Assembly: GCA_020847395.1 (NCBI GenBank)
Contig: JADLCD010000079.1
Location: 1-64,000 of the forward strand
DNA from: Chitinophagaceae bacterium
GTDB lineage: Bacteria; Bacteroidota; Bacteroidia; Chitinophagales; Chitinophagaceae
Length of the DNA: 64,000 nucleotides
Direction: 5' to 3'
In this document: piece after piece, positions 1 to 64,000 of the stretch
How the letters are laid out: each line of letters opens with the position of its first letter
Numbering within the stretch: position 1 is the first letter of the stretch
Program-made: the position numbers and the translations under genes
The notes under the pieces: model-generated
Told to the model about the DNA's origin: nothing
Database searches by the model: none
What the model saw: the letters and a program-made list of their open reading frames with translations, nothing else

Positions 1-656
1 GCGCAAGCGTCTCGCTTGTGCCGGTTAACCACTAATAACTGCAATTAATTTCCGAAGTTTGGTAATAGTTTTTACATTTATTAATGAGCCGTAAATACAA
101 GTTTGGAGATAATGATAAACTATATTTTATCAGTTTTGCGGTAGTATATTGGATTGATCTGTTTATCCGGAATGAATACAAAGAGATAATGCCGGAGAGC
201 TGGCGTTTCTGCCAGAAGGAGAAAGATTTAGAAATATATGGATGGTGCATAATGACAAGTCATGTACATATGATTATTGGTAGCAGGGGTAGGGCACTGG
301 ATAAAATTGTTGGGGAGATGAAGCGTTTTACCTCCCGGAGTTTAAGAAAAGAAATAGGTGAACATTCAGGAGAAAGCCGAAGGGAGTGGATGATATGGAT
401 GATGCGTTGTGCCGGCATTAAAAATGGTAATAACAATGATTGGCAATTATGGCAGCAACATAACAAACCATTAGAGATAGTAAATATTGAGATGTTTCAT
501 CAAAAGCTTGAATACATTCATATAAATCCTGTCGAGGCAGGGTTTATAGAGAACCCAGAGGATTATCTTTATAGTAGTGCGAGAGATTTTTATGGCAAGA
601 AAGGATTGATTGAATTATGCTACGTAGTATAAATGGCACAAGCGAGACGCTTGCGC
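1..656 (+). mobile_element. RAYT element: REP-associated transposase gene between inverted palindromic ends
   Basis: The first 22 bases and bases 635-656 are perfect inverted copies of each other. Each is itself an imperfect hairpin (GCGCAAGCG, a TCT-type loop, CGCTTGTGC). Between them lies one Y1-transposase gene. This is the layout of a REP-associated tyrosine transposase unit, whose enzymes recognise such hairpins. The left end coincides with the window edge, so an extra base or flanking REP could lie outside. A 145-bp copy of the left end recurs at 2435-2579 in the same orientation. Whether the unit still moves is unknown, but the intact gene and intact ends are compatible with activity. 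Confidence 0.8.
84..632 (+). CDS. REP-associated tyrosine transposase (Y1_Tnp / RAYT)
   Basis: A 182-residue protein of the Y1 (HUH-type) transposase superfamily in its RAYT branch. The N-terminal strand carries YFISFAVVYWIDLF. The HUH metal site is S-H-V-H-M near residues 59-63. The nucleophile Tyr falls in the helix around E-Y-I-H-I-N-P-V-E-A-G (about residues 152-162), a hallmark of RAYT proteins, followed by W/Y-S-S-A. Length is normal for the family. Such enzymes cut and join single-stranded REP hairpins, and matching hairpins flank the gene here. Start ATG at 84; the truncated second copy at 2435 has GTG at the same place. The gene is low in G+C, like the accessory genes that follow. 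Confidence 0.85.
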   Translation: MSRKYKFGDNDKLYFISFAVVYWIDLFIRNEYKEIMPESWRFCQKEKDLEIYGWCIMTSHVHMIIGSRGRALDKIVGEMKRFTSRSLRKEIGEHSGESRREWMIWMMRCAGIKNGNNNDWQLWQQHNKPLEIVNIEMFHQKLEYIHINPVEAGFIENPEDYLYSSARDFYGKKGLIELCYVV

Positions 657-868
657 CTGCACGGGGGGTTAAAGAATATAATGAGCTTACAGGCAGGTTA
701 AAACGCATAGAAGACCAACAGACAAAAAAAGTATTTGACTATAGTTTGCTAACCAATGAAGAACTATTACAATTAATACAATTACTTGAAAAATGCGTGG
801 TTAATAGCAGTATGTCAAGTATGAAGTCAGTTTATACATCTGATTTAGAAATAGAAGATAAACCATGA
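617..868 (+). CDS. Small hypothetical protein overlapping the RAYT 3' end
   Basis: An 83-codon frame whose only upstream ATG lies inside the last codons of the transposase, so its first 20 residues simply read through the right-hand palindrome. From about residue 24 the sequence looks like a real protein: a charged helix followed by a Leu-rich helix (TNEELLQLIQLLEKC). The likeliest explanation is the 3' part of a small gene whose original start was displaced by the RAYT insertion, but a genuine overlapping gene cannot be excluded. No family recognised. Confidence 0.35.
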   Translation: MLRSINGTSETLAPARGVKEYNELTGRLKRIEDQQTKKVFDYSLLTNEELLQLIQLLEKCVVNSSMSSMKSVYTSDLEIEDKP

Positions 869-1067
869 TTGACCTAAAAACTGCACCGTTGTTTGAACAC
901 ATAAAATGTCCGCTACACCAATGCACATTTTTTTGTCGGTAATATTAAGAAATGCCTTAAAGCAATCTGTAATAAGACATAAAGTGACCTTATATAGCAT
1001 TAATAAAAGCCTCTTCTATTGGTGATTATTTAGACCCTGAGTAACTTGCAGTCTTAAATAATAAAGT

Positions 1068-1319
1068 ATGCAAAAGGCAATTTTTACATATAGATACTTT
1101 AAGTATCTATTCAGGTTTGAATATTGTGAACCAGATATTCATTATTCAGTTTTCCACGTTTCAGATGACAATAAATACTACCCTCCCTACCGAATGGAAA
1201 AAAATAAAGCTGGAAATTGGGTTTTCGTTCCCAATAGCGATCATGAGCAAATACCTGATTCTGTTCTGACCCTGGAAAACTCTTTTTCTGAAAGGATAAA
1301 AGAAGAAGAATCAAAATAA
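1068..1319 (+). CDS. Small hypothetical protein
   Basis: An 83-residue soluble protein rich in aromatic residues (YRYFKYLFRFEY, then YYPPYRMEK) with an acidic/basic C-terminus. ATG start. No signal peptide or membrane segment, and no family recognised. It lies in the AT-rich accessory segment between the two RAYT copies, 75 bp upstream of the membrane protein, and may share its transcript. Confidence 0.5.
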   Translation: MQKAIFTYRYFKYLFRFEYCEPDIHYSVFHVSDDNKYYPPYRMEKNKAGNWVFVPNSDHEQIPDSVLTLENSFSERIKEEESK

Positions 1320-1394
1320 AGGCAGATTAATTTCTATTGAAATTAAGTATCTTCAAAGGGTTACAAAAATTCCTAAACCAAAGATTGTAAACCA

Positions 1395-2273
1395 TTGGAA
1401 AAGATACAAGACTTCTTTAAGCATGTCGGGGAAAGATTACGTAATCCTTTTTTATTCTCCTATTTGATAACATGGTTGATTGCTAATTATAAAATTATTG
1501 TTGGATTATTCTTTTACACCTCTTATGGACTTAAAGATGATGGTTATAAGTCATACTTTGACTTAATTGATAAGACCAAAAATTGGTGGACTTGCTTATG
1601 GATACCTTTGATTGGTGCAGTTCTTTACACTTTTATTATACCACTGTTAAGGATAGCTATTCAATTATTTTACACTTGGATTAACCAATGGCAAGAAAAA
1701 AAGACTCTAAAAATATTAGGTAATGGTAGTATCAGTACTAAGAAATATATAATACTCAGGGAGAATTATAAAGAATCCGAGAAAAGACTACAGAACATTG
1801 TAGATGATGATATAAAATTCATGAGCGAAAGGACTAAGCTACACACTCAAGTCCAGGAACTAACTAATTCACTTAATAAAACCAATGCTCAACTAATAGG
1901 AGTTCAAGAAAAAGCTAGCCAATTAGATATTATTAAAAGAAATACAGACGTTTCTTTTTTGCATGGAACTTGGAACGGAGCTTTTATAGCAGAAAATTTT
2001 TCAGTTAATAATGAAATAGAATTTGATATAAATCTTCAAAAAGAGGAACTTAGGTTAAAGCTAACAGGAATAATATTTCCTAATCCGTTTGCTATAACAA
2101 AACTAATGAGATCAGATAGAACAATCTTTTTAGAATTAATGGCATTACAACCTGCAAGGCTTCCTGAACAAATCAGTCAGTATATAGTTTTTGAAATGCT
2201 ACATGAGCATCATCTTAAAGGCATCGGTTTTAATAGAGTGACATTTGATTTACAAAAAATACCTAAAGAATAA
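1395..2273 (+). CDS. Two-TM membrane protein with coiled coil and C-terminal beta-rich domain
   Basis: A 292-residue protein starting at TTG (no in-frame ATG fits; the N-terminal EKIQDFFKHVGERLRNPF block looks conserved). Two hydrophobic helices lie at about residues 19-43 and 69-100. A Lys/Glu-rich coiled-coil stretch follows (about 110-185). The C-terminal domain (about 193-290) opens with an H-G-T-W-N-G turn, is rich in predicted strands and reads like a small barrel. I do not recognise a named family with confidence. The order 2TM, linker, GxWxG barrel resembles the 2TM-beta effectors of some nucleotide-signalling defence systems, but no cyclase gene is nearby. Function unknown; the mobile setting fits an accessory or defence role (inference). 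Confidence 0.6.
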   Translation: MEKIQDFFKHVGERLRNPFLFSYLITWLIANYKIIVGLFFYTSYGLKDDGYKSYFDLIDKTKNWWTCLWIPLIGAVLYTFIIPLLRIAIQLFYTWINQWQEKKTLKILGNGSISTKKYIILRENYKESEKRLQNIVDDDIKFMSERTKLHTQVQELTNSLNKTNAQLIGVQEKASQLDIIKRNTDVSFLHGTWNGAFIAENFSVNNEIEFDINLQKEELRLKLTGIIFPNPFAITKLMRSDRTIFLELMALQPARLPEQISQYIVFEMLHEHHLKGIGFNRVTFDLQKIPKE

Positions 2274-2281
2274 TTAATCGT

Positions 2282-2413
2282 TCAACTTTCTCTTGCTTTT
2301 AAGTAATTAATAAAAGCAGAACAAGACACAAGCATAAATTTGGCATCTTCAAAAGTTACAGATATATCATCCCCATATAGTCCAAGCATATAAGCTAATG
2401 GAATAAAGGCATG
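2282..2413 (-). pseudogene. 3' remnant of an unidentified gene cut off at the second RAYT fragment
   Basis: On the minus strand an open frame of about 43 codons ends at TGA (2282-2284) and reads as a plausible protein C-terminus (AYMLGLYGDDISVTFEDAKF, then a Cys/Ala helix ending KARES). Upstream it meets a stop at 2414-2416 with no start codon, about 20 bp before the palindrome at 2435. The 5' part has therefore been lost, probably when the RAYT fragment arrived. Family not recognised. It converges tail to tail on the membrane protein gene with an 8-bp gap. Confidence 0.4.
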
Positions 2414-2434
2414 TTAAAAATCGTCAGGAACCAG

Positions 2435-2579
2435 GCGCAAGCGTCTCGCTTGTGCCGGGTAACCACTAATAACTGCAATTAATTTCCGAAGTTTGGTAAT
2501 AGTTTTTACATTTATTAGTGAGCCGTAAATACAAGTTTGGAGATAATGATAAACTATATTTTATCAGTTTTGCGGTAGT
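2435..2579 (+). mobile_element. Truncated second RAYT copy (left end and first 21 codons)
   Basis: These 145 bases match 1-145 with only two substitutions and no gaps. The similarity stops abruptly after GCGGTAGT. One of the two changes turns the transposase ATG into GTG (position 2518); the other is in the 5' spacer (T to G at the equivalent of base 25). The right end and the rest of the gene are missing. The copy is in direct orientation relative to the first, so the two bracket the 1.8-kb accessory segment. Confidence 0.9.
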
Positions 2580-2654
2580 CAATCTGCTTGTCATTTGATT
2601 GTCAATTAAAGCAGTAGAAAGTGTAGAAAAGTGAGGTTTTTTGACAAACTTAAA

Positions 2655-2692
2655 AATAAAAAAGCTTTGTAAATCAATGACTTACAAAGCTT
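2655..2692 (-). terminator. Rho-independent terminator of tRNA-Leu
   Basis: A perfect 11-bp inverted repeat (AAGCTTTGTAA at 2662-2672, complement at 2682-2692, 9-nt loop). On the minus strand it is followed by a T-rich tract (TTTTTTATTTTTA). It starts 6 bp beyond the tRNA 3' end. Confidence 0.8.
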
Positions 2693-2697
2693 AAATG

Positions 2698-2781
2698 TGC
2701 CCGAGACTGGATTTGAACCAGCACGCCGTTGCCAGCGCTACCACCTCAAAGTAGTGCGTCTACCAATTTCGCCACCCGGGC
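2698..2781 (-). tRNA. tRNA-Leu (anticodon GAG)
   Basis: Read on the minus strand this folds as a class II tRNA. The acceptor stem is GCCCGGG pairing with CTCGGGC (one G-U). The D arm carries GGCGAAATTGGTAGACGC. The anticodon stem CTACT/GGTAG closes the loop TTGAGGT, which places GAG at the anticodon. There is a variable arm (GCGCTGGCAACGGCG) and a T arm with GGTTCAAATCC. The CCA end is not encoded. It reads the CUC/CUU leucine codons. Confidence 0.93.
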
Positions 2782-2851
2782 ATCGCTTTACTTTTGGGGA
2801 GGGCAAATGTAAGGCATTTACAAATACCTCTGAAATTTCCCCGGGAGAATA

Positions 2852-3583
2852 TTATTGCCCTATTCCCAATAACTCTACATCAAAAATCAGCATAGAACCA
2901 CCGGGAATGGTACTACCTGAGCCCTGTTCACCATAACCTAAAGTATAGGGAATGTAAAATTTGAATCTTGATCCTACAGGCATCAACTGCACACCTTCAG
3001 TCCAACCCCTGATAACCTGGTTAAGTCCGAAGGAAATTGCTTCTCCCCTGTCTCTTGAACTATCGAATTTTTTTCCGTTAATAAGAAATCCTTCATAATG
3101 CACTTTTACAGTACTGGTATCAGAAGGTTTTGGACCATCACCCATTTTTATTACTTCATACTGAAGCCCGCTGGGCGTTACTTTTACGCCTTCTCTTTTT
3201 TTATTTTCTGCAAGAAATTTTTCTCCTTCAGCAATAGTAGCTTCAGATTTTTTGTGCATAAAAGCCTGCAATTGTTCTCTTACCGTCATATCGCATTGTT
3301 GATTGTTAAGTAATGTATTTTTTCCGCGCAGCACATCTTCAAAGCCTTTATTCATTAAGGCATAATTAATTTTTTCTACTCCCTGGGCTTTAAAAAAAGT
3401 GGCGTCAAGCACACCGAGCGCATAACTCAAACTGTCTAATGATGTATTCAACACTACGCCACCCGTAGTAGTAGCCGTGTTTTTTTGCATTGTCGCCGGC
3501 TTCTTTTTTACTGCCGGTTTGGTTTGAGCCTGGCTATTAAAACATACAGCACATAAAAGCACAATAACAATATTTTTTTTCAT
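2852..3583 (-). CDS. FKBP-type peptidyl-prolyl isomerase, exported
   Basis: A 243-residue exported isomerase. An N-terminal signal peptide (MKKNIVIVLLCAVCFNSQAQ) is followed by a basic Pro/Thr linker, an N-terminal dimerisation-like region (LDSLSYALGVLDATFF through the EKFLAENKKREG helix) and a C-terminal FKBP domain with VHYEGFLINGKKFDSS, GWTEGVQLMPVGSRFKFYIP and Y-G-E-Q-G. This is the FkpA/Mip layout, so it probably assists folding in the periplasm. The ATG at 3583 is preferred over an upstream one at 3616, because it begins the signal peptide and avoids overlap with the ABC ATPase ending at 3609. Probably co-transcribed with that ATPase. Confidence 0.85.
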   Translation of the reverse strand: MKKNIVIVLLCAVCFNSQAQTKPAVKKKPATMQKNTATTTGGVVLNTSLDSLSYALGVLDATFFKAQGVEKINYALMNKGFEDVLRGKNTLLNNQQCDMTVREQLQAFMHKKSEATIAEGEKFLAENKKREGVKVTPSGLQYEVIKMGDGPKPSDTSTVKVHYEGFLINGKKFDSSRDRGEAISFGLNQVIRGWTEGVQLMPVGSRFKFYIPYTLGYGEQGSGSTIPGGSMLIFDVELLGIGQ

Positions 3584-3608
3584 TTGAATGGAATTTATAA
3601 AACAAGAT

Positions 3609-4367
3609 TTATTCACTTCTTAATGCATGACCGGTGAGGTTAATAAATACATCTTCCAGGTTAGCCTGTTTTACTTCTTTGGGCCGCTCAAAGCCTGTAG
3701 CTACCAGGTCATCTATCAGTTGGTCCGGAGAGTTAAGGGCAATAATTTTTCCTTCGTTCATAATAGCAACTCTGTCGCACAATATTTCTGCTTCGTCCAT
3801 ATAGTGCGTGGTAATAATAATAGTTGTTCCTTTTGCGCGGATATCCCTTATCAAATCCCAAAGGTTTCTTCTTGCCTGCGGATCTAAGCCGGTAGTAGGC
3901 TCATCAAGAAAAATAATTTTGGGTTTATTTATAATAGTGGTAGCAATAGAAAAACGCTGCTTTTGACCGCCGCTCAATTCTTTAAACTTATTCCTGGCCT
4001 TATCTTCAAGATTTACCAGCTTCAATAAAGCAATAGCATCTACCGGTTCATTATACAAACCACTAAACAGGTTAATCAGTTCTGCGAGGTTAAGCCCCGG
4101 ATAAAAACCTGATGTTTGCAGTTGTACGCCAATAACCTGTTTTATTTTATCTACATTTTTATCAATATTATATCCTGCCACCATTACTTCGCCGCTGGTT
4201 TTATTGCGCAGCGTTTCTATAATTTCAAGCGTGGTTGATTTGCCGGCGCCGTTTGGACCCAGCAAACCAAAAATCTCTCCTTCCTGCACTTCAAAGCTGA
4301 TGCCTTTTACAGCTTCAAAACTGCCATAGTTTTTTACAAGATTTTTTACTGATATTATTGCAGACAT
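3609..4367 (-). CDS. ABC transporter ATP-binding protein
   Basis: A 252-residue ABC ATPase of the drug/multidrug-export (CcmA/DrrA-like) class. It has Walker A GPNGAGKST (37-45), the signature LSGGQ (131-135), Walker B IIFLDEP (151-157), the D-loop GLDPQ and the switch His in TTHYMDEAE. The tail carries LEDVFINLTG, typical of ATPases paired with ABC-2 permeases. No permease gene is adjacent, so the partner must lie elsewhere. ATG at 4367 is preferred to a TTG three codons upstream. The FKBP gene follows 25 bp downstream. Confidence 0.88.
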   Translation of the reverse strand: MSAIISVKNLVKNYGSFEAVKGISFEVQEGEIFGLLGPNGAGKSTTLEIIETLRNKTSGEVMVAGYNIDKNVDKIKQVIGVQLQTSGFYPGLNLAELINLFSGLYNEPVDAIALLKLVNLEDKARNKFKELSGGQKQRFSIATTIINKPKIIFLDEPTTGLDPQARRNLWDLIRDIRAKGTTIIITTHYMDEAEILCDRVAIMNEGKIIALNSPDQLIDDLVATGFERPKEVKQANLEDVFINLTGHALRSE

Positions 4368-4448
4368 GGGCGGCAAGTTAATGCAGATATAGCTTATGGC
4401 AAATTAATAATATTGGTGTTTGCGCATCCTAAACGTTAATCTTCCCGC

Positions 4449-4456
4449 TATATTTG
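4449..4456 (+). promoter_or_regulatory. Bacteroidota -7 box upstream of lysC
   Basis: TATATTTG matches the Bacteroidota TAnnTTTG consensus, 28 bp before the lysC ATG. No well-spaced -33 TTTG is evident (a GTTTG lies about 26 bp upstream), so the call rests on the -7 box alone. Confidence 0.4.
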
Positions 4457-4484
4457 CCAATTGTATTAAAGTATTTATTAAGGT

Positions 4485-5747
4485 ATGAAAGTATTTAAGT
4501 TTGGCGGAGCGAGTGTAAACAGCGTGGAGCGTATTCAGCAATTACCCGGTATTCTTAAGTTATATGAAGGAGAAAAAAAAGTAGTGGTTATTTCGGCCAT
4601 GGGCAAAACCACCAATGCGCTTGAAAAAGTAGCGGAAGCTTTTTTCAATAACCAGAAAGATACCGCCCTTCAATTGTTTGAACATATTAAAACACAACAT
4701 CTCAATACTGCCAAATATCTTCTCATAACCACCTACAACGAAACTTATAAAAAGCTTGAACAGCTTTTTACCGAAATAGAATGGGCATTGCACGATAAAC
4801 CGGTAAGAGAATATGATTATTATTATGACCAGATTGTTTGCTCAGGCGAATTGTTTTCAACCGCTATCATAAGTGCATATCTCAATGAAAAAAAGATTGG
4901 GAATACCTGGATTGATGTTCGTGATATTTTTAGAACGAATGATAATTTCAGGGAAGCAGTTATTGATTGGCCTATAACAAACAATAATGTGCAACAACAG
5001 GTTAAACCTGCGTTTAAAGATTATGAAATAGTAGTTACGCAGGGTTTTATTGGTGCTACGGATGAAAATGAAAGCACCACATTGGGGCGTGAGGGAAGCG
5101 ATTATACTGCTGCTGTTTTTGCAAATATGCTGGATGCTGAAAGTGTGATAATCTGGAAAGATGTAGACGGTGTAATGAATGCCGATCCAAAAATATTTCC
5201 TTCTGCCAAAGTGATAAGCGAGTTGAATTATGATGAAGTAATTGAAATGGCATATTACGGAGCGCAGGTTATTCATCCCAAAACAATTAAACCATTACAG
5301 AATAAAGGAATACCGTTATTGGTAAAATGTTTTCTTAACCCTGCGTTGCCCGGCACTGTTATCCATGATAAAAACATAAAGCATTTACCTCCTATTATAG
5401 TGCTGAAAAATAACCAGGCATTGCTGCATCTTCATTCAAAAGATTTTTCTTTTGTGGGAGAATATGAAATGTCGCGGCTATACCATCTGTTTGTTGAAAA
5501 CAAAATCACACCTAATCTTACACAAACAGGCGCCGTAAGCCTTATGATTTCTACAGATGATAAAAATGAAAAGACAGACCAGCTTGCCGGCAAAGCAACT
5601 GAATTGTTTGATGTGCAGATGGAAAAAGGATTAACACTTCTGACCATCCGCCACTATACAGAAGACCTGTTATCGGAACTTACACAGGAAAAGCAAATTG
5701 TATTAAAGCAACAATCTCCCGAAACCGTGCAGGTATTGATGCGATAG
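4485..5747 (+). CDS. lysC: Aspartate kinase, monofunctional
   Basis: A 420-residue aspartokinase that phosphorylates L-aspartate, the first step to lysine, threonine, methionine and diaminopimelate. The N-terminal KFGGAS nucleotide loop (residues 5-10), the FIGATDENESTTLGREGSDY substrate and ATP loop, and WKDVDGVMNADP are all present. The C-terminal 130 residues form the ACT regulatory region (LHLHSKDFSFVGEYEM, then QTGAVSLMIS). The protein is about the usual length. A second, bifunctional aspartokinase/homoserine dehydrogenase is encoded at 52626-55070; this copy is probably the lysine/cell-wall isozyme (inference). Monocistronic, divergent from the ABC gene. Confidence 0.9.
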   Translation: MKVFKFGGASVNSVERIQQLPGILKLYEGEKKVVVISAMGKTTNALEKVAEAFFNNQKDTALQLFEHIKTQHLNTAKYLLITTYNETYKKLEQLFTEIEWALHDKPVREYDYYYDQIVCSGELFSTAIISAYLNEKKIGNTWIDVRDIFRTNDNFREAVIDWPITNNNVQQQVKPAFKDYEIVVTQGFIGATDENESTTLGREGSDYTAAVFANMLDAESVIIWKDVDGVMNADPKIFPSAKVISELNYDEVIEMAYYGAQVIHPKTIKPLQNKGIPLLVKCFLNPALPGTVIHDKNIKHLPPIIVLKNNQALLHLHSKDFSFVGEYEMSRLYHLFVENKITPNLTQTGAVSLMISTDDKNEKTDQLAGKATELFDVQMEKGLTLLTIRHYTEDLLSELTQEKQIVLKQQSPETVQVLMR

Positions 5748-5762
5748 TACAGTGCCATTTTC

Positions 5763-5818
5763 ACATTCCCACATTCTCACATTCCCACATTTCCTCATTC
5801 GCACATTCCCCATTCACA
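5763..5818. repeat. Degenerate 8-nt-register array (ACATTCCC type)
   Basis: Seven consecutive octamers in unbroken register: ACATTCCC, ACATTCTC, ACATTCCC, ACATTTCC, TCATTCGC, ACATTCCC, CATTCACA. They fill the gap between the convergent lysC and GH20 genes and run into the last codon of the GH20 gene. Confidence 0.8.
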
Positions 5819-6926
5819 ACTTCCCTATCTCTCCAAACAACTGCTTAAAGCACTCCGTTTGTGTGTTATTGCCACCTGAAGGGTCTTTAGTGTTATTATA
5901 GTACGAACGTAAAAAAGAACTGTTAGGCGACCATACGGTTTGCAGCATGCCGTAAAATCTTGGTTTAAGCTGGTCTGTAGCAGTATTCCTGAAATTTAGC
6001 ATGTCATTTAACTGCGCAACAGCAATAGCAGGATTTCTCCACGGGCAGGTTACTACTTTAAATCCTTTCATGGCAAAGTATACTGCTGATTTATCGGCAC
6101 GTTCATAATGCCAGTCGCAAATAATAATATCCTTTGGCACAAGATCAATAGAAGCATGTGTATTATTCCGGCTTGCTTCCCACATACCCATACCCGTTGT
6201 GTAGCCATCAAGCATCCTGTCGCCCCATATCCATAATGTTTTGTTAGATTCTGAAAGATGATCTCTTATCTTTTTTACCTCACCGGCAAACAAAACCGCT
6301 TTATCTTTTTTGCGACATCTTGGGCATTTGGAATCTCCAATATAAAACACTTCATCCATGCCTGCATGAAAATCATTTGTTTCAAAAGCGGTACAAATTT
6401 CATCAACCAATGCAAATACTATTTTGTGCACTTTAGGATGAAGCGGGCAATAGCTCTTACAATACAAGCTATCCGCATTTGGCCATTCATATTTCTCAGG
6501 CATTTTTACCCGTGGTGTTTCATCAAACTCCGGGTATACTTTAAGCAAATTATATGTTTTATTAGCCCATGATTGATGACCGAGAAGGTTAATTTGCGGT
6601 ATAATTTTAATGTTGCTATTCCTGCATGCGGCAACCATTTTTTTTACATCATCGGCAGATAGCGCAATGCTGTCTCTTAATTCAGGGTGGCTTGTAAACT
6701 GGTAATTAAAGTCAACTCGTAAAATCAAAGTATTCACTTTGCGGGGCGCAAGTTCATTATTAATAAATGTAACAAATGAATCAACTCCGGAAGGTAATGG
6801 CGCGGCTATACACAATCCGCGAATGGGTAATACACTATCAATGTTATTTTGAGCGAATAAATATTGGAGCCCTGTACCTACCAGGTAAAGAAGCAATAAT
6901 TGTACTTTAAAAAAAACTTTACTCAT
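5814..6926 (-). CDS. Glycoside hydrolase family 20-like protein, exported
   Basis: A 370-residue TIM-barrel protein with an N-terminal signal peptide (ends about AQN, residue 27). The segment H-A-G-M-D-E at 187-192 corresponds to the GH20 hexosaminidase signature H-x-G-x-D-E, where Asp191 orients the substrate N-acetyl group and Glu192 is the acid/base. NFNYQ-like strands, GHQSW and WGDRML fit the later barrel strands. It is shorter than full GH20 enzymes and lacks the usual N-terminal GH20b domain. Two Cys pairs (YCKSYC, SKCPRCRK) are unusual. Probably a periplasmic beta-N-acetylhexosaminidase or a relative of altered specificity. It stands alone, upstream of nothing in the same direction. 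Confidence 0.7.
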   Translation of the reverse strand: MSKVFFKVQLLLLYLVGTGLQYLFAQNNIDSVLPIRGLCIAAPLPSGVDSFVTFINNELAPRKVNTLILRVDFNYQFTSHPELRDSIALSADDVKKMVAACRNSNIKIIPQINLLGHQSWANKTYNLLKVYPEFDETPRVKMPEKYEWPNADSLYCKSYCPLHPKVHKIVFALVDEICTAFETNDFHAGMDEVFYIGDSKCPRCRKKDKAVLFAGEVKKIRDHLSESNKTLWIWGDRMLDGYTTGMGMWEASRNNTHASIDLVPKDIIICDWHYERADKSAVYFAMKGFKVVTCPWRNPAIAVAQLNDMLNFRNTATDQLKPRFYGMLQTVWSPNSSFLRSYYNNTKDPSGGNNTQTECFKQLFGEIGKL

Positions 6927-6982
6927 AAATATTAATATATCAAGTTATATAATAGATACCATTTAAAAAAATCCTTATGTCT

Positions 6983-8743
6983 CTATTTATAAAACCTCCA
7001 CTGGGTTTTAAAATCTTTTTTCAAAGGTTGATTGGTGATGATAGCACGAAGCATTTCGATGGGCATGCTGTTTTCGTGAAGCAGGGCGTCATTAAACTGT
7101 TTGATGTTCATTTTATTTGTATCAACCAATTCTCTTTTTAAAGCCATTTGCTGTAAGCCACCAATCATATATGCAACCTGGTATAACGGGCTATACCCTC
7201 CAACAAAAGACCTGCGAACCTCACCTTCCGCATTGGCGCGTTCATGACCTACGCGATCAACCAAAAAATCTATGCATTGCTGAGGTGTCCATTTACCAAG
7301 GTGATAGTTAAGTGAAAATATAATTCTCGCACAACGGTGCATTCTCCAGAATAACATGCCTATTCTGTCTTCCGGTGAACGTGGAAATTTCATATCCCAC
7401 AAAAGCAGTTCCCAGTATAGCGCATTACCTTCTACCCAAAATGGTGTATCAAAATTGCGATACGTTTTATACCGGCTGCTCATATAGCCCTGCAGGTGAT
7501 GCCCCGCGATTAATTCATGGTGAACCGTTGCTCTTGAAAAATACGGGTTGTTGCCGCGCATGCTCATCATCTTTTCATCGTAATCCATTGTATTGGTTGG
7601 GTAAGAAATGATGAGCGTTTCGCCACCGAGGAAGAAAGGATTTACCAGTTGTCTTTCGGGCGACATCATCATCATGCGCCAAGTTTCTTCTGAGAGCTCT
7701 GGAACAGTGATCAAATCATTTTTCTTTAAAAAATCCACTGATTGTTTGTACAGATCAAACATAGCTTCGGGTTGTTTGCCAGGCGCTACATACGAGTTTT
7801 TTACTTTCTCCTGTGCTGCTTTCCAGTCGTTGCCAAAACCCATTTCTTTTGACGCTTTTAATAATTCAGCATCACACCAAGAAAATTCTTTGTTAGCGAT
7901 ATCAACCAGTTCTTCGGGTGTATAAGGAATATATTCATATTGCAGTTGGCGTATAATTTCTTCTCTGCCTATTGGGTTACCAACGATACCGCTGCCATCA
8001 TCTTTTTGCGTGCTTTTTATTGCTCCCTTATTTTGCAATGCAACGGCATATTTACCTAATATACTATCCACTTTCTGATAGGTAGCAGGTACCCACCACG
8101 TAAACATAGGATCATAGCCATTGTAAAATGTATACATATTTTTAAGTGTAGCTTGCAAAGCTTTTGCAGTTTCAGAAGCGTAGGTTGCAGATTTCATATC
8201 TATGCTGTCGCTTTTTTTTAACGCTTCAAAGCTTTTAATGATTTCCTGTTTAATATTATTTAGTTCTTTTGCCACGGCTTCCCCGTCTACTGCCGCTCCT
8301 CTGCGTCGTGGTTTTTCAAGATTATAGATACGATCAGAAAACGGAAAATAGCCTATAATTTTTTCATGATTTTTCTGCTCTGCAAGCAGATCATATTTCT
8401 CACTCTCAAGGTTGCGTTTGAAAAGCAGGTAGTCAACCTTGCCATTCACATTCATTTTATCAAAGTTAACCTGCTGCAATTTGTTGAGATACGCTTCAAT
8501 CAATTGCAGCAAACGCTGGCGGCGTTCCGGCGTATTATACTCATTACTGCTTCTCATCCTTCCCCATCCCGGTGCATCTGAGCTTGAATAAAAACGGGAG
8601 ATACTGCCTTTATCAGCAGCATAATTTATCATCAGGTCATTCATCTCGCTGGTTTGCAGATACAAATCTTTATTCAACTCCTGTGAACGGGTTGTTGTAA
8701 TAAACAGTGTAAGTAGCATAATAAGAGTAAAGTACCTGCGCAT
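6983..8743 (-). CDS. DUF885 family protein (putative zinc peptidase), exported
   Basis: A 586-residue protein with a signal peptide (MRRYFTLIMLLTLFITTTRS). Most of the length matches DUF885, including the HHELIAGHH motif near residues 406-414, which resembles the HExxH-type zinc site of gluzincin peptidases. WRMHRCARIIFSLNYH and the GGLQQMALKREL C-terminal helix also fit. Length is typical. Family members are presumed metallopeptidases, but the substrate is unknown. Probably periplasmic. Confidence 0.8.
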   Translation of the reverse strand: MRRYFTLIMLLTLFITTTRSQELNKDLYLQTSEMNDLMINYAADKGSISRFYSSSDAPGWGRMRSSNEYNTPERRQRLLQLIEAYLNKLQQVNFDKMNVNGKVDYLLFKRNLESEKYDLLAEQKNHEKIIGYFPFSDRIYNLEKPRRRGAAVDGEAVAKELNNIKQEIIKSFEALKKSDSIDMKSATYASETAKALQATLKNMYTFYNGYDPMFTWWVPATYQKVDSILGKYAVALQNKGAIKSTQKDDGSGIVGNPIGREEIIRQLQYEYIPYTPEELVDIANKEFSWCDAELLKASKEMGFGNDWKAAQEKVKNSYVAPGKQPEAMFDLYKQSVDFLKKNDLITVPELSEETWRMMMMSPERQLVNPFFLGGETLIISYPTNTMDYDEKMMSMRGNNPYFSRATVHHELIAGHHLQGYMSSRYKTYRNFDTPFWVEGNALYWELLLWDMKFPRSPEDRIGMLFWRMHRCARIIFSLNYHLGKWTPQQCIDFLVDRVGHERANAEGEVRRSFVGGYSPLYQVAYMIGGLQQMALKRELVDTNKMNIKQFNDALLHENSMPIEMLRAIITNQPLKKDFKTQWRFYK

Positions 8744-8843
8744 ATAAAAAAATTTAGACAGTAAAAATTAATTAAAGCTAATGATGAACAGCTGAACCAG
8801 GGAGGAGGATTTTAGCCTTTTTTTATCGGATATAAACAAGGAG

Positions 8844-11609
8844 CTATCTGAACCTGCTCCTGTATTCCTTGGGGCTTTCGTTTACAAACTTTTTAAAAGC
8901 AGTAGAAAAATACGAGGCAGTAGCGAAGCCTGTACGTGTAGCAATTTCTGCGATCGGGATGTCTTCATTTTGCAGGTAATGCCTGGCACGCTGAATGCGC
9001 ATGAGCAATATATGATCATTCACGCTTGTATCGAACAGCAGTTTTACTTTACGGTAAAGTTGTACCCGGGATATATGCATTTCCCGGCAGATATCATCTA
9101 CTGAAAAATTTTCGTTGGGGATGTTTTGTTCAATGATGGCATTTAAATGAACGGTAAAAGACCGGTCGGATTTTTTTGCGATGCCTCCGTTAATGCCTGA
9201 AGGTATTTCGGCCGAATAATGTTCTTTAAGCTTTATCCTGTTTTCAAGCAGGCTGCTGATCGTTCCTTCCAGTATATCTACATTAAATGGCTTGGTAATA
9301 TATGCATCAGCATTGGCGCTAATGCCCTGCAATTTGTTTTCCTCTGTTGTTTTAGCAGTCAGTAATATTACCGGTATATGTCTTGTTCTTATATCATCTT
9401 TAAGTGATTTTGTCAATGCTATGCCGTCTGTCTTCGGCATCATTACATCACTTATCACCACGTCAGGCATTTCATCAAATAGCTTTTTAATACCTTCAGC
9501 GCCATCGTTGGCGGTAATAACATTGTATTCAGCAGAAAGCCGTTGCGACAAGAACTCCCGGAGATCATTATGATCTTCTACAATTAAAACCGTTTCTTTC
9601 TCTTCACTGCTTTTTACCGGCATTTCCTCTTCAGGTATGGGTAACAGTTGTTTGGTTCCGGGCACATAGTAATTTTCTATCCAGGCGCTCACCTGGCTAT
9701 TATACGTTTCTTTTCCGGGATGAATCTGTTCTTCACTGAAATGTGTGTTCCCTAACTTCAGGTAAATGGTGAATACAGAGCCCTTATCCCTTTCACTCTG
9801 CACAGCTATGTTTCCTTTATGCAACTCGATCAATGCTTTTGAAAGCGCCAGGCCTAATCCTGTTCCTTTATTACTATCATAGCCTGCCTGGTAAAACATT
9901 TCAAACAAATGCCCCTGCTCTTCTTTGCCCATGCCAATACCGGAATCCTGAACATTAATCACCGCCTCACCTTTCAGTGCATCTTTATGAATGGTTAAAT
10001 GTATAAAACCATTATCGCCGGTAAACTTGAATGCATTGGAAAGGATATTAAAAAATACTTTTTCAATTTTTTCGCAATCAATCCATACCGGCAGCGTTGT
10101 TTCTTTGGTAATGATCCTGCAGTCAACATGATGTTGTTTTGCAAATACCGCGAACGCGTTAACGATCTCCTGTAAAAACTGCACCAGGTCGGTTTCATGC
10201 AGTTCCAGCTTCATTTTATTCAGCTCCAGCTTCCTGAAATCCATCAACTGGTTTACCAGTAAAAGTAAACGGGTAGCATTTTTTTTAACAAGCGAAAACT
10301 GGTTGCGTGTGGTAACAGAAAGTTTGCCACGCAAGGCTTCTTCTGTTGGCGCTAATATTAAAGTAAGCGGTGTTTTTAATTCATGAGAGATATTGGTAAA
10401 AAAATTCAGCTTTTCTTCATTCGCTTCGCGGGCTTTGTCAGCCATTAAAACAATCTGCCGGCTTTGCTCCGATATCTCTTCATTTTGTTCGTGCAGCTTT
10501 TTATTCACTTTAATATTCTTACCCCGTGAGTAAACGAGCAGGCCCGCCAGCATCAGCGACAATACCAGCGAGCCAACCAGGATAAATATCAGGTTGCGTT
10601 GTGTTTTAAAGGTTTTGGTTTGCTGTGCCAGCAACTGTTGCTGACGAACGATATTTTTTTGTTGTTCGGTAATTTTATTTGCCTGCTGCAGCAGCATAAT
10701 AGCATTAGTACTGTCCACCACTATGGTTTCCAGTATATTCCTCCTGGGCACATTCTCATTACGCAGCAGTTTATCAGCAATGCGTATAGCTTCGCTGCCG
10801 CCTGTAGGGTAAAGTACCGACGCAAGCAAAGTATGGTTTTCCACCAGGCTCAAACCTGTACCTGGCAAAGCGTCTACACCTAATATTTTAATATGGCTGA
10901 GCCCGGCTTTTTTACATATAGCTGCCGCTGTTCTTGCCATTACATCATTGTGTGCAAAAATCAACTGTGTATTTTTTAATTCACTGATATATGCCGGGAG
11001 TTGGTTTTCCACGCTGCCTTCAAGCCAGTCGCCGCTAATTACTTTTTGAATGCTTATGCCAGGAAATTTTTTGATCGCTTCTGCAAACCCTTTTTCTCTT
11101 TCTCTTGCCGGGGTAGAAGTTTGTAAGCCTGTTATTTCTATTATATTGCCTTTATTATTTAAATACCTTGCAGCATACACACCCGCAAATTGGCCAACCT
11201 GAAAATTGTCTGCACCTATATAGCTGTTATATAGTTCGGAATTAATATTCCTGTCTACAATAACTACTTTTATTCCTTTATTGTAGGCTTCTTCAACTAC
11301 AGGCGTTAACGGTGCAGCTTCGTACGGGCAAACGATCAGCAGGTCAATATCCTGCTGCATCAGCTCTTTTATTTGTTCCACCTGTTTATCACTACTGTAA
11401 TCAGCCTGCCTGTAAATGGCTTCAATATTGGGGTAAAACACAAGTTCGCGATAAAGCTCTTCCTTCATATCCTTTCTCCATTCATCTCCTTCACCCAATT
11501 GCGATATACCTATCCTGTATTTGCGGGAAGTTTGCGTATTGCACGAAAACTGGCATATTATGGCAATACCCATCAAAATATAAATGGCGGCACTCGTTAT
11601 TTTTCGCAT
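8844..11609 (-). CDS. Hybrid two-component regulator with periplasmic sugar-binding sensor (BT1754-like)
   Basis: A 921-residue one-protein phosphorelay. It has an N-terminal membrane anchor or lipoprotein-like signal (to about residue 23). A Peripla_BP_4 sugar-binding domain follows (about 30-310, with YEAAPLTPVVEEA and VDRN). A TM helix lies at about 340-362. The HisKA box N-I-S-H-E-L-K-T-P-L-T carries His near 406, followed by a HATPase with TGLGLAL. The receiver has VVISDVMMPKTDG (phospho-Asp near 720), and an AraC-type HTH forms the last 100 residues. This is the architecture of the fructose sensor that controls the B. thetaiotaomicron fructan locus, and it is divergent from a matching set of genes. 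ATG at 11609 is chosen over a GTG nine codons upstream. Confidence 0.93.
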   Translation of the reverse strand: MRKITSAAIYILMGIAIICQFSCNTQTSRKYRIGISQLGEGDEWRKDMKEELYRELVFYPNIEAIYRQADYSSDKQVEQIKELMQQDIDLLIVCPYEAAPLTPVVEEAYNKGIKVVIVDRNINSELYNSYIGADNFQVGQFAGVYAARYLNNKGNIIEITGLQTSTPAREREKGFAEAIKKFPGISIQKVISGDWLEGSVENQLPAYISELKNTQLIFAHNDVMARTAAAICKKAGLSHIKILGVDALPGTGLSLVENHTLLASVLYPTGGSEAIRIADKLLRNENVPRRNILETIVVDSTNAIMLLQQANKITEQQKNIVRQQQLLAQQTKTFKTQRNLIFILVGSLVLSLMLAGLLVYSRGKNIKVNKKLHEQNEEISEQSRQIVLMADKAREANEEKLNFFTNISHELKTPLTLILAPTEEALRGKLSVTTRNQFSLVKKNATRLLLLVNQLMDFRKLELNKMKLELHETDLVQFLQEIVNAFAVFAKQHHVDCRIITKETTLPVWIDCEKIEKVFFNILSNAFKFTGDNGFIHLTIHKDALKGEAVINVQDSGIGMGKEEQGHLFEMFYQAGYDSNKGTGLGLALSKALIELHKGNIAVQSERDKGSVFTIYLKLGNTHFSEEQIHPGKETYNSQVSAWIENYYVPGTKQLLPIPEEEMPVKSSEEKETVLIVEDHNDLREFLSQRLSAEYNVITANDGAEGIKKLFDEMPDVVISDVMMPKTDGIALTKSLKDDIRTRHIPVILLTAKTTEENKLQGISANADAYITKPFNVDILEGTISSLLENRIKLKEHYSAEIPSGINGGIAKKSDRSFTVHLNAIIEQNIPNENFSVDDICREMHISRVQLYRKVKLLFDTSVNDHILLMRIQRARHYLQNEDIPIAEIATRTGFATASYFSTAFKKFVNESPKEYRSRFR

Positions 11610-12016
11610 ACACGAAGAAGAAAATTTGTCGGGCACATCTTCATATTTCCTGCGGAGGCATCTGTAAAATTTTTTTGTTGACCAGCTTTACTACTTTGGT
11701 TGAGCGACATTGGCGACGCTCCATTCATCTGCATATCACTATTCAGCAAATCCGGCAACTGTCTTCACAAAACTCATCCTGCATGAAATATTTGGTGTAA
11801 AGATGGTATTATTTTAAAAGAAATCACTACAAAATTTAAACCTGTTTAGGGTATACATGGTTATTGTAATCTCTTAAGTCGTTGAAAATCAAAAAAAATA
11901 TTTCGATAATACTAAAATCCGTATTTAAAACGAATTGATACAATATTGAATGGTCAAGGGGTTCTTCACATAATACATTTGGTTCATCAATTACAATTGA
12001 CCAACGATTTTTGTTT
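11610..12016. other. Regulatory gap between the fructan sensor and its target operon
   Basis: About 400 bp between two divergent start codons, with no supportable gene. It is AT-rich on the operon side and holds the TACATTTG box described separately. Since the sensor ends in an AraC-type DNA-binding domain, its operator should lie here, but I could not identify a convincing direct repeat by eye. Confidence 0.5.
11974..11981 (+). promoter_or_regulatory. Candidate -7 box of the fructan operon
   Basis: TACATTTG fits TAnnTTTG and sits 35 bp before the transporter ATG. A TTG lies 25 bp upstream, longer than the usual 19-21 bp, which would suit an activator-dependent promoter. Confidence 0.35.
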
Positions 12017-13345
12017 ATGAAGAAACCATTACTATTCTGGAGCATTGTTGTGGCCTTGGGCGGCTTTCTCTTTGGTTTTGATACCGCTGTTATTTCCGGC
12101 GCGGAAAAATCTATTCAATCTTACTGGCAACTTTCTTCTTTTCAGCATGGGCTTACCATGTCGATTGCGTTGTTTGGTACAGTTATCGGCGCAGCACTGG
12201 GTAGTTTACCTTCTGACAGGCTGGGAAGAAAAAAAACACTTGTCATTATTGCATTTCTTTTTCTGGTATCATCTCTGGCTACCGCTTTGGCTACAAACTG
12301 GGCAATGTTCTTATTGTTCCGTTTTATCGGCGGGCTGGGCGTAGGCGCTTCTTCCGTAACCGCACCGATCTATATATCAGAAATATCTTCTGCCAAAAAC
12401 CGGGGGCGGCTGGTGGCGCTTTTCCAGTTCAACGTGGTAACGGGTATACTCATATCGTATTTATCAAATTACATTATTGGCGTTGCCGGCGGCGATCATT
12501 CCTGGCGGCTGATGCTCGGCATTATGGTAATTCCATCACTGCTCTTCCTGGTATTGTTGAGGTTTGTGCCCGAAAGCCCGCGCTGGCTGATACTGCACAA
12601 TAAAAATATCGGGGATGCGAAAAACACTTTACGCATTATTGATCCTGAAAAGTATGAAGCTGAAATTGCTTCCATTATTAAAACCAATGAAGAAAATAAG
12701 CATAAGCAGCAGGAAAAATTGTTTTCATCAAAATACCGGTTACCCATTTTTCTTGCGGTAGTATTTGCCATATTCAACCAGGTGTCGGGCATTAACGCTA
12801 TTATATATTATGCTCCGCGCATTTTTGAATCTTCCGGTCTGGCTACAGATTCATCACTACTGTCGAGCGTGGCTATTGGCTCAGTAAACCTTTTGTTCAC
12901 TTTACTGGCAATAAGCTTAATTGATAAGTTCGGCAGGCGCAGGCTCATGCTCACCGGTACCATAGGGTTGATCATTACACTTGGTATTGTAGCATACCTG
13001 TTCATGCATCCTTCATCAAATCCGTTTGCTATTGTTGTTTTGCTGTTGGCGTATATAGCATTCTTCGCTATGTCGCAGGGGGCTTGTATATGGGTATTTA
13101 TTTCAGAAATTTTTCCCAATACGGTCCGTGCAAAAGGACAAACCCTCGGCAGCCTTACGCATTGGGTAATGGCAACTATTATCACATTTATATTTCCGGT
13201 TATTAGTGAGGGCATGGGAGAAGCTGTTATTTTCTTCTTCTTCTGTTTAATGATGATCCTGCAATTAGGTTTTGTGATAAAGTATATGCCCGAAACAAAA
13301 GGCAGGTCGCTGGAAGAGCTGGAGGCCAATCTTGTTATACACTAA
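12017..13345 (+). CDS. MFS sugar porter (probable fructose importer)
   Basis: A 442-residue twelve-helix major facilitator of the sugar porter family. It has RLGRKK between TM2 and TM3 (68-73), PESPRWL before the central loop, the QVSGINAIIYYAPRIF sugar-binding helix, FGRRR, and PETKGRS at the C-terminus (425-431). Length is normal. As first gene of the fructan operon, with fructokinase 10 bp downstream, it most likely moves fructose released in the periplasm into the cytoplasm (inference from context). ATG at 12017 is preferred over a TTG two codons upstream. Confidence 0.92.
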   Translation: MKKPLLFWSIVVALGGFLFGFDTAVISGAEKSIQSYWQLSSFQHGLTMSIALFGTVIGAALGSLPSDRLGRKKTLVIIAFLFLVSSLATALATNWAMFLLFRFIGGLGVGASSVTAPIYISEISSAKNRGRLVALFQFNVVTGILISYLSNYIIGVAGGDHSWRLMLGIMVIPSLLFLVLLRFVPESPRWLILHNKNIGDAKNTLRIIDPEKYEAEIASIIKTNEENKHKQQEKLFSSKYRLPIFLAVVFAIFNQVSGINAIIYYAPRIFESSGLATDSSLLSSVAIGSVNLLFTLLAISLIDKFGRRRLMLTGTIGLIITLGIVAYLFMHPSSNPFAIVVLLLAYIAFFAMSQGACIWVFISEIFPNTVRAKGQTLGSLTHWVMATIITFIFPVISEGMGEAVIFFFFCLMMILQLGFVIKYMPETKGRSLEELEANLVIH

Positions 13346-13355
13346 ACATTGCGAT

Positions 13356-14255
13356 ATGAATTTTACCTGTGTTTGCTTTGGAGAAGTTTTGTTTGATGTA
13401 TTGCCGCATGAAATAAAAGCCGGGGGTGCGCCAATGAATGTAGCATACCATCTTACTATGCTCGGGCAACCGACTGCGCTCATTTCAAGAGTTGGGAACG
13501 ATGATCGTGGTAAAGCATTGACCACTATTCTGGAAGGAAAGAAATTGCTCCTGGATTATATACAGGCCGATGAAGCACATCCTACCGGTATTGTAGTGGC
13601 TGTGCCTGATGCAGCAGGTGATATGAAGTACGACATACAACAGGAAGCTGCATGGGATTTTATTGAATTGAAGGCTCAGCACGAAACCCTGGTTAAAAAT
13701 GCAGCTTATTTTATTTTCGGAAGCCTCATTACAAGAAACAGTGTTTCGCGTAATACATTGTTTAACCTGATGGATATACCTGTTACCCGTGTGTTTGATG
13801 TTAACCTCCGCTCTCCATTTATTGATCAGAAAACGCTGGAGTATCAGTTCAGCAAAGCGGATATTTTAAAGATGAATGAGGAAGAGCTTGACTTAATTAC
13901 AGGCTGGTATGTACAATTCAAGACTATTGAAGATAAGATCAGGTTCCTGCAAAACCGGTTTCAGATTCCTGATATTATTATTACCCGTGGCGCAAAAGGT
14001 GCTATAATAAACAGTCATGATAATTTTTATTATCATGATGGCTACAGTATTCGTGTAGCAGATACTGTTGGTAGCGGCGACAGTTTTGTGGCAGGCTACC
14101 TGTCAGGCATCATCAACCATAAACCTCCTGAAGAAGCGTTGCAATTTGCCTGTGCGCTTGGTGCTTATGTGGCTACGCAAACAGGCGGATGTCCATCATA
14201 TACTCCCGGCGAAATAAATATTTTCATGCGATCAGCCAAAGCAATTATTCATTGA
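13356..14255 (+). CDS. Fructokinase (PfkB family)
   Basis: A 299-residue ribokinase-type sugar kinase. It has the N-terminal GGAPMNVAYHL signature, DVNLRSPF and KMNEEEL in the middle, ITRGAKGA before the ATP site, and DTVGSGDSFVAGY with catalytic Asp at about 242. ATP-dependent phosphorylation of fructose to fructose-6-phosphate fits both the family and the locus. ATG at 13356 is preferred; an upstream TTG at 13332 would overlap the transporter. Second gene of the fructan operon. Confidence 0.92.
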   Translation: MNFTCVCFGEVLFDVLPHEIKAGGAPMNVAYHLTMLGQPTALISRVGNDDRGKALTTILEGKKLLLDYIQADEAHPTGIVVAVPDAAGDMKYDIQQEAAWDFIELKAQHETLVKNAAYFIFGSLITRNSVSRNTLFNLMDIPVTRVFDVNLRSPFIDQKTLEYQFSKADILKMNEEELDLITGWYVQFKTIEDKIRFLQNRFQIPDIIITRGAKGAIINSHDNFYYHDGYSIRVADTVGSGDSFVAGYLSGIINHKPPEEALQFACALGAYVATQTGGCPSYTPGEINIFMRSAKAIIH

Positions 14256-14305
14256 ATATAAACCAAAAATTGTATCACATCAATCAAAACTAAAACGATA
14301 GAAGT

Positions 14306-17300
14306 ATGAAAAAAATCATGACTGTTGTTTGCCTTTTTATCACCGCTTTGTGTTTTGCCCAGCAAAAAGAGGTGAAAGGTACAGTAACGAGCAAAGCAGA
14401 TGGGTCGCCACTACCAGGAGTTACCGTTGTAAGTGAAAAAAGCGCCACATCCACCGATGTATCGGGTAGGTTTTCCATTAAAGCATCCATGGGAGAAACA
14501 CTCACTTTTTCCTATGTAGGTATGAATACAGTATCAGTAAAAGTTACAGATGCCACAGAACTTACTATACAAATGGAACCGAGCGTAAAGGAGGGTGAAC
14601 AGATTGTGGTAGTAGGCTATTCTACGCAACGCAAGCAGGATTTAACAGGCTCTGTTGCTGTAGTTGATCTTAACCCTGTAAAAAATAATACATCAGGAAA
14701 CACTATGCAGGCATTGCAGGGCCGGGTAGCGGGTTTGTATATAGAAAAAGATGGTTCTCCCAACGGGTCGAACAGCAGGATATTGATACGCGGCGCCAAT
14801 ACACTTGGTAATAATGATCCGCTGTATATTATTGATGGCGTGCCAACTACAAGGCCGGAAGTATTTCAGAATATAAATCCTGCAAGCATCGCCTCCGTGC
14901 AGATACTGAAAGATGCATCAGCAGAGTCCATCTATGGTTCACGTGCATCCAATGGTGTAATTATCGTTACAACAAAAAATGGAGGTAATACGGATGGGAA
15001 AGTAAATTTTCAGTTCAATACGAGCATATCCGCCCAGTCTGAAAAATCGATGCGGTTTAAAATGCTTAATACTGTTGACAGGGGTAAGGCGTTGTGGCAG
15101 GCATCTGTAAACGACAGGCAAAATCCTGCAGATGCTTATGGTGAAATATATGATTTTAGCTGGAACAATGATTTTGATAATCCTGTACTTACAAGTGTAA
15201 CACCCAAGCAATTTGTGGGCGGAGATCCTAATACGCCTGTGGGAAATACAGACTGGCAATCTGTAATGTATAAAACAGGTATTGTAAGCAATAATTCGTT
15301 GATTGCTACAATTGGCAATAAAAATTCCTCGCTTGAAATATCACTCGGGCATATTAAAAATACCGGTATGCTGCGTTACACCGGGTATCAGCGCATGAAT
15401 GCAGGCATTAACGCCATTACAAGAGCATTTAATAACAAACTTGTTTTTGGCTTAAATCTTAATGTAGCCAATTCAGATGAGACATTAACTGCAAGAGACA
15501 TTGGTGGTGCAGCCACTACTTTCCTTGCTGTAACTTTATCACCTACCATACCTGTGTTTCAGAAAGACGGCGTTACCTATGCCGGCCCGTTAGGCGCAGG
15601 TTATTCAGACAGGAACAATCCCCTGCACATGCAATATATCTCCAGGTGGAATAATGCCAACAGGTTAAGCTCTTTCGGAAGCGTATTTGCCGAAATTCAA
15701 CCCATAAAAAACGTATTCTTTAAAACTACTTTAGGAATAGATGATGCGAGGTATAAGAATAAGGTAATCGCACCCACATTTACTGAAGGTGCGTTAAGCC
15801 GTACCACCAATAGCTTAACCTTTGATGAAAACCATTATTCAAGTGTGACCTGGTCAAATACTTTACGGTATAACCTGAACCTGCAGGATCACAAATTTAA
15901 ATTCCTGTTGGGTACGGAGTATATAAAAACTGACCTGGAAACCCGTTTCTCCAAAAAAGAAGGATTCGCCACTCAAACAGAAGACTATTTCACCCTCAGT
16001 TCAGGTACTGGTAATACTACCGTTTTTGGAGATTTTACCGGCAACAGGCTTTTCTCTCAATTCGGTCGTATAGATTATAGTTACGCAGATAAATATTTAG
16101 TAGCGGTTACGGTTCGCCGCGATGGTTCATCACGATTTGGCACAGATAACCAATATGGTATTTTCCCGGCGGCATCTGTTGGCTGGCGGATAGACAGGGA
16201 AAACTTTATGGCAAATAATAAAGTCTTTTCTGAACTCAAATTAAGATTAGGCGCCGGTCGTGTTGGGAATCAGCAAATCGGCGACCTGGCAAGATATGCG
16301 TTATATTATGCAAGGTATGGCACAACACAAAACCAGCTAACTCCAGGCTTCTGGGAACAGTATATGAATATTGGTACAGCCTACTCATTGTCTGGTGCTA
16401 ATACCGGAACGCTTCCTTCAGGATTTGTGCAAACGCAGGCTGCAAATGCTGCATTGAAGTGGGAGACAACCGATGAAATAAATGCAGGTGTAGATTTTGC
16501 AATACTTAACAATAAGATATTCGGTTCGTTCGATTATTTTTCAAGAAAAACAAGTGGCATTCTTATTATTCCGCCGGTTGCATCAGCGCTTGGAGAAGGA
16601 CAACAAAAAGCAGTAAATGGTGCTTCCAAAAGTAATAAAGGCTGGGAGTTTGTGATTGGTTACAGGGGTGACCACACAGGAAATTTCTCCTACAATGTAC
16701 AGCTAAACTTTGCGCACTTCAGGGATAAAATAACAGAGCTGCCGGAAGATGTAAGACCCGCATATGCAGGTAATTTGCGGAATACCATTATCGGTCATTC
16801 TCAATTTGACATATTTGGGTACAAAACCGACGGGATATTTCAATCGCAGGCAGAAGTAGATGCAGCGCCTGAGCAGATTGGCGCAGGTCCGGGAAGAATA
16901 CGTTATGTAGATGATAATAAGGATGGTGTAATTAGTGATCTTGACAGAACATGGATTGGCACTACACTACCCAAACTGGAATACGGGGCAAGAATTGATC
17001 TTAGCTACAAAAAATTCGATCTTTCAATTTTCGGATCGGGGGTTGCTGGTCGCAAAGGGTTTGATGTATATACTTTGTTCAATAACCTCATGAAGAGTAG
17101 GGAAAACGTAGGGCCAGGCGTATTTGATGGATGGACTCCACAACATACAAACACCAATATCCCGGCGCTCACATTAAAAGATAATAATAATGAAGGGCGT
17201 ACATCGGATTATTTCATTGTAAATACTTCTTACTTTAAAATGCGCAATATCCAGCTTGCTTATAATTTAACAACCGGTGGTTTCTTTTCACGGCTGAGGT

Positions 17301-17431
17301 TTTTTGCAATGGGAGAAAACCTGTTATGGTTTAAAAGCAAACAATACCAGAGTCCAGACCCTGAAAGGATAGACCTGGATCCTGTACCTATTCCAAAAAC
17401 ATACACATTCGGCATTAATGCTTCATTTTAA
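14306..17431 (+). CDS. SusC/RagA-type TonB-linked outer membrane transporter
   Basis: A 1041-residue outer membrane protein: signal peptide (MKKIMTVVCLFITALCFAQ), carboxypeptidase-D regulatory-like domain (about 21-105: KGTVTSKADGSPLPGVTV), plug domain with IRGANTLGNNDPLYIIDGVP, and a 22-strand barrel ending in F. It imports oligosaccharides captured by SusD in a TonB-dependent way. The context (fructokinase, two GH32) points to fructan or fructo-oligosaccharides. The SusD gene follows 20 bp downstream. Confidence 0.95.
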   Translation: MKKIMTVVCLFITALCFAQQKEVKGTVTSKADGSPLPGVTVVSEKSATSTDVSGRFSIKASMGETLTFSYVGMNTVSVKVTDATELTIQMEPSVKEGEQIVVVGYSTQRKQDLTGSVAVVDLNPVKNNTSGNTMQALQGRVAGLYIEKDGSPNGSNSRILIRGANTLGNNDPLYIIDGVPTTRPEVFQNINPASIASVQILKDASAESIYGSRASNGVIIVTTKNGGNTDGKVNFQFNTSISAQSEKSMRFKMLNTVDRGKALWQASVNDRQNPADAYGEIYDFSWNNDFDNPVLTSVTPKQFVGGDPNTPVGNTDWQSVMYKTGIVSNNSLIATIGNKNSSLEISLGHIKNTGMLRYTGYQRMNAGINAITRAFNNKLVFGLNLNVANSDETLTARDIGGAATTFLAVTLSPTIPVFQKDGVTYAGPLGAGYSDRNNPLHMQYISRWNNANRLSSFGSVFAEIQPIKNVFFKTTLGIDDARYKNKVIAPTFTEGALSRTTNSLTFDENHYSSVTWSNTLRYNLNLQDHKFKFLLGTEYIKTDLETRFSKKEGFATQTEDYFTLSSGTGNTTVFGDFTGNRLFSQFGRIDYSYADKYLVAVTVRRDGSSRFGTDNQYGIFPAASVGWRIDRENFMANNKVFSELKLRLGAGRVGNQQIGDLARYALYYARYGTTQNQLTPGFWEQYMNIGTAYSLSGANTGTLPSGFVQTQAANAALKWETTDEINAGVDFAILNNKIFGSFDYFSRKTSGILIIPPVASALGEGQQKAVNGASKSNKGWEFVIGYRGDHTGNFSYNVQLNFAHFRDKITELPEDVRPAYAGNLRNTIIGHSQFDIFGYKTDGIFQSQAEVDAAPEQIGAGPGRIRYVDDNKDGVISDLDRTWIGTTLPKLEYGARIDLSYKKFDLSIFGSGVAGRKGFDVYTLFNNLMKSRENVGPGVFDGWTPQHTNTNIPALTLKDNNNEGRTSDYFIVNTSYFKMRNIQLAYNLTTGGFFSRLRFFAMGENLLWFKSKQYQSPDPERIDLDPVPIPKTYTFGINASF

Positions 17432-17451
17432 AGTCAACCATTAAATATACA

Positions 17452-19161
17452 ATGATGAAAAATATTTTAAAAATAGCTTTTATATCTGCTCTGCTGTTAA
17501 GCACTGCTTGCAAAAAAGCACTTGATTATACCCCTAAAGGCGCTGTATCATCCAGCGACCTTACTTCGCCCACTGCTGTAGAAGGCCTTGTTACCGCGGC
17601 GTATGCGGCTATCGGTAATGGTGATATGATTGGACCTATCTATAGTAAATGGGCATTCGGTGCAGTACGGTCTGATGACACATATAAAGGAGGTGGAGGA
17701 ACAGGAGATGTAGGCGAAATAGATGCTATGGAACACTACAATCTTGTTACACCAACTATTGATGCATTTGTATCCCGTACATGGAAAAATCTTTTTAAAT
17801 CCATTTCAAGAGCCAATGTAGCATTGCGTGCGGTAAATAATCTTGATGAAAGCACTTATCCTCAGAAAAAAATCCGCCAGGGAGAATTACGTTTTTTAAG
17901 AGCACATAGCTATTTTACTATGAAACAGCTATATAAAAACATTCCCATTTTTGATGAGAATGCAACTGCAGATGATATTCTGAAAGTGTCGAATGATTTA
18001 AGCAATGATGAATCGTGGAATAAAATAGCAGATGATTTTCAATTTGCTGTGGACAATTTACCTGAAACACAATCTGAAATAGGAAGAGCAAATAAGTATG
18101 CTGCCCAGGCCTACCTGGCGAAAGTAAAATTGTACCAGGCTTATGAGCAGGATGAAACACATCATGTAACCAATATTAATCAGTCAAGACTGCAGGAAGT
18201 AGTAACATTAACGCAAGCGGTTATTTCTTCGGGCAAATATCATTTGAATGCTGATATAGCAGATAACTTTTTACCTGAAACAGAAAACAGCGCTGAATCA
18301 ATTTTTGCTATACAGTTCACTATTAATGATGGAACTACCGCAGGCAGGATGAATTTTGAAGACGGACTGAACTATCCGCATGGTGCACCGCAATACGGAT
18401 GTTGCGGATTTAACGCTGCAAGCCAGAACCTGGTAAATGCACATACCACAGATGCAAATGGCTTACCCAATTTTGAAACATTTAATAACAGCATTGCAAA
18501 TCTTGGTACAGCCACGGTTGATCCGAGATTAGATCATACAGTTGGTATAGACGGTCACCCATATAAATACGATAATACAAAACCCTTCAGCAATAGCTGG
18601 GTAAGAGACCCCGGTGTGTATGGAAACTTTCATACCATGCGTAACCAGCAACTGGCAACAAGCGGTTCTTATTTTAAGCTGGGGCCATTTATGGGAAGCG
18701 CCAAGAACTATGATGTGTTGCGTTATGATGATATTTTACTGATACAGGCCGAGGCATATATAGAATTAGGGCAACAGGAAAAAGCGTTGCCGCTTATTAA
18801 CCAAATAAGAGCAAGAGCTGCAACCAGTACCGGCCGTTTGAAAAAACTGGATGGAACATTTCCGTCCAACTATAAAATCGAGGAATATACATCTGCAGGT
18901 TGGACACAGGTGTATGCACGTAAGGCCCTGCAATGGGAAAGGCGCCTGGAATTTGCAACTGAAGGTGAACGTTTTTTTGACCTGATACGGTGGGGCATAG
19001 CCGAACAAACATTGAATGCATATCTTGATATTGAAAAAGTACGCAGACCATTTTTAGCTACCGCTCATTTTACTGCGGGCAGGGATGAATATTTGCCGAT
19101 TCCACAGTCGGAAATTACTTTTACAAAGGGATTGTATAAACAAAACCCGGGGTATAATTAA
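17452..19161 (+). CDS. SusD/RagB-type glycan-binding lipoprotein
   Basis: A 569-residue surface lipoprotein. The lipobox Leu-Ser-Thr-Ala-Cys puts the acylated Cys at 20. The TPR-like SusD fold is recognisable from QGELRFLRAHSYFTMKQLY, LRYDDILLIQAEAYIELG and the C-terminal ERRLEFATEGERFFDLIRWG. It forms the lid over the SusC barrel and binds the glycan. Length is typical. No separate SusE/SusF-like surface glycan-binding protein follows, unlike the B. thetaiotaomicron fructan locus. Confidence 0.95.
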   Translation: MMKNILKIAFISALLLSTACKKALDYTPKGAVSSSDLTSPTAVEGLVTAAYAAIGNGDMIGPIYSKWAFGAVRSDDTYKGGGGTGDVGEIDAMEHYNLVTPTIDAFVSRTWKNLFKSISRANVALRAVNNLDESTYPQKKIRQGELRFLRAHSYFTMKQLYKNIPIFDENATADDILKVSNDLSNDESWNKIADDFQFAVDNLPETQSEIGRANKYAAQAYLAKVKLYQAYEQDETHHVTNINQSRLQEVVTLTQAVISSGKYHLNADIADNFLPETENSAESIFAIQFTINDGTTAGRMNFEDGLNYPHGAPQYGCCGFNAASQNLVNAHTTDANGLPNFETFNNSIANLGTATVDPRLDHTVGIDGHPYKYDNTKPFSNSWVRDPGVYGNFHTMRNQQLATSGSYFKLGPFMGSAKNYDVLRYDDILLIQAEAYIELGQQEKALPLINQIRARAATSTGRLKKLDGTFPSNYKIEEYTSAGWTQVYARKALQWERRLEFATEGERFFDLIRWGIAEQTLNAYLDIEKVRRPFLATAHFTAGRDEYLPIPQSEITFTKGLYKQNPGYN

Positions 19162-19236
19162 GAACCGTTTATATTTAACAAATAATACAGGTATGCTGCA
19201 ATGCTGCCTGTATTATCACCATCAACATAATAAAAC

Positions 19237-20928
19237 ATGATCAAAAGTCTCCTACAGGTATTTCTTCCGTTTTTCTTTGTATTGCCTGCAGTTGCACAAC
19301 AGGCGCCTGCCACTAAAAACATCAGTACCTGTTTTACGGCTGAAAAAAAATACCTGGTATTGCCTGTTAAGAACGGGGCGCAGAAACATAATCTTGAATT
19401 ATGGGTTGATGGCGTGAACACCCGCTTCTGGGATATGGAGCTGGCAGAAGACAAACCGGACTGGTATGCCTATATGCGTATTGATGAATGGAAAGGAAAA
19501 CAAATTGAATTAAGAGTGGATAAAGTTGCTGCTGCATCAACAGTATTTGAGCCTGTAATGCAAAGTGATGAAGACAGCAATGCAAATGAGTATAAGGAAA
19601 AGCTGAGAGCGCAATTTCACTTCTCTCCCAGGCGCGGCTGGACAAATGATCCCAACGGAATGGTATACTTTAACGGAGAATACCATTTATTTTTTCAACA
19701 CAATCCTTATGGACGCAATTGGGGAAACATGACATGGGGACATGCCGTAAGCAAAGACCTCATACACTGGACAGAGCTGGATGATGCCTTGCATCCCAAC
19801 CAGGGCGGACCGGTATTCAGCGGCGGTGCGGTTGTTGATGAAAATAATACCAGCGGTTTGGGTGAAAACGGGAAGCCGGCAATGGTAATGTTCCATACCG
19901 GGGCAAGAGGATGGGGGCAGTATATGGCATGGAGCACAGACGGGCGTACATTTCACCGGCAAACAGAAGCAGTGGTTCCCCGCATCAATAAAGACAACCG
20001 TGACCCTAAAGTGATCTGGCATGAGCCAACTAAAAAATGGGTGATGGTTGTATGGGTTGAAAGAGGAAATAATGAGCAGCACAGTATGCAGTTCCTTACT
20101 TCGCCTGATCTTAAAAACTGGACGCCAACCAGCATTACATACGGTGGCGTTGGCAATGACCGCTACCTGTTTGAATGTCCTGAGTTTTATGAGCTGCCTG
20201 TAACAGGAATGGACGGCGTAAAAAAATGGGTGCTTACCGGTGAGAATACGGAGTATTCTATCGGCACTTTTGACGGCACAACTTTTACTGAAGAAGAAAA
20301 AAAATTACAGAACCAGTACGGGCGCGATTTTTATGCGCCACAAACCTTCAGCGATGAGCCCACAGGCAGGCGAATAGAAATTGGCTGGTGGAGAACCAAT
20401 ACTGCTAAAGGTGAAAATAGTTTCAACCAGTCCATGAGTTTGCCATTAGAACACAAACTGGTAAAAACTCAGGAAGGCATCAGGCTCACACGCATGCCGG
20501 TAAAAGAAGTGGAGAATCTTCGTAGCGGAAAAATATACAGGTTGGGAAGTAAAAGCATAAAAGAGAACGGCGTCAACCCTTTAAAAGATATCAATATTGA
20601 ATTAGCAGAATTGCATATGGAGATTATACCGGGCAAAGCAAAAGAAGTGAACCTCAATATTCGCGGTGTGGAAGTAGTATATGATGTAACCAATCAGCAG
20701 CTTGTAGCAGACGGAGTGAAAGCCCCTGCACCGTTACAGAATGGAAAACTTAGCCTGCTGATATATGCAGACAGAACAGGCCTTGAAATTTTTGCCAACA
20801 ATGGCTTAATGTTCATGCCTGTGAATATTAATATTGATGACAGCAACCGTTCTCTATCATTGTCAGCCAAAGGAGGCGCAGCTAAAGTTTCCGGGCTTGA
20901 AGTGTATGAATTGAAAAGTATCTGGTAG
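19237..20928 (+). CDS. GH32 fructan hydrolase with N-terminal accessory domain
   Basis: A 563-residue exported enzyme. The signal peptide ends near VAQQ (residue 22) with no lipobox. An extra domain of about 95 residues (30-118, LPVKNGAQKHNLELWVDGVN) resembles the DUF4980-type module found on some Bacteroidota GH32 enzymes. The five-bladed catalytic domain has the nucleophile Asp138 in WTNDPNG (Thr replaces the usual Met), RDP at 255-257 and acid/base Glu313 in FECPEFYE. A C-terminal beta-sandwich follows (LEIFANNGLMFMPV). It cleaves beta-fructosidic bonds; levan versus inulin preference cannot be told from sequence. Confidence 0.92.
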   Translation: MIKSLLQVFLPFFFVLPAVAQQAPATKNISTCFTAEKKYLVLPVKNGAQKHNLELWVDGVNTRFWDMELAEDKPDWYAYMRIDEWKGKQIELRVDKVAAASTVFEPVMQSDEDSNANEYKEKLRAQFHFSPRRGWTNDPNGMVYFNGEYHLFFQHNPYGRNWGNMTWGHAVSKDLIHWTELDDALHPNQGGPVFSGGAVVDENNTSGLGENGKPAMVMFHTGARGWGQYMAWSTDGRTFHRQTEAVVPRINKDNRDPKVIWHEPTKKWVMVVWVERGNNEQHSMQFLTSPDLKNWTPTSITYGGVGNDRYLFECPEFYELPVTGMDGVKKWVLTGENTEYSIGTFDGTTFTEEEKKLQNQYGRDFYAPQTFSDEPTGRRIEIGWWRTNTAKGENSFNQSMSLPLEHKLVKTQEGIRLTRMPVKEVENLRSGKIYRLGSKSIKENGVNPLKDINIELAELHMEIIPGKAKEVNLNIRGVEVVYDVTNQQLVADGVKAPAPLQNGKLSLLIYADRTGLEIFANNGLMFMPVNINIDDSNRSLSLSAKGGAAKVSGLEVYELKSIW

Positions 20929-20982
20929 GTCATCATTTTTATAAATAATTGCTCACATTCGTAGCAAACAAAAGGGCTTAGC

Positions 20983-21020
20983 ATGCTCTGCTCCTTTTCG
21001 TTCTCTGCGTGAAACAAAAA
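20983..21020. repeat. Degenerate copy of a CTTTGCGTGAAA intergenic repeat
   Basis: The string TTCTCTGCGTGAAAC, preceded by alternating CTTT/TGC words, resembles the better copies at 28690-28740 and 49978-50065. It lies immediately 5' of the second GH32 gene. Confidence 0.4.
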
Positions 21021-21023
21021 AAT

Positions 21024-22532
21024 ATGATCACAAAAGCCAAATGGCTATTGTTAGCCGCCTTTGTTATATGCTTTCAATCATCCAGGAGCCAAACCGGCGC
21101 ATACGCGGATAAACATCGTCCTCAAATTCATTTCTCTCCCAAAAAAGGATGGATGAATGACCCTAACGGGATGGTATACACGAATGGTAAATATCATTTG
21201 TTTTACCAGTATTATCCTGATTCTACGGTATGGGGTCCCATGCATTGGGGACATGCCGTTAGCACTGACCTTGTACATTGGGAAGAATTACCGATTGCTT
21301 TGTATCCAGATGCATTAGGAACAATTTTTTCGGGCAGCGCAGTAATTGATAAAAATAATACGGCCGGCTTTGGTGAAAACGCAATGGTTGCAATATATAC
21401 CAATCATAATCACGCCATGGAAAAAGATGGCTTTGATAAAATAGAAAACCAGAGCATTGCGTATAGCCTGGACGAAGGAAAAACATGGACGAAATATAAA
21501 GGAAATCCTGTTGTGCCTAATCCCGGTATACGCGACTTCCGCGATCCCAAAGTTTCGTGGTATGAGCCTGCCAAAAAATGGATTATGACTTTGGCAGTAA
21601 CGGATCATATTGATTTCTACTCATCTTCCGATTTAAAAAACTGGACAAAGGAAAGTGAATTTGGAAAAGATATTGGTGCGCATGGCGGCGTATGGGAATG
21701 CCCGGATTTGTTTCCCTTATCCTATAATGGTGAAGAAATTTGGGTGTTGATTGTGAACATTAATCCGGGTGGTCCGAACGGCGGATCTGCAACGCAATAT
21801 TTTACCGGAAAATTTGATGGCCATGTTTTTACGCCAAACGAGACAGATACCAAATGGATAGATTATGGACCTGATGATTATGCAGGCATCACATGGTCTA
21901 ACACAGGCGACAGGAAAATTTTCCTGGGCTGGATGAGCAACTGGATGTATGCGAATATTGTGCCTACGGAAAAATGGAGAAGCGCTAATACCATTGCAAG
22001 AGCATTAGCACTTCAGAAAACAGGTAATACCTATTTAGTGAGTTCATTGCCTGTTAAGGAATTGGATACATTACACGCTAATACTTATGAAGCAAAAAAT
22101 ATAAAAGCAAAAAAAGCCGATATTACTGCAAAGGCAGGAAAACTGAATGGCCCGGCAATATTGAAACTTAGCACTGACGAGTTAAAAGGATTCAATATCA
22201 CCCTTTCAAACAATGTTGGTGAAAAACTGGTAATAGGCTATAATAAAACAGCCAATCAATATTTTGTTGACAGAAGCCAGTCGGGTAAAATTGATTTTCA
22301 CAAAGATTTTGGTAAGCATATTATGGTACCGAGATTTTCTGCTACAAAAAATACGGATATAACGCTCGTAATAGATAATGCTTCTGTTGAATTGTTTGCA
22401 GATAAGGGATTATCGGTATTAACAGCTGTTTTCTTTCCATCTTCAGATTTTACAGATGTAATAATTACTTCTACTGAAGGATTTGTTATAAAGTCGCTGA
22501 GCTTTGAACATCTTAACAGCGCCTGGAAATAA
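21024..22532 (+). CDS. GH32 fructan hydrolase (exo-fructosidase type)
   Basis: A 502-residue exported GH32 enzyme without the extra N-terminal domain of its neighbour. The signal peptide ends near SRSQ (residue 23). The nucleophile is Asp46 in WMNDPNG, RDP is at 173-175, and acid/base Glu225 sits in WECPDLF. The C-terminal beta-sandwich includes VELFADKGLSVLT. Levanases and exo-inulinases have this plan. ATG at 21024 is preferred over a GTG five codons upstream that would begin within a repeat. Last gene of the operon, followed by a strong terminator. Confidence 0.93.
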   Translation: MITKAKWLLLAAFVICFQSSRSQTGAYADKHRPQIHFSPKKGWMNDPNGMVYTNGKYHLFYQYYPDSTVWGPMHWGHAVSTDLVHWEELPIALYPDALGTIFSGSAVIDKNNTAGFGENAMVAIYTNHNHAMEKDGFDKIENQSIAYSLDEGKTWTKYKGNPVVPNPGIRDFRDPKVSWYEPAKKWIMTLAVTDHIDFYSSSDLKNWTKESEFGKDIGAHGGVWECPDLFPLSYNGEEIWVLIVNINPGGPNGGSATQYFTGKFDGHVFTPNETDTKWIDYGPDDYAGITWSNTGDRKIFLGWMSNWMYANIVPTEKWRSANTIARALALQKTGNTYLVSSLPVKELDTLHANTYEAKNIKAKKADITAKAGKLNGPAILKLSTDELKGFNITLSNNVGEKLVIGYNKTANQYFVDRSQSGKIDFHKDFGKHIMVPRFSATKNTDITLVIDNASVELFADKGLSVLTAVFFPSSDFTDVIITSTEGFVIKSLSFEHLNSAWK

Positions 22533-22571
22533 ACCTGTAAACATTACTACAGCTATACATAATCTTAAAAG

Positions 22572-22606
22572 CGGGACTGGTTATTTTTCCAGTCCCGTTT
22601 TAATTT
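22572..22606 (+). terminator. Rho-independent terminator of the fructan operon
   Basis: A 9-bp perfect stem CGGGACTGG / CCAGTCCCG (22572-22580 and 22589-22597) with an 8-nt T-rich loop, followed by TTTTAATTTT. It starts 40 bp after the second GH32 stop codon. Confidence 0.9.
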
Positions 22607-22719
22607 TCGACCCATTTAATATTTAATGCAACGATTTAATGGTTTGATGGGTCAGGCTTCAAAACAAGCAAACCCAATACTATCAATAGCTCTTAACGGA
22701 GTGTATTTAAACACCTGAA

Positions 22720-23328
22720 ATGATCTTAAAGAAAGTAATCATCCTCCTGTTGGTTCCCTTTGCCACCGAGGTATTTATTTCCTGCTGCGATTGCAATGAG
22801 CCTCAATTATTCAAATATACCAATCAAAGCTTTGACGTAAAACATCTCGATAACCAGGGGCAATCGCCGGTTATACCTTCAAACGGCACAGCTTTGAAAG
22901 AAGCTTATGGCTTACGGATGACATTAACCTGTGAAACCACCGTGTTTAAACAAGCGCCGGTTTCATTTTTCATTAATCGTTCTTATGCCTTCTCCTGTGG
23001 TTGTGACCCCGAAATTCAATACCTGGCAAAAGACAGTGTTATTGCCATTCATATTATAACATTGGACGATTTTGATAATCAACACCTGGCCGGCTCTGAT
23101 ATTTCTGAATATTTTAAATTGCATTCGCAGCACACATTTATATCTATTGCAGAATATCTTCAAAAAATAGCAACGATTTTTTATTATGATAACCCTAAAA
23201 CCATAATACTGGATGCCTTACTTATGCAACCTCCTCTGCAAAGTGGAAACTATCGCTTTAAAATTAAAATGACGCTTTCTGATGGAAGGTCATTTACTGC
23301 AGAACCTTCTACCATTGAACTAATTTAG
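22720..23328 (+). CDS. Cys-rich exported hypothetical protein
   Basis: A 202-residue protein with a hydrophobic N-terminus leading to ISCCDC, a plausible lipobox with acylation at Cys 22 or 23. The mature part has more Cys than its neighbours (CETT, CGCDPE). It looks like the small DUF5034-like lipoproteins of Bacteroidota, but I am not certain of the family. The next gene starts 1 bp after its stop, so the two are translationally linked. Confidence 0.6.
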   Translation: MILKKVIILLLVPFATEVFISCCDCNEPQLFKYTNQSFDVKHLDNQGQSPVIPSNGTALKEAYGLRMTLTCETTVFKQAPVSFFINRSYAFSCGCDPEIQYLAKDSVIAIHIITLDDFDNQHLAGSDISEYFKLHSQHTFISIAEYLQKIATIFYYDNPKTIILDALLMQPPLQSGNYRFKIKMTLSDGRSFTAEPSTIELI

Positions 23329-23329
23329 C

Positions 23330-24133
23330 ATGAAGAATATTTTTTTTGCTGCATTACTATGCGTTTTAGTCAATGCTATATCTGCGCAGGAAAAAGCATT
23401 GCGTAAACAAAGAATTTTATTAAGCCATGGAGCAGGCTATGCGTTTTCCTTAAACAACCTGCATGTAAACCCAATTATAGATCGTTTAACGGATGTAAAT
23501 TCCAGCGGATTATTATTTCAACTTATCAGTCTTAATTTGTTTATAAAAAATAATATAGGTTTTGAAATTTCCCTGAATGGTTTTCCTTCAAAAAATGCAA
23601 ACAAGAGGCAGGAAAACTTTGCAAAAGAATTAGAAAATAAATTTGGTAGCCGATATTATGTCTCAAAAGGAAATAGCTACAACTTTCAGCAAACTTCGCC
23701 ATTTGATCTTTTTACCGGCACTTTTGGATTATGTTACAAAATAGAACGTAAACGATTTACATATATCCCCAAATTTTCAATAGGTGTTGTAAGTATAACC
23801 CAGGTGCCTTCAGATTATAATTATATGAAAGAAATAAATGGCAATAATGAAATAATGGTTAATTATATCGGTAATCGTAATTCAAATGGAAAACTTCTTA
23901 TGAGTCCTGCTGCCACAATTATGTATCGTTTTAACAGTATTGCCGGTGTTAGCTTAAATCTTAGTTATTGTCAATACAAGGCTGCAATAAGCTATACTGA
24001 AACAATAAATGACCTGGCAACAAATCAGCAGACAATCACCTATTATATAAACAGGGAAACAATGAAACGCCTGAATGCTACCATTAGTTTTACCATTGGT
24101 TTTGGAAGAAAGCATGATTTTGTTAATAAATAG
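23330..24133 (+). CDS. Putative outer-membrane beta-barrel protein
   Basis: A 267-residue protein with a signal peptide (ends AISAQ, residue 20). Alternating-hydrophobicity strands suggest a small barrel (SHGAGYAFSL, GLLFQLISLNLFIKN, GFEISLNGF, GVSLNLSYCQY, ATISFTIGFGRK). The penultimate strand is aromatic or aliphatic, but the protein ends in basic residues instead of the usual terminal Phe. No named family recognised. Paired with the upstream Cys-rich lipoprotein. Confidence 0.6.
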   Translation: MKNIFFAALLCVLVNAISAQEKALRKQRILLSHGAGYAFSLNNLHVNPIIDRLTDVNSSGLLFQLISLNLFIKNNIGFEISLNGFPSKNANKRQENFAKELENKFGSRYYVSKGNSYNFQQTSPFDLFTGTFGLCYKIERKRFTYIPKFSIGVVSITQVPSDYNYMKEINGNNEIMVNYIGNRNSNGKLLMSPAATIMYRFNSIAGVSLNLSYCQYKAAISYTETINDLATNQQTITYYINRETMKRLNATISFTIGFGRKHDFVNK

Positions 24134-24200
24134 CGATTGTAATAATAGCAGAAGAAATAACTCAACTAAATTAAATGTTGTGAAAAATTTGGGATGCACC

Positions 24201-25106
24201 CTATGCTGCCTCTCCTTTCTTGTTTAAACGTTTCTTCAATAAACACAATACTCCTAACTCTTCTACAGAAAGATTTTCATTCTTTTTAAGAAGGCGTTTG
24301 ACCTCAGTCTGGAAATACGTAAGTGTTCTCCCTTCCATATAATGATTTATCACCCTTGGGTCTATATAAGAGCTGCGTGCAATAGCAGGAGTATTGCCTA
24401 ATTTTTCACTAACCGTTACTACTGCTTTGCGTATATTTTTATCCAGGCTTTTTTGATCCCTTTCTTCTACTGCACCAATTGCATTTAAAGCAATAGCGGC
24501 AATTACAGTGCCTGCCCATGTACGGAAATCTTTAGCAGAAAATTCTTCTCCCATTATTTCATGTATGTATTCATTAAGGTCATTGCTTTTTATATCATGA
24601 ATTTTTTCGTCCTCATCAATAAACTTAAAAATTTCATAGCCGGGCATATCATCTATTTCTTTTACAATTTTTGTTAACCGCGCATCTATTACATGTCTTT
24701 CCTGGTCCTGCCCTGATTTTCCTACATAAGAGAATATCATTTCATTGCCATTAATTTCAAGGTGCTTACTCCTTAATGTAGTAAGCCCATAGCTTTCATT
24801 TTCTTTTGTGTATAAATCATTGCCCGGACGAAAAAATGCGGTCTCCAGTAATCTTACCATTACAGCCAACACTTTTTCACGGTTTAATTTTCGCTTACGC
24901 AAATGCTGACCGGTTACCCTGCGCATATGTTCTAACCTGTTGGCAAAGTGAATAATACGGTTAAATTTTTCATTTTCTTTTTGCTGCCGGAACTTTGTAT
25001 TGTAGATATATTGCTTTCGCCCTTTTGCGTCGAAGCCTGTTGCCCAAATTTTAGCACGCAAGGAAGTATTAATCTCCACTTTTTCCCATGCCGGCGGAAT
25101 TACCAC
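24201..25106 (-). CDS. DNA topoisomerase IB, N-terminally short
   Basis: The 301-residue frame covers the catalytic part of the poxvirus/bacterial topoisomerase IB family: IPPAWEKVEI, ATGFDAKGRKQYIY, an arginine in the KVLAVMVRLLETAFFRPGN region, SYVGKSGQDQERHV, FSAKDFRTWAGT, and the nucleophile Tyr in SSYIDPRVINHY. Bacterial members usually carry another 50-60 residues before IPPAW, with a GKGF.Y strand; here the frame opens only at GTG next to that motif, and no such sequence is found upstream in any frame. It is either a 5'-truncated pseudogene or a shortened enzyme. No operon partner. Confidence 0.75.
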   Translation of the reverse strand: MVIPPAWEKVEINTSLRAKIWATGFDAKGRKQYIYNTKFRQQKENEKFNRIIHFANRLEHMRRVTGQHLRKRKLNREKVLAVMVRLLETAFFRPGNDLYTKENESYGLTTLRSKHLEINGNEMIFSYVGKSGQDQERHVIDARLTKIVKEIDDMPGYEIFKFIDEDEKIHDIKSNDLNEYIHEIMGEEFSAKDFRTWAGTVIAAIALNAIGAVEERDQKSLDKNIRKAVVTVSEKLGNTPAIARSSYIDPRVINHYMEGRTLTYFQTEVKRLLKKNENLSVEELGVLCLLKKRLNKKGEAA

Positions 25107-25336
25107 TAAAGGAAAAGTTGGGAAAAAATTGCCACAGCTAATAAAATGAAAAGAATGTTGGTTTTAAAAAAAACATTGAGAAAACAATACCTGATAATAT
25201 TACAACAGCTAATATAACAGCCATGTTATTACAGGAATAATTGTAGTCCGTTGCAGCAGTAAATTCTTCATTGATCAAATATACTATCCGTAAATTAATG
25301 TTTCGAAATACAAGATGAGGAGTTGATTCTTCCACA

Positions 25337-26716
25337 TTACACCAGCTTCATCTTTTCCGCATCCCATTCAATAATTTTCTTTTCAAAATAGCTGTCATTA
25401 CAGGCAAGGCATGGCGCTGCTGCGCGAAAGCCAAAAGTAGCATCTTCGTATACTGAACCGTTAGTTCTGATAGCATTGAAGAAATTTGCGAAATGCAATA
25501 CATGTTCATCTTCACCGTCGGGAGCTTTATAGGTTACATCAGGTTTTACCGGGCGCTGCTTATCTTCTTTTGAATATTTTTTATCGTAAGCATTTAATAA
25601 ATTTTGTTGCATTGCCTGCGGATAGGTATTGAGTGCGTCCCACCCGCCAATGCCTGGTGCTTTGGGTAATATATTGTGTTGTACGGTTAAGCCGCGATTG
25701 AGTTCCATCACACCTTCATCACCAATAATACGGGTAACGGAATTTTCACCTTTGCCACTGCAAAAGTTCACTCTTAATGTTAATTGAAACGCAGGCTGCT
25801 CTTTTGTTTCCGGGTAATCCAATATAGCCGTCATTACATCGGGTACATCTCTGCCATCTTTCCAATAAGCCGTTTGCCCGGATGCAAATATTTTACCCGG
25901 GCCTTTGGATCCGGTGATCATATGCACACGGGTAATTAGGTGAACAAACAGGTCTCCCGCAACGCCTGTTCCAAAATCTTTATAGTTTCTCCACCAGAAA
26001 AATTTTTTCTCATCAAATGGTTGTTTGGGCATTGCCGCGATATACCTGTCCCAGTCAACTGTTTCGGTTGATATATCTGTTGGCATAGTGTATTGCCATG
26101 CGCCTAATGCACTATGCCGGTCGTTGGATGCTTCAATACAATTGATTTTTCCTATTTCACCGGAGAGGTACAGTTCTCTTGCTTTTTGAAATACAGAGCC
26201 GCTTATACTCTGGCTTCCTATCTGCATAATTTTTTTTGTTTGCCGCTGCACATCAATCACCGGCAAGCCTTCTTCTATCTTATGTACGATTGGTTTTTCG
26301 CAGTAAACATGCTTGCCTTTGTTCATCGCGTCTTTTGCTATGCGTGCATGCCAGTGGTCGCCTGTTGCAATAATTACGGCATCAATATCTTTTCTTTCCA
26401 AAATCTCCCTGTAATCGCGGGTGGTATAAATATGCTTGCCATATTTTTCTTTTACACGTTCAAGCCTGCCGGTATATAAATCGCAGGCTGCTGCCAGTTC
26501 AATACCCGGAATTTTTAAAGCAGTATCTGTATCATTATTGCCCATAATACCCATGCCAATAGTGGCAATCCGGAGATTATCGTTTGGTCCCGTGATTCTT
26601 TGTTCAGGCAAAATAATGTCATTGCTTTCTTTAAAAGCCATCATTGAACCTGCTGATAAGGCAATACCCGATGAGCCAAGTTGTTGTAAAAATTTTCTGC
26701 GTGATGATTTGGACAT
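25337..26716 (-). CDS. Gfo/Idh/MocA family oxidoreductase, Tat-exported
   Basis: A 459-residue NAD(P)-dependent sugar or inositol dehydrogenase-like protein. The N-terminal twin-arginine signal SRRKFLQQLGSSGIALSAG predicts folded export with cofactor. The Rossmann strand is R-I-A-T-I-G-M-G-I-M-G (about 50-60), followed by ATGDHWHARIAKDAM and the conserved CEKPIVH. The long C-terminal domain with GVAGDLFVHLITRVHMITG is typical of secreted Bacteroidota and Planctomycetes members. Substrate unknown. Divergent from the M28 peptidase, with the PmoA-like fusion further on. Confidence 0.88.
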   Translation of the reverse strand: MSKSSRRKFLQQLGSSGIALSAGSMMAFKESNDIILPEQRITGPNDNLRIATIGMGIMGNNDTDTALKIPGIELAAACDLYTGRLERVKEKYGKHIYTTRDYREILERKDIDAVIIATGDHWHARIAKDAMNKGKHVYCEKPIVHKIEEGLPVIDVQRQTKKIMQIGSQSISGSVFQKARELYLSGEIGKINCIEASNDRHSALGAWQYTMPTDISTETVDWDRYIAAMPKQPFDEKKFFWWRNYKDFGTGVAGDLFVHLITRVHMITGSKGPGKIFASGQTAYWKDGRDVPDVMTAILDYPETKEQPAFQLTLRVNFCSGKGENSVTRIIGDEGVMELNRGLTVQHNILPKAPGIGGWDALNTYPQAMQQNLLNAYDKKYSKEDKQRPVKPDVTYKAPDGEDEHVLHFANFFNAIRTNGSVYEDATFGFRAAAPCLACNDSYFEKKIIEWDAEKMKLV

Positions 26717-26878
26717 ATTGGTAAAAATTTATGGAAAGTATATTTATCAGGGTATAAGTTAAATCATTTGTTTGAATGAAATGATAAATACAAAGCTCAG
26801 TCGTAATGAACTTTTCTCACCGGTTCTCCTCTTTTTCCCATAACAGTGCTTATTTTTAGTACTTCAAAAATCAGCATC

Positions 26879-28423
26879 ATGAAGAAAAATTTTTTACTGC
26901 TTGTGTTTTCATTCGTATATGTAATCGGCAATGCTCAAAATGACAGCGTTATTATAAACGCTATACAAAAGGAAGGCACCGAAAATTCCCAGTTGGAGAA
27001 ACTTGCTCATGAATTATTGGATAAGATTGGACCGCGGCTTGTTGGCTCCCCTAAAATGCAGCAGGCGCATGATTGGGTAGTATCAACATATACTGACTGG
27101 AACATTGCTGCCAGGAATGAGAAATGGGGCGAATGGCGTGGATGGGAAAGAGGCATTACACATATTGATATGGTTGCGCCCTGGGTAAAATCGATGGAAG
27201 GTACACAGCTTGCCTGGTGCCCTTCTACCGGTGGAAAGGCTGTTACTGCTGAAGTAATTATTTTACCTGATGTTGCAGACTCTGTTGCTTTTGCAAAATG
27301 GCTGCCTGCAGCTAAAGGAAAATTTATTATGATATCTATGAACCAGCCTACCGGTCGCCCTGATTATAACTGGGAAGAATTTGGCAAAAAAGAATCTGTT
27401 GCTAAAATGAAAAGCGACCACGATACACTTACTGCAAGGTGGGCAGACAGAATTAAGAAAACAGGTTACAATACACAAACATTGCCTGCAGCATTAGAGA
27501 AAGCCGGCGCTGCGGGTATATTAACTTCATACTGGTCAAAAGGATTTGGCGTAGATAAAATATTCGGCGCCAAAACAAAAAAAATTCCAACGGTTGATAT
27601 AGCACTTGAAGATTATGGTTTGTTATACAGGCTAACTGAATCGGGAACTAAGCCAAAGCTCAGTATTCAAACTGATTCAAAAGAAAAAGGTATTGTGCCT
27701 ACATACAATACTATCGGTGAAATTAAAGGCACTGAAAAACCGGATGAATATGTAATGCTTTCTGCTCATCTTGATTCGTGGGATGGTGGCACCGGTGCAA
27801 CAGATAATGGCACCGGCACATTAGTTATGCTTGAAGCAATGCGCATCTTAAAGAAAATATATCCAAATCCTAAACGTACAATACTTGTTGGTCATTGGGG
27901 CAGTGAAGAGCAGGGGCTGAATGGTTCCGGCGCATTTGTAGAAGATCATCCTGATATTGTAAATAACCTTCAGGCATTATTTAACCAGGATAATGGCACA
28001 GGAAGAGTTACCAATATTTCCGGCATGGGATTTTTACATTCGTATGAATATATCAGCAGGTGGCTTTCTAAAGTGCCTTCAAATATTAAAGATGATATTC
28101 AAACCTCGTTTCCCGGCATGCCAGGTGGTGGCGGATCAGATTTTGCCTCTTTTGTAATTGCCGGTGCGCCTGGTTTTTCTTTAAGTTCATTAAGCTGGTC
28201 GTACGGCACATATACATGGCATACTAACCGGGATACTTACGATAAAATAGTTTTTGATGATGTAAGAAGCAATGCGATACTGACAGCTATCTTAGTATAT
28301 ATGGCATGTGAAGATCCTCAACGTGCATCAAAAGAAAAAATTATAATGCCTGTTAATGCCAATGGCGAACAGGCAAAATGGCCAACAAAAAGAGCCCCTA
28401 ACCGCAGAGGCGGACTGGATTAA
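26879..28423 (+). CDS. M28 family zinc aminopeptidase, exported
   Basis: A 514-residue exported peptidase with a signal peptide (ends IGNAQ, residue 20). The co-catalytic zinc ligands fall in S-A-H-L-D-S-W (about 294-300), A-T-D-N-G-T-G, G-S-E-E-Q-G, and the final W-H-T-N-R-D-T-Y-D. A PA-type insert lies between residues 100 and 260. Probable periplasmic carboxypeptidase Q-like aminopeptidase. ATG at 26879 starts the signal peptide; an upstream in-frame start at 26846 would put charged residues in front of it. Confidence 0.88.
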   Translation: MKKNFLLLVFSFVYVIGNAQNDSVIINAIQKEGTENSQLEKLAHELLDKIGPRLVGSPKMQQAHDWVVSTYTDWNIAARNEKWGEWRGWERGITHIDMVAPWVKSMEGTQLAWCPSTGGKAVTAEVIILPDVADSVAFAKWLPAAKGKFIMISMNQPTGRPDYNWEEFGKKESVAKMKSDHDTLTARWADRIKKTGYNTQTLPAALEKAGAAGILTSYWSKGFGVDKIFGAKTKKIPTVDIALEDYGLLYRLTESGTKPKLSIQTDSKEKGIVPTYNTIGEIKGTEKPDEYVMLSAHLDSWDGGTGATDNGTGTLVMLEAMRILKKIYPNPKRTILVGHWGSEEQGLNGSGAFVEDHPDIVNNLQALFNQDNGTGRVTNISGMGFLHSYEYISRWLSKVPSNIKDDIQTSFPGMPGGGGSDFASFVIAGAPGFSLSSLSWSYGTYTWHTNRDTYDKIVFDDVRSNAILTAILVYMACEDPQRASKEKIIMPVNANGEQAKWPTKRAPNRRGGLD

Positions 28424-28464
28424 TATTATTGTGAGTCTTGTGTCGCCACAGGCAACAGGAGAGT

Positions 28465-28521
28465 TGTGCGTCACGCACAGCAGCGCTCAGGAGCTATACG
28501 AAGTCTCCGACTTCGTATAGC
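28465..28521. repeat. Two adjacent REP-like hairpins
   Basis: First hairpin: TGTGCG, loop TCA, CGCACA (28465-28479). Second: GCTATACGAAGTC, loop TCC, GACTTCGTATAGC (28493-28521), a perfect 13-bp stem. Both have the short three-base loop design of the RAYT-flanking palindromes at 1-22 and 635-656 but different stem sequences, so they may belong to other RAYT families in the genome. Confidence 0.75.
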
Positions 28522-28689
28522 CTATGTTCTCCCGGGACTATGTTCCGAAATAATTTATTTTATAAACATTGCTACACCATGCTGAAATATTTGTTGCAGT
28601 ACAAGAGGGCGACGCCACTAAAGCTGATAGTAGTAATGCAGCCGGGTACATAATAAAAACAACAGCAAAACATAACTTACCACCTCAAA

Positions 28690-28740
28690 CAACTTTGCGC
28701 ACTTTGCCATCTTTTTCCCTTTGCGTGAAAACTAAAAATC
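28690..28740. repeat. CTTTGCGTGAAA-type intergenic repeat
   Basis: AACTTTGCGCACTTTGCC followed by CCCTTTGCGTGAAAAC. It shares words and spacing with the copy at 49978-50065 and more weakly with 20983-21020. Confidence 0.5.
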
Positions 28741-28809
28741 GTTTCAATAATTTGTCTATATTCATTCAGAATTTTTCATCAAACTTCATGTATCCATAAC
28801 TGTTACTGA

Positions 28810-31800
28810 ATGAAACTATTAACGCTTGTTGTTGCCGTATTAACTACGCTCTGTGCGTGTAACCCAAAACAAAAAAACATTGGCAAAATAAATCACCTGA
28901 AACTTATTGCAGATGATAATGGACAAACCATTGCTTTATATAAAGAAGGTGTAAATGAACCTATATTAGTGCAGGTTACTGAAAATGATTTCAGACCATA
29001 TATTCATCCTATTGTTGCGCCGGATGGAAAAGGGGTATTAACGGAATTTAGTCCCGGTCATCATAAACATCAAACAGGATTGTACTGGGGGTTTACAAGA
29101 GTGAATGACAGGGATTATTTCCATCATCCTGCAGATGGCTACTGGAAAAAAGTTTCTGCTGATATAATTCAGCAGGAAGGTGAAGCCGTAAAATGGCAAA
29201 CTGTTTATGATATGCTGGATGAAAAAGGAAATGCCATTATGCGGCAAACGCAAAACTGGGTAATGACGCAGGATAGTGGAAAATATTTTTTATCGCTGGA
29301 GTGGAAAGGTGAAGCAAAAACAGATGTTACTATTGGTAAATATGATTATGGTGGATTGTTTCTTCGTATGCCCTGGAAAGAAGGCATGAAAGCCGAAGTA
29401 ATTAATGCTGCAAGACAGAAAAATGAAAAAGCAGAAGGGCAACGCGCCATGTGGGTTGATGTGGGCATGCAGGTGGAAGGCAGGAATGATTTTGCACATA
29501 TTGCCATATTCGATCATCCGGATAACAGGGGCTACCCGCAACGCTGGCGTGTAGACGGTCAGTTTGGTGTTGGACCTGCTACTGCAAGAGATAGTAGTAT
29601 CAGCATTAAAAACGGGGAAACGGAAACATATAAGTACAGGATGATGATATATACCGGTTTGTTTAACGATCGCGATGTATCTAATGAATGGGCGAAGTAT
29701 ACCGGTAAAACTTCTTTATATTCTACAACGGAGCTATGGGCAATGGCGCAACAGGAAGCGTTAAGTGCAAAATTTTTAACACCTGATGAGGCTGTTGCTA
29801 CTATGACGCTGAATGATGGCAATAAAGTAAATGTATGGGCGTCGGAGCCGATGATGACTCAGCCAATGGCATTTTGCTGGGACGACCGCGGACGGTTATG
29901 GATAGCCGAAAATAAAGATTACGAGTCAAGGGGATCAGGTTTTTCGAATGCCGGTGATAGCAGAATAATTATTTTGGAAGATACCAATCACGATGGTAAA
30001 GCAGATACCCGAAAAGTTTTTATGGAGGATATAGCATTTCCTTCTGCTTTAGCTGTAGGCTTTGATGGGGTGTTTGTTGGCGCTCCGCCAAACCTGCTTT
30101 TTATTCCGGATAGAAATCATGATGATATTGCTGATAAAGATATAGAGGTAAGACTAACGGGCTGGGGTATACGAGATCGTCATGAAACATTAAACAGTTT
30201 TCACTGGGGACCTGATGGCTGGTTATATGGCTGCCAGGGATTTGCTACGCCATCCAAAGTAAGAAAGCCAAAAGACAAAGGAAAAATTTACAGGCATAAG
30301 GATGCGTTTCCTGAAAATATTTTAGAAGGTGATGGCGTAGATATTAATGGCGGTGTTTGGCGCTATCATCCCACAAAAGATAAATTTGAAGTAGTGGCGC
30401 ATGGCTTCAGCAATCCCTGGGGAATTGATTACGATGCAAAAGGGCAATTATTCATCAGCGCCTGTGTAATTCCACACATGTGGTATGTAATACCGGGCGG
30501 TATATACCATCGCCAGGGCGGACAACATTTTAACCCGTTTGTATATGATGATATAAAAACCATCACCGATCATAGTCATCGCTCTGCACATGGCGGTGCA
30601 AGAATATACCAGTCTGATGCATTTCCGGCAGTGGACAGAGGCAGAATTTTTATGTGTAATATTCATGAGCATGCGGTACTATCGGATGTGCTGGAGAAAA
30701 AAGGTTCCGGGTTTGTTGCCCATCATGGAGAAGATTTTATGCTGGCGAATAACGGACAATGGGTTGGCTTTAGCATGGAGGTTGGGCCAGACGGCGGTAT
30801 ATATGCGCTTGACTGGCACGATGCCGATATCTGCGGGCAAACAGTAAAGAATGCCGAAACAGGCAGAATTTTTAGAATAATGCCTGCTGCATCAGCAGCA
30901 GAAAACTGGAACGGAAGATATAGTGATCTGTCTGCATTCTCAGATTTGCAACTGGCACAGTTACAAACCAGCGCGAGTGACTGGCATGCACGCAGAGCCC
31001 GTGTGATATTGCAGGGAAGAACAGTAAAAAAAGTATTGGATAAAGTTGCTCATGATAAACTGATGGAAATATATACATCATCGCAAAATGCTGATCATCG
31101 CCTGCATGCTATGTGGACATTGTATGTAACAAAAAGTAGTACAGGTGATATGTTGATGAAAGCATTGGACGATAAAGATGAATATATAAGATCATGGGCG
31201 ATACAATTTTTGGGGGAGGATGGAAATGTGCCCGCAGCAGCATCAGCTAAAATGATTACGATGGCGCAAAAAGATGCATCGCCTGTTGTGCGTTTATATC
31301 TTGCTTCGGCTATACAACGGGTTGATAAAGAAACGGGCTGGAAACTTGTTGAAGCATTGACAAAACATTCCGAAGACCAGGCAGATCACAATCTCCCAAA
31401 AATGATTTGGTTTGGTTTTGAAAAGATGGTGAAGGAAGATCCAAAGCGGGCTTTGAATATTGCTGTAAATTCCGGTATTCCGTTGATTACTACTTTTGCT
31501 GCACGCAGAACTGTTGACGCAAATGCGATTGAGGATTTGGTAGCAGTGATAAATACACAACCCACAACCGTTGACTATTTATTGCAAGGTATGCTTTCCG
31601 GCATGGAAGGCCGTGTTGATTTAAAATCGCCATCCAACTGGAAAAATGTATATACGGCGTTAAAAGCCAAGAACAACAAATCATCTCAACTTGCAGATGA
31701 TATTAATGCATTGTTTGGTGATGCCGAGGCGGCAAAAATTTCCCTGGCTGTTTTAAGCGATAAAAAGAATACCGCTGAGCAACGTATAAAAGCGTTAAGG

Positions 31801-32604
31801 GCATTGTTTGCACAACAACGAAAGGAACTGGTGCCATTACTGGAAGGATTATTGAATGAACCGCAGATGAAGATTGAAACGATACGGGCAATAGCAGCCT
31901 TTAATAACAACGGGCTTGGCGATATGCTCTTATCGAAATACAATAGCCTGAATGATGAAGAGAAAGCGCAGGCGGTAAATACACTTTCATCGCGACCGGC
32001 TTATGGATGGATTTTAGCACAGGCTATTAAAAATAATAAGATACCACGCAAGGATATTTCTGCAAATGTTGCAAGACAATTGCGCAGAGTGGTTGGCAGT
32101 GGTTTTGTGGAAATTTGGGGGCCGATAGATGATAAACCTGCAAATAGTAAAGCGTATGAAAAATATAAATCTTTGGTAGTTGGTGCAAATGCAAAAACAC
32201 CGGATATTAATAAGGGGCAAATGGTGTTTTCAAAAACATGTGCGGTTTGTCATACGCTTTTTGGTAAAGGTGGAAAAATTGGCCCGGATTTAACAGGCAG
32301 CAATCGCTCTAATGTTGATTACCTGCTTGCCAATATATTAGACCCCAGTGGTGAAATACAGGATGCGTATAAAATGCTTGTAGTTACCACAAGAGACGGG
32401 AGAACATTTTCAGGAAATCTTGTTTCTGAAAATGACAGGCAGATTACTATGCGTGTTGTTGGGCAGGATGATGTAGTGCTGAATAAATCTTCTATTCAAT
32501 CGCGGGAAGTAATGAATACTTCTATGATGCCACAGGGGTTACTGAATAATTTAAGCGACCAGGAGATAGCGGATTTGCTGGGGTATTTGATGAAGGGAAA
32601 ATAA
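28810..32604 (+). CDS. PmoA-like / PVC-type sugar dehydrogenase / HEAT / cytochrome c fusion lipoprotein
   Basis: A 1264-residue lipoprotein (lipobox L-C-A-C, Cys17). Four parts in order: a DUF6807 PmoA-family domain (about 25-300, SPGHHKHQTGLYWGFTRVN); a PVC-type membrane-bound dehydrogenase propeller (about 320-690, PMAFCWDDRGRLWIAE, VGFDGVFVGAPPNLLF, GGVWRYHP, WGIDYD); a HEAT-repeat region (about 700-1100); and a C-terminal heme c domain with C-A-V-C-H near 1144-1148 and a distal Met in TSMMPQGLL. Such propeller-cytochrome proteins are thought to oxidise carbohydrates and pass electrons to periplasmic carriers. Having the PmoA-like domain in the same chain is uncommon. Neighbouring Gfo/Idh/MocA gene suggests related substrates. 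Confidence 0.85.
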   Translation: MKLLTLVVAVLTTLCACNPKQKNIGKINHLKLIADDNGQTIALYKEGVNEPILVQVTENDFRPYIHPIVAPDGKGVLTEFSPGHHKHQTGLYWGFTRVNDRDYFHHPADGYWKKVSADIIQQEGEAVKWQTVYDMLDEKGNAIMRQTQNWVMTQDSGKYFLSLEWKGEAKTDVTIGKYDYGGLFLRMPWKEGMKAEVINAARQKNEKAEGQRAMWVDVGMQVEGRNDFAHIAIFDHPDNRGYPQRWRVDGQFGVGPATARDSSISIKNGETETYKYRMMIYTGLFNDRDVSNEWAKYTGKTSLYSTTELWAMAQQEALSAKFLTPDEAVATMTLNDGNKVNVWASEPMMTQPMAFCWDDRGRLWIAENKDYESRGSGFSNAGDSRIIILEDTNHDGKADTRKVFMEDIAFPSALAVGFDGVFVGAPPNLLFIPDRNHDDIADKDIEVRLTGWGIRDRHETLNSFHWGPDGWLYGCQGFATPSKVRKPKDKGKIYRHKDAFPENILEGDGVDINGGVWRYHPTKDKFEVVAHGFSNPWGIDYDAKGQLFISACVIPHMWYVIPGGIYHRQGGQHFNPFVYDDIKTITDHSHRSAHGGARIYQSDAFPAVDRGRIFMCNIHEHAVLSDVLEKKGSGFVAHHGEDFMLANNGQWVGFSMEVGPDGGIYALDWHDADICGQTVKNAETGRIFRIMPAASAAENWNGRYSDLSAFSDLQLAQLQTSASDWHARRARVILQGRTVKKVLDKVAHDKLMEIYTSSQNADHRLHAMWTLYVTKSSTGDMLMKALDDKDEYIRSWAIQFLGEDGNVPAAASAKMITMAQKDASPVVRLYLASAIQRVDKETGWKLVEALTKHSEDQADHNLPKMIWFGFEKMVKEDPKRALNIAVNSGIPLITTFAARRTVDANAIEDLVAVINTQPTTVDYLLQGMLSGMEGRVDLKSPSNWKNVYTALKAKNNKSSQLADDINALFGDAEAAKISLAVLSDKKNTAEQRIKALRALFAQQRKELVPLLEGLLNEPQMKIETIRAIAAFNNNGLGDMLLSKYNSLNDEEKAQAVNTLSSRPAYGWILAQAIKNNKIPRKDISANVARQLRRVVGSGFVEIWGPIDDKPANSKAYEKYKSLVVGANAKTPDINKGQMVFSKTCAVCHTLFGKGGKIGPDLTGSNRSNVDYLLANILDPSGEIQDAYKMLVVTTRDGRTFSGNLVSENDRQITMRVVGQDDVVLNKSSIQSREVMNTSMMPQGLLNNLSDQEIADLLGYLMKGK

Positions 32605-32756
32605 GAAAGATTACTATCCTGAATAACTACGAAAATTGTGTTAACATTTATACTGTTTTGGGGTAACCCCCTTCTATGAATATAACAAGTAACAAACAAT
32701 GCTGCTTAGCTCTTTGCAATTAGCTATATGGTGCCACGGAGTTTTCGCATTATTAT

Positions 32757-32786
32757 AAAAAAAGAGGACTGATGCCCTCTTTTTTT
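32757..32786. terminator. Bidirectional terminator
   Basis: AAAAAAAGAGG (32757-32767) pairs with CCTCTTTTTTT (32776-32786) around an 8-nt loop, with A and T tracts on both sides. It serves the convergent fusion gene (+) and TPR gene (-). Confidence 0.85.
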
Positions 32787-32804
32787 ACTAAAAATCTCAA
32801 ACAT

Positions 32805-34073
32805 TTATTTTCTACTATCAATCTCATCATATTTCTTCTGGTAGAAATCTGATTTAGCTTTATCCTTCTTCCTGTCATAGCAATATGCCAGGTTATTACA
32901 AGCTGATTTTAACTCAGATTTTTCAGACAATTTCAACGTCTCTTTGGCAATAAGGTTATTATACACCACTTCAAACGGAGGAATTGCTTTATCACAAAAT
33001 GCTACAACCTGTGCCTTCAGTTCTTCTTTTTTCTTTACATCCTCAGGTTTTGTGCCTTTGATTTTATTAGCATCTTCTTCTATAAATAATGCCTGGTTGA
33101 AATAATGTTTTGCAAGGTTCAGGTTTGCTTCCAAAGCATCTGGTTTAATAGCCAAAGCTTTTTTATACAAATCTTCGATTTTTACAATACGCTCATTGTA
33201 ATCAGCCGGTCTGTCTTTTACATCACTTACGTGAGTTTCGTTAAACAGTTCGTTTGCATAATCAATGATCATTTCATAATTCTGAGGATTAGCTGCTATT
33301 ATCTCTTCGTATTTTGCATAAATAGCCTTCTTATCACCCTGGTTGCGCAGGTAATCAAATTCTACCAATGGCAGATAATCATCTTTAGGATATAATTCCT
33401 GGCCTGCTTTAATATATTTCTGCATGTTAGGAATATCTTTCTTGTCAAGATAGTATTTAGCGAGGTAACGATAAATAGTTACATACTCCGGTTTGCCACC
33501 AATTTTTGCATCAGCCATTTTCTGAAATAATCCTGCTGCATCATCATCTTTCTTTGCATTCATGGCAGAAAGCGCTGAATAATAAGTTAGCGTTGTATCC
33601 AACTGGGAAAGTCCCCAGCCTTTTGAAAATATATAACTGCTTATCTCATTCGATTTTTTAAACGTAGCCAAAGCGTCTTCATATTTTTCAGCATTATACT
33701 GGCTGGCGCCAAGGTCAAAATAGCCGGCATATAAATCGTAAATTGGCTTATAACTTTCAAGTGTTAACTGTTTTACTAATTCGTTTTTGTCAATCTCTTC
33801 TGCTTTTTTAATAGCAGCAAAAGCATCGGCTCTTCCATCAGGAACCAGTGTTTTAAATTTATCGCTTGCTGCTATTGCACCGTATACTTTGGCTTTTGCT
33901 ATCCACGCTTCAACTTTTTTCTGCTGTTTTGCATTGGTTAATAACTGGTCTACTCCCTCTTTCGCTTTATCTAACTCTCCGCTTTTAACCATGTCGTTTA
34001 TTTTGTCAATACTCTGGGCAAAAACACCTAATGTGCAAACTGCCAGAATGATAACAAGCATTGTTTTTTTCAT
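32805..34073 (-). CDS. TPR-repeat protein, exported
   Basis: A 422-residue protein with a signal peptide (ends GVFAQ, residue 20) and a chain of tetratricopeptide repeats (YNAEKYEDALATFKKSNEI, YRYLAKYYLDKKDIPNMQKY, ALAIKPDALEANLNLAKHYFN, ACNNLAYCYDRKKDKAKSD). Probable periplasmic scaffold. It lies 50 bp downstream of gyrA on the same strand and is likely transcribed with it. Confidence 0.8.
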   Translation of the reverse strand: MKKTMLVIILAVCTLGVFAQSIDKINDMVKSGELDKAKEGVDQLLTNAKQQKKVEAWIAKAKVYGAIAASDKFKTLVPDGRADAFAAIKKAEEIDKNELVKQLTLESYKPIYDLYAGYFDLGASQYNAEKYEDALATFKKSNEISSYIFSKGWGLSQLDTTLTYYSALSAMNAKKDDDAAGLFQKMADAKIGGKPEYVTIYRYLAKYYLDKKDIPNMQKYIKAGQELYPKDDYLPLVEFDYLRNQGDKKAIYAKYEEIIAANPQNYEMIIDYANELFNETHVSDVKDRPADYNERIVKIEDLYKKALAIKPDALEANLNLAKHYFNQALFIEEDANKIKGTKPEDVKKKEELKAQVVAFCDKAIPPFEVVYNNLIAKETLKLSEKSELKSACNNLAYCYDRKKDKAKSDFYQKKYDEIDSRK

Positions 34074-34123
34074 GTTGTGTATTGTTTTGTTATTTATTGA
34101 TTTTTATTTGGTTACAAAGATTG

Positions 34124-36694
34124 TTAAAGATTATTATCCAAATTATTGTTTTCCTCAGTATCATTCTTTTGTTCTCCCTCGGCAGTAGTTTCAGCACCAT
34201 AACGGGATAATTGGGTTATAGCAGCTATAGCATCATCCTCATCAAGCCTTATTAATTTAACACCCTGGGTAGCCCTTCCCTGCTCGCTTACCTGCCCAAC
34301 TGCCATTCTTATGGTGATGCCAGACTTACAGGTTATCATCAGATCTTCTTCTTCGTTAACATCCAGTATACCTACCAGCGATCCTGTTTTATCCGTTACA
34401 TTAATAGTTTTAACTCCCTTACCACCTCTATTGGTTATACGATACACATCTTCACCGGATTCATCTGTAAAAGCAGTTCTTTTTCCAAAGCCTTTCTCGC
34501 TCACAACCAACACAGTACGAGATTTATCCTCCCTTTTGACACAAATCATGCCAACCACTTCGTCGTTTGCATCATCTACTTCAATACCTGCTACTCCAAT
34601 AGCACCCCTGCCTGTAGGGCGAACTTTATTTTCAGGAAAACGTATGGCTCTTCCGCTTTTTACAGCCATCATAATCTCACTGTTACCATCTGTCATTTTT
34701 GCTTCCAGCAATTCATCGCCTTCTACGATGGTAATAGCGTTCACACCGGTTGCACGCGGTCTGCTAAAGTCTTCTAAAAGTGTTTTCTTAATAATACCCT
34801 TCTTGGTACAAAGTACTATATAGTGCTGCTTTACAAACTCCTCATCATCTAAATTTTTTACATCAATAATCGCTCTTACTTTATCATCCTGAGGTAATTG
34901 TATCAAATTTTGAATTGCTCTTCCTTTGCTGGTTTTATCTCCTTCGGGTAGTTGATATACTTTTAACCAATAGCATCTTCCCTTCTCCGTAAAGTATAAC
35001 ATAGTGTGGTGAGTAGAGGCTACAAACAGGTGCTCAATCCAGTCTTCCTGTTTGGTTTTGCCACCAATTGCTCCCCTGCCGCCACGATTTTGCTGGCGGT
35101 ATTCAGATGCTGAAGTTCTTTTAATATATCCCTGGTGTGAAATGGTGATAACCACATCTTCTTCCTCAATCAAATCTTCTATGCGCATTTCATCTGCCAG
35201 GTACTGAATTTCACTTTTGCGCTCGTCGCCAAATTTATCCTTTATTTCCGTTAGTTCTTTTTTAATTACGTCATAACGTTTGCCTTCATCAGACAGCAAA
35301 TCCTGCAGGTATGCAATCAGTTTCATCAATTCATCATATTCTTCTTTAATCTTATTGCGCTCCATGCCGGTAAGGCGCTGCAACCTTAATTCCAGTATGG
35401 CTTTTGCCTGAATTTCATCCAATCCCCAACCTGCGTTAATAAGATTTTCTTTAGCTATGTCAGGTGTTGCTGAATTGCGGATAAGTGAAATCACTTCATC
35501 CAGGTGGTCGAGCGCAATCAGGTATCCCTGTAAAATATGCGCTTTCTTCTGTGCTTCCTTCAGTTCAAACTGCGTTCTGCGTACCACAACCTCGTGACGG
35601 AATTCTATGAATTCGCTGATAAGATCGCGAAGGTTAAGTATTTTAGGACGACCTTTTACAATGGCTACATTGTTGATGCCGTAAGAAGTTTGAAGTTCGG
35701 TATGCTTATACAGTTGATTGATAACAACGTTAGCAATAGCATCTCTTTTCAGGTCGATTACTACACGTGTGCCGTCTTTTTCTGTTGACTCATTGTTTAC
35801 ATGCGCTATACCTTCCACAATCTTTTCATTCACCAACTCTCCTATCCTGTTGGTAAGCACATCGCGGCTAACCTGGTAAGGCACTTCAGTAATGATAATT
35901 TGTTCGCGGCCGCTGGCTTTTGTATCTACATGTAATTTACCGCGAAGCACTACCCTGCCCCTGCCGGAATGCATAGCGGCACGCACGCCTTCGTATCCGT
36001 AAATAATACCACCGGTGGGAAAATCAGGCGCTTTTACATACTTAATCAGTTCTTCAACCGTAATTTCCTTATTATCTATATAGGCAATACAACCATCAAT
36101 AACTTCGGTAAGATTATGCGGCATCATATTCGTTGCCATACCCACGGCAATACCGCTGGAGCCATTCACCAATAATTGCGGAATACGGGTAGGAAGGATA
36201 GAAGGTTCTTTTTCTGAATCGTCAAAGTTCAGGTTAAAGTCAACCGTATCTTTTTCAATATCATCGAGCATATGCTCTGCAAGACGCTGCAATCGTACCT
36301 CGGTATAACGCATTGCCGCCGGGCCATCACCATCCTGGTTACCAAAGTTACCCTGCTTGTCTACAAGAGTATAGCGCATGCTCCAATCCTGCGCCATACG
36401 TACCATCGCATCATATACTGACCCATCACCATGCGGATGATATTTACCCAATACTTCCCCAACCACACGGGCAGATTTTTTAAAAGGTTTGTTATGATTC
36501 AGCCCCAATTCATTCATCGCATATAAAATGCGGCGATGCACCGGTTTCAGTCCGTCGCGTACATCAGGCAAGGCTCTGCCCACAATTACGCTCATCGAAT
36601 AATCGATATAAGCAGTCTTCATCTGCTCCTCAATATTCACCTGTATGATGCGTTCGTTATCGTTGGTTTCCTGTGGCGTTTGATTATCTTCCAT
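34124..36694 (-). CDS. gyrA: DNA gyrase subunit A
   Basis: An 856-residue type IIA topoisomerase subunit. The winged-helix domain carries the DNA-cleaving Tyr130 in A-A-M-R-Y-T. The tower and coiled-coil regions follow, and a C-terminal six-bladed pinwheel ([30 protein letters not shown] as a GyrA-box variant) indicates gyrase rather than Topo IV. In the quinolone-determining loop, HPHGD-G91-S-V-Y-D95, the position of E. coli Ser83 is Gly (codon at 36422-36424) while Asp87 is kept. The C-terminal tail is acidic and Asn-rich. A TAnnTTTG box lies about 60 bp upstream. Confidence 0.95.
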
Positions 36695-36748
36695 AAACTA
36701 TTTTTCCGTTCTAATTTCTTTACTTTTTAGTGTATATTAAAATGCCTG

Positions 36749-36756
36749 CAAATGTA
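36749..36756 (-). promoter_or_regulatory. Candidate -7 box upstream of gyrA
   Basis: On the minus strand TACATTTG fits TAnnTTTG, 54 bp before the gyrA ATG. No clear -33 element. Confidence 0.35.
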
Positions 36757-36877
36757 CCGTTTTTAAAGGGCTTTTCCCGTAAAAAGAAAGGGTTTGTACC
36801 GTGTTTTTTTCCACCTGATGTGAATAGCTTTTTACCAGAAAAAATGACTTACATTGCTATCCTGAAAACATACCTTA

Positions 36878-38194
36878 GTGAAGAAAATTTTATTGCTCGG
36901 CGCCGGTAAATCCGCTACTGTTCTTATTGCATATTTAAAAAAGAAATGCCTTGCATTTGGCTGGCATTTAACCGTTGCAGATAATAACCTGAAACTCGTG
37001 GAAGATAAACTTGCCGGCGCACTCAATACAAGCGCTGTTTCTATAGATATTCATAATGAAGAGCAACGAAAAACATTGATTGAGCAGGCTGATATCGTGA
37101 TTTCCATGCTGCCGGCTGCATTGCATTTCTTAGTAGCCCAAACCTGTATTGAAACCGGCAGGCATTTGCTTACCGCTTCGTATGTTGATAAAAACATCCA
37201 GGCATCCGCATCCGTAATAAAGGAAAAAGGGTTGTTGTTTTTGTGTGAGATGGGGCTCGACCCCGGTATTGACCACATGAGTGCCATGCAATTGATTAAC
37301 CGTATAAAAAATAATGGCGGGAATATGCAATCCTTTTATTCGCATTGTGGCGGACTTGTTGCACCGGAAAGCGATAATAATCCCTGGCATTATAAAATAA
37401 GCTGGAACCCGAAAAATATTATTTTGGCGGGTAAAGCCGGCGCGGTATTTAAAAAGAATGGCAAAACAGTAGCTGTGCCCTACGAATTATTGTTTGATGA
37501 GACCAGAACAGTGAATATTCCGGGCTATGGAAAATATGCCTGGTATCCCAACCGCGATTCTTTAAGTTATAGTGAGCTTTACGGCCTACAGGATTGTGAT
37601 ACTTTTATACGAACCACTTTACGCCATCCTGATTTTTGTTATGGCTGGAAACAGGTGGTTGCATTAAAGCTAACGGATGAGGATAAACGATATGATACTG
37701 ATGGATTGTCTTACAAAGCTTTCTTTCAGCAACATCTCTCGCAACATGGATTAGCAGATGATTCATCTGCACAACAAAAAGAAATGCTTGCATACCTTAA
37801 AATATACAACGATGATATTATAGGTAAGGGTTTGCTAACTGCTGCTGAAATTTTGCAATTATGTGCAGAAGAAAAATTGATGCTGCACGAAAAAGACAGG
37901 GATATGATTATTATGTTGCATGAAATAGCATATGAAGAAGATAAAGCACATAAGAAAATAACAAGCTCACTAATTGTGAAAGGAGATAATAATCTTGAAA
38001 CGGCGATGGCTAAAACAGTAGGGCTGCCGCTTGGAATTGCGGCGGTAATGATTTTAAAAGATGAGATAAAATTAACCGGCCTGCATATTCCTATTGTGCC
38101 GGAAATATATGAACCGGTGCTGAGGGAGTTGGAGAAAGAGGGCATTGCTTTTAAGGAAGAAGAAACAGTGCTAAAAAATAAAAGAACCTGTTGA
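36878..38194 (+). CDS. Saccharopine dehydrogenase-like oxidoreductase
   Basis: A 438-residue protein starting at GTG. The N-terminal Rossmann nucleotide site is K-I-L-L-L-G-A-G-K-S-A. The saccharopine-dehydrogenase pattern continues with EQADIVISMLPAALHFLVA, LTASYVD, EMGLDPGIDHMSAM and the C-terminal GLPLGIAA. It is the LYS9-type branch found in Bacteroidota. The exact reaction is uncertain: saccharopine cleavage to lysine/glutamate, or a related carboxynorspermidine-type chemistry. Followed by 219 bp before the next gene, so not clearly co-transcribed. Confidence 0.8.
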   Translation: MKKILLLGAGKSATVLIAYLKKKCLAFGWHLTVADNNLKLVEDKLAGALNTSAVSIDIHNEEQRKTLIEQADIVISMLPAALHFLVAQTCIETGRHLLTASYVDKNIQASASVIKEKGLLFLCEMGLDPGIDHMSAMQLINRIKNNGGNMQSFYSHCGGLVAPESDNNPWHYKISWNPKNIILAGKAGAVFKKNGKTVAVPYELLFDETRTVNIPGYGKYAWYPNRDSLSYSELYGLQDCDTFIRTTLRHPDFCYGWKQVVALKLTDEDKRYDTDGLSYKAFFQQHLSQHGLADDSSAQQKEMLAYLKIYNDDIIGKGLLTAAEILQLCAEEKLMLHEKDRDMIIMLHEIAYEEDKAHKKITSSLIVKGDNNLETAMAKTVGLPLGIAAVMILKDEIKLTGLHIPIVPEIYEPVLRELEKEGIAFKEEETVLKNKRTC

Positions 38195-38413
38195 TAAAAC
38201 CAACACATTGATTATACACCAACAAAATACCACCTGCCCATCTCAACAATTAAGATCTGCACAATACACTACTCATTCAATAATATACAACAGGAAAATA
38301 AGACTAAGGAATATTTATTATTTACGTTTCCGATATGCCAGCCCAATTGTTCCTGTCGCTTTATCCGTTTGCTCAAGCAATAATTGTTATTAAAAAACCT
38401 GCAAAAAAATATA

Positions 38414-39232
38414 ATGGATTACACAAAGGTTACTGATGATCTGTTTGAAGTATTAGAAAGTGGACTGCTCGCCGGAATATTGGAACGAATGCAAGCGATG
38501 GGAGCGGATTTGGCTGCACTGCCTCATGATAAAGCGCGGGAAGAATTACGCCAACAGCGCCATACAGAGATTAACGATTTTGCAGCAAATTGTCTTGCTA
38601 AGGCATTGCCTGGTATTGCACCAGAAGCTACACCTTGGTTTAAGGACGAGCCTCAGCCAACAAGTGAATGGCAGTGGATACTTTGTCCCTTTACATCTAA
38701 TTTGATGGGGAAAACCTATACTGGTATTGCGCTTGCACAAAACAACCAGCCTCGTATCGGCTTGTACGTGGATTACGGAGAAGGCGCAGTGACCACAGGT
38801 GTTGAAGGCGAAGGTGCTTTTTGCAATGACATACAATACCTGTGTGGCAATAAAATATTAAATGCCCAAAGCCGTGTAATGCAGTTTATAATACCACCTG
38901 GCAAACCCGGCAGGCAATACATTAAATTAATAAAATCCCTGTGGAATACTACAGACTGTAAGATGCTTAATAATGTAGTTGCTCAAAACATAGCGGCGTA
39001 TATGATATCCGTAGCTAAAGGCACACAGGAACTTGTAATAGCTACCGGCTTCAGTTATCACGATATTGCAGCGGCCGTTTGTATTGCAGAACAGGCGGGC
39101 GCTGTAGTAACAGATTTTAATGGTACCAGGGAAAAATTATTTACCGGTGAAGAAATGATCTGCTGTAATAAAAGAATTGCAGAGCAAATAAAAAAGGTTG
39201 AAGCGGACACTAACGGAGCCGATTTTTTCTGA
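38414..39232 (+). CDS. Inositol monophosphatase-like protein lacking the catalytic metal motif
   Basis: A 272-residue protein that aligns along its length with the inositol monophosphatase family: N-terminal helices, W-I-L then a strand-loop, YTGIALAQNNQPRIGLYVDYGEGAVTTGVEGEGAFCN, and the late SYHDIAAAVCIAEQAGAVVTDFNG block. The core motif D-P-x-D-G-T-x-N is replaced by C-P-F-T-S-N at residues 91-96, losing the Asp residues that hold the Mg ions, and the preceding Glu pair is not evident. The late Asp of the W-D-x-A-A-G motif survives. Likely a pseudoenzyme with a binding or regulatory role (inference). ATG at 38414 preferred over an upstream start. Confidence 0.75.
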   Translation: MDYTKVTDDLFEVLESGLLAGILERMQAMGADLAALPHDKAREELRQQRHTEINDFAANCLAKALPGIAPEATPWFKDEPQPTSEWQWILCPFTSNLMGKTYTGIALAQNNQPRIGLYVDYGEGAVTTGVEGEGAFCNDIQYLCGNKILNAQSRVMQFIIPPGKPGRQYIKLIKSLWNTTDCKMLNNVVAQNIAAYMISVAKGTQELVIATGFSYHDIAAAVCIAEQAGAVVTDFNGTREKLFTGEEMICCNKRIAEQIKKVEADTNGADFF

Positions 39233-39374
39233 TATCTCGTTTGTATTTCAATATTACGGTGCGCTGCACCTGGGAATATTACACTTATTATAGTGCTACA
39301 AGTATTATGATGTGCTGCAGCTATTTAGCGTATTTTATATGTTTTACAGGCGCACCTGTTTATTGCCAGCTATC

Positions 39375-40067
39375 TCAGCAGTCTTTTGATAAATAAAAGG
39401 CTAACTCTTTCACTCCTTCCGTTGCCGGTTTTTCAATCGCCACTATATCATGCAGCGCAGATGTATATGGGATCTTTTTATCTACAATAAATTTAGGAAT
39501 ATTTCTTGCGGTATAATTGATTAATCCGGCAGCAGGATATACTGCCAACGAAGTGCCAACCACTACAAAAATATCCGCTTCGCCGGCTAAAGCAGTAGCC
39601 GGTTCTATCATTGGTACAGCTTCTTCAAACCACACAATATGTGGGCGTAACTGTGCGCCATCTTCCGCTATATCGCCAAGCTTAATATCAGCTTTTATAT
39701 CGTAAATAAGCCGCTCATTTTTTTCACTGCGCATTTTTAATATTTCACCATGCAGGTGCAGCACTTTTGTTGAGCCGGCTCTTTCATGCAGGTCATCTAT
39801 ATTTTGTGTGATGATTTGTACATCAAAATCTTTCTCTAATTCTGCCAACCCAATATGCGCTGCATTCGGTAGGGCTTCGCGTACATTTTTGCGGCGCATA
39901 TTATAAAAGTCTAAAACCAATTGCGGATTTTTTTTCCAGGCACGCGGCGTTGCCACATCTTCTATATTATACCCTTCCCATAAACCATCAGTATCCCTGA
40001 AGGTTTTCAGGCCGCTTTCGGCACTAATGCCGGCGCCGGTAAGCACCACCAGTTTTTTCTTTTTCAT
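39375..40067 (-). CDS. cobB: Sir2-type NAD-dependent protein deacylase
   Basis: A 230-residue sirtuin. It has GAGISAESGLKTFRD, the SirT5/CobB-type Y-N-M-R-R pocket (favours acidic acyl groups such as succinyl), TQNIDDLHERAG with HLHG carrying the catalytic His, RPHIVWFEEAVP, and VVGTSLAVYPAAGL. The loop that holds two Cys-x-x-Cys zinc pairs in most sirtuins has no Cys here, a condition I recall in other Bacteroidota members. Cytoplasmic. Separate from DUF4349 by 38 bp on the same strand. Confidence 0.88.
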   Translation of the reverse strand: MKKKKLVVLTGAGISAESGLKTFRDTDGLWEGYNIEDVATPRAWKKNPQLVLDFYNMRRKNVREALPNAAHIGLAELEKDFDVQIITQNIDDLHERAGSTKVLHLHGEILKMRSEKNERLIYDIKADIKLGDIAEDGAQLRPHIVWFEEAVPMIEPATALAGEADIFVVVGTSLAVYPAAGLINYTARNIPKFIVDKKIPYTSALHDIVAIEKPATEGVKELAFYLSKDC

Positions 40068-40105
40068 ATCAACCGATTAATAAACCGAATGTATAAAAAA
40101 GCAAA

Positions 40106-41017
40106 CTATTTTGTTTGAGTAACTAATTTTAATTTTCTCCGCCTGAATACCAGCCAAAGCCCTATACCAATTACCCAGAGCGGCCAAATGCTTACCAGCA
40201 TAATGATCAATGATTGAATCATTGTCCAGCCTGTTTTAATGCTATTCAGTATTTCTAACCCGAACCCCGGAGCATTGTTGGGTATGTTAATGAGTGGCAT
40301 ATCCTGGTAAAACACCAGATGGATACTGCTTAGCGCCGATTGATGCTGTATATAATTTATCCTTCCTGCAGCAGCTTCAATATCTTCCTGCAACCCGGTT
40401 ATTTCCTGTTGTACTTTTAATACTTCCTCAATATTTTTTGCGCGTTTTAAAAATTCAAAATACTGGTCTCTTGTTTTTTCTTTTACCTGTATCCTCGCTT
40501 TGGTATCAATATACTCATCCGTTACATCTTCGCTTGTAATGCTTTTTTGCGTAACGCTATCTGCGTACCCGGATAACCTGTTGAGCAGTTCCTCAAACTT
40601 TTCTCTCGGCACACGTATCAGCATTTCACTTTTTACCTGTCCTGCTAGCTGCACTTCCGAAGCAGAGGCAATATATCCACCCGATGATCTTATTGCTTCC
40701 TGTATTACAATATTTGAAGGTTTTATTTCCTTTACCCGCATTTGCAATTCAGCGTTCTTAATAATTTGTTTATCCCAATCTGCAGAAACAGGCGGCGGTG
40801 TTTTTTGAACAGGTATCGTTGGCTTTTGTTGTGGTGGTTCTTTAGCTTCTCCTTCCTGCTGTGCTTCTTCATTCTTAAACAATTTGTTCAAAGAAGTGTT
40901 GGCGCTAATCTCATCTAAAGCGATACTCTTTGTATTGTTGCTTTCATTTTGCTTTTGATGGCATGATAATAACATAGCTGTTGCCGCTATAACGGCAATC
41001 GTTAAACGCATTTTCAT
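40106..41017 (-). CDS. DUF4349 membrane lipoprotein
   Basis: A 303-residue protein with a lipobox (M-L-L-S-C, Cys19), a Pro/Gln-rich linker, the DUF4349 domain (about 80-290: IIKNAELQMRVKEI, ASEVQLAGQVKSEMLIRVPREKFEEL, a coiled coil around NIEEVLKVQQEITGLQEDIE), and a C-terminal TM helix with a basic tail. The function of DUF4349 is unknown. It sits upstream of the sirtuin gene, and the two are probably co-transcribed. Confidence 0.82.
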   Translation of the reverse strand: MKMRLTIAVIAATAMLLSCHQKQNESNNTKSIALDEISANTSLNKLFKNEEAQQEGEAKEPPQQKPTIPVQKTPPPVSADWDKQIIKNAELQMRVKEIKPSNIVIQEAIRSSGGYIASASEVQLAGQVKSEMLIRVPREKFEELLNRLSGYADSVTQKSITSEDVTDEYIDTKARIQVKEKTRDQYFEFLKRAKNIEEVLKVQQEITGLQEDIEAAAGRINYIQHQSALSSIHLVFYQDMPLINIPNNAPGFGLEILNSIKTGWTMIQSLIIMLVSIWPLWVIGIGLWLVFRRRKLKLVTQTK

Positions 41018-41080
41018 AATAATAATTTAGATCGTGTTAATTATAACCTGGCAATATGCATACAGCATACCCAGCTTTTG

Positions 41081-41129
41081 AACCTATAAGATTGCCGTCC
41101 GGCATTGCAGCACTGCAATCCTTATAGTT
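41081..41129. repeat. AACCTATAAG hairpin, degenerate copy
   Basis: AACCTATAAGATTGC (41081-41095) pairs with GCAATCCTTATAGTT (41115-41129) except for one bulged G. It is a weaker relative of the perfect 17-bp hairpin at 59684-59738 with the same outer words and a loop of about 20 bp. Confidence 0.6.
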
Positions 41130-41283
41130 TTTATTTATAGCTGAAAGCTAAATAGCTATCAGCCGAACTAAAGATGCAGGAAATTGAACTTTACATAATG
41201 CGGTGTACATACATCTCTTGCCATTATTACTACAATGCAAAAAAGGTAACCGGCATAAAGCAAGAAAAATTTGTAAAATACGA

Positions 41284-41760
41284 TTAAGGGTTACTGGATC
41301 GGGCAGCTTCTCTTTCTATGTCCAACATAAAGTTGTCCCTGTTTGTAATGATAATATTTTTATAATCATTTACTTTAACCCAGTAAATAATCCAACAGAT
41401 AACCCCTGCCAACGATGCGATCATTCCAATAACAGGAATAAAACCACATATCCACAATATACTCATTACAAGCCCGATTCCATAAGTTGGCCGTGATTCT
41501 GTGGTAGGGATGCTTAATCTTGAGCACTCATTTTTTATGGAGTCAGCAATACGGGCAACTGTAATAAATATCCATATAATATTGAATACCGGAATTAACA
41601 GAAGCCATACATGACCCGGCTGCATAAGCCTGTTCCCAGGCGAAACGGCATGTAATGTTTTTTGTAAAGTCAGCAGGAAAAATATTGCAGGAATGAGAGA
41701 GATCAGCACTATACCCAGCGCTGTAAAGCCAAGAAGATAATACAGGGAATCGCTCTCCAT
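41284..41760 (-). CDS. Four-TM membrane protein of unknown function
   Basis: A 158-residue protein with four hydrophobic helices (about 8-30, 50-72, 95-118, 118-130) and the recurring Bacteroidota pattern SPGNRLMQPGHVWLLLIPVFNIIWIF, then VARIADSIKNE. Ends in a short charged tail. Inner membrane by topology. No known function and no clear operon partner. Confidence 0.65.
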   Translation of the reverse strand: MESDSLYYLLGFTALGIVLISLIPAIFFLLTLQKTLHAVSPGNRLMQPGHVWLLLIPVFNIIWIFITVARIADSIKNECSRLSIPTTESRPTYGIGLVMSILWICGFIPVIGMIASLAGVICWIIYWVKVNDYKNIIITNRDNFMLDIEREAARSSNP

Positions 41761-41867
41761 ATCAAAATAGTTTATTAAAATAACGCATTAATACTGAGAT
41801 TTCTTTTATAAACGGTATTTCTTATTTCTGCACTATCAGTATTTTTAATGAAAGAAAACTTAGAACT

Positions 41868-42662
41868 ATGCAAACAGCACATGAAATTGACTATCGTATT
41901 TACGGAGAAGAAATGCAGTATGTAGATATTGAACTTGACCCTGGTGAAACTGCTATGGCAGAAAGCGGCGCATTTATGATGATGGACGATGGCATACAAA
42001 TGCAAACCATATTCGGCGACGGCACACAAAAATCCGGCGGTGGTATAATGAATAAATTATTTAGCGCGGGTAAACGCCTGCTTACGGGTGAAAGCCTTTT
42101 TATGACGGCGTTTACCAATGTAGGACAGGGAAAGAAAAGAGTAGCTTTTGCCTCTCCATATCCCGGTAAAATTATTCCGCTTGATTTGTATGAATTAGGC
42201 GGCAAAGTAGTTTGTCAGAAAGATGCTTTTTTATGCGCGGCAAGAGGCGTAAGTATCGGCATTGAATTTCAACGCAAGCTCGGTACCGGTTTATTTGGGG
42301 GTGAAGGATTTATTATGCAGAAGCTTGAAGGTGATGGGATGGCTTTTGTACACGCCGGCGGCCACGTATTTCAAAGAGTATTAACAGAGGGAGAATTACT
42401 CCGTATTGATACCGGTTGCCTCGTTGCATATACAAAAGAAGTTGACTACGACATTCAGTTTGTTGGTGGTATACGCAATACAATTTTTGGAGGTGAAGGT
42501 GTGTTTTTTGCTACACTTCGCGGGCCGGGTAAAGTGTGGATACAAACGCTGCCCGTAAGCCGTTTGGCCAGCCGCATACTTTCGTATGGAAGCTTTAAGA
42601 GAAAAGAAGAAGGCAGCATACTTGGTGGCTTAGGTAATTTACTGGATGGAGATGGAAGATAG
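41868..42662 (+). CDS. TIGR00266/AIM24 family protein
   Basis: A 264-residue protein of the TIGR00266 (AIM24-like) family, with MQYVDIELDPGETAMAESGAFMMMD, the TGESLFMTAFTN motif, LGTGLFGGEGFIMQKLEGDGMAFVHAGG, and GIRNTIFGGEGVFFATLRGPGKVWIQTLP. The fold is a repeated beta-roll; the role in bacteria is unknown. ATG at 41868. lipB follows 70 bp downstream behind its own promoter box. Confidence 0.88.
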   Translation: MQTAHEIDYRIYGEEMQYVDIELDPGETAMAESGAFMMMDDGIQMQTIFGDGTQKSGGGIMNKLFSAGKRLLTGESLFMTAFTNVGQGKKRVAFASPYPGKIIPLDLYELGGKVVCQKDAFLCAARGVSIGIEFQRKLGTGLFGGEGFIMQKLEGDGMAFVHAGGHVFQRVLTEGELLRIDTGCLVAYTKEVDYDIQFVGGIRNTIFGGEGVFFATLRGPGKVWIQTLPVSRLASRILSYGSFKRKEEGSILGGLGNLLDGDGR

Positions 42663-42696
42663 CTAATCCATTAGTGAATGTTGCCACCTGAAATAA

Positions 42697-42727
42697 TACT
42701 TTTGACCCCAATATCTACATAACTTTG
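42697..42727 (+). promoter_or_regulatory. Two candidate -7 boxes upstream of lipB
   Basis: TACTTTTG (42697-42704) and TAACTTTG (42720-42727) both fit TAnnTTTG. The second ends 5 bp before the lipB ATG, which would give an almost leaderless mRNA. Confidence 0.35.
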
Positions 42728-42732
42728 CCTCC

Positions 42733-43470
42733 ATGCAGGAAGTTTTTTTTAAAGATCTTGGTGATATTGCGTATAAGCAGGCATGGGACTACCAGGAAGA
42801 GCTGCTACAGCAAAATGTAAATGCTAAATCGCAGGCTGTTATTGCAAAAAATAAAATACTTGTCGGCAAATCTGCCCATGATATTATTGATATACCAACT
42901 CAACACTACTTACTTTTCTGCGAACATCCTGCTGTGTATACTCTCGGTAAAAGTGGCAAGGCTACCAATATTCTTATAAGTGAAAAAGAGCGCCTTCAAA
43001 AAGGTATTGAATATTATCCTACCAACCGCGGCGGCGATATTACTTTTCATGGACCGGGCCAGATAGTTGGCTACCCGGTGCTTGATTTGGAAAAATATTA
43101 TACGGACATTGGTAAATACCTCCGTAATCTTGAAGAAGTGATTATACTTACATTAGCAGCATACAACATTAAAGGCGAGCGTTCTGCTGGTGAAACCGGC
43201 GTTTGGATTGAACCTTCTGTAAAAGGAAAAGAAAGGAAAATTTGTGCGATGGGTGTACGTTGCAGCAGATGGATAACCATGCACGGCTTTGCGCTGAATG
43301 TAAATACCAACCTTGCTTATTTCAACTATATTATACCCTGCGGCATACAGGATAAACAGGTAACTTCTATAGCAAAGGAGTTAGGCTTCGAAGTTGATAT
43401 GGAAGAAGTAAAAAGTATTGTGAAAGAAAATTTTGAAAAAGTATTTGATTGTACACTTATCAGCGGATAG
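42733..43470 (+). CDS. lipB: Lipoyl(octanoyl) transferase
   Basis: A 245-residue LipB. It moves octanoate from acyl-ACP onto lipoyl domains, the first step of protein lipoylation. It has CEHPAVYTLGKSGKATNIL, RGGDITFHGPGQIVGYPVLDL, and the acyl-enzyme Cys203 in I-P-C-G-I-Q-D. Length is slightly above average because of an N-terminal segment (QEELLQQNVNAKSQAVIAKN). The last 11 bp overlap tail to tail with the minus-strand gene at 43460. Confidence 0.93.
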   Translation: MQEVFFKDLGDIAYKQAWDYQEELLQQNVNAKSQAVIAKNKILVGKSAHDIIDIPTQHYLLFCEHPAVYTLGKSGKATNILISEKERLQKGIEYYPTNRGGDITFHGPGQIVGYPVLDLEKYYTDIGKYLRNLEEVIILTLAAYNIKGERSAGETGVWIEPSVKGKERKICAMGVRCSRWITMHGFALNVNTNLAYFNYIIPCGIQDKQVTSIAKELGFEVDMEEVKSIVKENFEKVFDCTLISG

Positions 43471-44248
43471 TGGGGTCTTTCGGAATAATTACTTTATTCT
43501 TCTCTCTTAAGATATTATTTTCATATAATTCAAAACGATAAGTTCCGGCACGCATAAAATTTGACTTGTCAATTACAAGCGTATGCTCTTTAAGATTGTT
43601 TAACTGAAATAATTCATCCCCGTTACTATCAAAAAATTTAATGGTAAACAATTCCGTTTTTCCCTTAGGCAATATTACGGTAACATTTCCCTGGGGATTG
43701 GTAAATATAAAACCTGATGGAGTGAAATTTTCGGGACGCACCATATTCACACTATCGGCTTTTAAACCGTCGCTCAATTTTTTGTTAGGCAGCTTTGTTG
43801 TTTCCGGTCCATAGGTTTTTACAGGAATTTGTTCAGAAATTTCTGTATTTACCGCTAATTCAACAGCAGGTGTTTCTTTTTTAACCACCGGTGGCGGAGA
43901 AGGAATATCTTTTTTAGGTTTTTGCGATTTGCTGAATACATATTTACCGCTATCCAACAGTATATATAATTTATAATAGGATACCGTATCAGGCGCGTTA
44001 TTATCCAAAAAACCATTTGTAATAGAAGAAGGGTCAGGAAGTGTAAGAATAGTTTTAAAACCTTTTAAACTATCTGCGGAGCGTTGAATGCTTATTTGTT
44101 TAATAACCTTAAAATTATTCACCCAGCTTAATATCACTTTACTGCTTCTGTGTTTAACTGTAAATGCCGGCAGGGTATCCTGGGCGCTTACTATATTCCC
44201 CGTGACAAAGAGGCTTGCAACAAAAAAAATCCGGAGCAGCATTTTCAT
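43460..44248 (-). CDS. Exported hypothetical protein with FnIII-like and strand-rich regions
   Basis: A 262-residue secreted protein with a signal peptide (ends IVSAQ, residue 22). An N-terminal segment resembles a fibronectin type III fold (VKHRSSKVILSWVNN, QRSADSLKGFKTI, DTVSYYKLYI), then a Pro-rich linker, then a C-terminal strand-rich part (GNVTVILPKGKTELFTIKFFDSNGDELFQL, YRFELYENNILREK). No enzymatic motif. Function unknown; likely periplasmic or surface. Its 3' end overlaps lipB. Confidence 0.65.
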   Translation of the reverse strand: MKMLLRIFFVASLFVTGNIVSAQDTLPAFTVKHRSSKVILSWVNNFKVIKQISIQRSADSLKGFKTILTLPDPSSITNGFLDNNAPDTVSYYKLYILLDSGKYVFSKSQKPKKDIPSPPPVVKKETPAVELAVNTEISEQIPVKTYGPETTKLPNKKLSDGLKADSVNMVRPENFTPSGFIFTNPQGNVTVILPKGKTELFTIKFFDSNGDELFQLNNLKEHTLVIDKSNFMRAGTYRFELYENNILREKNKVIIPKDPTIR

Positions 44249-44313
44249 ACAAAACTGGATGTCAGGGTGGTATTTATTTTTAAGGAATACGCAAAGATAA
44301 CGCAGTACCTGAT

Positions 44314-45231
44314 CTAAAATTTTAAAAGTCCTGGCTTTGTGGAAAGATTACCTTGCAAACCGCCGGTATGCATCATTAAAATTTTTGCCCCGGGTTCAAA
44401 ATGGTCTTTCGCAATCATGTCCATAATCCCATACATAGCTTTTGCAGTATACACAAAATCAAGGGGAATATGCGAAGCTGAAAAAAAATCATTCATCCAA
44501 CACAATAATTCAGGCGTATGCTTTGCGTAACCGCCAAAATGGTAATCATGATTGAGCATAAAATTAGCAGGAAGAGAACCTGGCTGGAGCAATTCTATAA
44601 TTTCTGCTGACAGTCCCGTATTGTTTTTCATAGCACTTATTCCGATAATATGCTGATGCGGCAAAGCCGCTTTTATAATGCCGGCTACTGTAGTGCCGGT
44701 TCCCACAGCACAAATAATATGGGTGAAAGATGAAGTATCTAAAATGGTAAGTATATCCGAGGCACCTTTCACACCTAATTCGCCATAACCGCCTTCGGAA
44801 ATGATATAGTTATTACCAAATTGTTTAAGAAGTTGGTTATCTCCTGTTCGCTTCAACATATCATATTCTTCCCTTGATACAAAATGCAATTCCATGCCAT
44901 TTGCTTTTGCCTCCTGCAAGGTATGACTCCATAGTTTAGGCTCCTCTCCTCTTATGATACCAATGGATTGTAATTTTTGTAAAGATGCAGCAAGCGCAGT
45001 AGCCGCTATATGGTTGGAAAAAGCGCCGCCAAAAGTGAGCATGCTATTATAGCCTTGAGATTTCGCATCCTGTAAATAATATTTAAGTTTAAACCATTTA
45101 TTGCCGGAGATAACGGGGTGAATTTTATCGAGCCGGAGAACGGAAAGTTGTAGTTTTTTTGATACAATGCTATCAGTAAGTACCGGGTCAATGGTAACTG
45201 CATCTTCCTGTATGGCATTGTGGTTTATCAT
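44314..45231 (-). CDS. ACC deaminase / D-cysteine desulfhydrase-like PLP enzyme
   Basis: A 305-residue fold-type II PLP enzyme. The Schiff-base Lys is in ISGNKWFKLKYYL (Asn-Lys-Trp). It also has GGAFSNHIAATALAA, the glycine-rich phosphate loop C-A-V-G-T-G-T-T-V-A-G, and MMHTGGLQG at the C-terminus. This family contains 1-aminocyclopropane-1-carboxylate deaminase and D-cysteine desulfhydrase; sequence alone does not separate them here. ATG at 45231 is preferred to a TTG one codon upstream. It starts 24 bp after sdhB and may be the last gene of the sdh transcript. Confidence 0.82.
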   Translation of the reverse strand: MINHNAIQEDAVTIDPVLTDSIVSKKLQLSVLRLDKIHPVISGNKWFKLKYYLQDAKSQGYNSMLTFGGAFSNHIAATALAASLQKLQSIGIIRGEEPKLWSHTLQEAKANGMELHFVSREEYDMLKRTGDNQLLKQFGNNYIISEGGYGELGVKGASDILTILDTSSFTHIICAVGTGTTVAGIIKAALPHQHIIGISAMKNNTGLSAEIIELLQPGSLPANFMLNHDYHFGGYAKHTPELLCWMNDFFSASHIPLDFVYTAKAMYGIMDMIAKDHFEPGAKILMMHTGGLQGNLSTKPGLLKF

Positions 45232-45255
45232 CAAAAAAATGATAAATCAGCCTTA

Positions 45256-46020
45256 CTATTTATCGATTGTTGCGGCTGCGCCCAGGTATTCTTTATTGAG
45301 GCGTGCTATATTTTCTAATGAAATTTCTTTGGGACAAACCGCTTCACATGCTCCTGTGTTTGTACAAGCCCCAAAACCTTCTTTATCCATTTGCGCAATC
45401 ATATTTAACACACGGGTTCTTTTCTCTGGCGCACCCTGCGGCAACAAAGCCAGGTGAGAAACCTTAGCGGAAACAAAAAGCATGGCGGAGCTGTTTTTAC
45501 ATGCGGCAACACAAGCGCCACAACCAATACAAGCTGCTGCGGCAAAAGCCTGGTCAGCTTTCTCTTTTTCTATTGGGATATTATTACCGTCTTGTGCATT
45601 ACCGGTATTTACAGAAATAAAACCACCGGCTTGTATAATTCTATCGAAAGCGCCACGGTCAACAATCAAATCTTTTATTACTGCAAAAGAATTCGCCCTC
45701 CACGGCTCAACCACAATGGTATCGCCATCTTTAAAAGCACGCATATGCAACTGGCAGGTTGTTGTGCCATGCCAGGGCCCGTGCGGACGACCATTAATAT
45801 ACATCGAACACATACCACAGATACCCTCACGACAATCGTGGTCAAAGGCGATAGGCTCTTTACCTTCATGCACTAATTGCTCATTCAACACATCAAACAT
45901 TTCCAGGAACGACATTTCAGACGAAATATCTTTTACCCTGTAAGTTTCAAAGCTTCCTCTAACATCTTTGTTCTTCTGTTTCCAGACTTTTAAAGTCAGG
46001 TTCATTGTATAATGTTCCAT
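45256..46020 (-). CDS. sdhB: Succinate dehydrogenase iron-sulfur subunit
   Basis: A 254-residue electron-transfer subunit. The [2Fe-2S] site is C-R-E-G-I-C-G-M-C; the [4Fe-4S] and [3Fe-4S] ligands are [11 protein letters not shown] and [12 protein letters not shown]. It passes electrons from SdhA to the heme/menaquinone subunit. The start could be ATG 46020 (MEHYTMN) or ATG 46005 (MNLTL); the longer one is kept. An apparent further extension to 46080 only reads through AATTTGAA repeats. The usual sdhA-sdhB junction is split by a four-helix-bundle gene. Confidence 0.95.
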
Positions 46021-46025
46021 GGTTC

Positions 46026-46442
46026 TTAATGTGCTAATTTGAAAATTTGAAAATTTGAAAATGCGTACAGAAGCGTCCACATGAATCCAGGAATTCTTCC
46101 TTTTGCAGAGGAAATTATTTTAGATAGTATCTTAATAATTTCATTCAAATTCTCAATCAATATATTATCAAACCTATAATTCTTACTTCTTTCACAAAGC
46201 GTCAACCAGTACAATGTTTCACTCGCTTCTTTTGCTGCTATTTTCATTTTATGGATGAAATCAGCTTTACTTTCCGCATTTTGCGCTTCAAATACGTTTG
46301 CACCGATTGAAGTGGAGGAACGCAATAATTGTCTTGCAATTACAAACTTCTTTTCACGCTCCAACTCCTCACAATATTCTATAAGCGCTAAAGAGAATGT
46401 TATAGTTTTATCAACGATAACATTGGGTTTATCATTTCTCAT
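46026..46442 (-). CDS. Four-helix-bundle protein (23S rRNA IVP type) inserted in the sdh operon
   Basis: A 138-residue protein of the S23/four-helix-bundle family (TIGR02436): [43 protein letters not shown], then [18 protein letters not shown]. The same family is encoded in intervening sequences of some 23S rRNAs and elsewhere is a stand-alone gene of unknown function. Here it lies between sdhA and sdhB on the same strand, 6 bp before sdhB. Its last codons ([12 protein letters not shown]) are written entirely by the AATTTGAA repeat that flanks it. ATG at 46442 preferred over an earlier in-frame start. Confidence 0.88.
46036..46063. repeat. 8-nt-register AATTTGAA array, right flank of the S23 gene
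   Basis: Three exact AATTTGAA units then AATG in unbroken register. The reverse complement occurs on the other side of the gene at 46475-46512, so the S23 cassette has inverted repeat flanks. Confidence 0.8.
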
Positions 46443-46474
46443 TTTTAAAAATTTAAAGATTAGCAATTTGATTT

Positions 46475-46512
46475 CATTTTCAAATTACTACATTTTCAAA
46501 TTTTCAAATTAT
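46475..46512. repeat. TTTTCAAATT array, left flank of the S23 gene
   Basis: ATTTTCAAATT recurs with a short interruption (ACTAC), then runs on as TTTTCAAATT directly up to the sdhA stop codon. Inverted relative to 46036-46063. Confidence 0.75.
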
Positions 46513-48488
46513 TATTTATAATTCCTTTGCGTCGGTTTAATCACCTCGTAATTCAATTCTTCCTTATTCAACTGCCAGTCGCTATCACCTTTATACTCCC
46601 ATGCAGATACATACATAAATTGATCATCATGACGCAATGCTTCGCCATCTTCTGTCTGGCTTTCTTCACGAAAATGGCCACCACAGCTTTCAGCACGGTT
46701 TAATGCATCTATACACATCAACTCACCCAGTTCAATAAAATCAGCAACACGATTGGCTTTATCCAATTCAGGATTCATTTCATTTATTTCACCAGGTATA
46801 CGCACATCGCTCCAGAATTCTTTTTTCAATGCCCTTATTTCATCAATCGCTTCTTTCAAACCTTGCGCATTACGCGCCATGCCACATTTTTCCCACATAA
46901 TTTTTCCAAGGCGCTTATGCAGGCTTTCAACAGATTGCTTACCCTTAATGTTCATCAGTTTATTGATGCGGTCTGCTACAGCCTTCTCCGCTTCAACAAA
47001 CGCTTCATGCGTAGTTGGTATTGGCTTTGTTCCAATTTCATCAGCAAGATAATTACCGAGTGTATACGGAATTACAAAATAACCATCAGCCAAACCCTGC
47101 ATCAACGCAGATGCTCCCAAACGGTTTGCGCCATGATCGCTGAAATTACATTCGCCCAAAGCATATAAGCCGGTAACGGATGTCATCAATTCATAATCTA
47201 CCCACAAGCCGCCCATAGTATAATGCACAGCAGGGTAAATACGCATCGGCACTTCATAGGGATTTTCACCAGTGATCTTTTCATACATATCAAACAGGTT
47301 ACCGTATTCTTCTTTCACCACTTCCTTACCCAAACGAATCAATGTTTCCTGGTCAGGATTTTCAATGCCTTGTTTTCCGGCTTCTGTTTTTCCGTATTTA
47401 TTAATGAGGTTGTATTTGAAATCGAGATATACCGCCTGTTTTGTTGTACCAACACCATAACCCGCATCACATCTTTCTTTCGCGGCTCTTGATGCCACGT
47501 CGCGGGGAACAAGGTTACCGAATGCGGGATATCTTCTTTCGAGATAATAATCCCTTTCATCTTCGGGTATATCGTTAGCCTTACGGGGATCATCTTTCTT
47601 TTTAGGAACCCATATACGTCCATCGTTACGCAATGATTCAGACATCAACGTTAGCTTGCTCTGATGGTCGCCGGTTACGGGTATACAGGTTGGATGTATT
47701 TGTGTGAAGCAGGGGTTTCCAAAATAGGCTCCCTGTTTGTGTGCCTTCCATGCAGCAGTTACATTACTGCCCATCGCATTGGTAGAAAGATAAAACACAT
47801 TGCCATAACCACCGCTGCATAACAGTACCGCATGGCCGAAGTGTCTTTCCAATTCACCGGTTACAAGATTGCGGCAAATGATGCCTCTTGCTTTTCCATC
47901 AATCTTTACTATATCCAGCATTTCATGGCGGGAGTACATGGTTACATTACCCAATGCAACCTGCCTTTCCAGCGCCTGGTAAGCGCCTATCAATAATTGC
48001 TGACCGGTTTGCCCGGCAGCATAAAAAGTTCTTTTTACCTGCGTTCCACCAAAAGAACGGTTGTTTAATAATCCGCCATATTCTCTTGCAAAAGGTACAC
48101 CCTGAGCTACGCATTGGTCAATAATATTCACGCTCACTTCAGCAAGGCGGTGCACATTTGATTCACGTGCACGATAGTCACCACCTTTGATGGTATCATA
48201 AAAAAGACGGAACACAGAGTCACCGTCGTTCTGATAATTTTTGGCAGCGTTAATACCACCCTGTGCAGCGATGGAGTGCGCACGGCGCGGAGAATCCTGG
48301 AAGCAATACGCTTTAACCCTGTAGCCCAACTCACCAAGTGCCGCAGCAGCCGATGCACCTGCAAGACCTGTTCCTACTATTATCACTTCAAGCTTACGCT
48401 TATTGGCAGGATTAACGAGTTTTACATGTCCCTTATAATCGTTCCACTTATCTTCTAATTTTCCAGGAGGTATTTTTGAATCCAACAT
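46512..48488 (-). CDS. sdhA: Succinate dehydrogenase / fumarate reductase flavoprotein subunit
   Basis: A 658-residue FAD subunit. The dinucleotide fold is [12 protein letters not shown], the covalent FAD-His region is [17 protein letters not shown], and the active site includes [16 protein letters not shown] and [19 protein letters not shown]. The C-terminal [14 protein letters not shown] matches menaquinone-linked enzymes of Bacteroidota. It oxidises succinate, or reduces fumarate, at the cytoplasmic face. 75 bp downstream of sdhC. Confidence 0.96.
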
Positions 48489-48563
48489 AGCTTAATTACG
48501 TTGATAATATGATCTGATTAGTAATAATTATCTTCTACCCTTACTTCTTATCACTTACCACTA

Positions 48564-49265
48564 TTATTGTATCCATCCCAAATAAATAGAGATGGGCATC
48601 ATGGCAAAAACAAATGGTACTATTATGGAGAATGCCACGCCTGTAGCACTCACTATCTTATAATAACGTTCATTATGCAAACCAAGTGTTCTGAATGAAC
48701 TTCTGAAACCATGCATGAGGTGATATGCGAGTGAAATACATCCCAACACATATAATATTACTATCAGCAGGGATTGAAACACGGTAATCATTTCTGCATA
48801 GAGGTTATGGTATTCTTTACCATTATACTCTACCGGTTGCAGCGAGTGGATATTACCAATACCTCCGAGGCGGCTGGGCGTCCAGAAATGATAAATATGC
48901 ATAATGAGGAAGAGAAGAATAAGCGTTCCGAGCAAACCCATGCTGCGGCTATACCATTTACTGCCACGGTTACCCAGCGGAACCTGGTAACCAATGGTAC
49001 GTTTGCTCCTGTTTTCAAATTCGAGCATTAAGCCCTGTACTATATGGAGTATGATGCCAATAAAAAGCCCCACTTCTGCAATACGGATAACAACAGTAGA
49101 ACCCATAAAGTGAGCGGCTTTATTAAACATTTCGCCATTGTCGTTGGCCCAAATGCATGCATTTAAACCAGCATGTACAACTAAAAAAGCAATTAACGAA
49201 ACTCCGGTAAGCGCCATCACAAATTTCTTCCCAATGGAAGATGTGAAGATTTGTTTCCAGGTCAT
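48564..49265 (-). CDS. sdhC: Succinate dehydrogenase cytochrome b subunit (type B, five-helix)
   Basis: A 233-residue integral membrane subunit with five TM helices, as in the diheme B-type quinone reductases. Conserved His residues sit in the helices (VVHAGLNA, IILHIVQGL, MHIYHFW, AYHLMHGFRS). Starts at MTWKQIFTSSIGKKF (ATG 49265); a longer frame to 49310 has no support. First gene of the sdh operon, with a TAAATTTG box 30 bp upstream. Confidence 0.92.
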   Translation of the reverse strand: MTWKQIFTSSIGKKFVMALTGVSLIAFLVVHAGLNACIWANDNGEMFNKAAHFMGSTVVIRIAEVGLFIGIILHIVQGLMLEFENRSKRTIGYQVPLGNRGSKWYSRSMGLLGTLILLFLIMHIYHFWTPSRLGGIGNIHSLQPVEYNGKEYHNLYAEMITVFQSLLIVILYVLGCISLAYHLMHGFRSSFRTLGLHNERYYKIVSATGVAFSIIVPFVFAMMPISIYLGWIQ

Positions 49266-49294
49266 ATTCAGAAAGAAGTGGTTAGATAATGGCG

Positions 49295-49302
49295 CAAATT
49301 TA
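49295..49302 (-). promoter_or_regulatory. Candidate -7 box of the sdh operon
   Basis: On the minus strand TAAATTTG fits TAnnTTTG, 29 bp before the sdhC ATG. Confidence 0.35.
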
Positions 49303-49343
49303 ACACACAAACACTATAATCGTTCAGTTTTTATTTTTTTTTA

Positions 49344-49907
49344 CTAATCAAGTCTTTTTAGCAAATGATTATCGATGGATTGAAAGAGATGCTGCGGTTG
49401 CAAAGTGCGCCAATTGGGAAAGTCGAGCAGCTCTATGTATCGGTTTAATTTCGCTTTTTTAAAATCGTGCTGCGATTGCTCAGGCATATCCAGTATCACA
49501 ATCCAGCCGCCTTCTTCAGCTACTTCCTGGAACCAGTCTTCATAATACGCGTCATCGCTGCTATGAAAATTGAGCACATTATCGGCAATAAGAATAAATT
49601 TTTTGATGCCTTCGTAAAAAAGCACATCGGTTACTTCCCTCCGCAGGGTTTGTATATCGTTTTCGATGGCATCGTTCCACTCTCCTATCAGTTCTATTAT
49701 GGCATAGCCTGGTTCATAATCGGCAAACAATATTTTCATATATAATGTTCGCGAACCAAACTCATCCCACTGCGGATGTATATAATAGTTGTAGATGGTT
49801 TGAGAAAAAACAAACTCACTATACTCGCGGCCGTAAAATGGTGAACGCGGGTCGGTATTGGAAGTATATAAATGTTGCCAGTTGTAAAATGGTTCTATAT
49901 CATGCAT
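49344..49907 (-). CDS. Conserved hypothetical protein of Bacteroidota
   Basis: A 187-residue soluble protein rich in aromatic and acidic residues (EPFYNWQHLYTSNTDPRSPFYG, SQTIYNYYIHPQWDEFGSRTLYMKILFADYEPGYAIIELIGEW). The second half (KKFILIADNVLNFHSSDDAYYEDWFQEV) looks like an alpha/beta fold similar to STAS-type proteins. No named function known to me. It precedes sdhC by 78 bp on the same strand, but sdhC seems to have its own promoter. Confidence 0.6.
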   Translation of the reverse strand: MHDIEPFYNWQHLYTSNTDPRSPFYGREYSEFVFSQTIYNYYIHPQWDEFGSRTLYMKILFADYEPGYAIIELIGEWNDAIENDIQTLRREVTDVLFYEGIKKFILIADNVLNFHSSDDAYYEDWFQEVAEEGGWIVILDMPEQSQHDFKKAKLNRYIELLDFPNWRTLQPQHLFQSIDNHLLKRLD

Positions 49908-49977
49908 AGATCAAACGCCTCCGGTTGCAAATATCGAAAAGTTTATGGTTTGTTGTTTGAAGTTTATCGTTAGAGGA

Positions 49978-50065
49978 ATCACAAAGACACGAAAACAAAA
50001 GTTCCACAAAGAAATCTATCATTTTTGCATCTTTGCTTACTTCTTTCCTTTGCGTGAAATTTTTT
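49978..50065. repeat. CACAAAG / CTTTGCGTGAAA intergenic repeat, best copy
   Basis: TCACAAAGACACGAAAAC and TTCCACAAAG on the left are answered by GCATCTTTGC and CCTTTGCGTGAAATT on the right, forming an imperfect 90-bp inverted repeat. Related half-copies occur at 28690-28740 and 20983-21020. Similar CACAAAGACAC repeats are common between genes in Bacteroidota. Confidence 0.6.
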
Positions 50066-50147
50066 GAATTACTAATAAGCCAGAACACAAAGTTGTACAA
50101 AGAAAAAATGCAAATAATAATCATTCTTTGAAAAGCGAGGGCTGTGC

Positions 50148-51476
50148 TCAGGTCTCCTTCCCCTTGGGAAGGCCGGGATGGGCTTTCAACAAATACTCCT
50201 TCAGCAATTCATATTCTGCATCCATTACCACACTATGTTTTTTAAGTGGTAATATTTGTTGAATGGCTTCCGGTATTGGAACTGCTTCATTAATCACAGG
50301 CTCTACCACATCATAAAATTTTACCGGGTGAGCGGTTTCAAGAAATATACCTTTCTCTCCCGTATGTGCATTAAGATATCGTTGCAGGGCAAGATAGCCG
50401 ACAGCGCCATGCGGGTCGAGCAGGTAACCCGTTTCTTTTTTTACCTGTTTAAGCGTGGCTTTGGTTTCTTTATCTGTAATGGTATACCCGGATAATACCT
50501 TTTTAAGGTCGATGAAATTATTATGGAACAATTCCAGTACTCTTACAAAATTGCTGGGGTTACCAACATCCATCGCATTGGATAATGTAGCAACAGCAGG
50601 GCGAATTTCATAATTGCCATTATCCAAAAACCTTGGCACCACATTATTGGCATTACATGCCGCAATAAAATGCTGCACCGGTAAACCAGATATGTGCGCC
50701 AGCATACCTGCGCAGATATTTCCGAAATTTCCGCTGGGTACACAAATTACCGGCGATGCATCTTTTTGTTGCCACTGTTTATATGCAAAGAAATAATAAA
50801 ACTGTTGTGGCAACCAACGGGCTACATTAATAGAATTGGCTGATGTAAGAAATTTTTTAGAAGTCAACGAGCCATCCGCAAAAGCCTGTTTCACCATTTG
50901 CTGGCAATCATCAAAAGTGCCTTTCACTTCAATGGCACTGATATTTTTGCCAAGTGTGGTCAATTGTTTTTCCTGTACAGTGCTTACTTTGCCGGAAGGA
51001 TATAGTATAACCACATCAACTCCATCCACATCATAAAATCCATTGGCAACAGCGCCGCCGGTATCGCCTGAAGTGGCAACCAGCACCGTAACTTTTTCAC
51101 TTTCTTTTTTCGCAAAGTAGCCAAGGCAACGGCTCATAAATCTTGCGCCTACATCTTTAAAAGCAAGCGTTGGCCCATGAAATAATTCAAGTGAATATAT
51201 ATCTTCTGTTACTTTAACTAATGGAATAGAAAAATCAATGGTTTCCTTTACAATCCTGCGCAAATCAGCTTCGGGAATATCATCGCCTGCATAAGGTTGT
51301 ATTACATCAAACGCTATCTCTTCATTTGATTTATCGCCCATACAATCTACCCAACTTTTACTAAGCTTAGGCAACGATTTTGGAAAATACAAACCCTTAT
51401 CCGGCGCCTGTCCTTTAATGGTGGCTTCTTTAAAACTTACCTCCGGAGATTGATTATTTAAACTGTAGTATTTCAT
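50148..51476 (-). CDS. thrC: Threonine synthase
   Basis: A 442-residue PLP enzyme that converts O-phosphohomoserine to threonine. The N-terminal YYSLNNQSPEVSFKEAT block is followed by HGPTLAFKDVGARF with the Schiff-base Lys near 109, ATSGDTGGAVANGF, CVPSGNFGNICAG, and the C-terminal ETAHPVKF. Length is typical of the E. coli-like long form. Last gene of thrABC, 24 bp after thrB. Confidence 0.95.
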   Translation of the reverse strand: MKYYSLNNQSPEVSFKEATIKGQAPDKGLYFPKSLPKLSKSWVDCMGDKSNEEIAFDVIQPYAGDDIPEADLRRIVKETIDFSIPLVKVTEDIYSLELFHGPTLAFKDVGARFMSRCLGYFAKKESEKVTVLVATSGDTGGAVANGFYDVDGVDVVILYPSGKVSTVQEKQLTTLGKNISAIEVKGTFDDCQQMVKQAFADGSLTSKKFLTSANSINVARWLPQQFYYFFAYKQWQQKDASPVICVPSGNFGNICAGMLAHISGLPVQHFIAACNANNVVPRFLDNGNYEIRPAVATLSNAMDVGNPSNFVRVLELFHNNFIDLKKVLSGYTITDKETKATLKQVKKETGYLLDPHGAVGYLALQRYLNAHTGEKGIFLETAHPVKFYDVVEPVINEAVPIPEAIQQILPLKKHSVVMDAEYELLKEYLLKAHPGLPKGKET

Positions 51477-51500
51477 GATATAGTTCTGCTATCTTAACGC

Positions 51501-52451
51501 TTATTCAATTACTTTCACTCCCTGTGTGTTTATCGTAGTTACATAAGTATGATACGCAATTCCTGTAGTTGTATATACTTCTTTCATGGCGTTTTCCACG
51601 GCAAGTGCTGTGGCTTCATCTTTGCTCAGCATAAATATTGACGGGCCTGAGCCTGATATACCACCACCTAATGCACCGGCCTTCAAACATTTTGCTTTTA
51701 CTTCGGCAAAAGCCGGAATAAGAATACTTCTCACCGGCTCGATCAATACATCTTCGAGCGACCTGCTGATCAGGTCATAATCGCTCTTCATTAAGCCCGC
51801 AACCAGTCCTGCAATATTGCCCCATTGTTTGATGGCATCTTTCAATAAAATTTGCTTCTTCAATATCTGCCTGGCATCTTCTGTTCTTACTTCAATCTGC
51901 GGATGTACAACCGTTACATATAATAATGGCGAAGGCACGCTGATAATATCTAATGGAAGAATGCTGCGGATTAAAGTAACGCCGCCCATAATGCAGGGTG
52001 CAATATTATCCGCATGCTTTACTCCTGAAGCTAACTTCTCTCCAAACATAGCCATCTGCACCAGGTCGTCGTTGTTGAAAATATTACCCAGCAAATGATT
52101 CGCAGCTACCACTGCGCCTGCGGAACTTGCCGCGCTGGAACCCACACCACTACCGGGTTTTATTCTTTTTTCGATAGTAACATCAAAACCCGTTTTTCGG
52201 TCAAGCTTTTCAATCATTTCCAGCAGGGCAACGCCGGCTACATTTTTTTCCGGATCTGTTGGCAGATTATAACTATCAACATTATGTATTATTACAGTAG
52301 GTTCATCAATGAGCTTTACCGTCATTACATCGTACGGCTCATTCAATGCCAATCCTAATACATCAAACCCGCAAACCATATTAGCCACCGTGCCAGGGGC
52401 ATGTATGGTTACTGATTTACCACGTGCGTCTGAAATTTTTTCATCTAACAT
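51501..52451 (-). CDS. thrB: Homoserine kinase
   Basis: A 316-residue GHMP kinase. The N-terminal block is APGTVANMVCGFDVLGLAL, the ATP loop is P-G-S-G-V-G-S-S-A-A-S-S-A-G, and the C-terminal motif GALGGGISGSGPSIFML is present. It phosphorylates homoserine. The first bases of the gene (52450 onward) overlap an ATTTGAA repeat that fills the thrA-thrB gap. Confidence 0.95.
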   Translation of the reverse strand: MLDEKISDARGKSVTIHAPGTVANMVCGFDVLGLALNEPYDVMTVKLIDEPTVIIHNVDSYNLPTDPEKNVAGVALLEMIEKLDRKTGFDVTIEKRIKPGSGVGSSAASSAGAVVAANHLLGNIFNNDDLVQMAMFGEKLASGVKHADNIAPCIMGGVTLIRSILPLDIISVPSPLLYVTVVHPQIEVRTEDARQILKKQILLKDAIKQWGNIAGLVAGLMKSDYDLISRSLEDVLIEPVRSILIPAFAEVKAKCLKAGALGGGISGSGPSIFMLSKDEATALAVENAMKEVYTTTGIAYHTYVTTINTQGVKVIE

Positions 52452-52470
52452 TTGAAATTTGAAATTTGAG
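52450..52470. repeat. 7-nt-register ATTTGAA array
   Basis: ATTTGAA, ATTTGAA, ATTTGAG in exact register starting at the thrB start codon. Followed by a palindromic stretch of CCTGCC/GGCAGG words (52471-52492). Confidence 0.6.
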
Positions 52471-52512
52471 ACCTGCCGACAGGCAGGCAGGTTTGAAATT
52501 GCCGGCAGCCAT

Positions 52513-52547
52513 CAGCTACCAGTCTTCAGGTTTCAGCAATCAGTAAG
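52513..52547. repeat. 7-nt-register CAGnnnn array
   Basis: CAGCTAC, CAGTCTT, CAGGTTT, CAGCAAT, CAGTAAG: five units, each starting with CAG, with perfect spacing, in the thrA-thrB gap. Confidence 0.75.
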
Positions 52548-52574
52548 ATGCTTTCTGCCTGCTCACTACTGCCC

Positions 52575-52609
52575 CTTACTACTTACTACTTACCTCTTAC
52601 TACTTTCTT
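52575..52609. repeat. 7-nt-register CTTACTA array
   Basis: CTTACTA, CTTACTA, CTTACCT, CTTACTA, CTTTCTT in unbroken register, just beyond the thrA stop codon. Confidence 0.8.
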
Positions 52610-52625
52610 CCCTCTCCACCTCTCT

Positions 52626-55070
52626 CTACTGCGCCGTCGCTCTAATTATATCCGCAAACACTCCGGATGCTGTTACTTCCGCGCCTGCACCTGCACCTTT
52701 TACCACTAATGGTTGCAGCGGATAGCGCTCGGTATAAAACAATACTACATTATCTTTTCCATATAAATGATAGAGGTCATGCTCTGGTGAAATATGCTGC
52801 AATCCTACAGAAGCTTTACCATTTTCATATTTGGCTACAAACTTCAGTTTGCAGTTTCTAACGGCAGCTTCATCATACAATTTTTTAAAATGCGCTTCGT
52901 GCTTTTTCATTTCTTCATAAAATGCCGGCACATCACCATTCATGCAGCTTTCAGGTAAGAAACCATTGCAGGTAATATCCTGCATTTCCATTTGCTCACC
53001 GGATTCACGGGCTAATATCATAATCTTGCGCATCACATCCGTGCCACTCAAATCCAATCTCGGGTCTGGTTCAGTATAACCTTCGTCCTGTGCCTGTTTT
53101 ACTACCTCCGCAAAGCTGCGACTGCCATCATAATTATTAAATACAAAATTCAGTGTGCCGCTTAATACCGCTTCCATCCTGTTGATTCTATCACCACTGC
53201 GCATCAAATCATTCAGCGTACCAATTACGGGCAAAGCTGCGCCAACATTGGTTTCAAACAAATACACGCAGTTGTAGGCTCTTGCCAGGTCTTTCAAATT
53301 TTTATAATAAGCATAAGAAGAAGATGCTGCTACTTTGTTACATGCCACTACAGATACACTCTTCTGCAAAAGCTTATCATACACTTTTGCCACAGCGTCA
53401 CTCGCGGTAACATCAACAAATATGGCGTTGCGTACGTTTTTGCTGAGAATGATGTTTATGAAATTATTGATATCAGCAGATTCACCGCCGGCTAATTTTT
53501 CCTGCCACTGGTTAAGATCAATACCGGCATCATCAATAGCCATTTTGCGGCTGTTGGCAAGCCCTATAACCTTAATGTTTAAACGGAGATGCTTTGCCAG
53601 CCATTCATGCTGTTGTTTCAACTGACTCATCAGTTTGCTGCCCACGTTGCCTACGCCGGCAATAAAAAGATGTATCTGCTTGTTGGTTGTTTCAAAAAAC
53701 TCTTCATGCAATACATTGATGGCTTTGCGCACATCTTTTGTAGATACTACTGCTGAAATATTACGCTCAGATGAACCCTGTGCAATAGCGCGCACATTCA
53801 CCCCATTTCTGCCCAATGCTCCAAACATTTTACCACTTATGCCAGGGTGACTTTTCATATTTTCTCCTACCAGCGCCACGATGGACAAATCCATTTCCAC
53901 TACAAGCGGTTGCACTTTTTCCATCCGTATTTCATCTTCAAATTCCGTATCCACCACTTCTTTTGCCTTTTGTATAAATGGCGTTTCCACACCAACACAT
54001 ATAGAATGTTCAGAAGAACCCTGCGTAATCAATATCACATTTATTTTAGCAAAAGAAAGTGATTCAAACAATCTTCTTGAAAAACCCGGTACGCCAACCA
54101 TACCGCTACCTTCAAGACTAATCAAACCTATATTACTTACACTTGAGATACCGCGTATGGCATTTCCATTTGTGACAGCATGTTTTTCAATAATCGTACC
54201 CGCGTCTTCAGGTGCAAATGTGTTTTTAATTACTACCGGAATGCCCTTACCCAATACAGGTTGTATGGTTGGCGGATAAAGAACTTTAGCGCCAAAATGT
54301 GAAAGTTCCATTGCCTCCTGATACGAGATAGAGGGAATTACTTTTGCGCCGCTTACCCATCGCGGGTCTGCGGTCATCATACCAGATACATCAGTCCATA
54401 TTTCAAGCGAAGCTGCATTTAAAGCCGCAGCCATTATTGCAGCGGTATAATCAGAGCCACCTCTGCCTAATGTGGTTGTTTCATTATTTTCATCCGAAGC
54501 TATGAAGCCCGGTAATATCACCAGCGAATCCTGGTGTGTGCTGAAGAATTCGGTTATAAGATTTTTGCTGGCATCTGCATTTACCTGCGCGTTTCCAAAG
54601 TTTGTATTGGTGCGGATTAGTTTTCGCGCATCCTTCCATAATGCAGGTATACCCGCGCTGTTAAAAGCGCCTGCAATCATTTGAGAAGACATCAACTCAC
54701 CATAGCTTGCAATCCTGTCTTTTGTGCGGGTTGATAATTCGCCCAGCAAAAAAACGCCATTGCATACGTCTTCAATTTCGTTGCATATTTTTTTAACAAA
54801 ACTCAGCATGCTGCTCTGTTGCTGAACAGGAATAAGTTGTTTAACCGCTTCAAGATGGCGCTGCTCTATTCGCTGTAATTCATCTTTATATTGTTCGTTG
54901 CCGGATGAAGCTAAACTACCGGCGTTTAATAATGCATCAGTTGTTCCGCCCAAAGCAGATACAACAACAACCGTTCTGTCTTTTTCCAATGCCTTTCTTA
55001 CTATATCTATAACCTTTTTTATGTTATCAGCGCTTCCTACAGAAGTACCGCCGAATTTCAACACCTGCAT
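52626..55070 (-). CDS. thrA: Bifunctional aspartokinase / homoserine dehydrogenase
   Basis: An 814-residue fusion. The aspartokinase part (1-290) has KFGGTSVGSADN and TTLGRGGSDYTAAI. Two ACT domains follow (about 310-455, GVPGFSRRLFESLSFAKINVILITQ and MKSHPGISGKMFGALGRNGVNVRAIAQGSSERNIS). The homoserine dehydrogenase part (about 465-814) starts with A-G-V-G-N-V-G-S-K-L and contains VDVTASDAVAKVY and LSGTDVMRKIMILARE. It makes aspartyl phosphate and reduces the semialdehyde to homoserine. First gene of thrABC; the 174-bp gap to thrB is filled with short-period repeats. Confidence 0.96.
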   Translation of the reverse strand: MQVLKFGGTSVGSADNIKKVIDIVRKALEKDRTVVVVSALGGTTDALLNAGSLASSGNEQYKDELQRIEQRHLEAVKQLIPVQQQSSMLSFVKKICNEIEDVCNGVFLLGELSTRTKDRIASYGELMSSQMIAGAFNSAGIPALWKDARKLIRTNTNFGNAQVNADASKNLITEFFSTHQDSLVILPGFIASDENNETTTLGRGGSDYTAAIMAAALNAASLEIWTDVSGMMTADPRWVSGAKVIPSISYQEAMELSHFGAKVLYPPTIQPVLGKGIPVVIKNTFAPEDAGTIIEKHAVTNGNAIRGISSVSNIGLISLEGSGMVGVPGFSRRLFESLSFAKINVILITQGSSEHSICVGVETPFIQKAKEVVDTEFEDEIRMEKVQPLVVEMDLSIVALVGENMKSHPGISGKMFGALGRNGVNVRAIAQGSSERNISAVVSTKDVRKAINVLHEEFFETTNKQIHLFIAGVGNVGSKLMSQLKQQHEWLAKHLRLNIKVIGLANSRKMAIDDAGIDLNQWQEKLAGGESADINNFINIILSKNVRNAIFVDVTASDAVAKVYDKLLQKSVSVVACNKVAASSSYAYYKNLKDLARAYNCVYLFETNVGAALPVIGTLNDLMRSGDRINRMEAVLSGTLNFVFNNYDGSRSFAEVVKQAQDEGYTEPDPRLDLSGTDVMRKIMILARESGEQMEMQDITCNGFLPESCMNGDVPAFYEEMKKHEAHFKKLYDEAAVRNCKLKFVAKYENGKASVGLQHISPEHDLYHLYGKDNVVLFYTERYPLQPLVVKGAGAGAEVTASGVFADIIRATAQ

Positions 55071-55515
55071 ATAAATGATTTTGAGAATGATTTTATATAA
55101 GTCAACCTTTTATCTCTTCGGATAACCATAGCTGTAAGCCCAATGTATAATATGCGTGATTGTTACCCTCAACTGAGGGTTGTGGTTGTTGTGGTAATAA
55201 TGGTATCAACCGCTGCTGAGATAGCGGAAGAAGATAAATAATATCGTTTTGAGAATACCATTTTTTTATTAACGCCGCCGAAGGTAAAACAGATTTATGC
55301 AATAGCAAAAAAATTATATTCGCAGGCTGTATTGAAAATTAAAAAAAGAAAATTCATTTCTTTAAAAAAACATCAAACACTCATGCAATTACTCATTTTT
55401 TAACTAATTTCATGCGCCATTATCGTTTGCTTGTCTGGAATATTTTATGGCTGCCGCTGTAAACGCTACAGCAGGCTTATGTTTAATCAAAAATTGATAA
55501 TAATACCGATTACGC
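55071..55515. other. Divergent gap between thrA and ppc
   Basis: 445 bp. The thrA-proximal part holds a 68-codon minus-strand frame from a TTG (55102-55308), listed separately. The ppc-proximal part is AT-rich and has no clear TAnnTTTG box. A short hairpin CCCTCA-AC-TGAGGG lies near 55170. I see no threonine/isoleucine leader peptide. Confidence 0.5.
55102..55308 (-). CDS. Doubtful small ORF upstream of thrA
   Basis: A 68-codon frame with only TTG starts, ending 31 bp before thrA on the same strand. The translation (SAALIKKWYSQNDIIYLLPL, then a Pro/Gln stretch and YYTLGLQLWLSEEIKG) reads like protein rather than random sequence and has ordinary codon use. It resembles no attenuator leader: Thr and Ile are not enriched. 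It may be a remnant or a short unknown gene. Confidence 0.25.
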   Translation of the reverse strand: MLLHKSVLPSAALIKKWYSQNDIIYLLPLSQQRLIPLLPQQPQPSVEGNNHAYYTLGLQLWLSEEIKG

Positions 55516-58095
55516 ATGGCAAGCTCATCCACTGCTTCTTTAATACAATTTCAAAATCTTGTAGGACGTAAGTTTCAGTTGTATAACAGTTTGTTTACTT
55601 CTCTCCCCTTTCACCGGATAGAAAAAACAGGTATACTTTTATCGCTGCTGCTTAATTATTGTGAAGAAGGCTATACAAAAATGATGAGCCCTACACAGAT
55701 AATTGATGATTTTTTCAGCAAGCATACCGCATATACCAAAGAAGAGGAAAGGTTGGATTTATTATTCCGCTTTGTGCAATATGTAGAACGGCAGGTAGTA
55801 TTGTTTGACGCGCTGGAAGACGCGGCGTTTACAACAGTAAATGATATGAACGGCCCGGGTACGCTTAAAAATCTCCAGTCAGAAGTTGTACAGTTTAATA
55901 AAGAACAGGAGTTAAAAGATTTGTCAGATACTTTTAATGTACGCCTGGTGTTAACCGCGCATCCAACGCAGTTTTATCCGGGCGCTGTACTTGGTATTAT
56001 TTATGACCTTTCAAGAGCAATTGCAGAGAATAATATCAATAACATTAACATGTACCTGCAGCAGTTGGGCAAAACACCCTTCTTTAAGCAGCAGAAACCA
56101 ACGCCTTATGATGAAGCGGTGAGCCTGATATGGTACCTGGTAAATGTATTTTACCCCGCAGCAGGAAGAATTGTTGCTTTTATGAAATCCAATATGCCGG
56201 AAGGTATATCAGCAACTAATCCTATTTTAAGAATGGGGTTTTGGCCCGGCGGCGACAGGGATGGTAATCCTTTTGTAAAAACAGATACAACAGTAAAAGT
56301 AACCGGGGCTTTGAGAGAAAGTATTTTAAAATCTTACTACATTGATGTTAGACGTTTAAAAAGAAGATTGACTTTTAAAGGCGTTGATATTCCATTACAG
56401 GAGCTGGAGGTAAAATTGTATAACAACGTTTTTGTGCCGGGGCATAAAAGTGATCTTACCAAAGAAGAAATTTTAGAAACGCTCAATAACGTTAGGGAAA
56501 CATTAATATACCAGCATAATGGTTTATTTCTTGACCTTGTTGAAATACTTATCAATAAAGTAGAAGTGTTTGGTTTGTATTTCGCATCGCTTGATTTGCG
56601 GCAGGAAAGTACAGTGCATACAAAAATAACAGAGGAGATTGCTTCAAAAGCAGACATTCTTCCTAAAAATTATGCTGAATTAAGTGCAACTGAAAAGATT
56701 CAGGTGCTGGTGAATGTAAAAGGAATAGCAGACCCTGCTTTGCTTAGTAATGACGTATACCAGGATACACTAACGGTGATGGCTACCTTAAAACAAATAC
56801 AGGCTGCCAATGGAGAAGAAGGCTGCGACAGGTATATCATAAGCCAGTGTAACAGCGCACTTAACGCTATGGAAGTGTATGGGCTGTTTTTAATAAGCGG
56901 ATGGAAGGCTGAGGACATGAGCGTAGATATTGTGCCATTATTTGAAACAATAGATGATTTAAAAAATGCCCGCTTTATTATGGAAGAACTATATACGCTT
57001 CCGCAATACAGGGCGCATTTGCAGCGCAGAAAAAACAAGCAAACCATTATGCTTGGTTTTTCTGACGGCACAAAAGATGGCGGTTACCTGATGGCTAACT
57101 GGAGTATATACAAAGCAAAAGAAGAGCTTACCAAAATATCAAGGCAATATGGTGTAAGCGTTGTTTTTTTTGATGGTCGCGGTGGTCCTCCGGCAAGAGG
57201 TGGCGGTAAAACACATAAGTTTTATGCATCGCTCGGAAAAAATATTGCCAACGAGGAAATACAGCTCACTATACAGGGGCAAACAGTCAGTTCAAATTTC
57301 GGCACTATTGATTCTGCGCAATTCAATATTGAGCAACTGATTAATGCCGGTATTTCTAATGATCTTTTTGCCTCGCAAAAATTAGCCTTAAAAGATTCGG
57401 AAAAAGCATTAATACAAACACTTTCTGAAATAAGTCTTGATGCTTATATAGAATTGAAAAACATGCCCACATTTTTAGAATACCTGGGGCATGCAAGCCC
57501 GTTACGCTTTTATGCCGAAACAAATATTGGCAGCAGACCGGCTAAAAGAGGCGCATCGGGCAAGCTTTTATTGAAAGACTTAAGAGCTATTCCGTTTGTT
57601 GGTGCCTGGAGCCAGTTAAAACAGAATGTAACCGGTTATTATGGAGTAGGCACTGCTTTTAAACAATTAGCGGCAGAAGGCAAATGGGATGAAATAAAAC
57701 ATTTGTATGATCATTCCACCTTTTTCAAAACATTGATTGGTAACTGTGAAATGTCGATGAAGAAATGCTTTTTTCCTATGACGATGTTTTTATCGAAACA
57801 TCCGTTATACGGCGAAATATGGAATAAAATATATAACGAATACGAACTCACTAAAAGCTACATCTTTAAACTTACCGGTAAAAACGAGTTGATGGCAGAT
57901 TATCCTGTAGAACAACTATCTGTGCAGATGAGAGAGCGAATCGTATTGCCCCTGCTCACTATACAGCAATATGCTATTACCAAAGTAAGAGAACTGGAAG
58001 AAGCATTGGTTGAATCTCCTAACAAAAAAACCTATGAGAAATTAGTAATGCGTTGTTCGTTTGGTATTATTAATGCGGGAAGAAATTCTGCGTAA
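55516..58095 (+). CDS. ppc: Phosphoenolpyruvate carboxylase
   Basis: An 859-residue PEP carboxylase that makes oxaloacetate from PEP and bicarbonate. The catalytic His is in VLTAHPTQFYPG (near 150), followed by GFWPGGDRDGNPF and LDLRQES. The mobile glycine loop is F-D-G-R-G-G-P-P-A-R-G-G-G (near 556), where classical enzymes have F-H-G-R-G-G. The chain ends in a shortened R-N-S-A instead of R-N-T-G. Both changes are as expected for the Bacteroidota branch as I recall it. Functionally it feeds aspartate for thrABC, which is divergent from it. Confidence 0.93.
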   Translation: MASSSTASLIQFQNLVGRKFQLYNSLFTSLPFHRIEKTGILLSLLLNYCEEGYTKMMSPTQIIDDFFSKHTAYTKEEERLDLLFRFVQYVERQVVLFDALEDAAFTTVNDMNGPGTLKNLQSEVVQFNKEQELKDLSDTFNVRLVLTAHPTQFYPGAVLGIIYDLSRAIAENNINNINMYLQQLGKTPFFKQQKPTPYDEAVSLIWYLVNVFYPAAGRIVAFMKSNMPEGISATNPILRMGFWPGGDRDGNPFVKTDTTVKVTGALRESILKSYYIDVRRLKRRLTFKGVDIPLQELEVKLYNNVFVPGHKSDLTKEEILETLNNVRETLIYQHNGLFLDLVEILINKVEVFGLYFASLDLRQESTVHTKITEEIASKADILPKNYAELSATEKIQVLVNVKGIADPALLSNDVYQDTLTVMATLKQIQAANGEEGCDRYIISQCNSALNAMEVYGLFLISGWKAEDMSVDIVPLFETIDDLKNARFIMEELYTLPQYRAHLQRRKNKQTIMLGFSDGTKDGGYLMANWSIYKAKEELTKISRQYGVSVVFFDGRGGPPARGGGKTHKFYASLGKNIANEEIQLTIQGQTVSSNFGTIDSAQFNIEQLINAGISNDLFASQKLALKDSEKALIQTLSEISLDAYIELKNMPTFLEYLGHASPLRFYAETNIGSRPAKRGASGKLLLKDLRAIPFVGAWSQLKQNVTGYYGVGTAFKQLAAEGKWDEIKHLYDHSTFFKTLIGNCEMSMKKCFFPMTMFLSKHPLYGEIWNKIYNEYELTKSYIFKLTGKNELMADYPVEQLSVQMRERIVLPLLTIQQYAITKVRELEEALVESPNKKTYEKLVMRCSFGIINAGRNSA

Positions 58096-58164
58096 GAAAT
58101 GTAGGCCTTATGCTAAACAGCGATGAAAACGCATAAGTGATATCGCCTTCCTTAAAAAGTTGTG

Positions 58165-59196
58165 CTATTGCCTGGTCCAATAAAATGGTTCTGTATAAGA
58201 AGCGCCGTTATTGGTGATAATAAATTTTCCGTTTAACACATTATTATCTTCAGGCACTGTGGCTGAACCCGATATTACACCTACATTATAGAGCTGAACC
58301 TTAAAATTGATCTTATTTCCATCAACTGTTCCAACCCCTTCCCCGGTAGTAATACCAGCCACAGTTACACTTTTTAGTTCAAGTGTGTTACCTGACTGAG
58401 TAATATACATGGTGTATTGGTTAGCGGCATCATACCATGCACCACCAACATTTGCAGGAAGAGCAGGGAGATTTTCTTCCTTCACCGTTTCCGGATCTTT
58501 ATCCATTATATTTGAATTGGGCTTATCATTGTTGACTGGCTTAATCGAATCGCGGGTAACAGGATGATCGGTGATGTTTTTTTCCTGTGCTTTGGTACTG
58601 CGCGTCGCTTCAAACATTAATGCAGCTATTACCACTAAGGCTAAGCCAATTAATCCGTAAATAAGCCATTTACCAATACCACCGCTCTGTTCGGGCAGCG
58701 GTATGTCCTGCTTTTTAGGCTTAAATCCTATTTGTTTTAAGAAATTAATTAACTGGTCTGTGTCATATTTCCATCGTTTATTACTGATCTCATACGTTTG
58801 CCTGTTAAGCAAAGGATATAATGATTCCGGCAATTCTTCAGGTTGAGGAAGAGATGCATCCCGCACCAAAACAGGGATTACACGAATATCTCTTTTAAGT
58901 GCAGTTTCCAATTCAATCCTCACCCAGTCTTCAGGATGTTTGATACGGGGATTACCATTTTTATCAACGCCAACCCATTCAGGCCCTATAACTGCAAAAA
59001 GCACATCGCAGGTTTCGAGAGACTTAGCGAGCGCTACCCTAAAATCAACGCCCGGCTCAAGCTTTTCAATATCCATAAATATCTGGTCTTCATAAAAAAC
59101 CTGCTTCAGTGAGTCTACTAACCTGCCTGTATCTGCCGCAGTATCGTTTACGCGGTAACTGATAAATATTTTTTTCCGTTGAGGGTTATTTAACAA
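58165..59196 (-). CDS. Membrane-anchored TIR domain protein with exported beta domain
   Basis: A 343-residue protein starting at TTG (59196; an in-frame TAA lies seven codons upstream). The TIR domain (about 8-155) has KIFISYRVND, FMDIEKLEPGVDF, CDVLFAVIGPEW and WVRIELETAL, where Glu95 is at the position of the NADase catalytic Glu. One TM helix (about 176-195) follows, then a linker and a C-terminal strand-rich domain (about 245-343) beginning N-V-G-G-A-W-Y and ending W-T-R-Q, lipocalin-like in feel. Predicted topology: TIR inside, sensor outside. Solo gene with no obvious partner. Could be defence or signalling. Confidence 0.75.
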   Translation of the reverse strand: MLNNPQRKKIFISYRVNDTAADTGRLVDSLKQVFYEDQIFMDIEKLEPGVDFRVALAKSLETCDVLFAVIGPEWVGVDKNGNPRIKHPEDWVRIELETALKRDIRVIPVLVRDASLPQPEELPESLYPLLNRQTYEISNKRWKYDTDQLINFLKQIGFKPKKQDIPLPEQSGGIGKWLIYGLIGLALVVIAALMFEATRSTKAQEKNITDHPVTRDSIKPVNNDKPNSNIMDKDPETVKEENLPALPANVGGAWYDAANQYTMYITQSGNTLELKSVTVAGITTGEGVGTVDGNKINFKVQLYNVGVISGSATVPEDNNVLNGKFIITNNGASYTEPFYWTRQ

Positions 59197-59360
59197 GGGT
59201 ATTACTTTTAATTGTTAGTAATAAAGGAGCTTTTGCAGACAGGTGGGCATGTTTATATCAGGGAGACGAAATATAAATCAGTAGCTAATTTACATAGTAG
59301 CGCTGAAAAATTTTAAAATTTTGTTTATAATGAAATTTGCAGGAAGATATTTGCGAAAGA

Positions 59361-59585
59361 TTATATAAAAGAAAAAGCATCAAGTTTTGTACTGCTTCCG
59401 GCTTTCACCTTCATTATACTTAACCCGATGCTTTCGTGAGAGGCTTCCATCTTCTGACGGATTTCCGCTTCTCTATGCTACTGTTTCTGTTTCCAGATTT
59501 TGTAGCGTTTGTTCATTAAAGATACTATTCTGAATATACTTTTTCCAAATTTTTGCCCTTCTTTATATGCACCCTGTACGCACAT
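59361..59585 (-). pseudogene. Small frame with one internal amber stop
   Basis: From ATG 59585 a single frame runs 75 codons to TAA (59361-59363), broken only by TAG at 59478-59480. The 35 codons before it contain G-Q-K-F-G-K-S-I-F-R-I-V-S and end K-Q-K-Q; the 38 after it contain E-I-R-Q-K-M-E-A-S-H-E-S-I-G-L and end A-F-S-F-I. Not recognised. It is most simply a decayed small gene; two short peptides are the alternative. Confidence 0.25.
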
Positions 59586-59642
59586 AGTTATGCACCGGAA
59601 ATGCAGTAAAATAAAGGGTTAAGAACAGGTTGGGCACATTTT

Positions 59643-59677
59643 AGCTGTCAGGTATCAGCTTTCAGGTGTCAGCATAG
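59643..59677. repeat. 7-nt-register AGCnnnC/AGGnnnC array
   Basis: AGCTGTC, AGGTATC, AGCTTTC, AGGTGTC, AGCATAG: alternating AGC and AGG heptads with perfect spacing. Confidence 0.8.
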
Positions 59678-59683
59678 CAAGGG

Positions 59684-59738
59684 AAAACCTATAAGGTTTG
59701 CAGCGCTGCTATTCAGCCTGGCAAACCTTATAGGTTTT
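59684..59738. repeat. Perfect 17-bp hairpin (AAAACCTATAAGGTTTG)
   Basis: AAAACCTATAAGGTTTG (59684-59700) and its exact complement (59722-59738) around a 21-nt loop, with A and T runs at the ends, so it could act as a terminator for either strand. A degenerate relative lies at 41081-41129. Confidence 0.8.
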
Positions 59739-59769
59739 TGTCATGTTCTGAAAAAAATATGAGACGTGA

Positions 59770-59811
59770 GAATCTGAAACCAGAAACCTGCAACCTGTAA
59801 CCAGTAACCGA
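59770..59811. repeat. 7-nt-register AACCTG array, right after yajQ
   Basis: GAATCTG, AAACCAG, AAACCTG, CAACCTG, TAACCAG, TAACCGA in unbroken register, ending 1 bp before the yajQ stop codon. The same word family as the array at 63714-63839. Confidence 0.8.
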
Positions 59812-59812
59812 G

Positions 59813-60304
59813 TTAGGAGCGCATATTCTCATATTGCAATGGAATTTCCAATCCCCAGGCTTTTGAAGCCTGTATTACTGATTGCAGGTCATCAATTTTT
59901 TTACCGGTTACTCTTATTAAATCATCATTAATGGAAGCCTGTACTTTAAGCCCGGAATCTTTGATATGCTTCACTATTTTTTTTGCATCTTCCTGTTTTA
60001 AGCCATTCCTAACCAACACTTCTTTCTTCCATACTTTACCACTTTGAGCGCCTTCTTTAGAAAGGTCGAATGCCTCAGGCGCTATGCCCTGTTTGTGCGC
60101 CCTGCTTATTAATACATCTATTAACTGCCGCATCTGCATATCACCATCCGTTTCAAGATTGAGTTTGTATTCTTTTTTGTTGAGATCAATCACAACATGC
60201 GAATCTTTAAAATCAAAGCGGTTGGTTATTTCTTTTTTAGTCACGTTCACCGCATTGTCCAATGCTTGCGCGTCTACTTTACTTACAATATCAAATGATG
60301 GCAT
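59813..60304 (-). CDS. yajQ: YajQ family nucleotide-binding protein
   Basis: A 163-residue YajQ protein: MPSFDIVSKVDAQALDNAVNVTKKEI at the start, NRFDFKDS, the middle SKEGAQSGKVWKKEVLVRNGL, KKIVKHIKDSGLKVQASINDDLIRVTGKKIDDLQ, and the C-terminal LQYEN. The fold is two ferredoxin-like domains. Homologues bind nucleotides including cyclic di-GMP in some bacteria; whether that holds here is unknown. ATG at 60304 matches the family start; a longer frame to 60409 has no support. Confidence 0.93.
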   Translation of the reverse strand: MPSFDIVSKVDAQALDNAVNVTKKEITNRFDFKDSHVVIDLNKKEYKLNLETDGDMQMRQLIDVLISRAHKQGIAPEAFDLSKEGAQSGKVWKKEVLVRNGLKQEDAKKIVKHIKDSGLKVQASINDDLIRVTGKKIDDLQSVIQASKAWGLEIPLQYENMRS

Positions 60305-60321
60305 AACAAAAAGTTGAATGG

Positions 60322-60329
60322 CAAAAGTA
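60322..60329 (-). promoter_or_regulatory. Candidate -7 box of yajQ
   Basis: On the minus strand TACTTTTG fits TAnnTTTG, 17 bp before the yajQ ATG. Confidence 0.35.
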
Positions 60330-60593
60330 GGAAAATAGGGGCTAATTAATAATTTGAAGTGCTGATGAAATAAAACAACAAATGTAAAACCGGTTTGGCT
60401 GCATAACAAGTGGTTATATTAAACCACTTATTCATAAATAGATTTTGGAAACTCCCTGCGGCAGCCTGCTATATTTTTATACCAGTATTCACGTTAGGCG
60501 CCTGTTTTTACGCGGGATATGTACTATGGCTGAGTAAAGGAAATGCTCAGGTAGCGATATACAGCTCACAAGTCTCCTCAAAGTAAAAGTCAG

Positions 60594-60780
60594 CGCTCCC
60601 GCCTGGGCGGGAGATACGATGCCACACCAGCATGAGGTGAAAAGCCATGAACTAAAGGCAGTTGATCATTTAAATGAAATATTTTGAGCCAGTGAGAGAT
60701 TGCTTCTCCCGCCGTAATATTCATCCAATTCAAATCTTGATGCTGGCGGGATCGCAATGACGGCGGAAGTGTGTTGGTTT
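60594..60780. repeat. CGTCATTGCGA-type dispersed repeat
   Basis: On the minus strand it reads CCGTCATTGCGATCCCGCC, then GGGAGAAGCAATCTCTCACT, then a hairpin CTCCCGCC-TG-GGCGGGAG at 60596-60613. The CGTCATTGCGA and AAGCAATCTC words are known from dispersed intergenic repeats in many bacteria. Confidence 0.55.
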
Positions 60781-60905
60781 TAATGTCAGCAAAAAAGAAA
60801 TCCCTCAAAGGATATCCGCCATGTACTTCAAGTTATTAATCAGCCGAAATAGGTTTATTGTTTTATAAAATATGATAACATAATAAGAGAAACGTGAAAA
60901 GAAAA

Positions 60906-60933
60906 ATCCCGCTGAGAACAGCGGGATCAAAAA
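60906..60933 (-). terminator. Terminator of the TonB-type receptor gene
   Basis: ATCCCGCTG (60906-60914), loop AGAA, CAGCGGGAT (60919-60927), with a TTTTTC run on the minus-strand exit side. It is separated from the receptor stop codon by the 7-nt array, giving a 3' UTR of about 200 nt. Confidence 0.75.
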
Positions 60934-61030
60934 ACCAAAACATGAGAAACTAAACTATTTTTGGGAAGCTGTAGGCGTAAGGTATAAGGTGTAGGGAACA
61001 CCGTTGCAGGTTATGCCTCACGTCTATCCG

Positions 61031-61128
61031 CTCACATTTCACCTAATACTCTATTGCCCATTGCCTATTCACTTCTACTCACTATTCACCATTGCTTATT
61101 CACTTCTCACTATTCACCATTCACTAAT
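61031..61128. repeat. Long 7-nt-register array (CACTATT/CACCATT type)
   Basis: Fourteen successive heptads in unbroken register, including TATTCAC, TTCTACT, CACTATT, CACCATT, GCTTATT, CACTTCT, CACTATT, CACCATT, CACTAAT. The word pair CACTATT-CACCATT occurs twice, 28 bp apart. The array ends inside the last two codons of the receptor gene. Confidence 0.85.
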
Positions 61129-63589
61129 TCGTCTGCCCGGCACGGTTTATTTCGTCTGATACACCTGTTGATCTTTTACGGGATGGCGCAATTGTATTTT
61201 TGCCAAAACGATAAGTAAGACTTGCAGAAACCTGCCTCGTATCCCAACGGTTACGAATAGTAACATCTACATCTCCGTAACGACTTACACCAGCAAACTT
61301 TTGCCATCCAAAAGGATCACGGAAATTAAGCCTTAGGGTTGCTTTATCTTTAAGCAAAGACTTTTGAAGCCCGATACTCATTTGATACATCGGGTCTATC
61401 ACTAAAAGCTGGTCAACAGATTTTGACCTGTAAAAACCACTAAGCTCTGCAGAAAAACCTTTTGCTATGGTAAAGCTGTTGGTAATATTTACCATATATG
61501 CGGTGTAGGCGAGATCAATAGGATCCGCATTATACATTCCCTTATAATGATTGTTATAAAAATTGGCAAATACATTGGTATTGAACCAAGCTGACCATTT
61601 AAAAGGAGCTGTGACCGACAAGCCCATATTACGGAAGGTGGATATATTTTCAGTTGTGGCAAATATTGTTTTTTCATCAGGGTTCTGCCGGATGATCTCG
61701 GAAATCACATCGGTTGTTCTGCTATAGTTCACAGTGAATATATACTTCCCTTTCAGATTATGGCTTAGCTCAACATTGTGAGTGAACTGCGGCAGCAGGT
61801 AAGGGTTCCCTTTTTTGTAGGTAAGTGAATCAAGAAAAAAGGTAAAGGGATTTAAATTTTCATAATTCGGACGGTTAACCCTGCGACTATACGACAGCGT
61901 TAGCTGATTGTTTTTATCAACGGCATAGCTTACAAATGCAGTGGGGAAAAGATTGGTATAATGCCTGGTAAAAGAGGAGTCATTGATAACCTGTCTTCCT
62001 TTAGTATTGGTATTTTCCGCTCTTAGGCCAACCTGTCCGCTCCATTTTTCATTGAACTTTTTACCGAGGTTTACATACGCTGCATTGATGTTTTCTTCAT
62101 ACAAAAAGTGATTTGACCGTGCATCAGGCATCCAGCCACCTCCCGTCTCTCTCGAATAATCTACCATATTATCATTCTTAACCAAAGTGCTTTTTATACC
62201 TGCTTCAATTTTTGCATCTCCTTTCAGCGGATGCGTATAATCCGCCTTGGCAGAATAGATATTTATGTTGGAAGGAAGATGTCCTTTTAACAATACAGGA
62301 TCACCCAGTTTATCATTATAATCACGCGGATAAGTAGTAAGCAGCATATCAGATACATTATCGTACTTCACATAATCAAGATCTACAGAAAGCTCTTTAC
62401 CAGTACTATCAAAGCTATGCTTGTAATTTACATTAGCTGTATAGTTGCGGAATTTCATATTGTTTGCTGCTGTAGAATATAACCCGGATTGCAAGCTGCC
62501 ATCAGGGTTGTATATATTGGTTATGGTTGAAGGATCAGGACGCCCGAAAAATCCGAAACCTGTAAATACCATACCTACTACATTCTTCTTATCAATAAAA
62601 TAATCCGCACCAAGCTTTACACTGTGATTATTATTACGCCCCCTAAAAGAGGTAGTCAGGTCGGCGCCTGAGTTTAAAGAACCATCAGTATTGTAAAAAT
62701 TTCTTTTGATGTTAAGCTCATTTCTGCCCTTATTAAAATTCGGATTATAGTTACCGAAAATGTTTATTTTGTTTTTACGGTAATTAAAATTCAAACTATT
62801 TTGAGAGCGGGGATTCACATATACTGCATCTCCCTTGGAAAAAAAGCCAAGACTTCCCCCAACGGTAATGCTACCATTCAAGCCACTTTTTAAACTCTTT
62901 TTGGTTTTTATGTTGATGATGCCCGCATTACCTGCTGCATCATATTTGGATGAGGGTTGCGTCATTATTTCTATCTGGTCGATAGATGAAGCAGCCGTAT
63001 TTTTTAAAAGGTTGGCAAGGTCTGCTGCGGAAAGATAAGTTGGCTTGCCATCCATCATCACAATAACGCCTCCTTTTCCTTTTAAACTGATATTACCATC
63101 ATTATCAACCGATATGCCGGGAGATTTTTCCAACACCTCCATAGCGGTGGCACCGGCATTGGTTGGCGCTGCATCCACATTTACTACCAGCTTATCAATT
63201 TTCTGCTCTATCAACGGTTTTTTGGCGGTTACTACAACCGCTTTTAAATCCTTTGGGGCAGCCTGAAGTGTTATAGTTCCTGCGTCTATATCCGTTTTGG
63301 TGTTACCCAACTGAAATGGGCCTTTATATTGTTTTTCAAATCCTACGGCACTAACCAGCAGTAAAAAAACACCTTGCTTTGCTGAAGCAATTTCAAACCG
63401 GCCATTTTTATCGGTAACCTCTACCTTTACTACGGCAGAATCTTTTGTAGCTATCAGCGAAACTGTAGCCGCTTCAACCGGCTTTACTCCTACATTTACT
63501 CCTCCCTTTATTGTATTATTTTGTGCTTGTGCATTTAGTGAAAATGCTCCGGTCAAAAGCATCAGTATCGCTCCATATATTTTTTTCAT
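61124..63589 (-). CDS. TonB-dependent receptor / outer membrane beta-barrel family protein
   Basis: An 821-residue outer-membrane protein with a signal peptide (ends NAQAQ, residue 23), a carboxypeptidase-regulatory-like domain (about 28-112), a plug (about 115-225, LEKSPGISVDNDGNISLKGKGGVIVMMDGKP, IEIMTQPSSKYDAAGNAGIINIKTKK) and a barrel with YSRRVNRPNYENLNPFTFFLD. It belongs to the SusC-unrelated barrel family common in Bacteroidota, with no SusD partner, and its ligand is unknown. The C-terminus is extended past the usual F by a basic tail. Transcribed alone; terminator at 60906. Confidence 0.88.
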   Translation of the reverse strand: MKKIYGAILMLLTGAFSLNAQAQNNTIKGGVNVGVKPVEAATVSLIATKDSAVVKVEVTDKNGRFEIASAKQGVFLLLVSAVGFEKQYKGPFQLGNTKTDIDAGTITLQAAPKDLKAVVVTAKKPLIEQKIDKLVVNVDAAPTNAGATAMEVLEKSPGISVDNDGNISLKGKGGVIVMMDGKPTYLSAADLANLLKNTAASSIDQIEIMTQPSSKYDAAGNAGIINIKTKKSLKSGLNGSITVGGSLGFFSKGDAVYVNPRSQNSLNFNYRKNKINIFGNYNPNFNKGRNELNIKRNFYNTDGSLNSGADLTTSFRGRNNNHSVKLGADYFIDKKNVVGMVFTGFGFFGRPDPSTITNIYNPDGSLQSGLYSTAANNMKFRNYTANVNYKHSFDSTGKELSVDLDYVKYDNVSDMLLTTYPRDYNDKLGDPVLLKGHLPSNINIYSAKADYTHPLKGDAKIEAGIKSTLVKNDNMVDYSRETGGGWMPDARSNHFLYEENINAAYVNLGKKFNEKWSGQVGLRAENTNTKGRQVINDSSFTRHYTNLFPTAFVSYAVDKNNQLTLSYSRRVNRPNYENLNPFTFFLDSLTYKKGNPYLLPQFTHNVELSHNLKGKYIFTVNYSRTTDVISEIIRQNPDEKTIFATTENISTFRNMGLSVTAPFKWSAWFNTNVFANFYNNHYKGMYNADPIDLAYTAYMVNITNSFTIAKGFSAELSGFYRSKSVDQLLVIDPMYQMSIGLQKSLLKDKATLRLNFRDPFGWQKFAGVSRYGDVDVTIRNRWDTRQVSASLTYRFGKNTIAPSRKRSTGVSDEINRAGQTN

Positions 63590-63713
63590 TGTAGTATGTT
63601 GTATGGTTGCTAATTATTACCTGATAAAGATAAGTACTTTGCAATGCATAGAACATAGTTTTACAATGAACGGCAAAATAGAGGGATAGTTGGTATTACA
63701 TAGTACTGAAAGT

Positions 63714-63839
63714 GGAGGTTACGGGTTGCAAGTTACAGGTTACAAGCTTCAGGTACTCAAACTAAAAGCCTGTTGCTACATTGCCAGCAACCTGGAACTT
63801 GCAACCTGGAACTTGCAACCTGGAACTTGTAACCTGAGA
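63714..63839. repeat. 126-bp 7-nt-register array with internal strand inversion
   Basis: Eighteen heptads in unbroken register. The left half uses GGTT/AGTT words (ACGGGTT, GCAAGTT, ACAGGTT), the right half their complements (CCTGGAA, CTTGCAA, CCTGGAA, CTTGCAA, CCTGGAA, CTTGTAA). The two halves could pair as one large imperfect hairpin. It sits just beyond the stop codon of the edge gene at 63861. Confidence 0.85.
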
Positions 63840-63860
63840 CTAACAATAACATTTTACTCG

Positions 63861-64000
63861 CTATACTTTACGCCCCTTCACCCAAAAGAAGAGTGCTATA
63901 CCCGCCACAATAAGTAATATGGAGATTATTTCTGCCTGGGTTGGCTGGAAGATAATCTTTTCGTACTTGGTATTTACCCGGATTTTTTCTATAAAAAACC
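63861..64000 (-). CDS. lgt: 3' end of a membrane protein, probably prolipoprotein diacylglyceryl transferase
   Basis: The final 45 codons of a minus-strand gene that continues past the window edge, ending at TAG 63861-63863. The visible part is F-F-I-E-K-I-R-V-N, a polar stretch, then Q-P-T-Q-A-E-I-I-S-I-L-L and a hydrophobic helix with a basic tail. This order (R/F-x-I-E, then Q-x-x-S before the last TM helix) fits the C-terminus of Lgt, which attaches diacylglycerol to lipoprotein cysteines. With so little sequence the name is tentative. Confidence 0.5.
   Translation of the reverse strand, partial: FFIEKIRVNTKYEKIIFQPTQAEIISILLIVAGIALFFWVKGRKV

Follow-up and report, generated by a model that had tools for sequence, protein, structure and literature searches.

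Arrays in the window

The window, i.e. the whole analysed stretch of 64,000 nucleotides from a Chitinophagaceae bacterium (contig JADLCD010000079.1), carries degenerate arrays with units of 7 or 8 nt. Genes were called by our own codon-usage script and not by an annotation pipeline. The first 8-nt array (5763-5818, assigned to the minus strand), which reads CACATTCC on the plus and GGGAATGTG on the minus strand, lies in the convergent gap 5748-5813 and enters the 3' end of a glycosyl hydrolase family 20 gene (5814-6926) by a few bases; no inverted partner was found for it. The 8-nt array AATTTGAA at 46036-46063 is located inside a called gene on the minus strand (46026-46442) of the 23S rRNA intervening sequence protein family, in the tail beyond the Pfam domain. 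An earlier note on this DNA had listed this array as intergenic, which is corrected here. A further 8-nt array, ATTTTCAA at 46476-46510 in the gap 46443-46511, was absent from the list of that note and shares one word family with 46036-46063.

Three 7-nt arrays lie in the tandem gap between a gene with amino acid kinase and homoserine dehydrogenase domains (52626-55070) and a GHMP kinase gene (51501-52451). These are ATTTGAA at 52450-52470, AGnnnnC at 52513-52547, which contains AGGTTTC and is partly retained in the locus L029, and CTTACTA at 52575-52617 on the minus strand. The latter reads TAGTAAG on the transcript strand, is G-rich and lies near the stop of 52626-55070.

The heptamer hairpin at 59643-59811 consists of a left arm with AGGTATC/AGCTTTC words (59643-59677) and a right arm with CTGAAAC/CTGCAAC words (59770-59811), the right arm lying directly past the stop codon of a DUF520 gene on the minus strand (59813-60409). 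Positions 59649-59672 pair with 59774-59797 at a score of 11.5, just below the cut-off of 12 applied elsewhere. Between the two arms, at 59684-59738, lies a copy of a dispersed 52-nt palindrome (AACCTATAAGGTTTGC...GCAAACCTTATAGGTTT). This element is separate from the heptamer arrays and, like REP/BIME-type elements, has one conserved palindromic sequence at many loci; the heptamer arrays differ between loci and do not represent one conserved palindrome.

At 61031-61128, an array of CACTATT/CACCATT words on the minus strand (AATAGTG on the transcript strand) lies directly past the stop of an outer-membrane beta-barrel gene, TonB-dependent receptor-like, on the minus strand (61124-63589). The register, described before as free of slips, contains at least one slip in this array, where the stretch 61051-61121 follows a period of 31 nt and has 6% indels. 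The last hairpin comprises a left arm of AGGTTAC words (63714-63755) and a right arm GCAACCTGGAACTT (63786-63839), with the 37-nt arm 63718-63754 pairing with 63790-63826. The slot at 63.7 kb holds a GTTTATGG hairpin in the relative G005 (L150) and arrays in the relative G008 (L153), and inspection by eye found no array in the other six of the eight relatives printed. No strong inverted partner was found for the regions 5763-5818, 52513-52617 and 61031-61128, and the sole Rfam match in the window at gathering scores is a tRNA.

Words shared between arrays

The words had been regarded as unrelated between arrays, which turned out to be wrong for several of them. One word family occurs in inverted copies at 59643-59677 and 59770-59811, 63714-63839 consists of two arrays that are reverse complements of each other, and AGGTTTC of 52513-52547 is shared with the arrays at 59643-59811 and 63714-63839. 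The CACTATT family showed 23 matches in the source genome with at most three mismatches, compared to 12 for the reversed control. In G008, 52 matches of the pattern and 86 of the reversed pattern were found; the reversed control is not a null, since CACTTAT, the word read backwards, is among the words that G008 uses.

A limited vocabulary was considered and rejected, as 126 word classes, out of an estimated total of about 1,170, are represented among exact tandem pairs. The top 20 classes hold 42% of the exact tandem pairs, so that words are shared but not few. The order of units shared between loci exceeded that of unit-shuffled controls (32 pairs vs 8.3 in the source genome at a score of at least 22), which hints at copying between loci. 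Among 66 arrays of the source genome a score of 30 was reached by two pairs and exceeded by none; words are shared, long stretches rarely.

The 7-nt period and its genomic place

The heptamer arrays are real. For the period test, 300 dinucleotide shuffles of the local region were compared, with the best window anywhere in the region, for 11 stretches (63714-63839 divided into two and 46476-46510 added). The claimed period was present in all nine stretches listed in the earlier note. The smallest possible p of 0.003 was obtained for 8 of the 11 stretches, while 63714-63755 showed p = 0.007 and 52513-52547 and 59643-59677 p = 0.03 each.

Since the first sample of the source genome had been chosen largely by CACTATT matches and was therefore biased, a separate unbiased sample of 35.6 kb intergenic DNA was used, in which 15 lag-7 arrays were found compared to 0.3 after shuffling. 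All intergenic DNA of the source-genome loci comprised 48 arrays at lag 7 (0.4 shuffled), 6 at lag 8 (0.7 shuffled) and none at lags 3-6 and 9-10. In 582 kb of coding DNA from the same loci, two lag-7 arrays were detected. Across 80 loci of Chitinophagaceae and kin, lag 7 leads the intergenic counts with 131 arrays, followed by 32 at lag 8 and 3 at lags 5-6; in other families the lag-7 excess varies and is zero in several small samples. The absence of such an excess had been named beforehand as the outcome speaking against the claim; the lag-7 excess over shuffled intergenic DNA is strong, with other lags much weaker. The over-representation of the 7-nt unit is the one known for intergenic heptameric simple sequence repeats (Mrazek 2007, as cited; Rehm 2015).

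Arrays occur in 14 of 249 divergent gaps compared to 184 of 1128 others (p 3e-6), although this rarity is weaker in G008. The intergenic place with few arrays between divergent genes is likewise that of heptameric simple sequence repeats. Within tandem gaps, the arrays are hardly closer to the stop than to the start (23/42 in the source genome, 14/23 in G008), and those nearer the stop codon tend to be G-rich.

Hairpins with mirrored arms

Gaps with N were excluded. For the stem statistics, gaps below 50 nt, above 1200 nt or stemless were also removed, leaving 1377 of 1540. A strong stem was found in 104 of the 198 array gaps compared to 217 of 1179 other gaps (Fisher p 2e-22), and after shuffling in 2/198 and 20/1179, respectively; 94 array gaps showed no strong stem. 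The arms of the array hairpins mirror each other unit for unit. Pairing in 91 hairpins was 0.91 when the arms were aligned in register; shifting them by 7 lowered it to 0.60, and shifts of 2 to 5 gave about 0.25. Where neighbouring units differ from each other, a base is matched by its true partner at 1307 of 1534 positions and by the partner of the neighbour at 118. Because the stems were selected for good pairing, part of this signal reflects that selection.

The first arm is richer in G than in C in 79 array hairpins vs 13 with the opposite bias, compared to 115 vs 71 for control stems, i.e. the inverted pairs have the convergent, G-first orientation of heptameric simple sequence repeats. 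The same G polarity was observed for tandem-gap arrays outside stems, with 49:26 near stops and 13:53 near starts. In 60 tandem hairpins, the first arm lies a median of 6 nt past the stop codon. The composition of the first arm shows more A (0.356) than T (0.282).

Selection at the RNA level left no signal in wobble pairs or folding energy: the transcript strand of the stems showed no excess of G-U (49) over A-C (39; p 0.34), and sense and antisense folding were equally good. Simple terminators were rejected, since the T-tail of the array hairpins is weak and arrays occur within a ribosomal protein gene cluster, between genes that must be read through. The T fraction in the 8 nt past the stem is 0.32, compared to 0.42 past other stems, which lacks the U-tract of an intrinsic terminator.

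Orthologous gaps in related species

The comparison of orthologous gaps proposed in the earlier note revealed that between related species the array is often kept and the word changed. Where the source genome has an array, an array was found in 37 of 53 orthologous comparisons, and where it has none in 14 of 66, these comparisons sharing species and gaps. Retention occurs also without any shared 9-mer. For instance, the slot L118 (11967-12077) holds ATTTGA words in the source genome, G003 and G002, and AGCTATC words in G005 and G008. In a six-genome AGCTATC slot, the consensus fold consists of two small hairpins, one within each array, instead of a pairing between the arms, and both sides have changed in 2 of the 19 predicted pairs.

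In Chitinophaga, a stem with a score of at least 20 was present in both species for 44 of 116 slot pairs, the flanking proteins being 74-92% identical; in the other 72 the second species lacks a strong stem. The 44 pairs showed a pairing of 0.97 at a first-arm identity between species of 0.45, and heptamer arrays were present in both species in 16, in one in 21 and in neither in 7. Strong stems without arrays are frequent among the slots of this genus, so that the hairpin here appears to be the primary feature and the heptamers a secondary one. A comparison of the same slot in two loci (L079 and L080) revealed one extra AAAAAGC unit that is mirrored in the opposite arm, and a GGAAAGC/GAAAAGC change that likewise affects both arms. 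In these species comparisons the arms change together, including multi-base changes, as expected of template-switch hairpins.

Relation to known repeats

Degenerate heptamers are known from cyanobacteria as STRR, and heptanucleotides in P6b of the Nostoc tRNA-Leu intron form both sides of the stem. PMC4679880 and PMC4692102 cite a 2007 study that asked why heptamers are prominent among the long repeats of bacteria. According to PMC4692102, Xanthomonas carries GGGAATC and Nostoc GGGGA(C/T)T repeats, both being degenerate 7-nt units, mostly intergenic, close behind the 5' neighbour gene and few between divergent genes; for Xanthomonas, 70 and 75 convergent pairs able to form stem-loops are given, for Nostoc few. 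While the degenerate unit and the intergenic place with few divergent gaps are common to these repeats and the arrays described here, the published repeats comprise one G-quadruplex word type, unlike the many words found here. Neither a four-tract G3 motif nor tandem GGGAATC was present in any of 337 arrays. Mirrored units and the exchange of words at a slot, as observed here, do not appear in the excerpt of PMC4692102 on those repeats.

The earlier note knew of no matching description for Bacteroidota, which has to be corrected: PMC4679880 reports TAACTGA repeats in Beggiatoaceae, cyanobacteria and five Bacteroidetes, and for Gramella forsetii, A. sublithincola and Elizabethkingia anophelis it also notes 'other heptamer direct repeats' and larger assemblages. 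Like the arrays here, TAACTGA repeats are intergenic heptamer arrays, but they consist of one word, which in the Beggiatoaceae genome lies mostly just upstream of start codons. None of the 337 arrays contains two consecutive TAACTGA units. The template-switch hairpins of PMC8794818 resemble those described here in that reverse-complement copying can create and perfect stems, and an excess of G-C over C-G between the stem sides is noted in both. They concern microRNA and rRNA genes, heptamer arrays and a conserved intergenic slot not being part of the portion of that paper considered here, and their U-A bias is opposite to the A > T of the first arm. Altogether, intergenic heptamers, inverted pairs and the slippage hypothesis have already been published, for Xanthomonas and for other bacteria, a few Bacteroidetes among them. 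What seems to be new is the large number of words, the mirroring of units and the replacement of one word by another.

Repair genes

A loss of mismatch repair was rejected as a cause, because MutS1 was above the cut-off in 20 of 20 genomes; SbcD was above it in 8 of 20. Array density was 2.6 per 10 kb in 13 genomes with SbcD and 8.9 in 54 without (permutation p 0.0007, kinship ignored), and with eight more SbcD-carrying genomes (5 kb each) p was 0.017, again ignoring kinship. Stems with a score of at least 28 were found 0 times in 78 kb of 21 genomes with SbcD and 28 times in 264 kb of 53 genomes without (p 0.012, kinship ignored); 26 of the 28 fall in seven Chitinophaga loci, and 44 of the 53 genomes without SbcD also lack such a stem. 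Among 60 Chitinophaga genomes, examined with a DNA pattern of one vocabulary and called rich at a pattern excess of at least 20, 4/17 with and 17/43 without SbcD were rich, which did not confirm the association (p 0.37; rank test p 0.30). In G214, the genome of L106, the SbcD call is a broken frame, and this genome is rich by pattern, yet has no array at L106. Several genomes scored as lacking SbcD carry a partial, divergent match, and G005 shows 6.5 arrays per 10 kb with SbcD present. SbcCD loss as a factor in arrays and long stems is treated as a lead.

Origin of the arrays

Two explanations had been offered for the common register. A common generating mechanism is plausible in view of the strong lag-7 excess in intergenic DNA, while a reader that counts spacing rather than sequence found no support, since the arrays fall into word families and mirrored arms occur in about half of the gaps.

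We propose, giving it about an even chance, that 7-nt slippage and reverse-complement copying make and mend hairpins at gene ends, to which the arrays would belong in about half of the array gaps. One replication error would be tandem duplication, preferably in steps of 7 nt and at times of 8. The other would be template switching, in which the sequence of one arm is copied as reverse complement into the opposite arm, so that the arms stay matched unit for unit. We infer these two mutational steps from the species comparison. Slippage of the polymerase has been proposed for bacterial heptamers generally (PMC4679880 and PMC4692102, both citing Mrazek 2007), and template switching as maker and mender of hairpins is published as well (PMC8794818). 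The hairpin would be tolerated or retained, since between cistrons or at the 3' end a hairpin whose first arm is G-rich may be useful or harmless; a possible use would be to prevent the spacer from folding onto neighbouring coding sequence and start regions. The G-first polarity is left unexplained by this proposal. More tentatively, the slots might be self-renewing, such that species inherit the location and a mirrored form, often in 7-nt steps, while slippage and reverse-complement copying repeatedly rewrite the letters; the lack of SbcCD, a hairpin nuclease, in most tested genomes may let the longest hairpins survive.

The G-first polarity would agree with hairpins being selected as RNA, the slot requiring a stable 3' or intercistronic hairpin as transcript end, exonuclease block or cistron spacer, with compensatory changes keeping the pairing and heptamers being a handy way of stem growth. 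The rarity of arrays in divergent gaps, the position of the first arm shortly past the stop codon and the retention of the slot as its sequence changes point in the same direction. However, the missing G-U excess, the equal folding of sense and antisense, the low T fraction past the stem and the occurrence between ribosomal protein genes requiring read-through argue against it, and the replacement of a whole apex with intact pairing is hard to reach by stepwise compensation; this explanation is considered unlikely. Plain neutral slippage with a 7-nt preference, tolerated in promoterless gaps and with inverted partners arising by chance or rare inversion, would suit the 94 array gaps without a strong stem, the near absence of arrays from coding DNA and their rarity in divergent gaps, and according to PMC4679880 and PMC4692102, no other class of long simple sequence repeats is as frequent as heptamers in most bacterial genomes. 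Plain slippage is considered still less probable. It explains neither the polarity nor the word families common to loci and genomes, and is already weakened by the arms mirrored unit for unit. Least probable of all appears a spread of hairpins among loci as mobile or copied elements, by recombination or a REP-type transposase: the recurrence of word families at many loci, the excess of shared unit order, the true dispersed palindrome between heptamer arrays in the window and the presence or absence at the 63.7 kb slot would agree with it, but long shared stretches are rare among the source-genome arrays.

Implications

The excerpts of PMC4679880 and PMC4692102 leave open why heptamers are prominent among long bacterial repeats, and the origin and continued pairing of long stems is, as introduced in PMC8794818, an old question in RNA evolution. 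Both questions meet here, in genera whose genomes each contain many slots and from which named strains are in culture. As a warning, mutation may generate the stems and the seeming covariation of such gaps, which then would not prove an RNA function. Strains can be compared in search of single events, such as the gain of a 7-nt unit by both arms or the rewriting of an apex, and a place that is kept while its letters are replaced offers a natural test of how hairpins originate.

Periodicity and array words

The window corresponds to contig 80 in a draft genome of 5.17 Mb. Since the phosphoenolpyruvate carboxylase encoded at 55516-58095 is closest, among the matches listed, to that of Terrimonas sp. 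NS-102 (93% identity), the source belongs to the Chitinophagaceae and is Terrimonas-like. A TIR-domain protein gene (58165-59196) lies between the carboxylase gene and a heptamer hairpin.

The arrays listed in the earlier note were all present and exceeded their local shuffles, with p 0.03 for two stretches. For counting, 21-nt windows matching at 16 or more positions for a given lag were used and each array was assigned to its smallest lag. An unbiased sample of the source genome (341 kb, of which 35.6 kb are intergenic) showed 15 arrays at lag 7, 4 at lag 14 and 3 at lag 8, compared to 0.3, 0.1 and 0.3 after shuffling. All loci of this genome (678 kb) comprised 48, 12 and 6 arrays at these lags; their 582 kb of coding DNA contained two at lag 7. 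For G008, a genome of the same genus, the amounts were 32, 13 and 3 in 400 kb, with no lag-7 array in the coding DNA of this sample. Among 80 loci, nearly all from Chitinophagaceae, 131 lag-7 arrays were determined compared to 0.8 in shuffled DNA, and the other lags gave 32 (lag 8), 12 (lag 9), 11 (lag 11), 1 (lag 5) and 2 (lag 6). In small samples, the density varied between genomes from 25.9 arrays per 10 kb in G131 and 9-10 in G043, G039 and G034 to about 1 in two genomes of the source genus (G007 and G009) and 0 in several genomes. No lag-7 arrays were found in small samples of Hydrotalea, Ferruginibacter, Paraflavitalea and Puia, and no arrays in 50 kb of E. coli. Based on the excess over shuffled DNA and the variation between genomes, intergenic DNA has a genuine, lineage-dependent 7-nt step, and 8 nt forms a minor class.

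The array words, previously described as unrelated, are not all so, as for example matches to CACTATT/CACCATT recur: 23 in the source genome (3 mismatches allowed) and 52 in G008 (2 allowed). The reversed pattern gave 12 and 86 matches, the latter because CACTTAT is itself a word of G008. Of 148 genomes from across the phylum, 7 had tandem CAGGTTT, the source genome among them; it was strong in G131 (98 matches; GC 58% in 60 kb), while its reversal gave 3 matches over all 148. The Chitinophaga loci showed the words AATTACG and AAAGCNN. Among 98 arrays of at least seven units, the last word differed from the first at 4 or more of 7 positions in 31 with the register unbroken; some of these represent the turn between hairpin arms.

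The 8-nt family ATTTGAAA, with one variable unit kept in order, was observed at dozens of loci throughout the genus, among them 7915-7954, 14570-14608 and 14649-14685 in L118 (a locus with a ribosomal protein cluster identified by Pfam), 4404-4464 in L020 and 46476-46510 in the window. Since identity is mostly 85-100%, this family looks more like copying than independent slippage. An 8-nt repeat also encodes the tail past the domain of a 23S rRNA intervening sequence family protein (window 46026-46442), whose Terrimonas NS-102 relative seems to stop earlier.

Mirrored arms at conserved places

A side-by-side comparison of 52 arrays of the source genome showed that many gaps contain two reverse-complement arrays. 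Over 1377 gaps, an ungapped stem with a score of at least 12 was present in 104 of 198 array gaps (2 after shuffling) and in 217 of 1179 gaps without arrays (20 after shuffling; Fisher p 2e-22 for array gaps vs. other gaps). For 91 array hairpins, pairing was 0.91 in register compared to 0.60 one unit off, and degenerate positions matched their own partner in 1307 of 1534 cases and the neighbour's partner in 118 of 1534, which partly results from choosing good stems. In the window, heptamer hairpins are formed by 63718-63754 with 63790-63826 (score 22) and by 59649-59672 with 59774-59797 (score 11.5), the latter enclosing a dispersed 52-nt palindrome.

This palindrome, of nearly constant sequence, has many copies in G002 and nine in 678 kb of the source genome (window 59684-59738; L011 18855; L014 11500; L016 6372; L020 14870; L021 9325; L025 15869; L113 6608; L116 1406). 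Of its eight copies in called gaps, five lie in a gap that also contains a heptamer array, and three have arrays on both sides.

By gap type, an array was found in 137 of the 908 tandem gaps, in 47 of the 220 between convergent genes and in 14 of the 249 between divergent genes (p 3e-6 for the rarity in the last group). In 60 tandem-gap hairpins the first arm begins a median of 6 nt past the stop codon; arrays taken alone showed no clear stop-side preference (nearer the stop in 23 of 42 in the source genome and 14 of 23 in G008). The first arm of array hairpins was richer in G than C in 79 cases and poorer in 13, compared to 115 and 71 for control stems, and the same bias was seen for arrays outside stems in tandem and convergent gaps. 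An inverted repeat reads alike on both strands, so the polarity belongs to the hairpin and not to the transcription direction.

At orthologous places, arrays often persist while their words are exchanged. In the S17-L14 gap of L118, the source genome, G003 and G002 carry ATTTGA-word hairpins, and G005 and G008 AGCTATC-word hairpins. G005 is the nearest relative of the source genome at this locus (92% vs. 80-81%), yet its words differ. For the L14-L24 gap, each of the six genomes read showed AGCTATC-like words; in the source genome these have diverged so far that no array was called. Four word sets were present among five genomes at L020 814: the source genome and G005 share one, whereas G002, G003 and G008 differ, G008 with 8-nt words. 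Upstream of the receptor-like gene at 61124-63589, the window has an AGGTTAC hairpin, G005 a GTTTATGG hairpin directly past a stop codon and G008 arrays; in the remaining six relatives no array was seen by eye. Over four orthologous blocks, a relative had an array in 37 of 53 comparisons if the source genome had one and in 14 of 66 if not, these comparisons not being independent as species and gaps recur.

The clearest hairpins were those of Chitinophaga, with stems of 20-93 bp, 97% paired, in many cases with heptamers at the base of the stem and no periodicity at its top. Of the 116 slot pairs whose first species had a strong stem (score of at least 20), 44 had one in the second species as well, with arrays in both species in 16, in one in 21 and in neither in 7. 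The first arms of these 44 pairs showed 45% identity, which we judge to be about that of unrelated sequences under gapped global alignment, while the flanking proteins are 74-92% identical. Between L079 and L080, which represent the same slot, one extra unit is present in both arms, a G/A change is mirrored, and the top is largely different but still paired.

The hairpin nuclease subunit SbcD exceeded the cut-off in 17 of the 60 Chitinophaga genomes and in 7 of the 49 genomes that were reached via loci (Chitinophagales genomes G166-G265), the two sets overlapping in G202 and G214. Its distribution is patchy within the single genus Chitinophaga. In G214, the genome of L106, the SbcD frame is broken, and contigs C10 and C11 carry AATTCAT heptamer arrays that are very long and nearly perfect, some at contig ends.

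Possible origin and retention

Parts of this picture are already published. According to PMC4692102, Xanthomonas has intergenic heptamers and inverted convergent pairs, located near the upstream gene and rare between divergent genes, with varying sequence between the same genes, and PMC4679880 describes heptamer assemblages for a few Bacteroidetes. For the many-word, mirrored and word-exchanging form, no other description was found in titles and abstract openings for Bacteroidetes/Bacteroidota, Flavobacterium and Chitinophaga, a scope with few subscription journals.

Slippage in 7-nt steps could generate the tandem units; a guess cited in both papers relates this step to the length of DNA held by the polymerase. 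Reverse-complement template switching, as presented in PMC8794818, would then make a hairpin out of an array, transfer new units to the opposite arm and rewrite the top in a single step. We infer these steps; step size, polarity and word preference fall outside their account. Neither wobble pairs nor sense/antisense folding gave a sign of selection on RNA. Position and persistence nonetheless suggest that the hairpin itself is kept.
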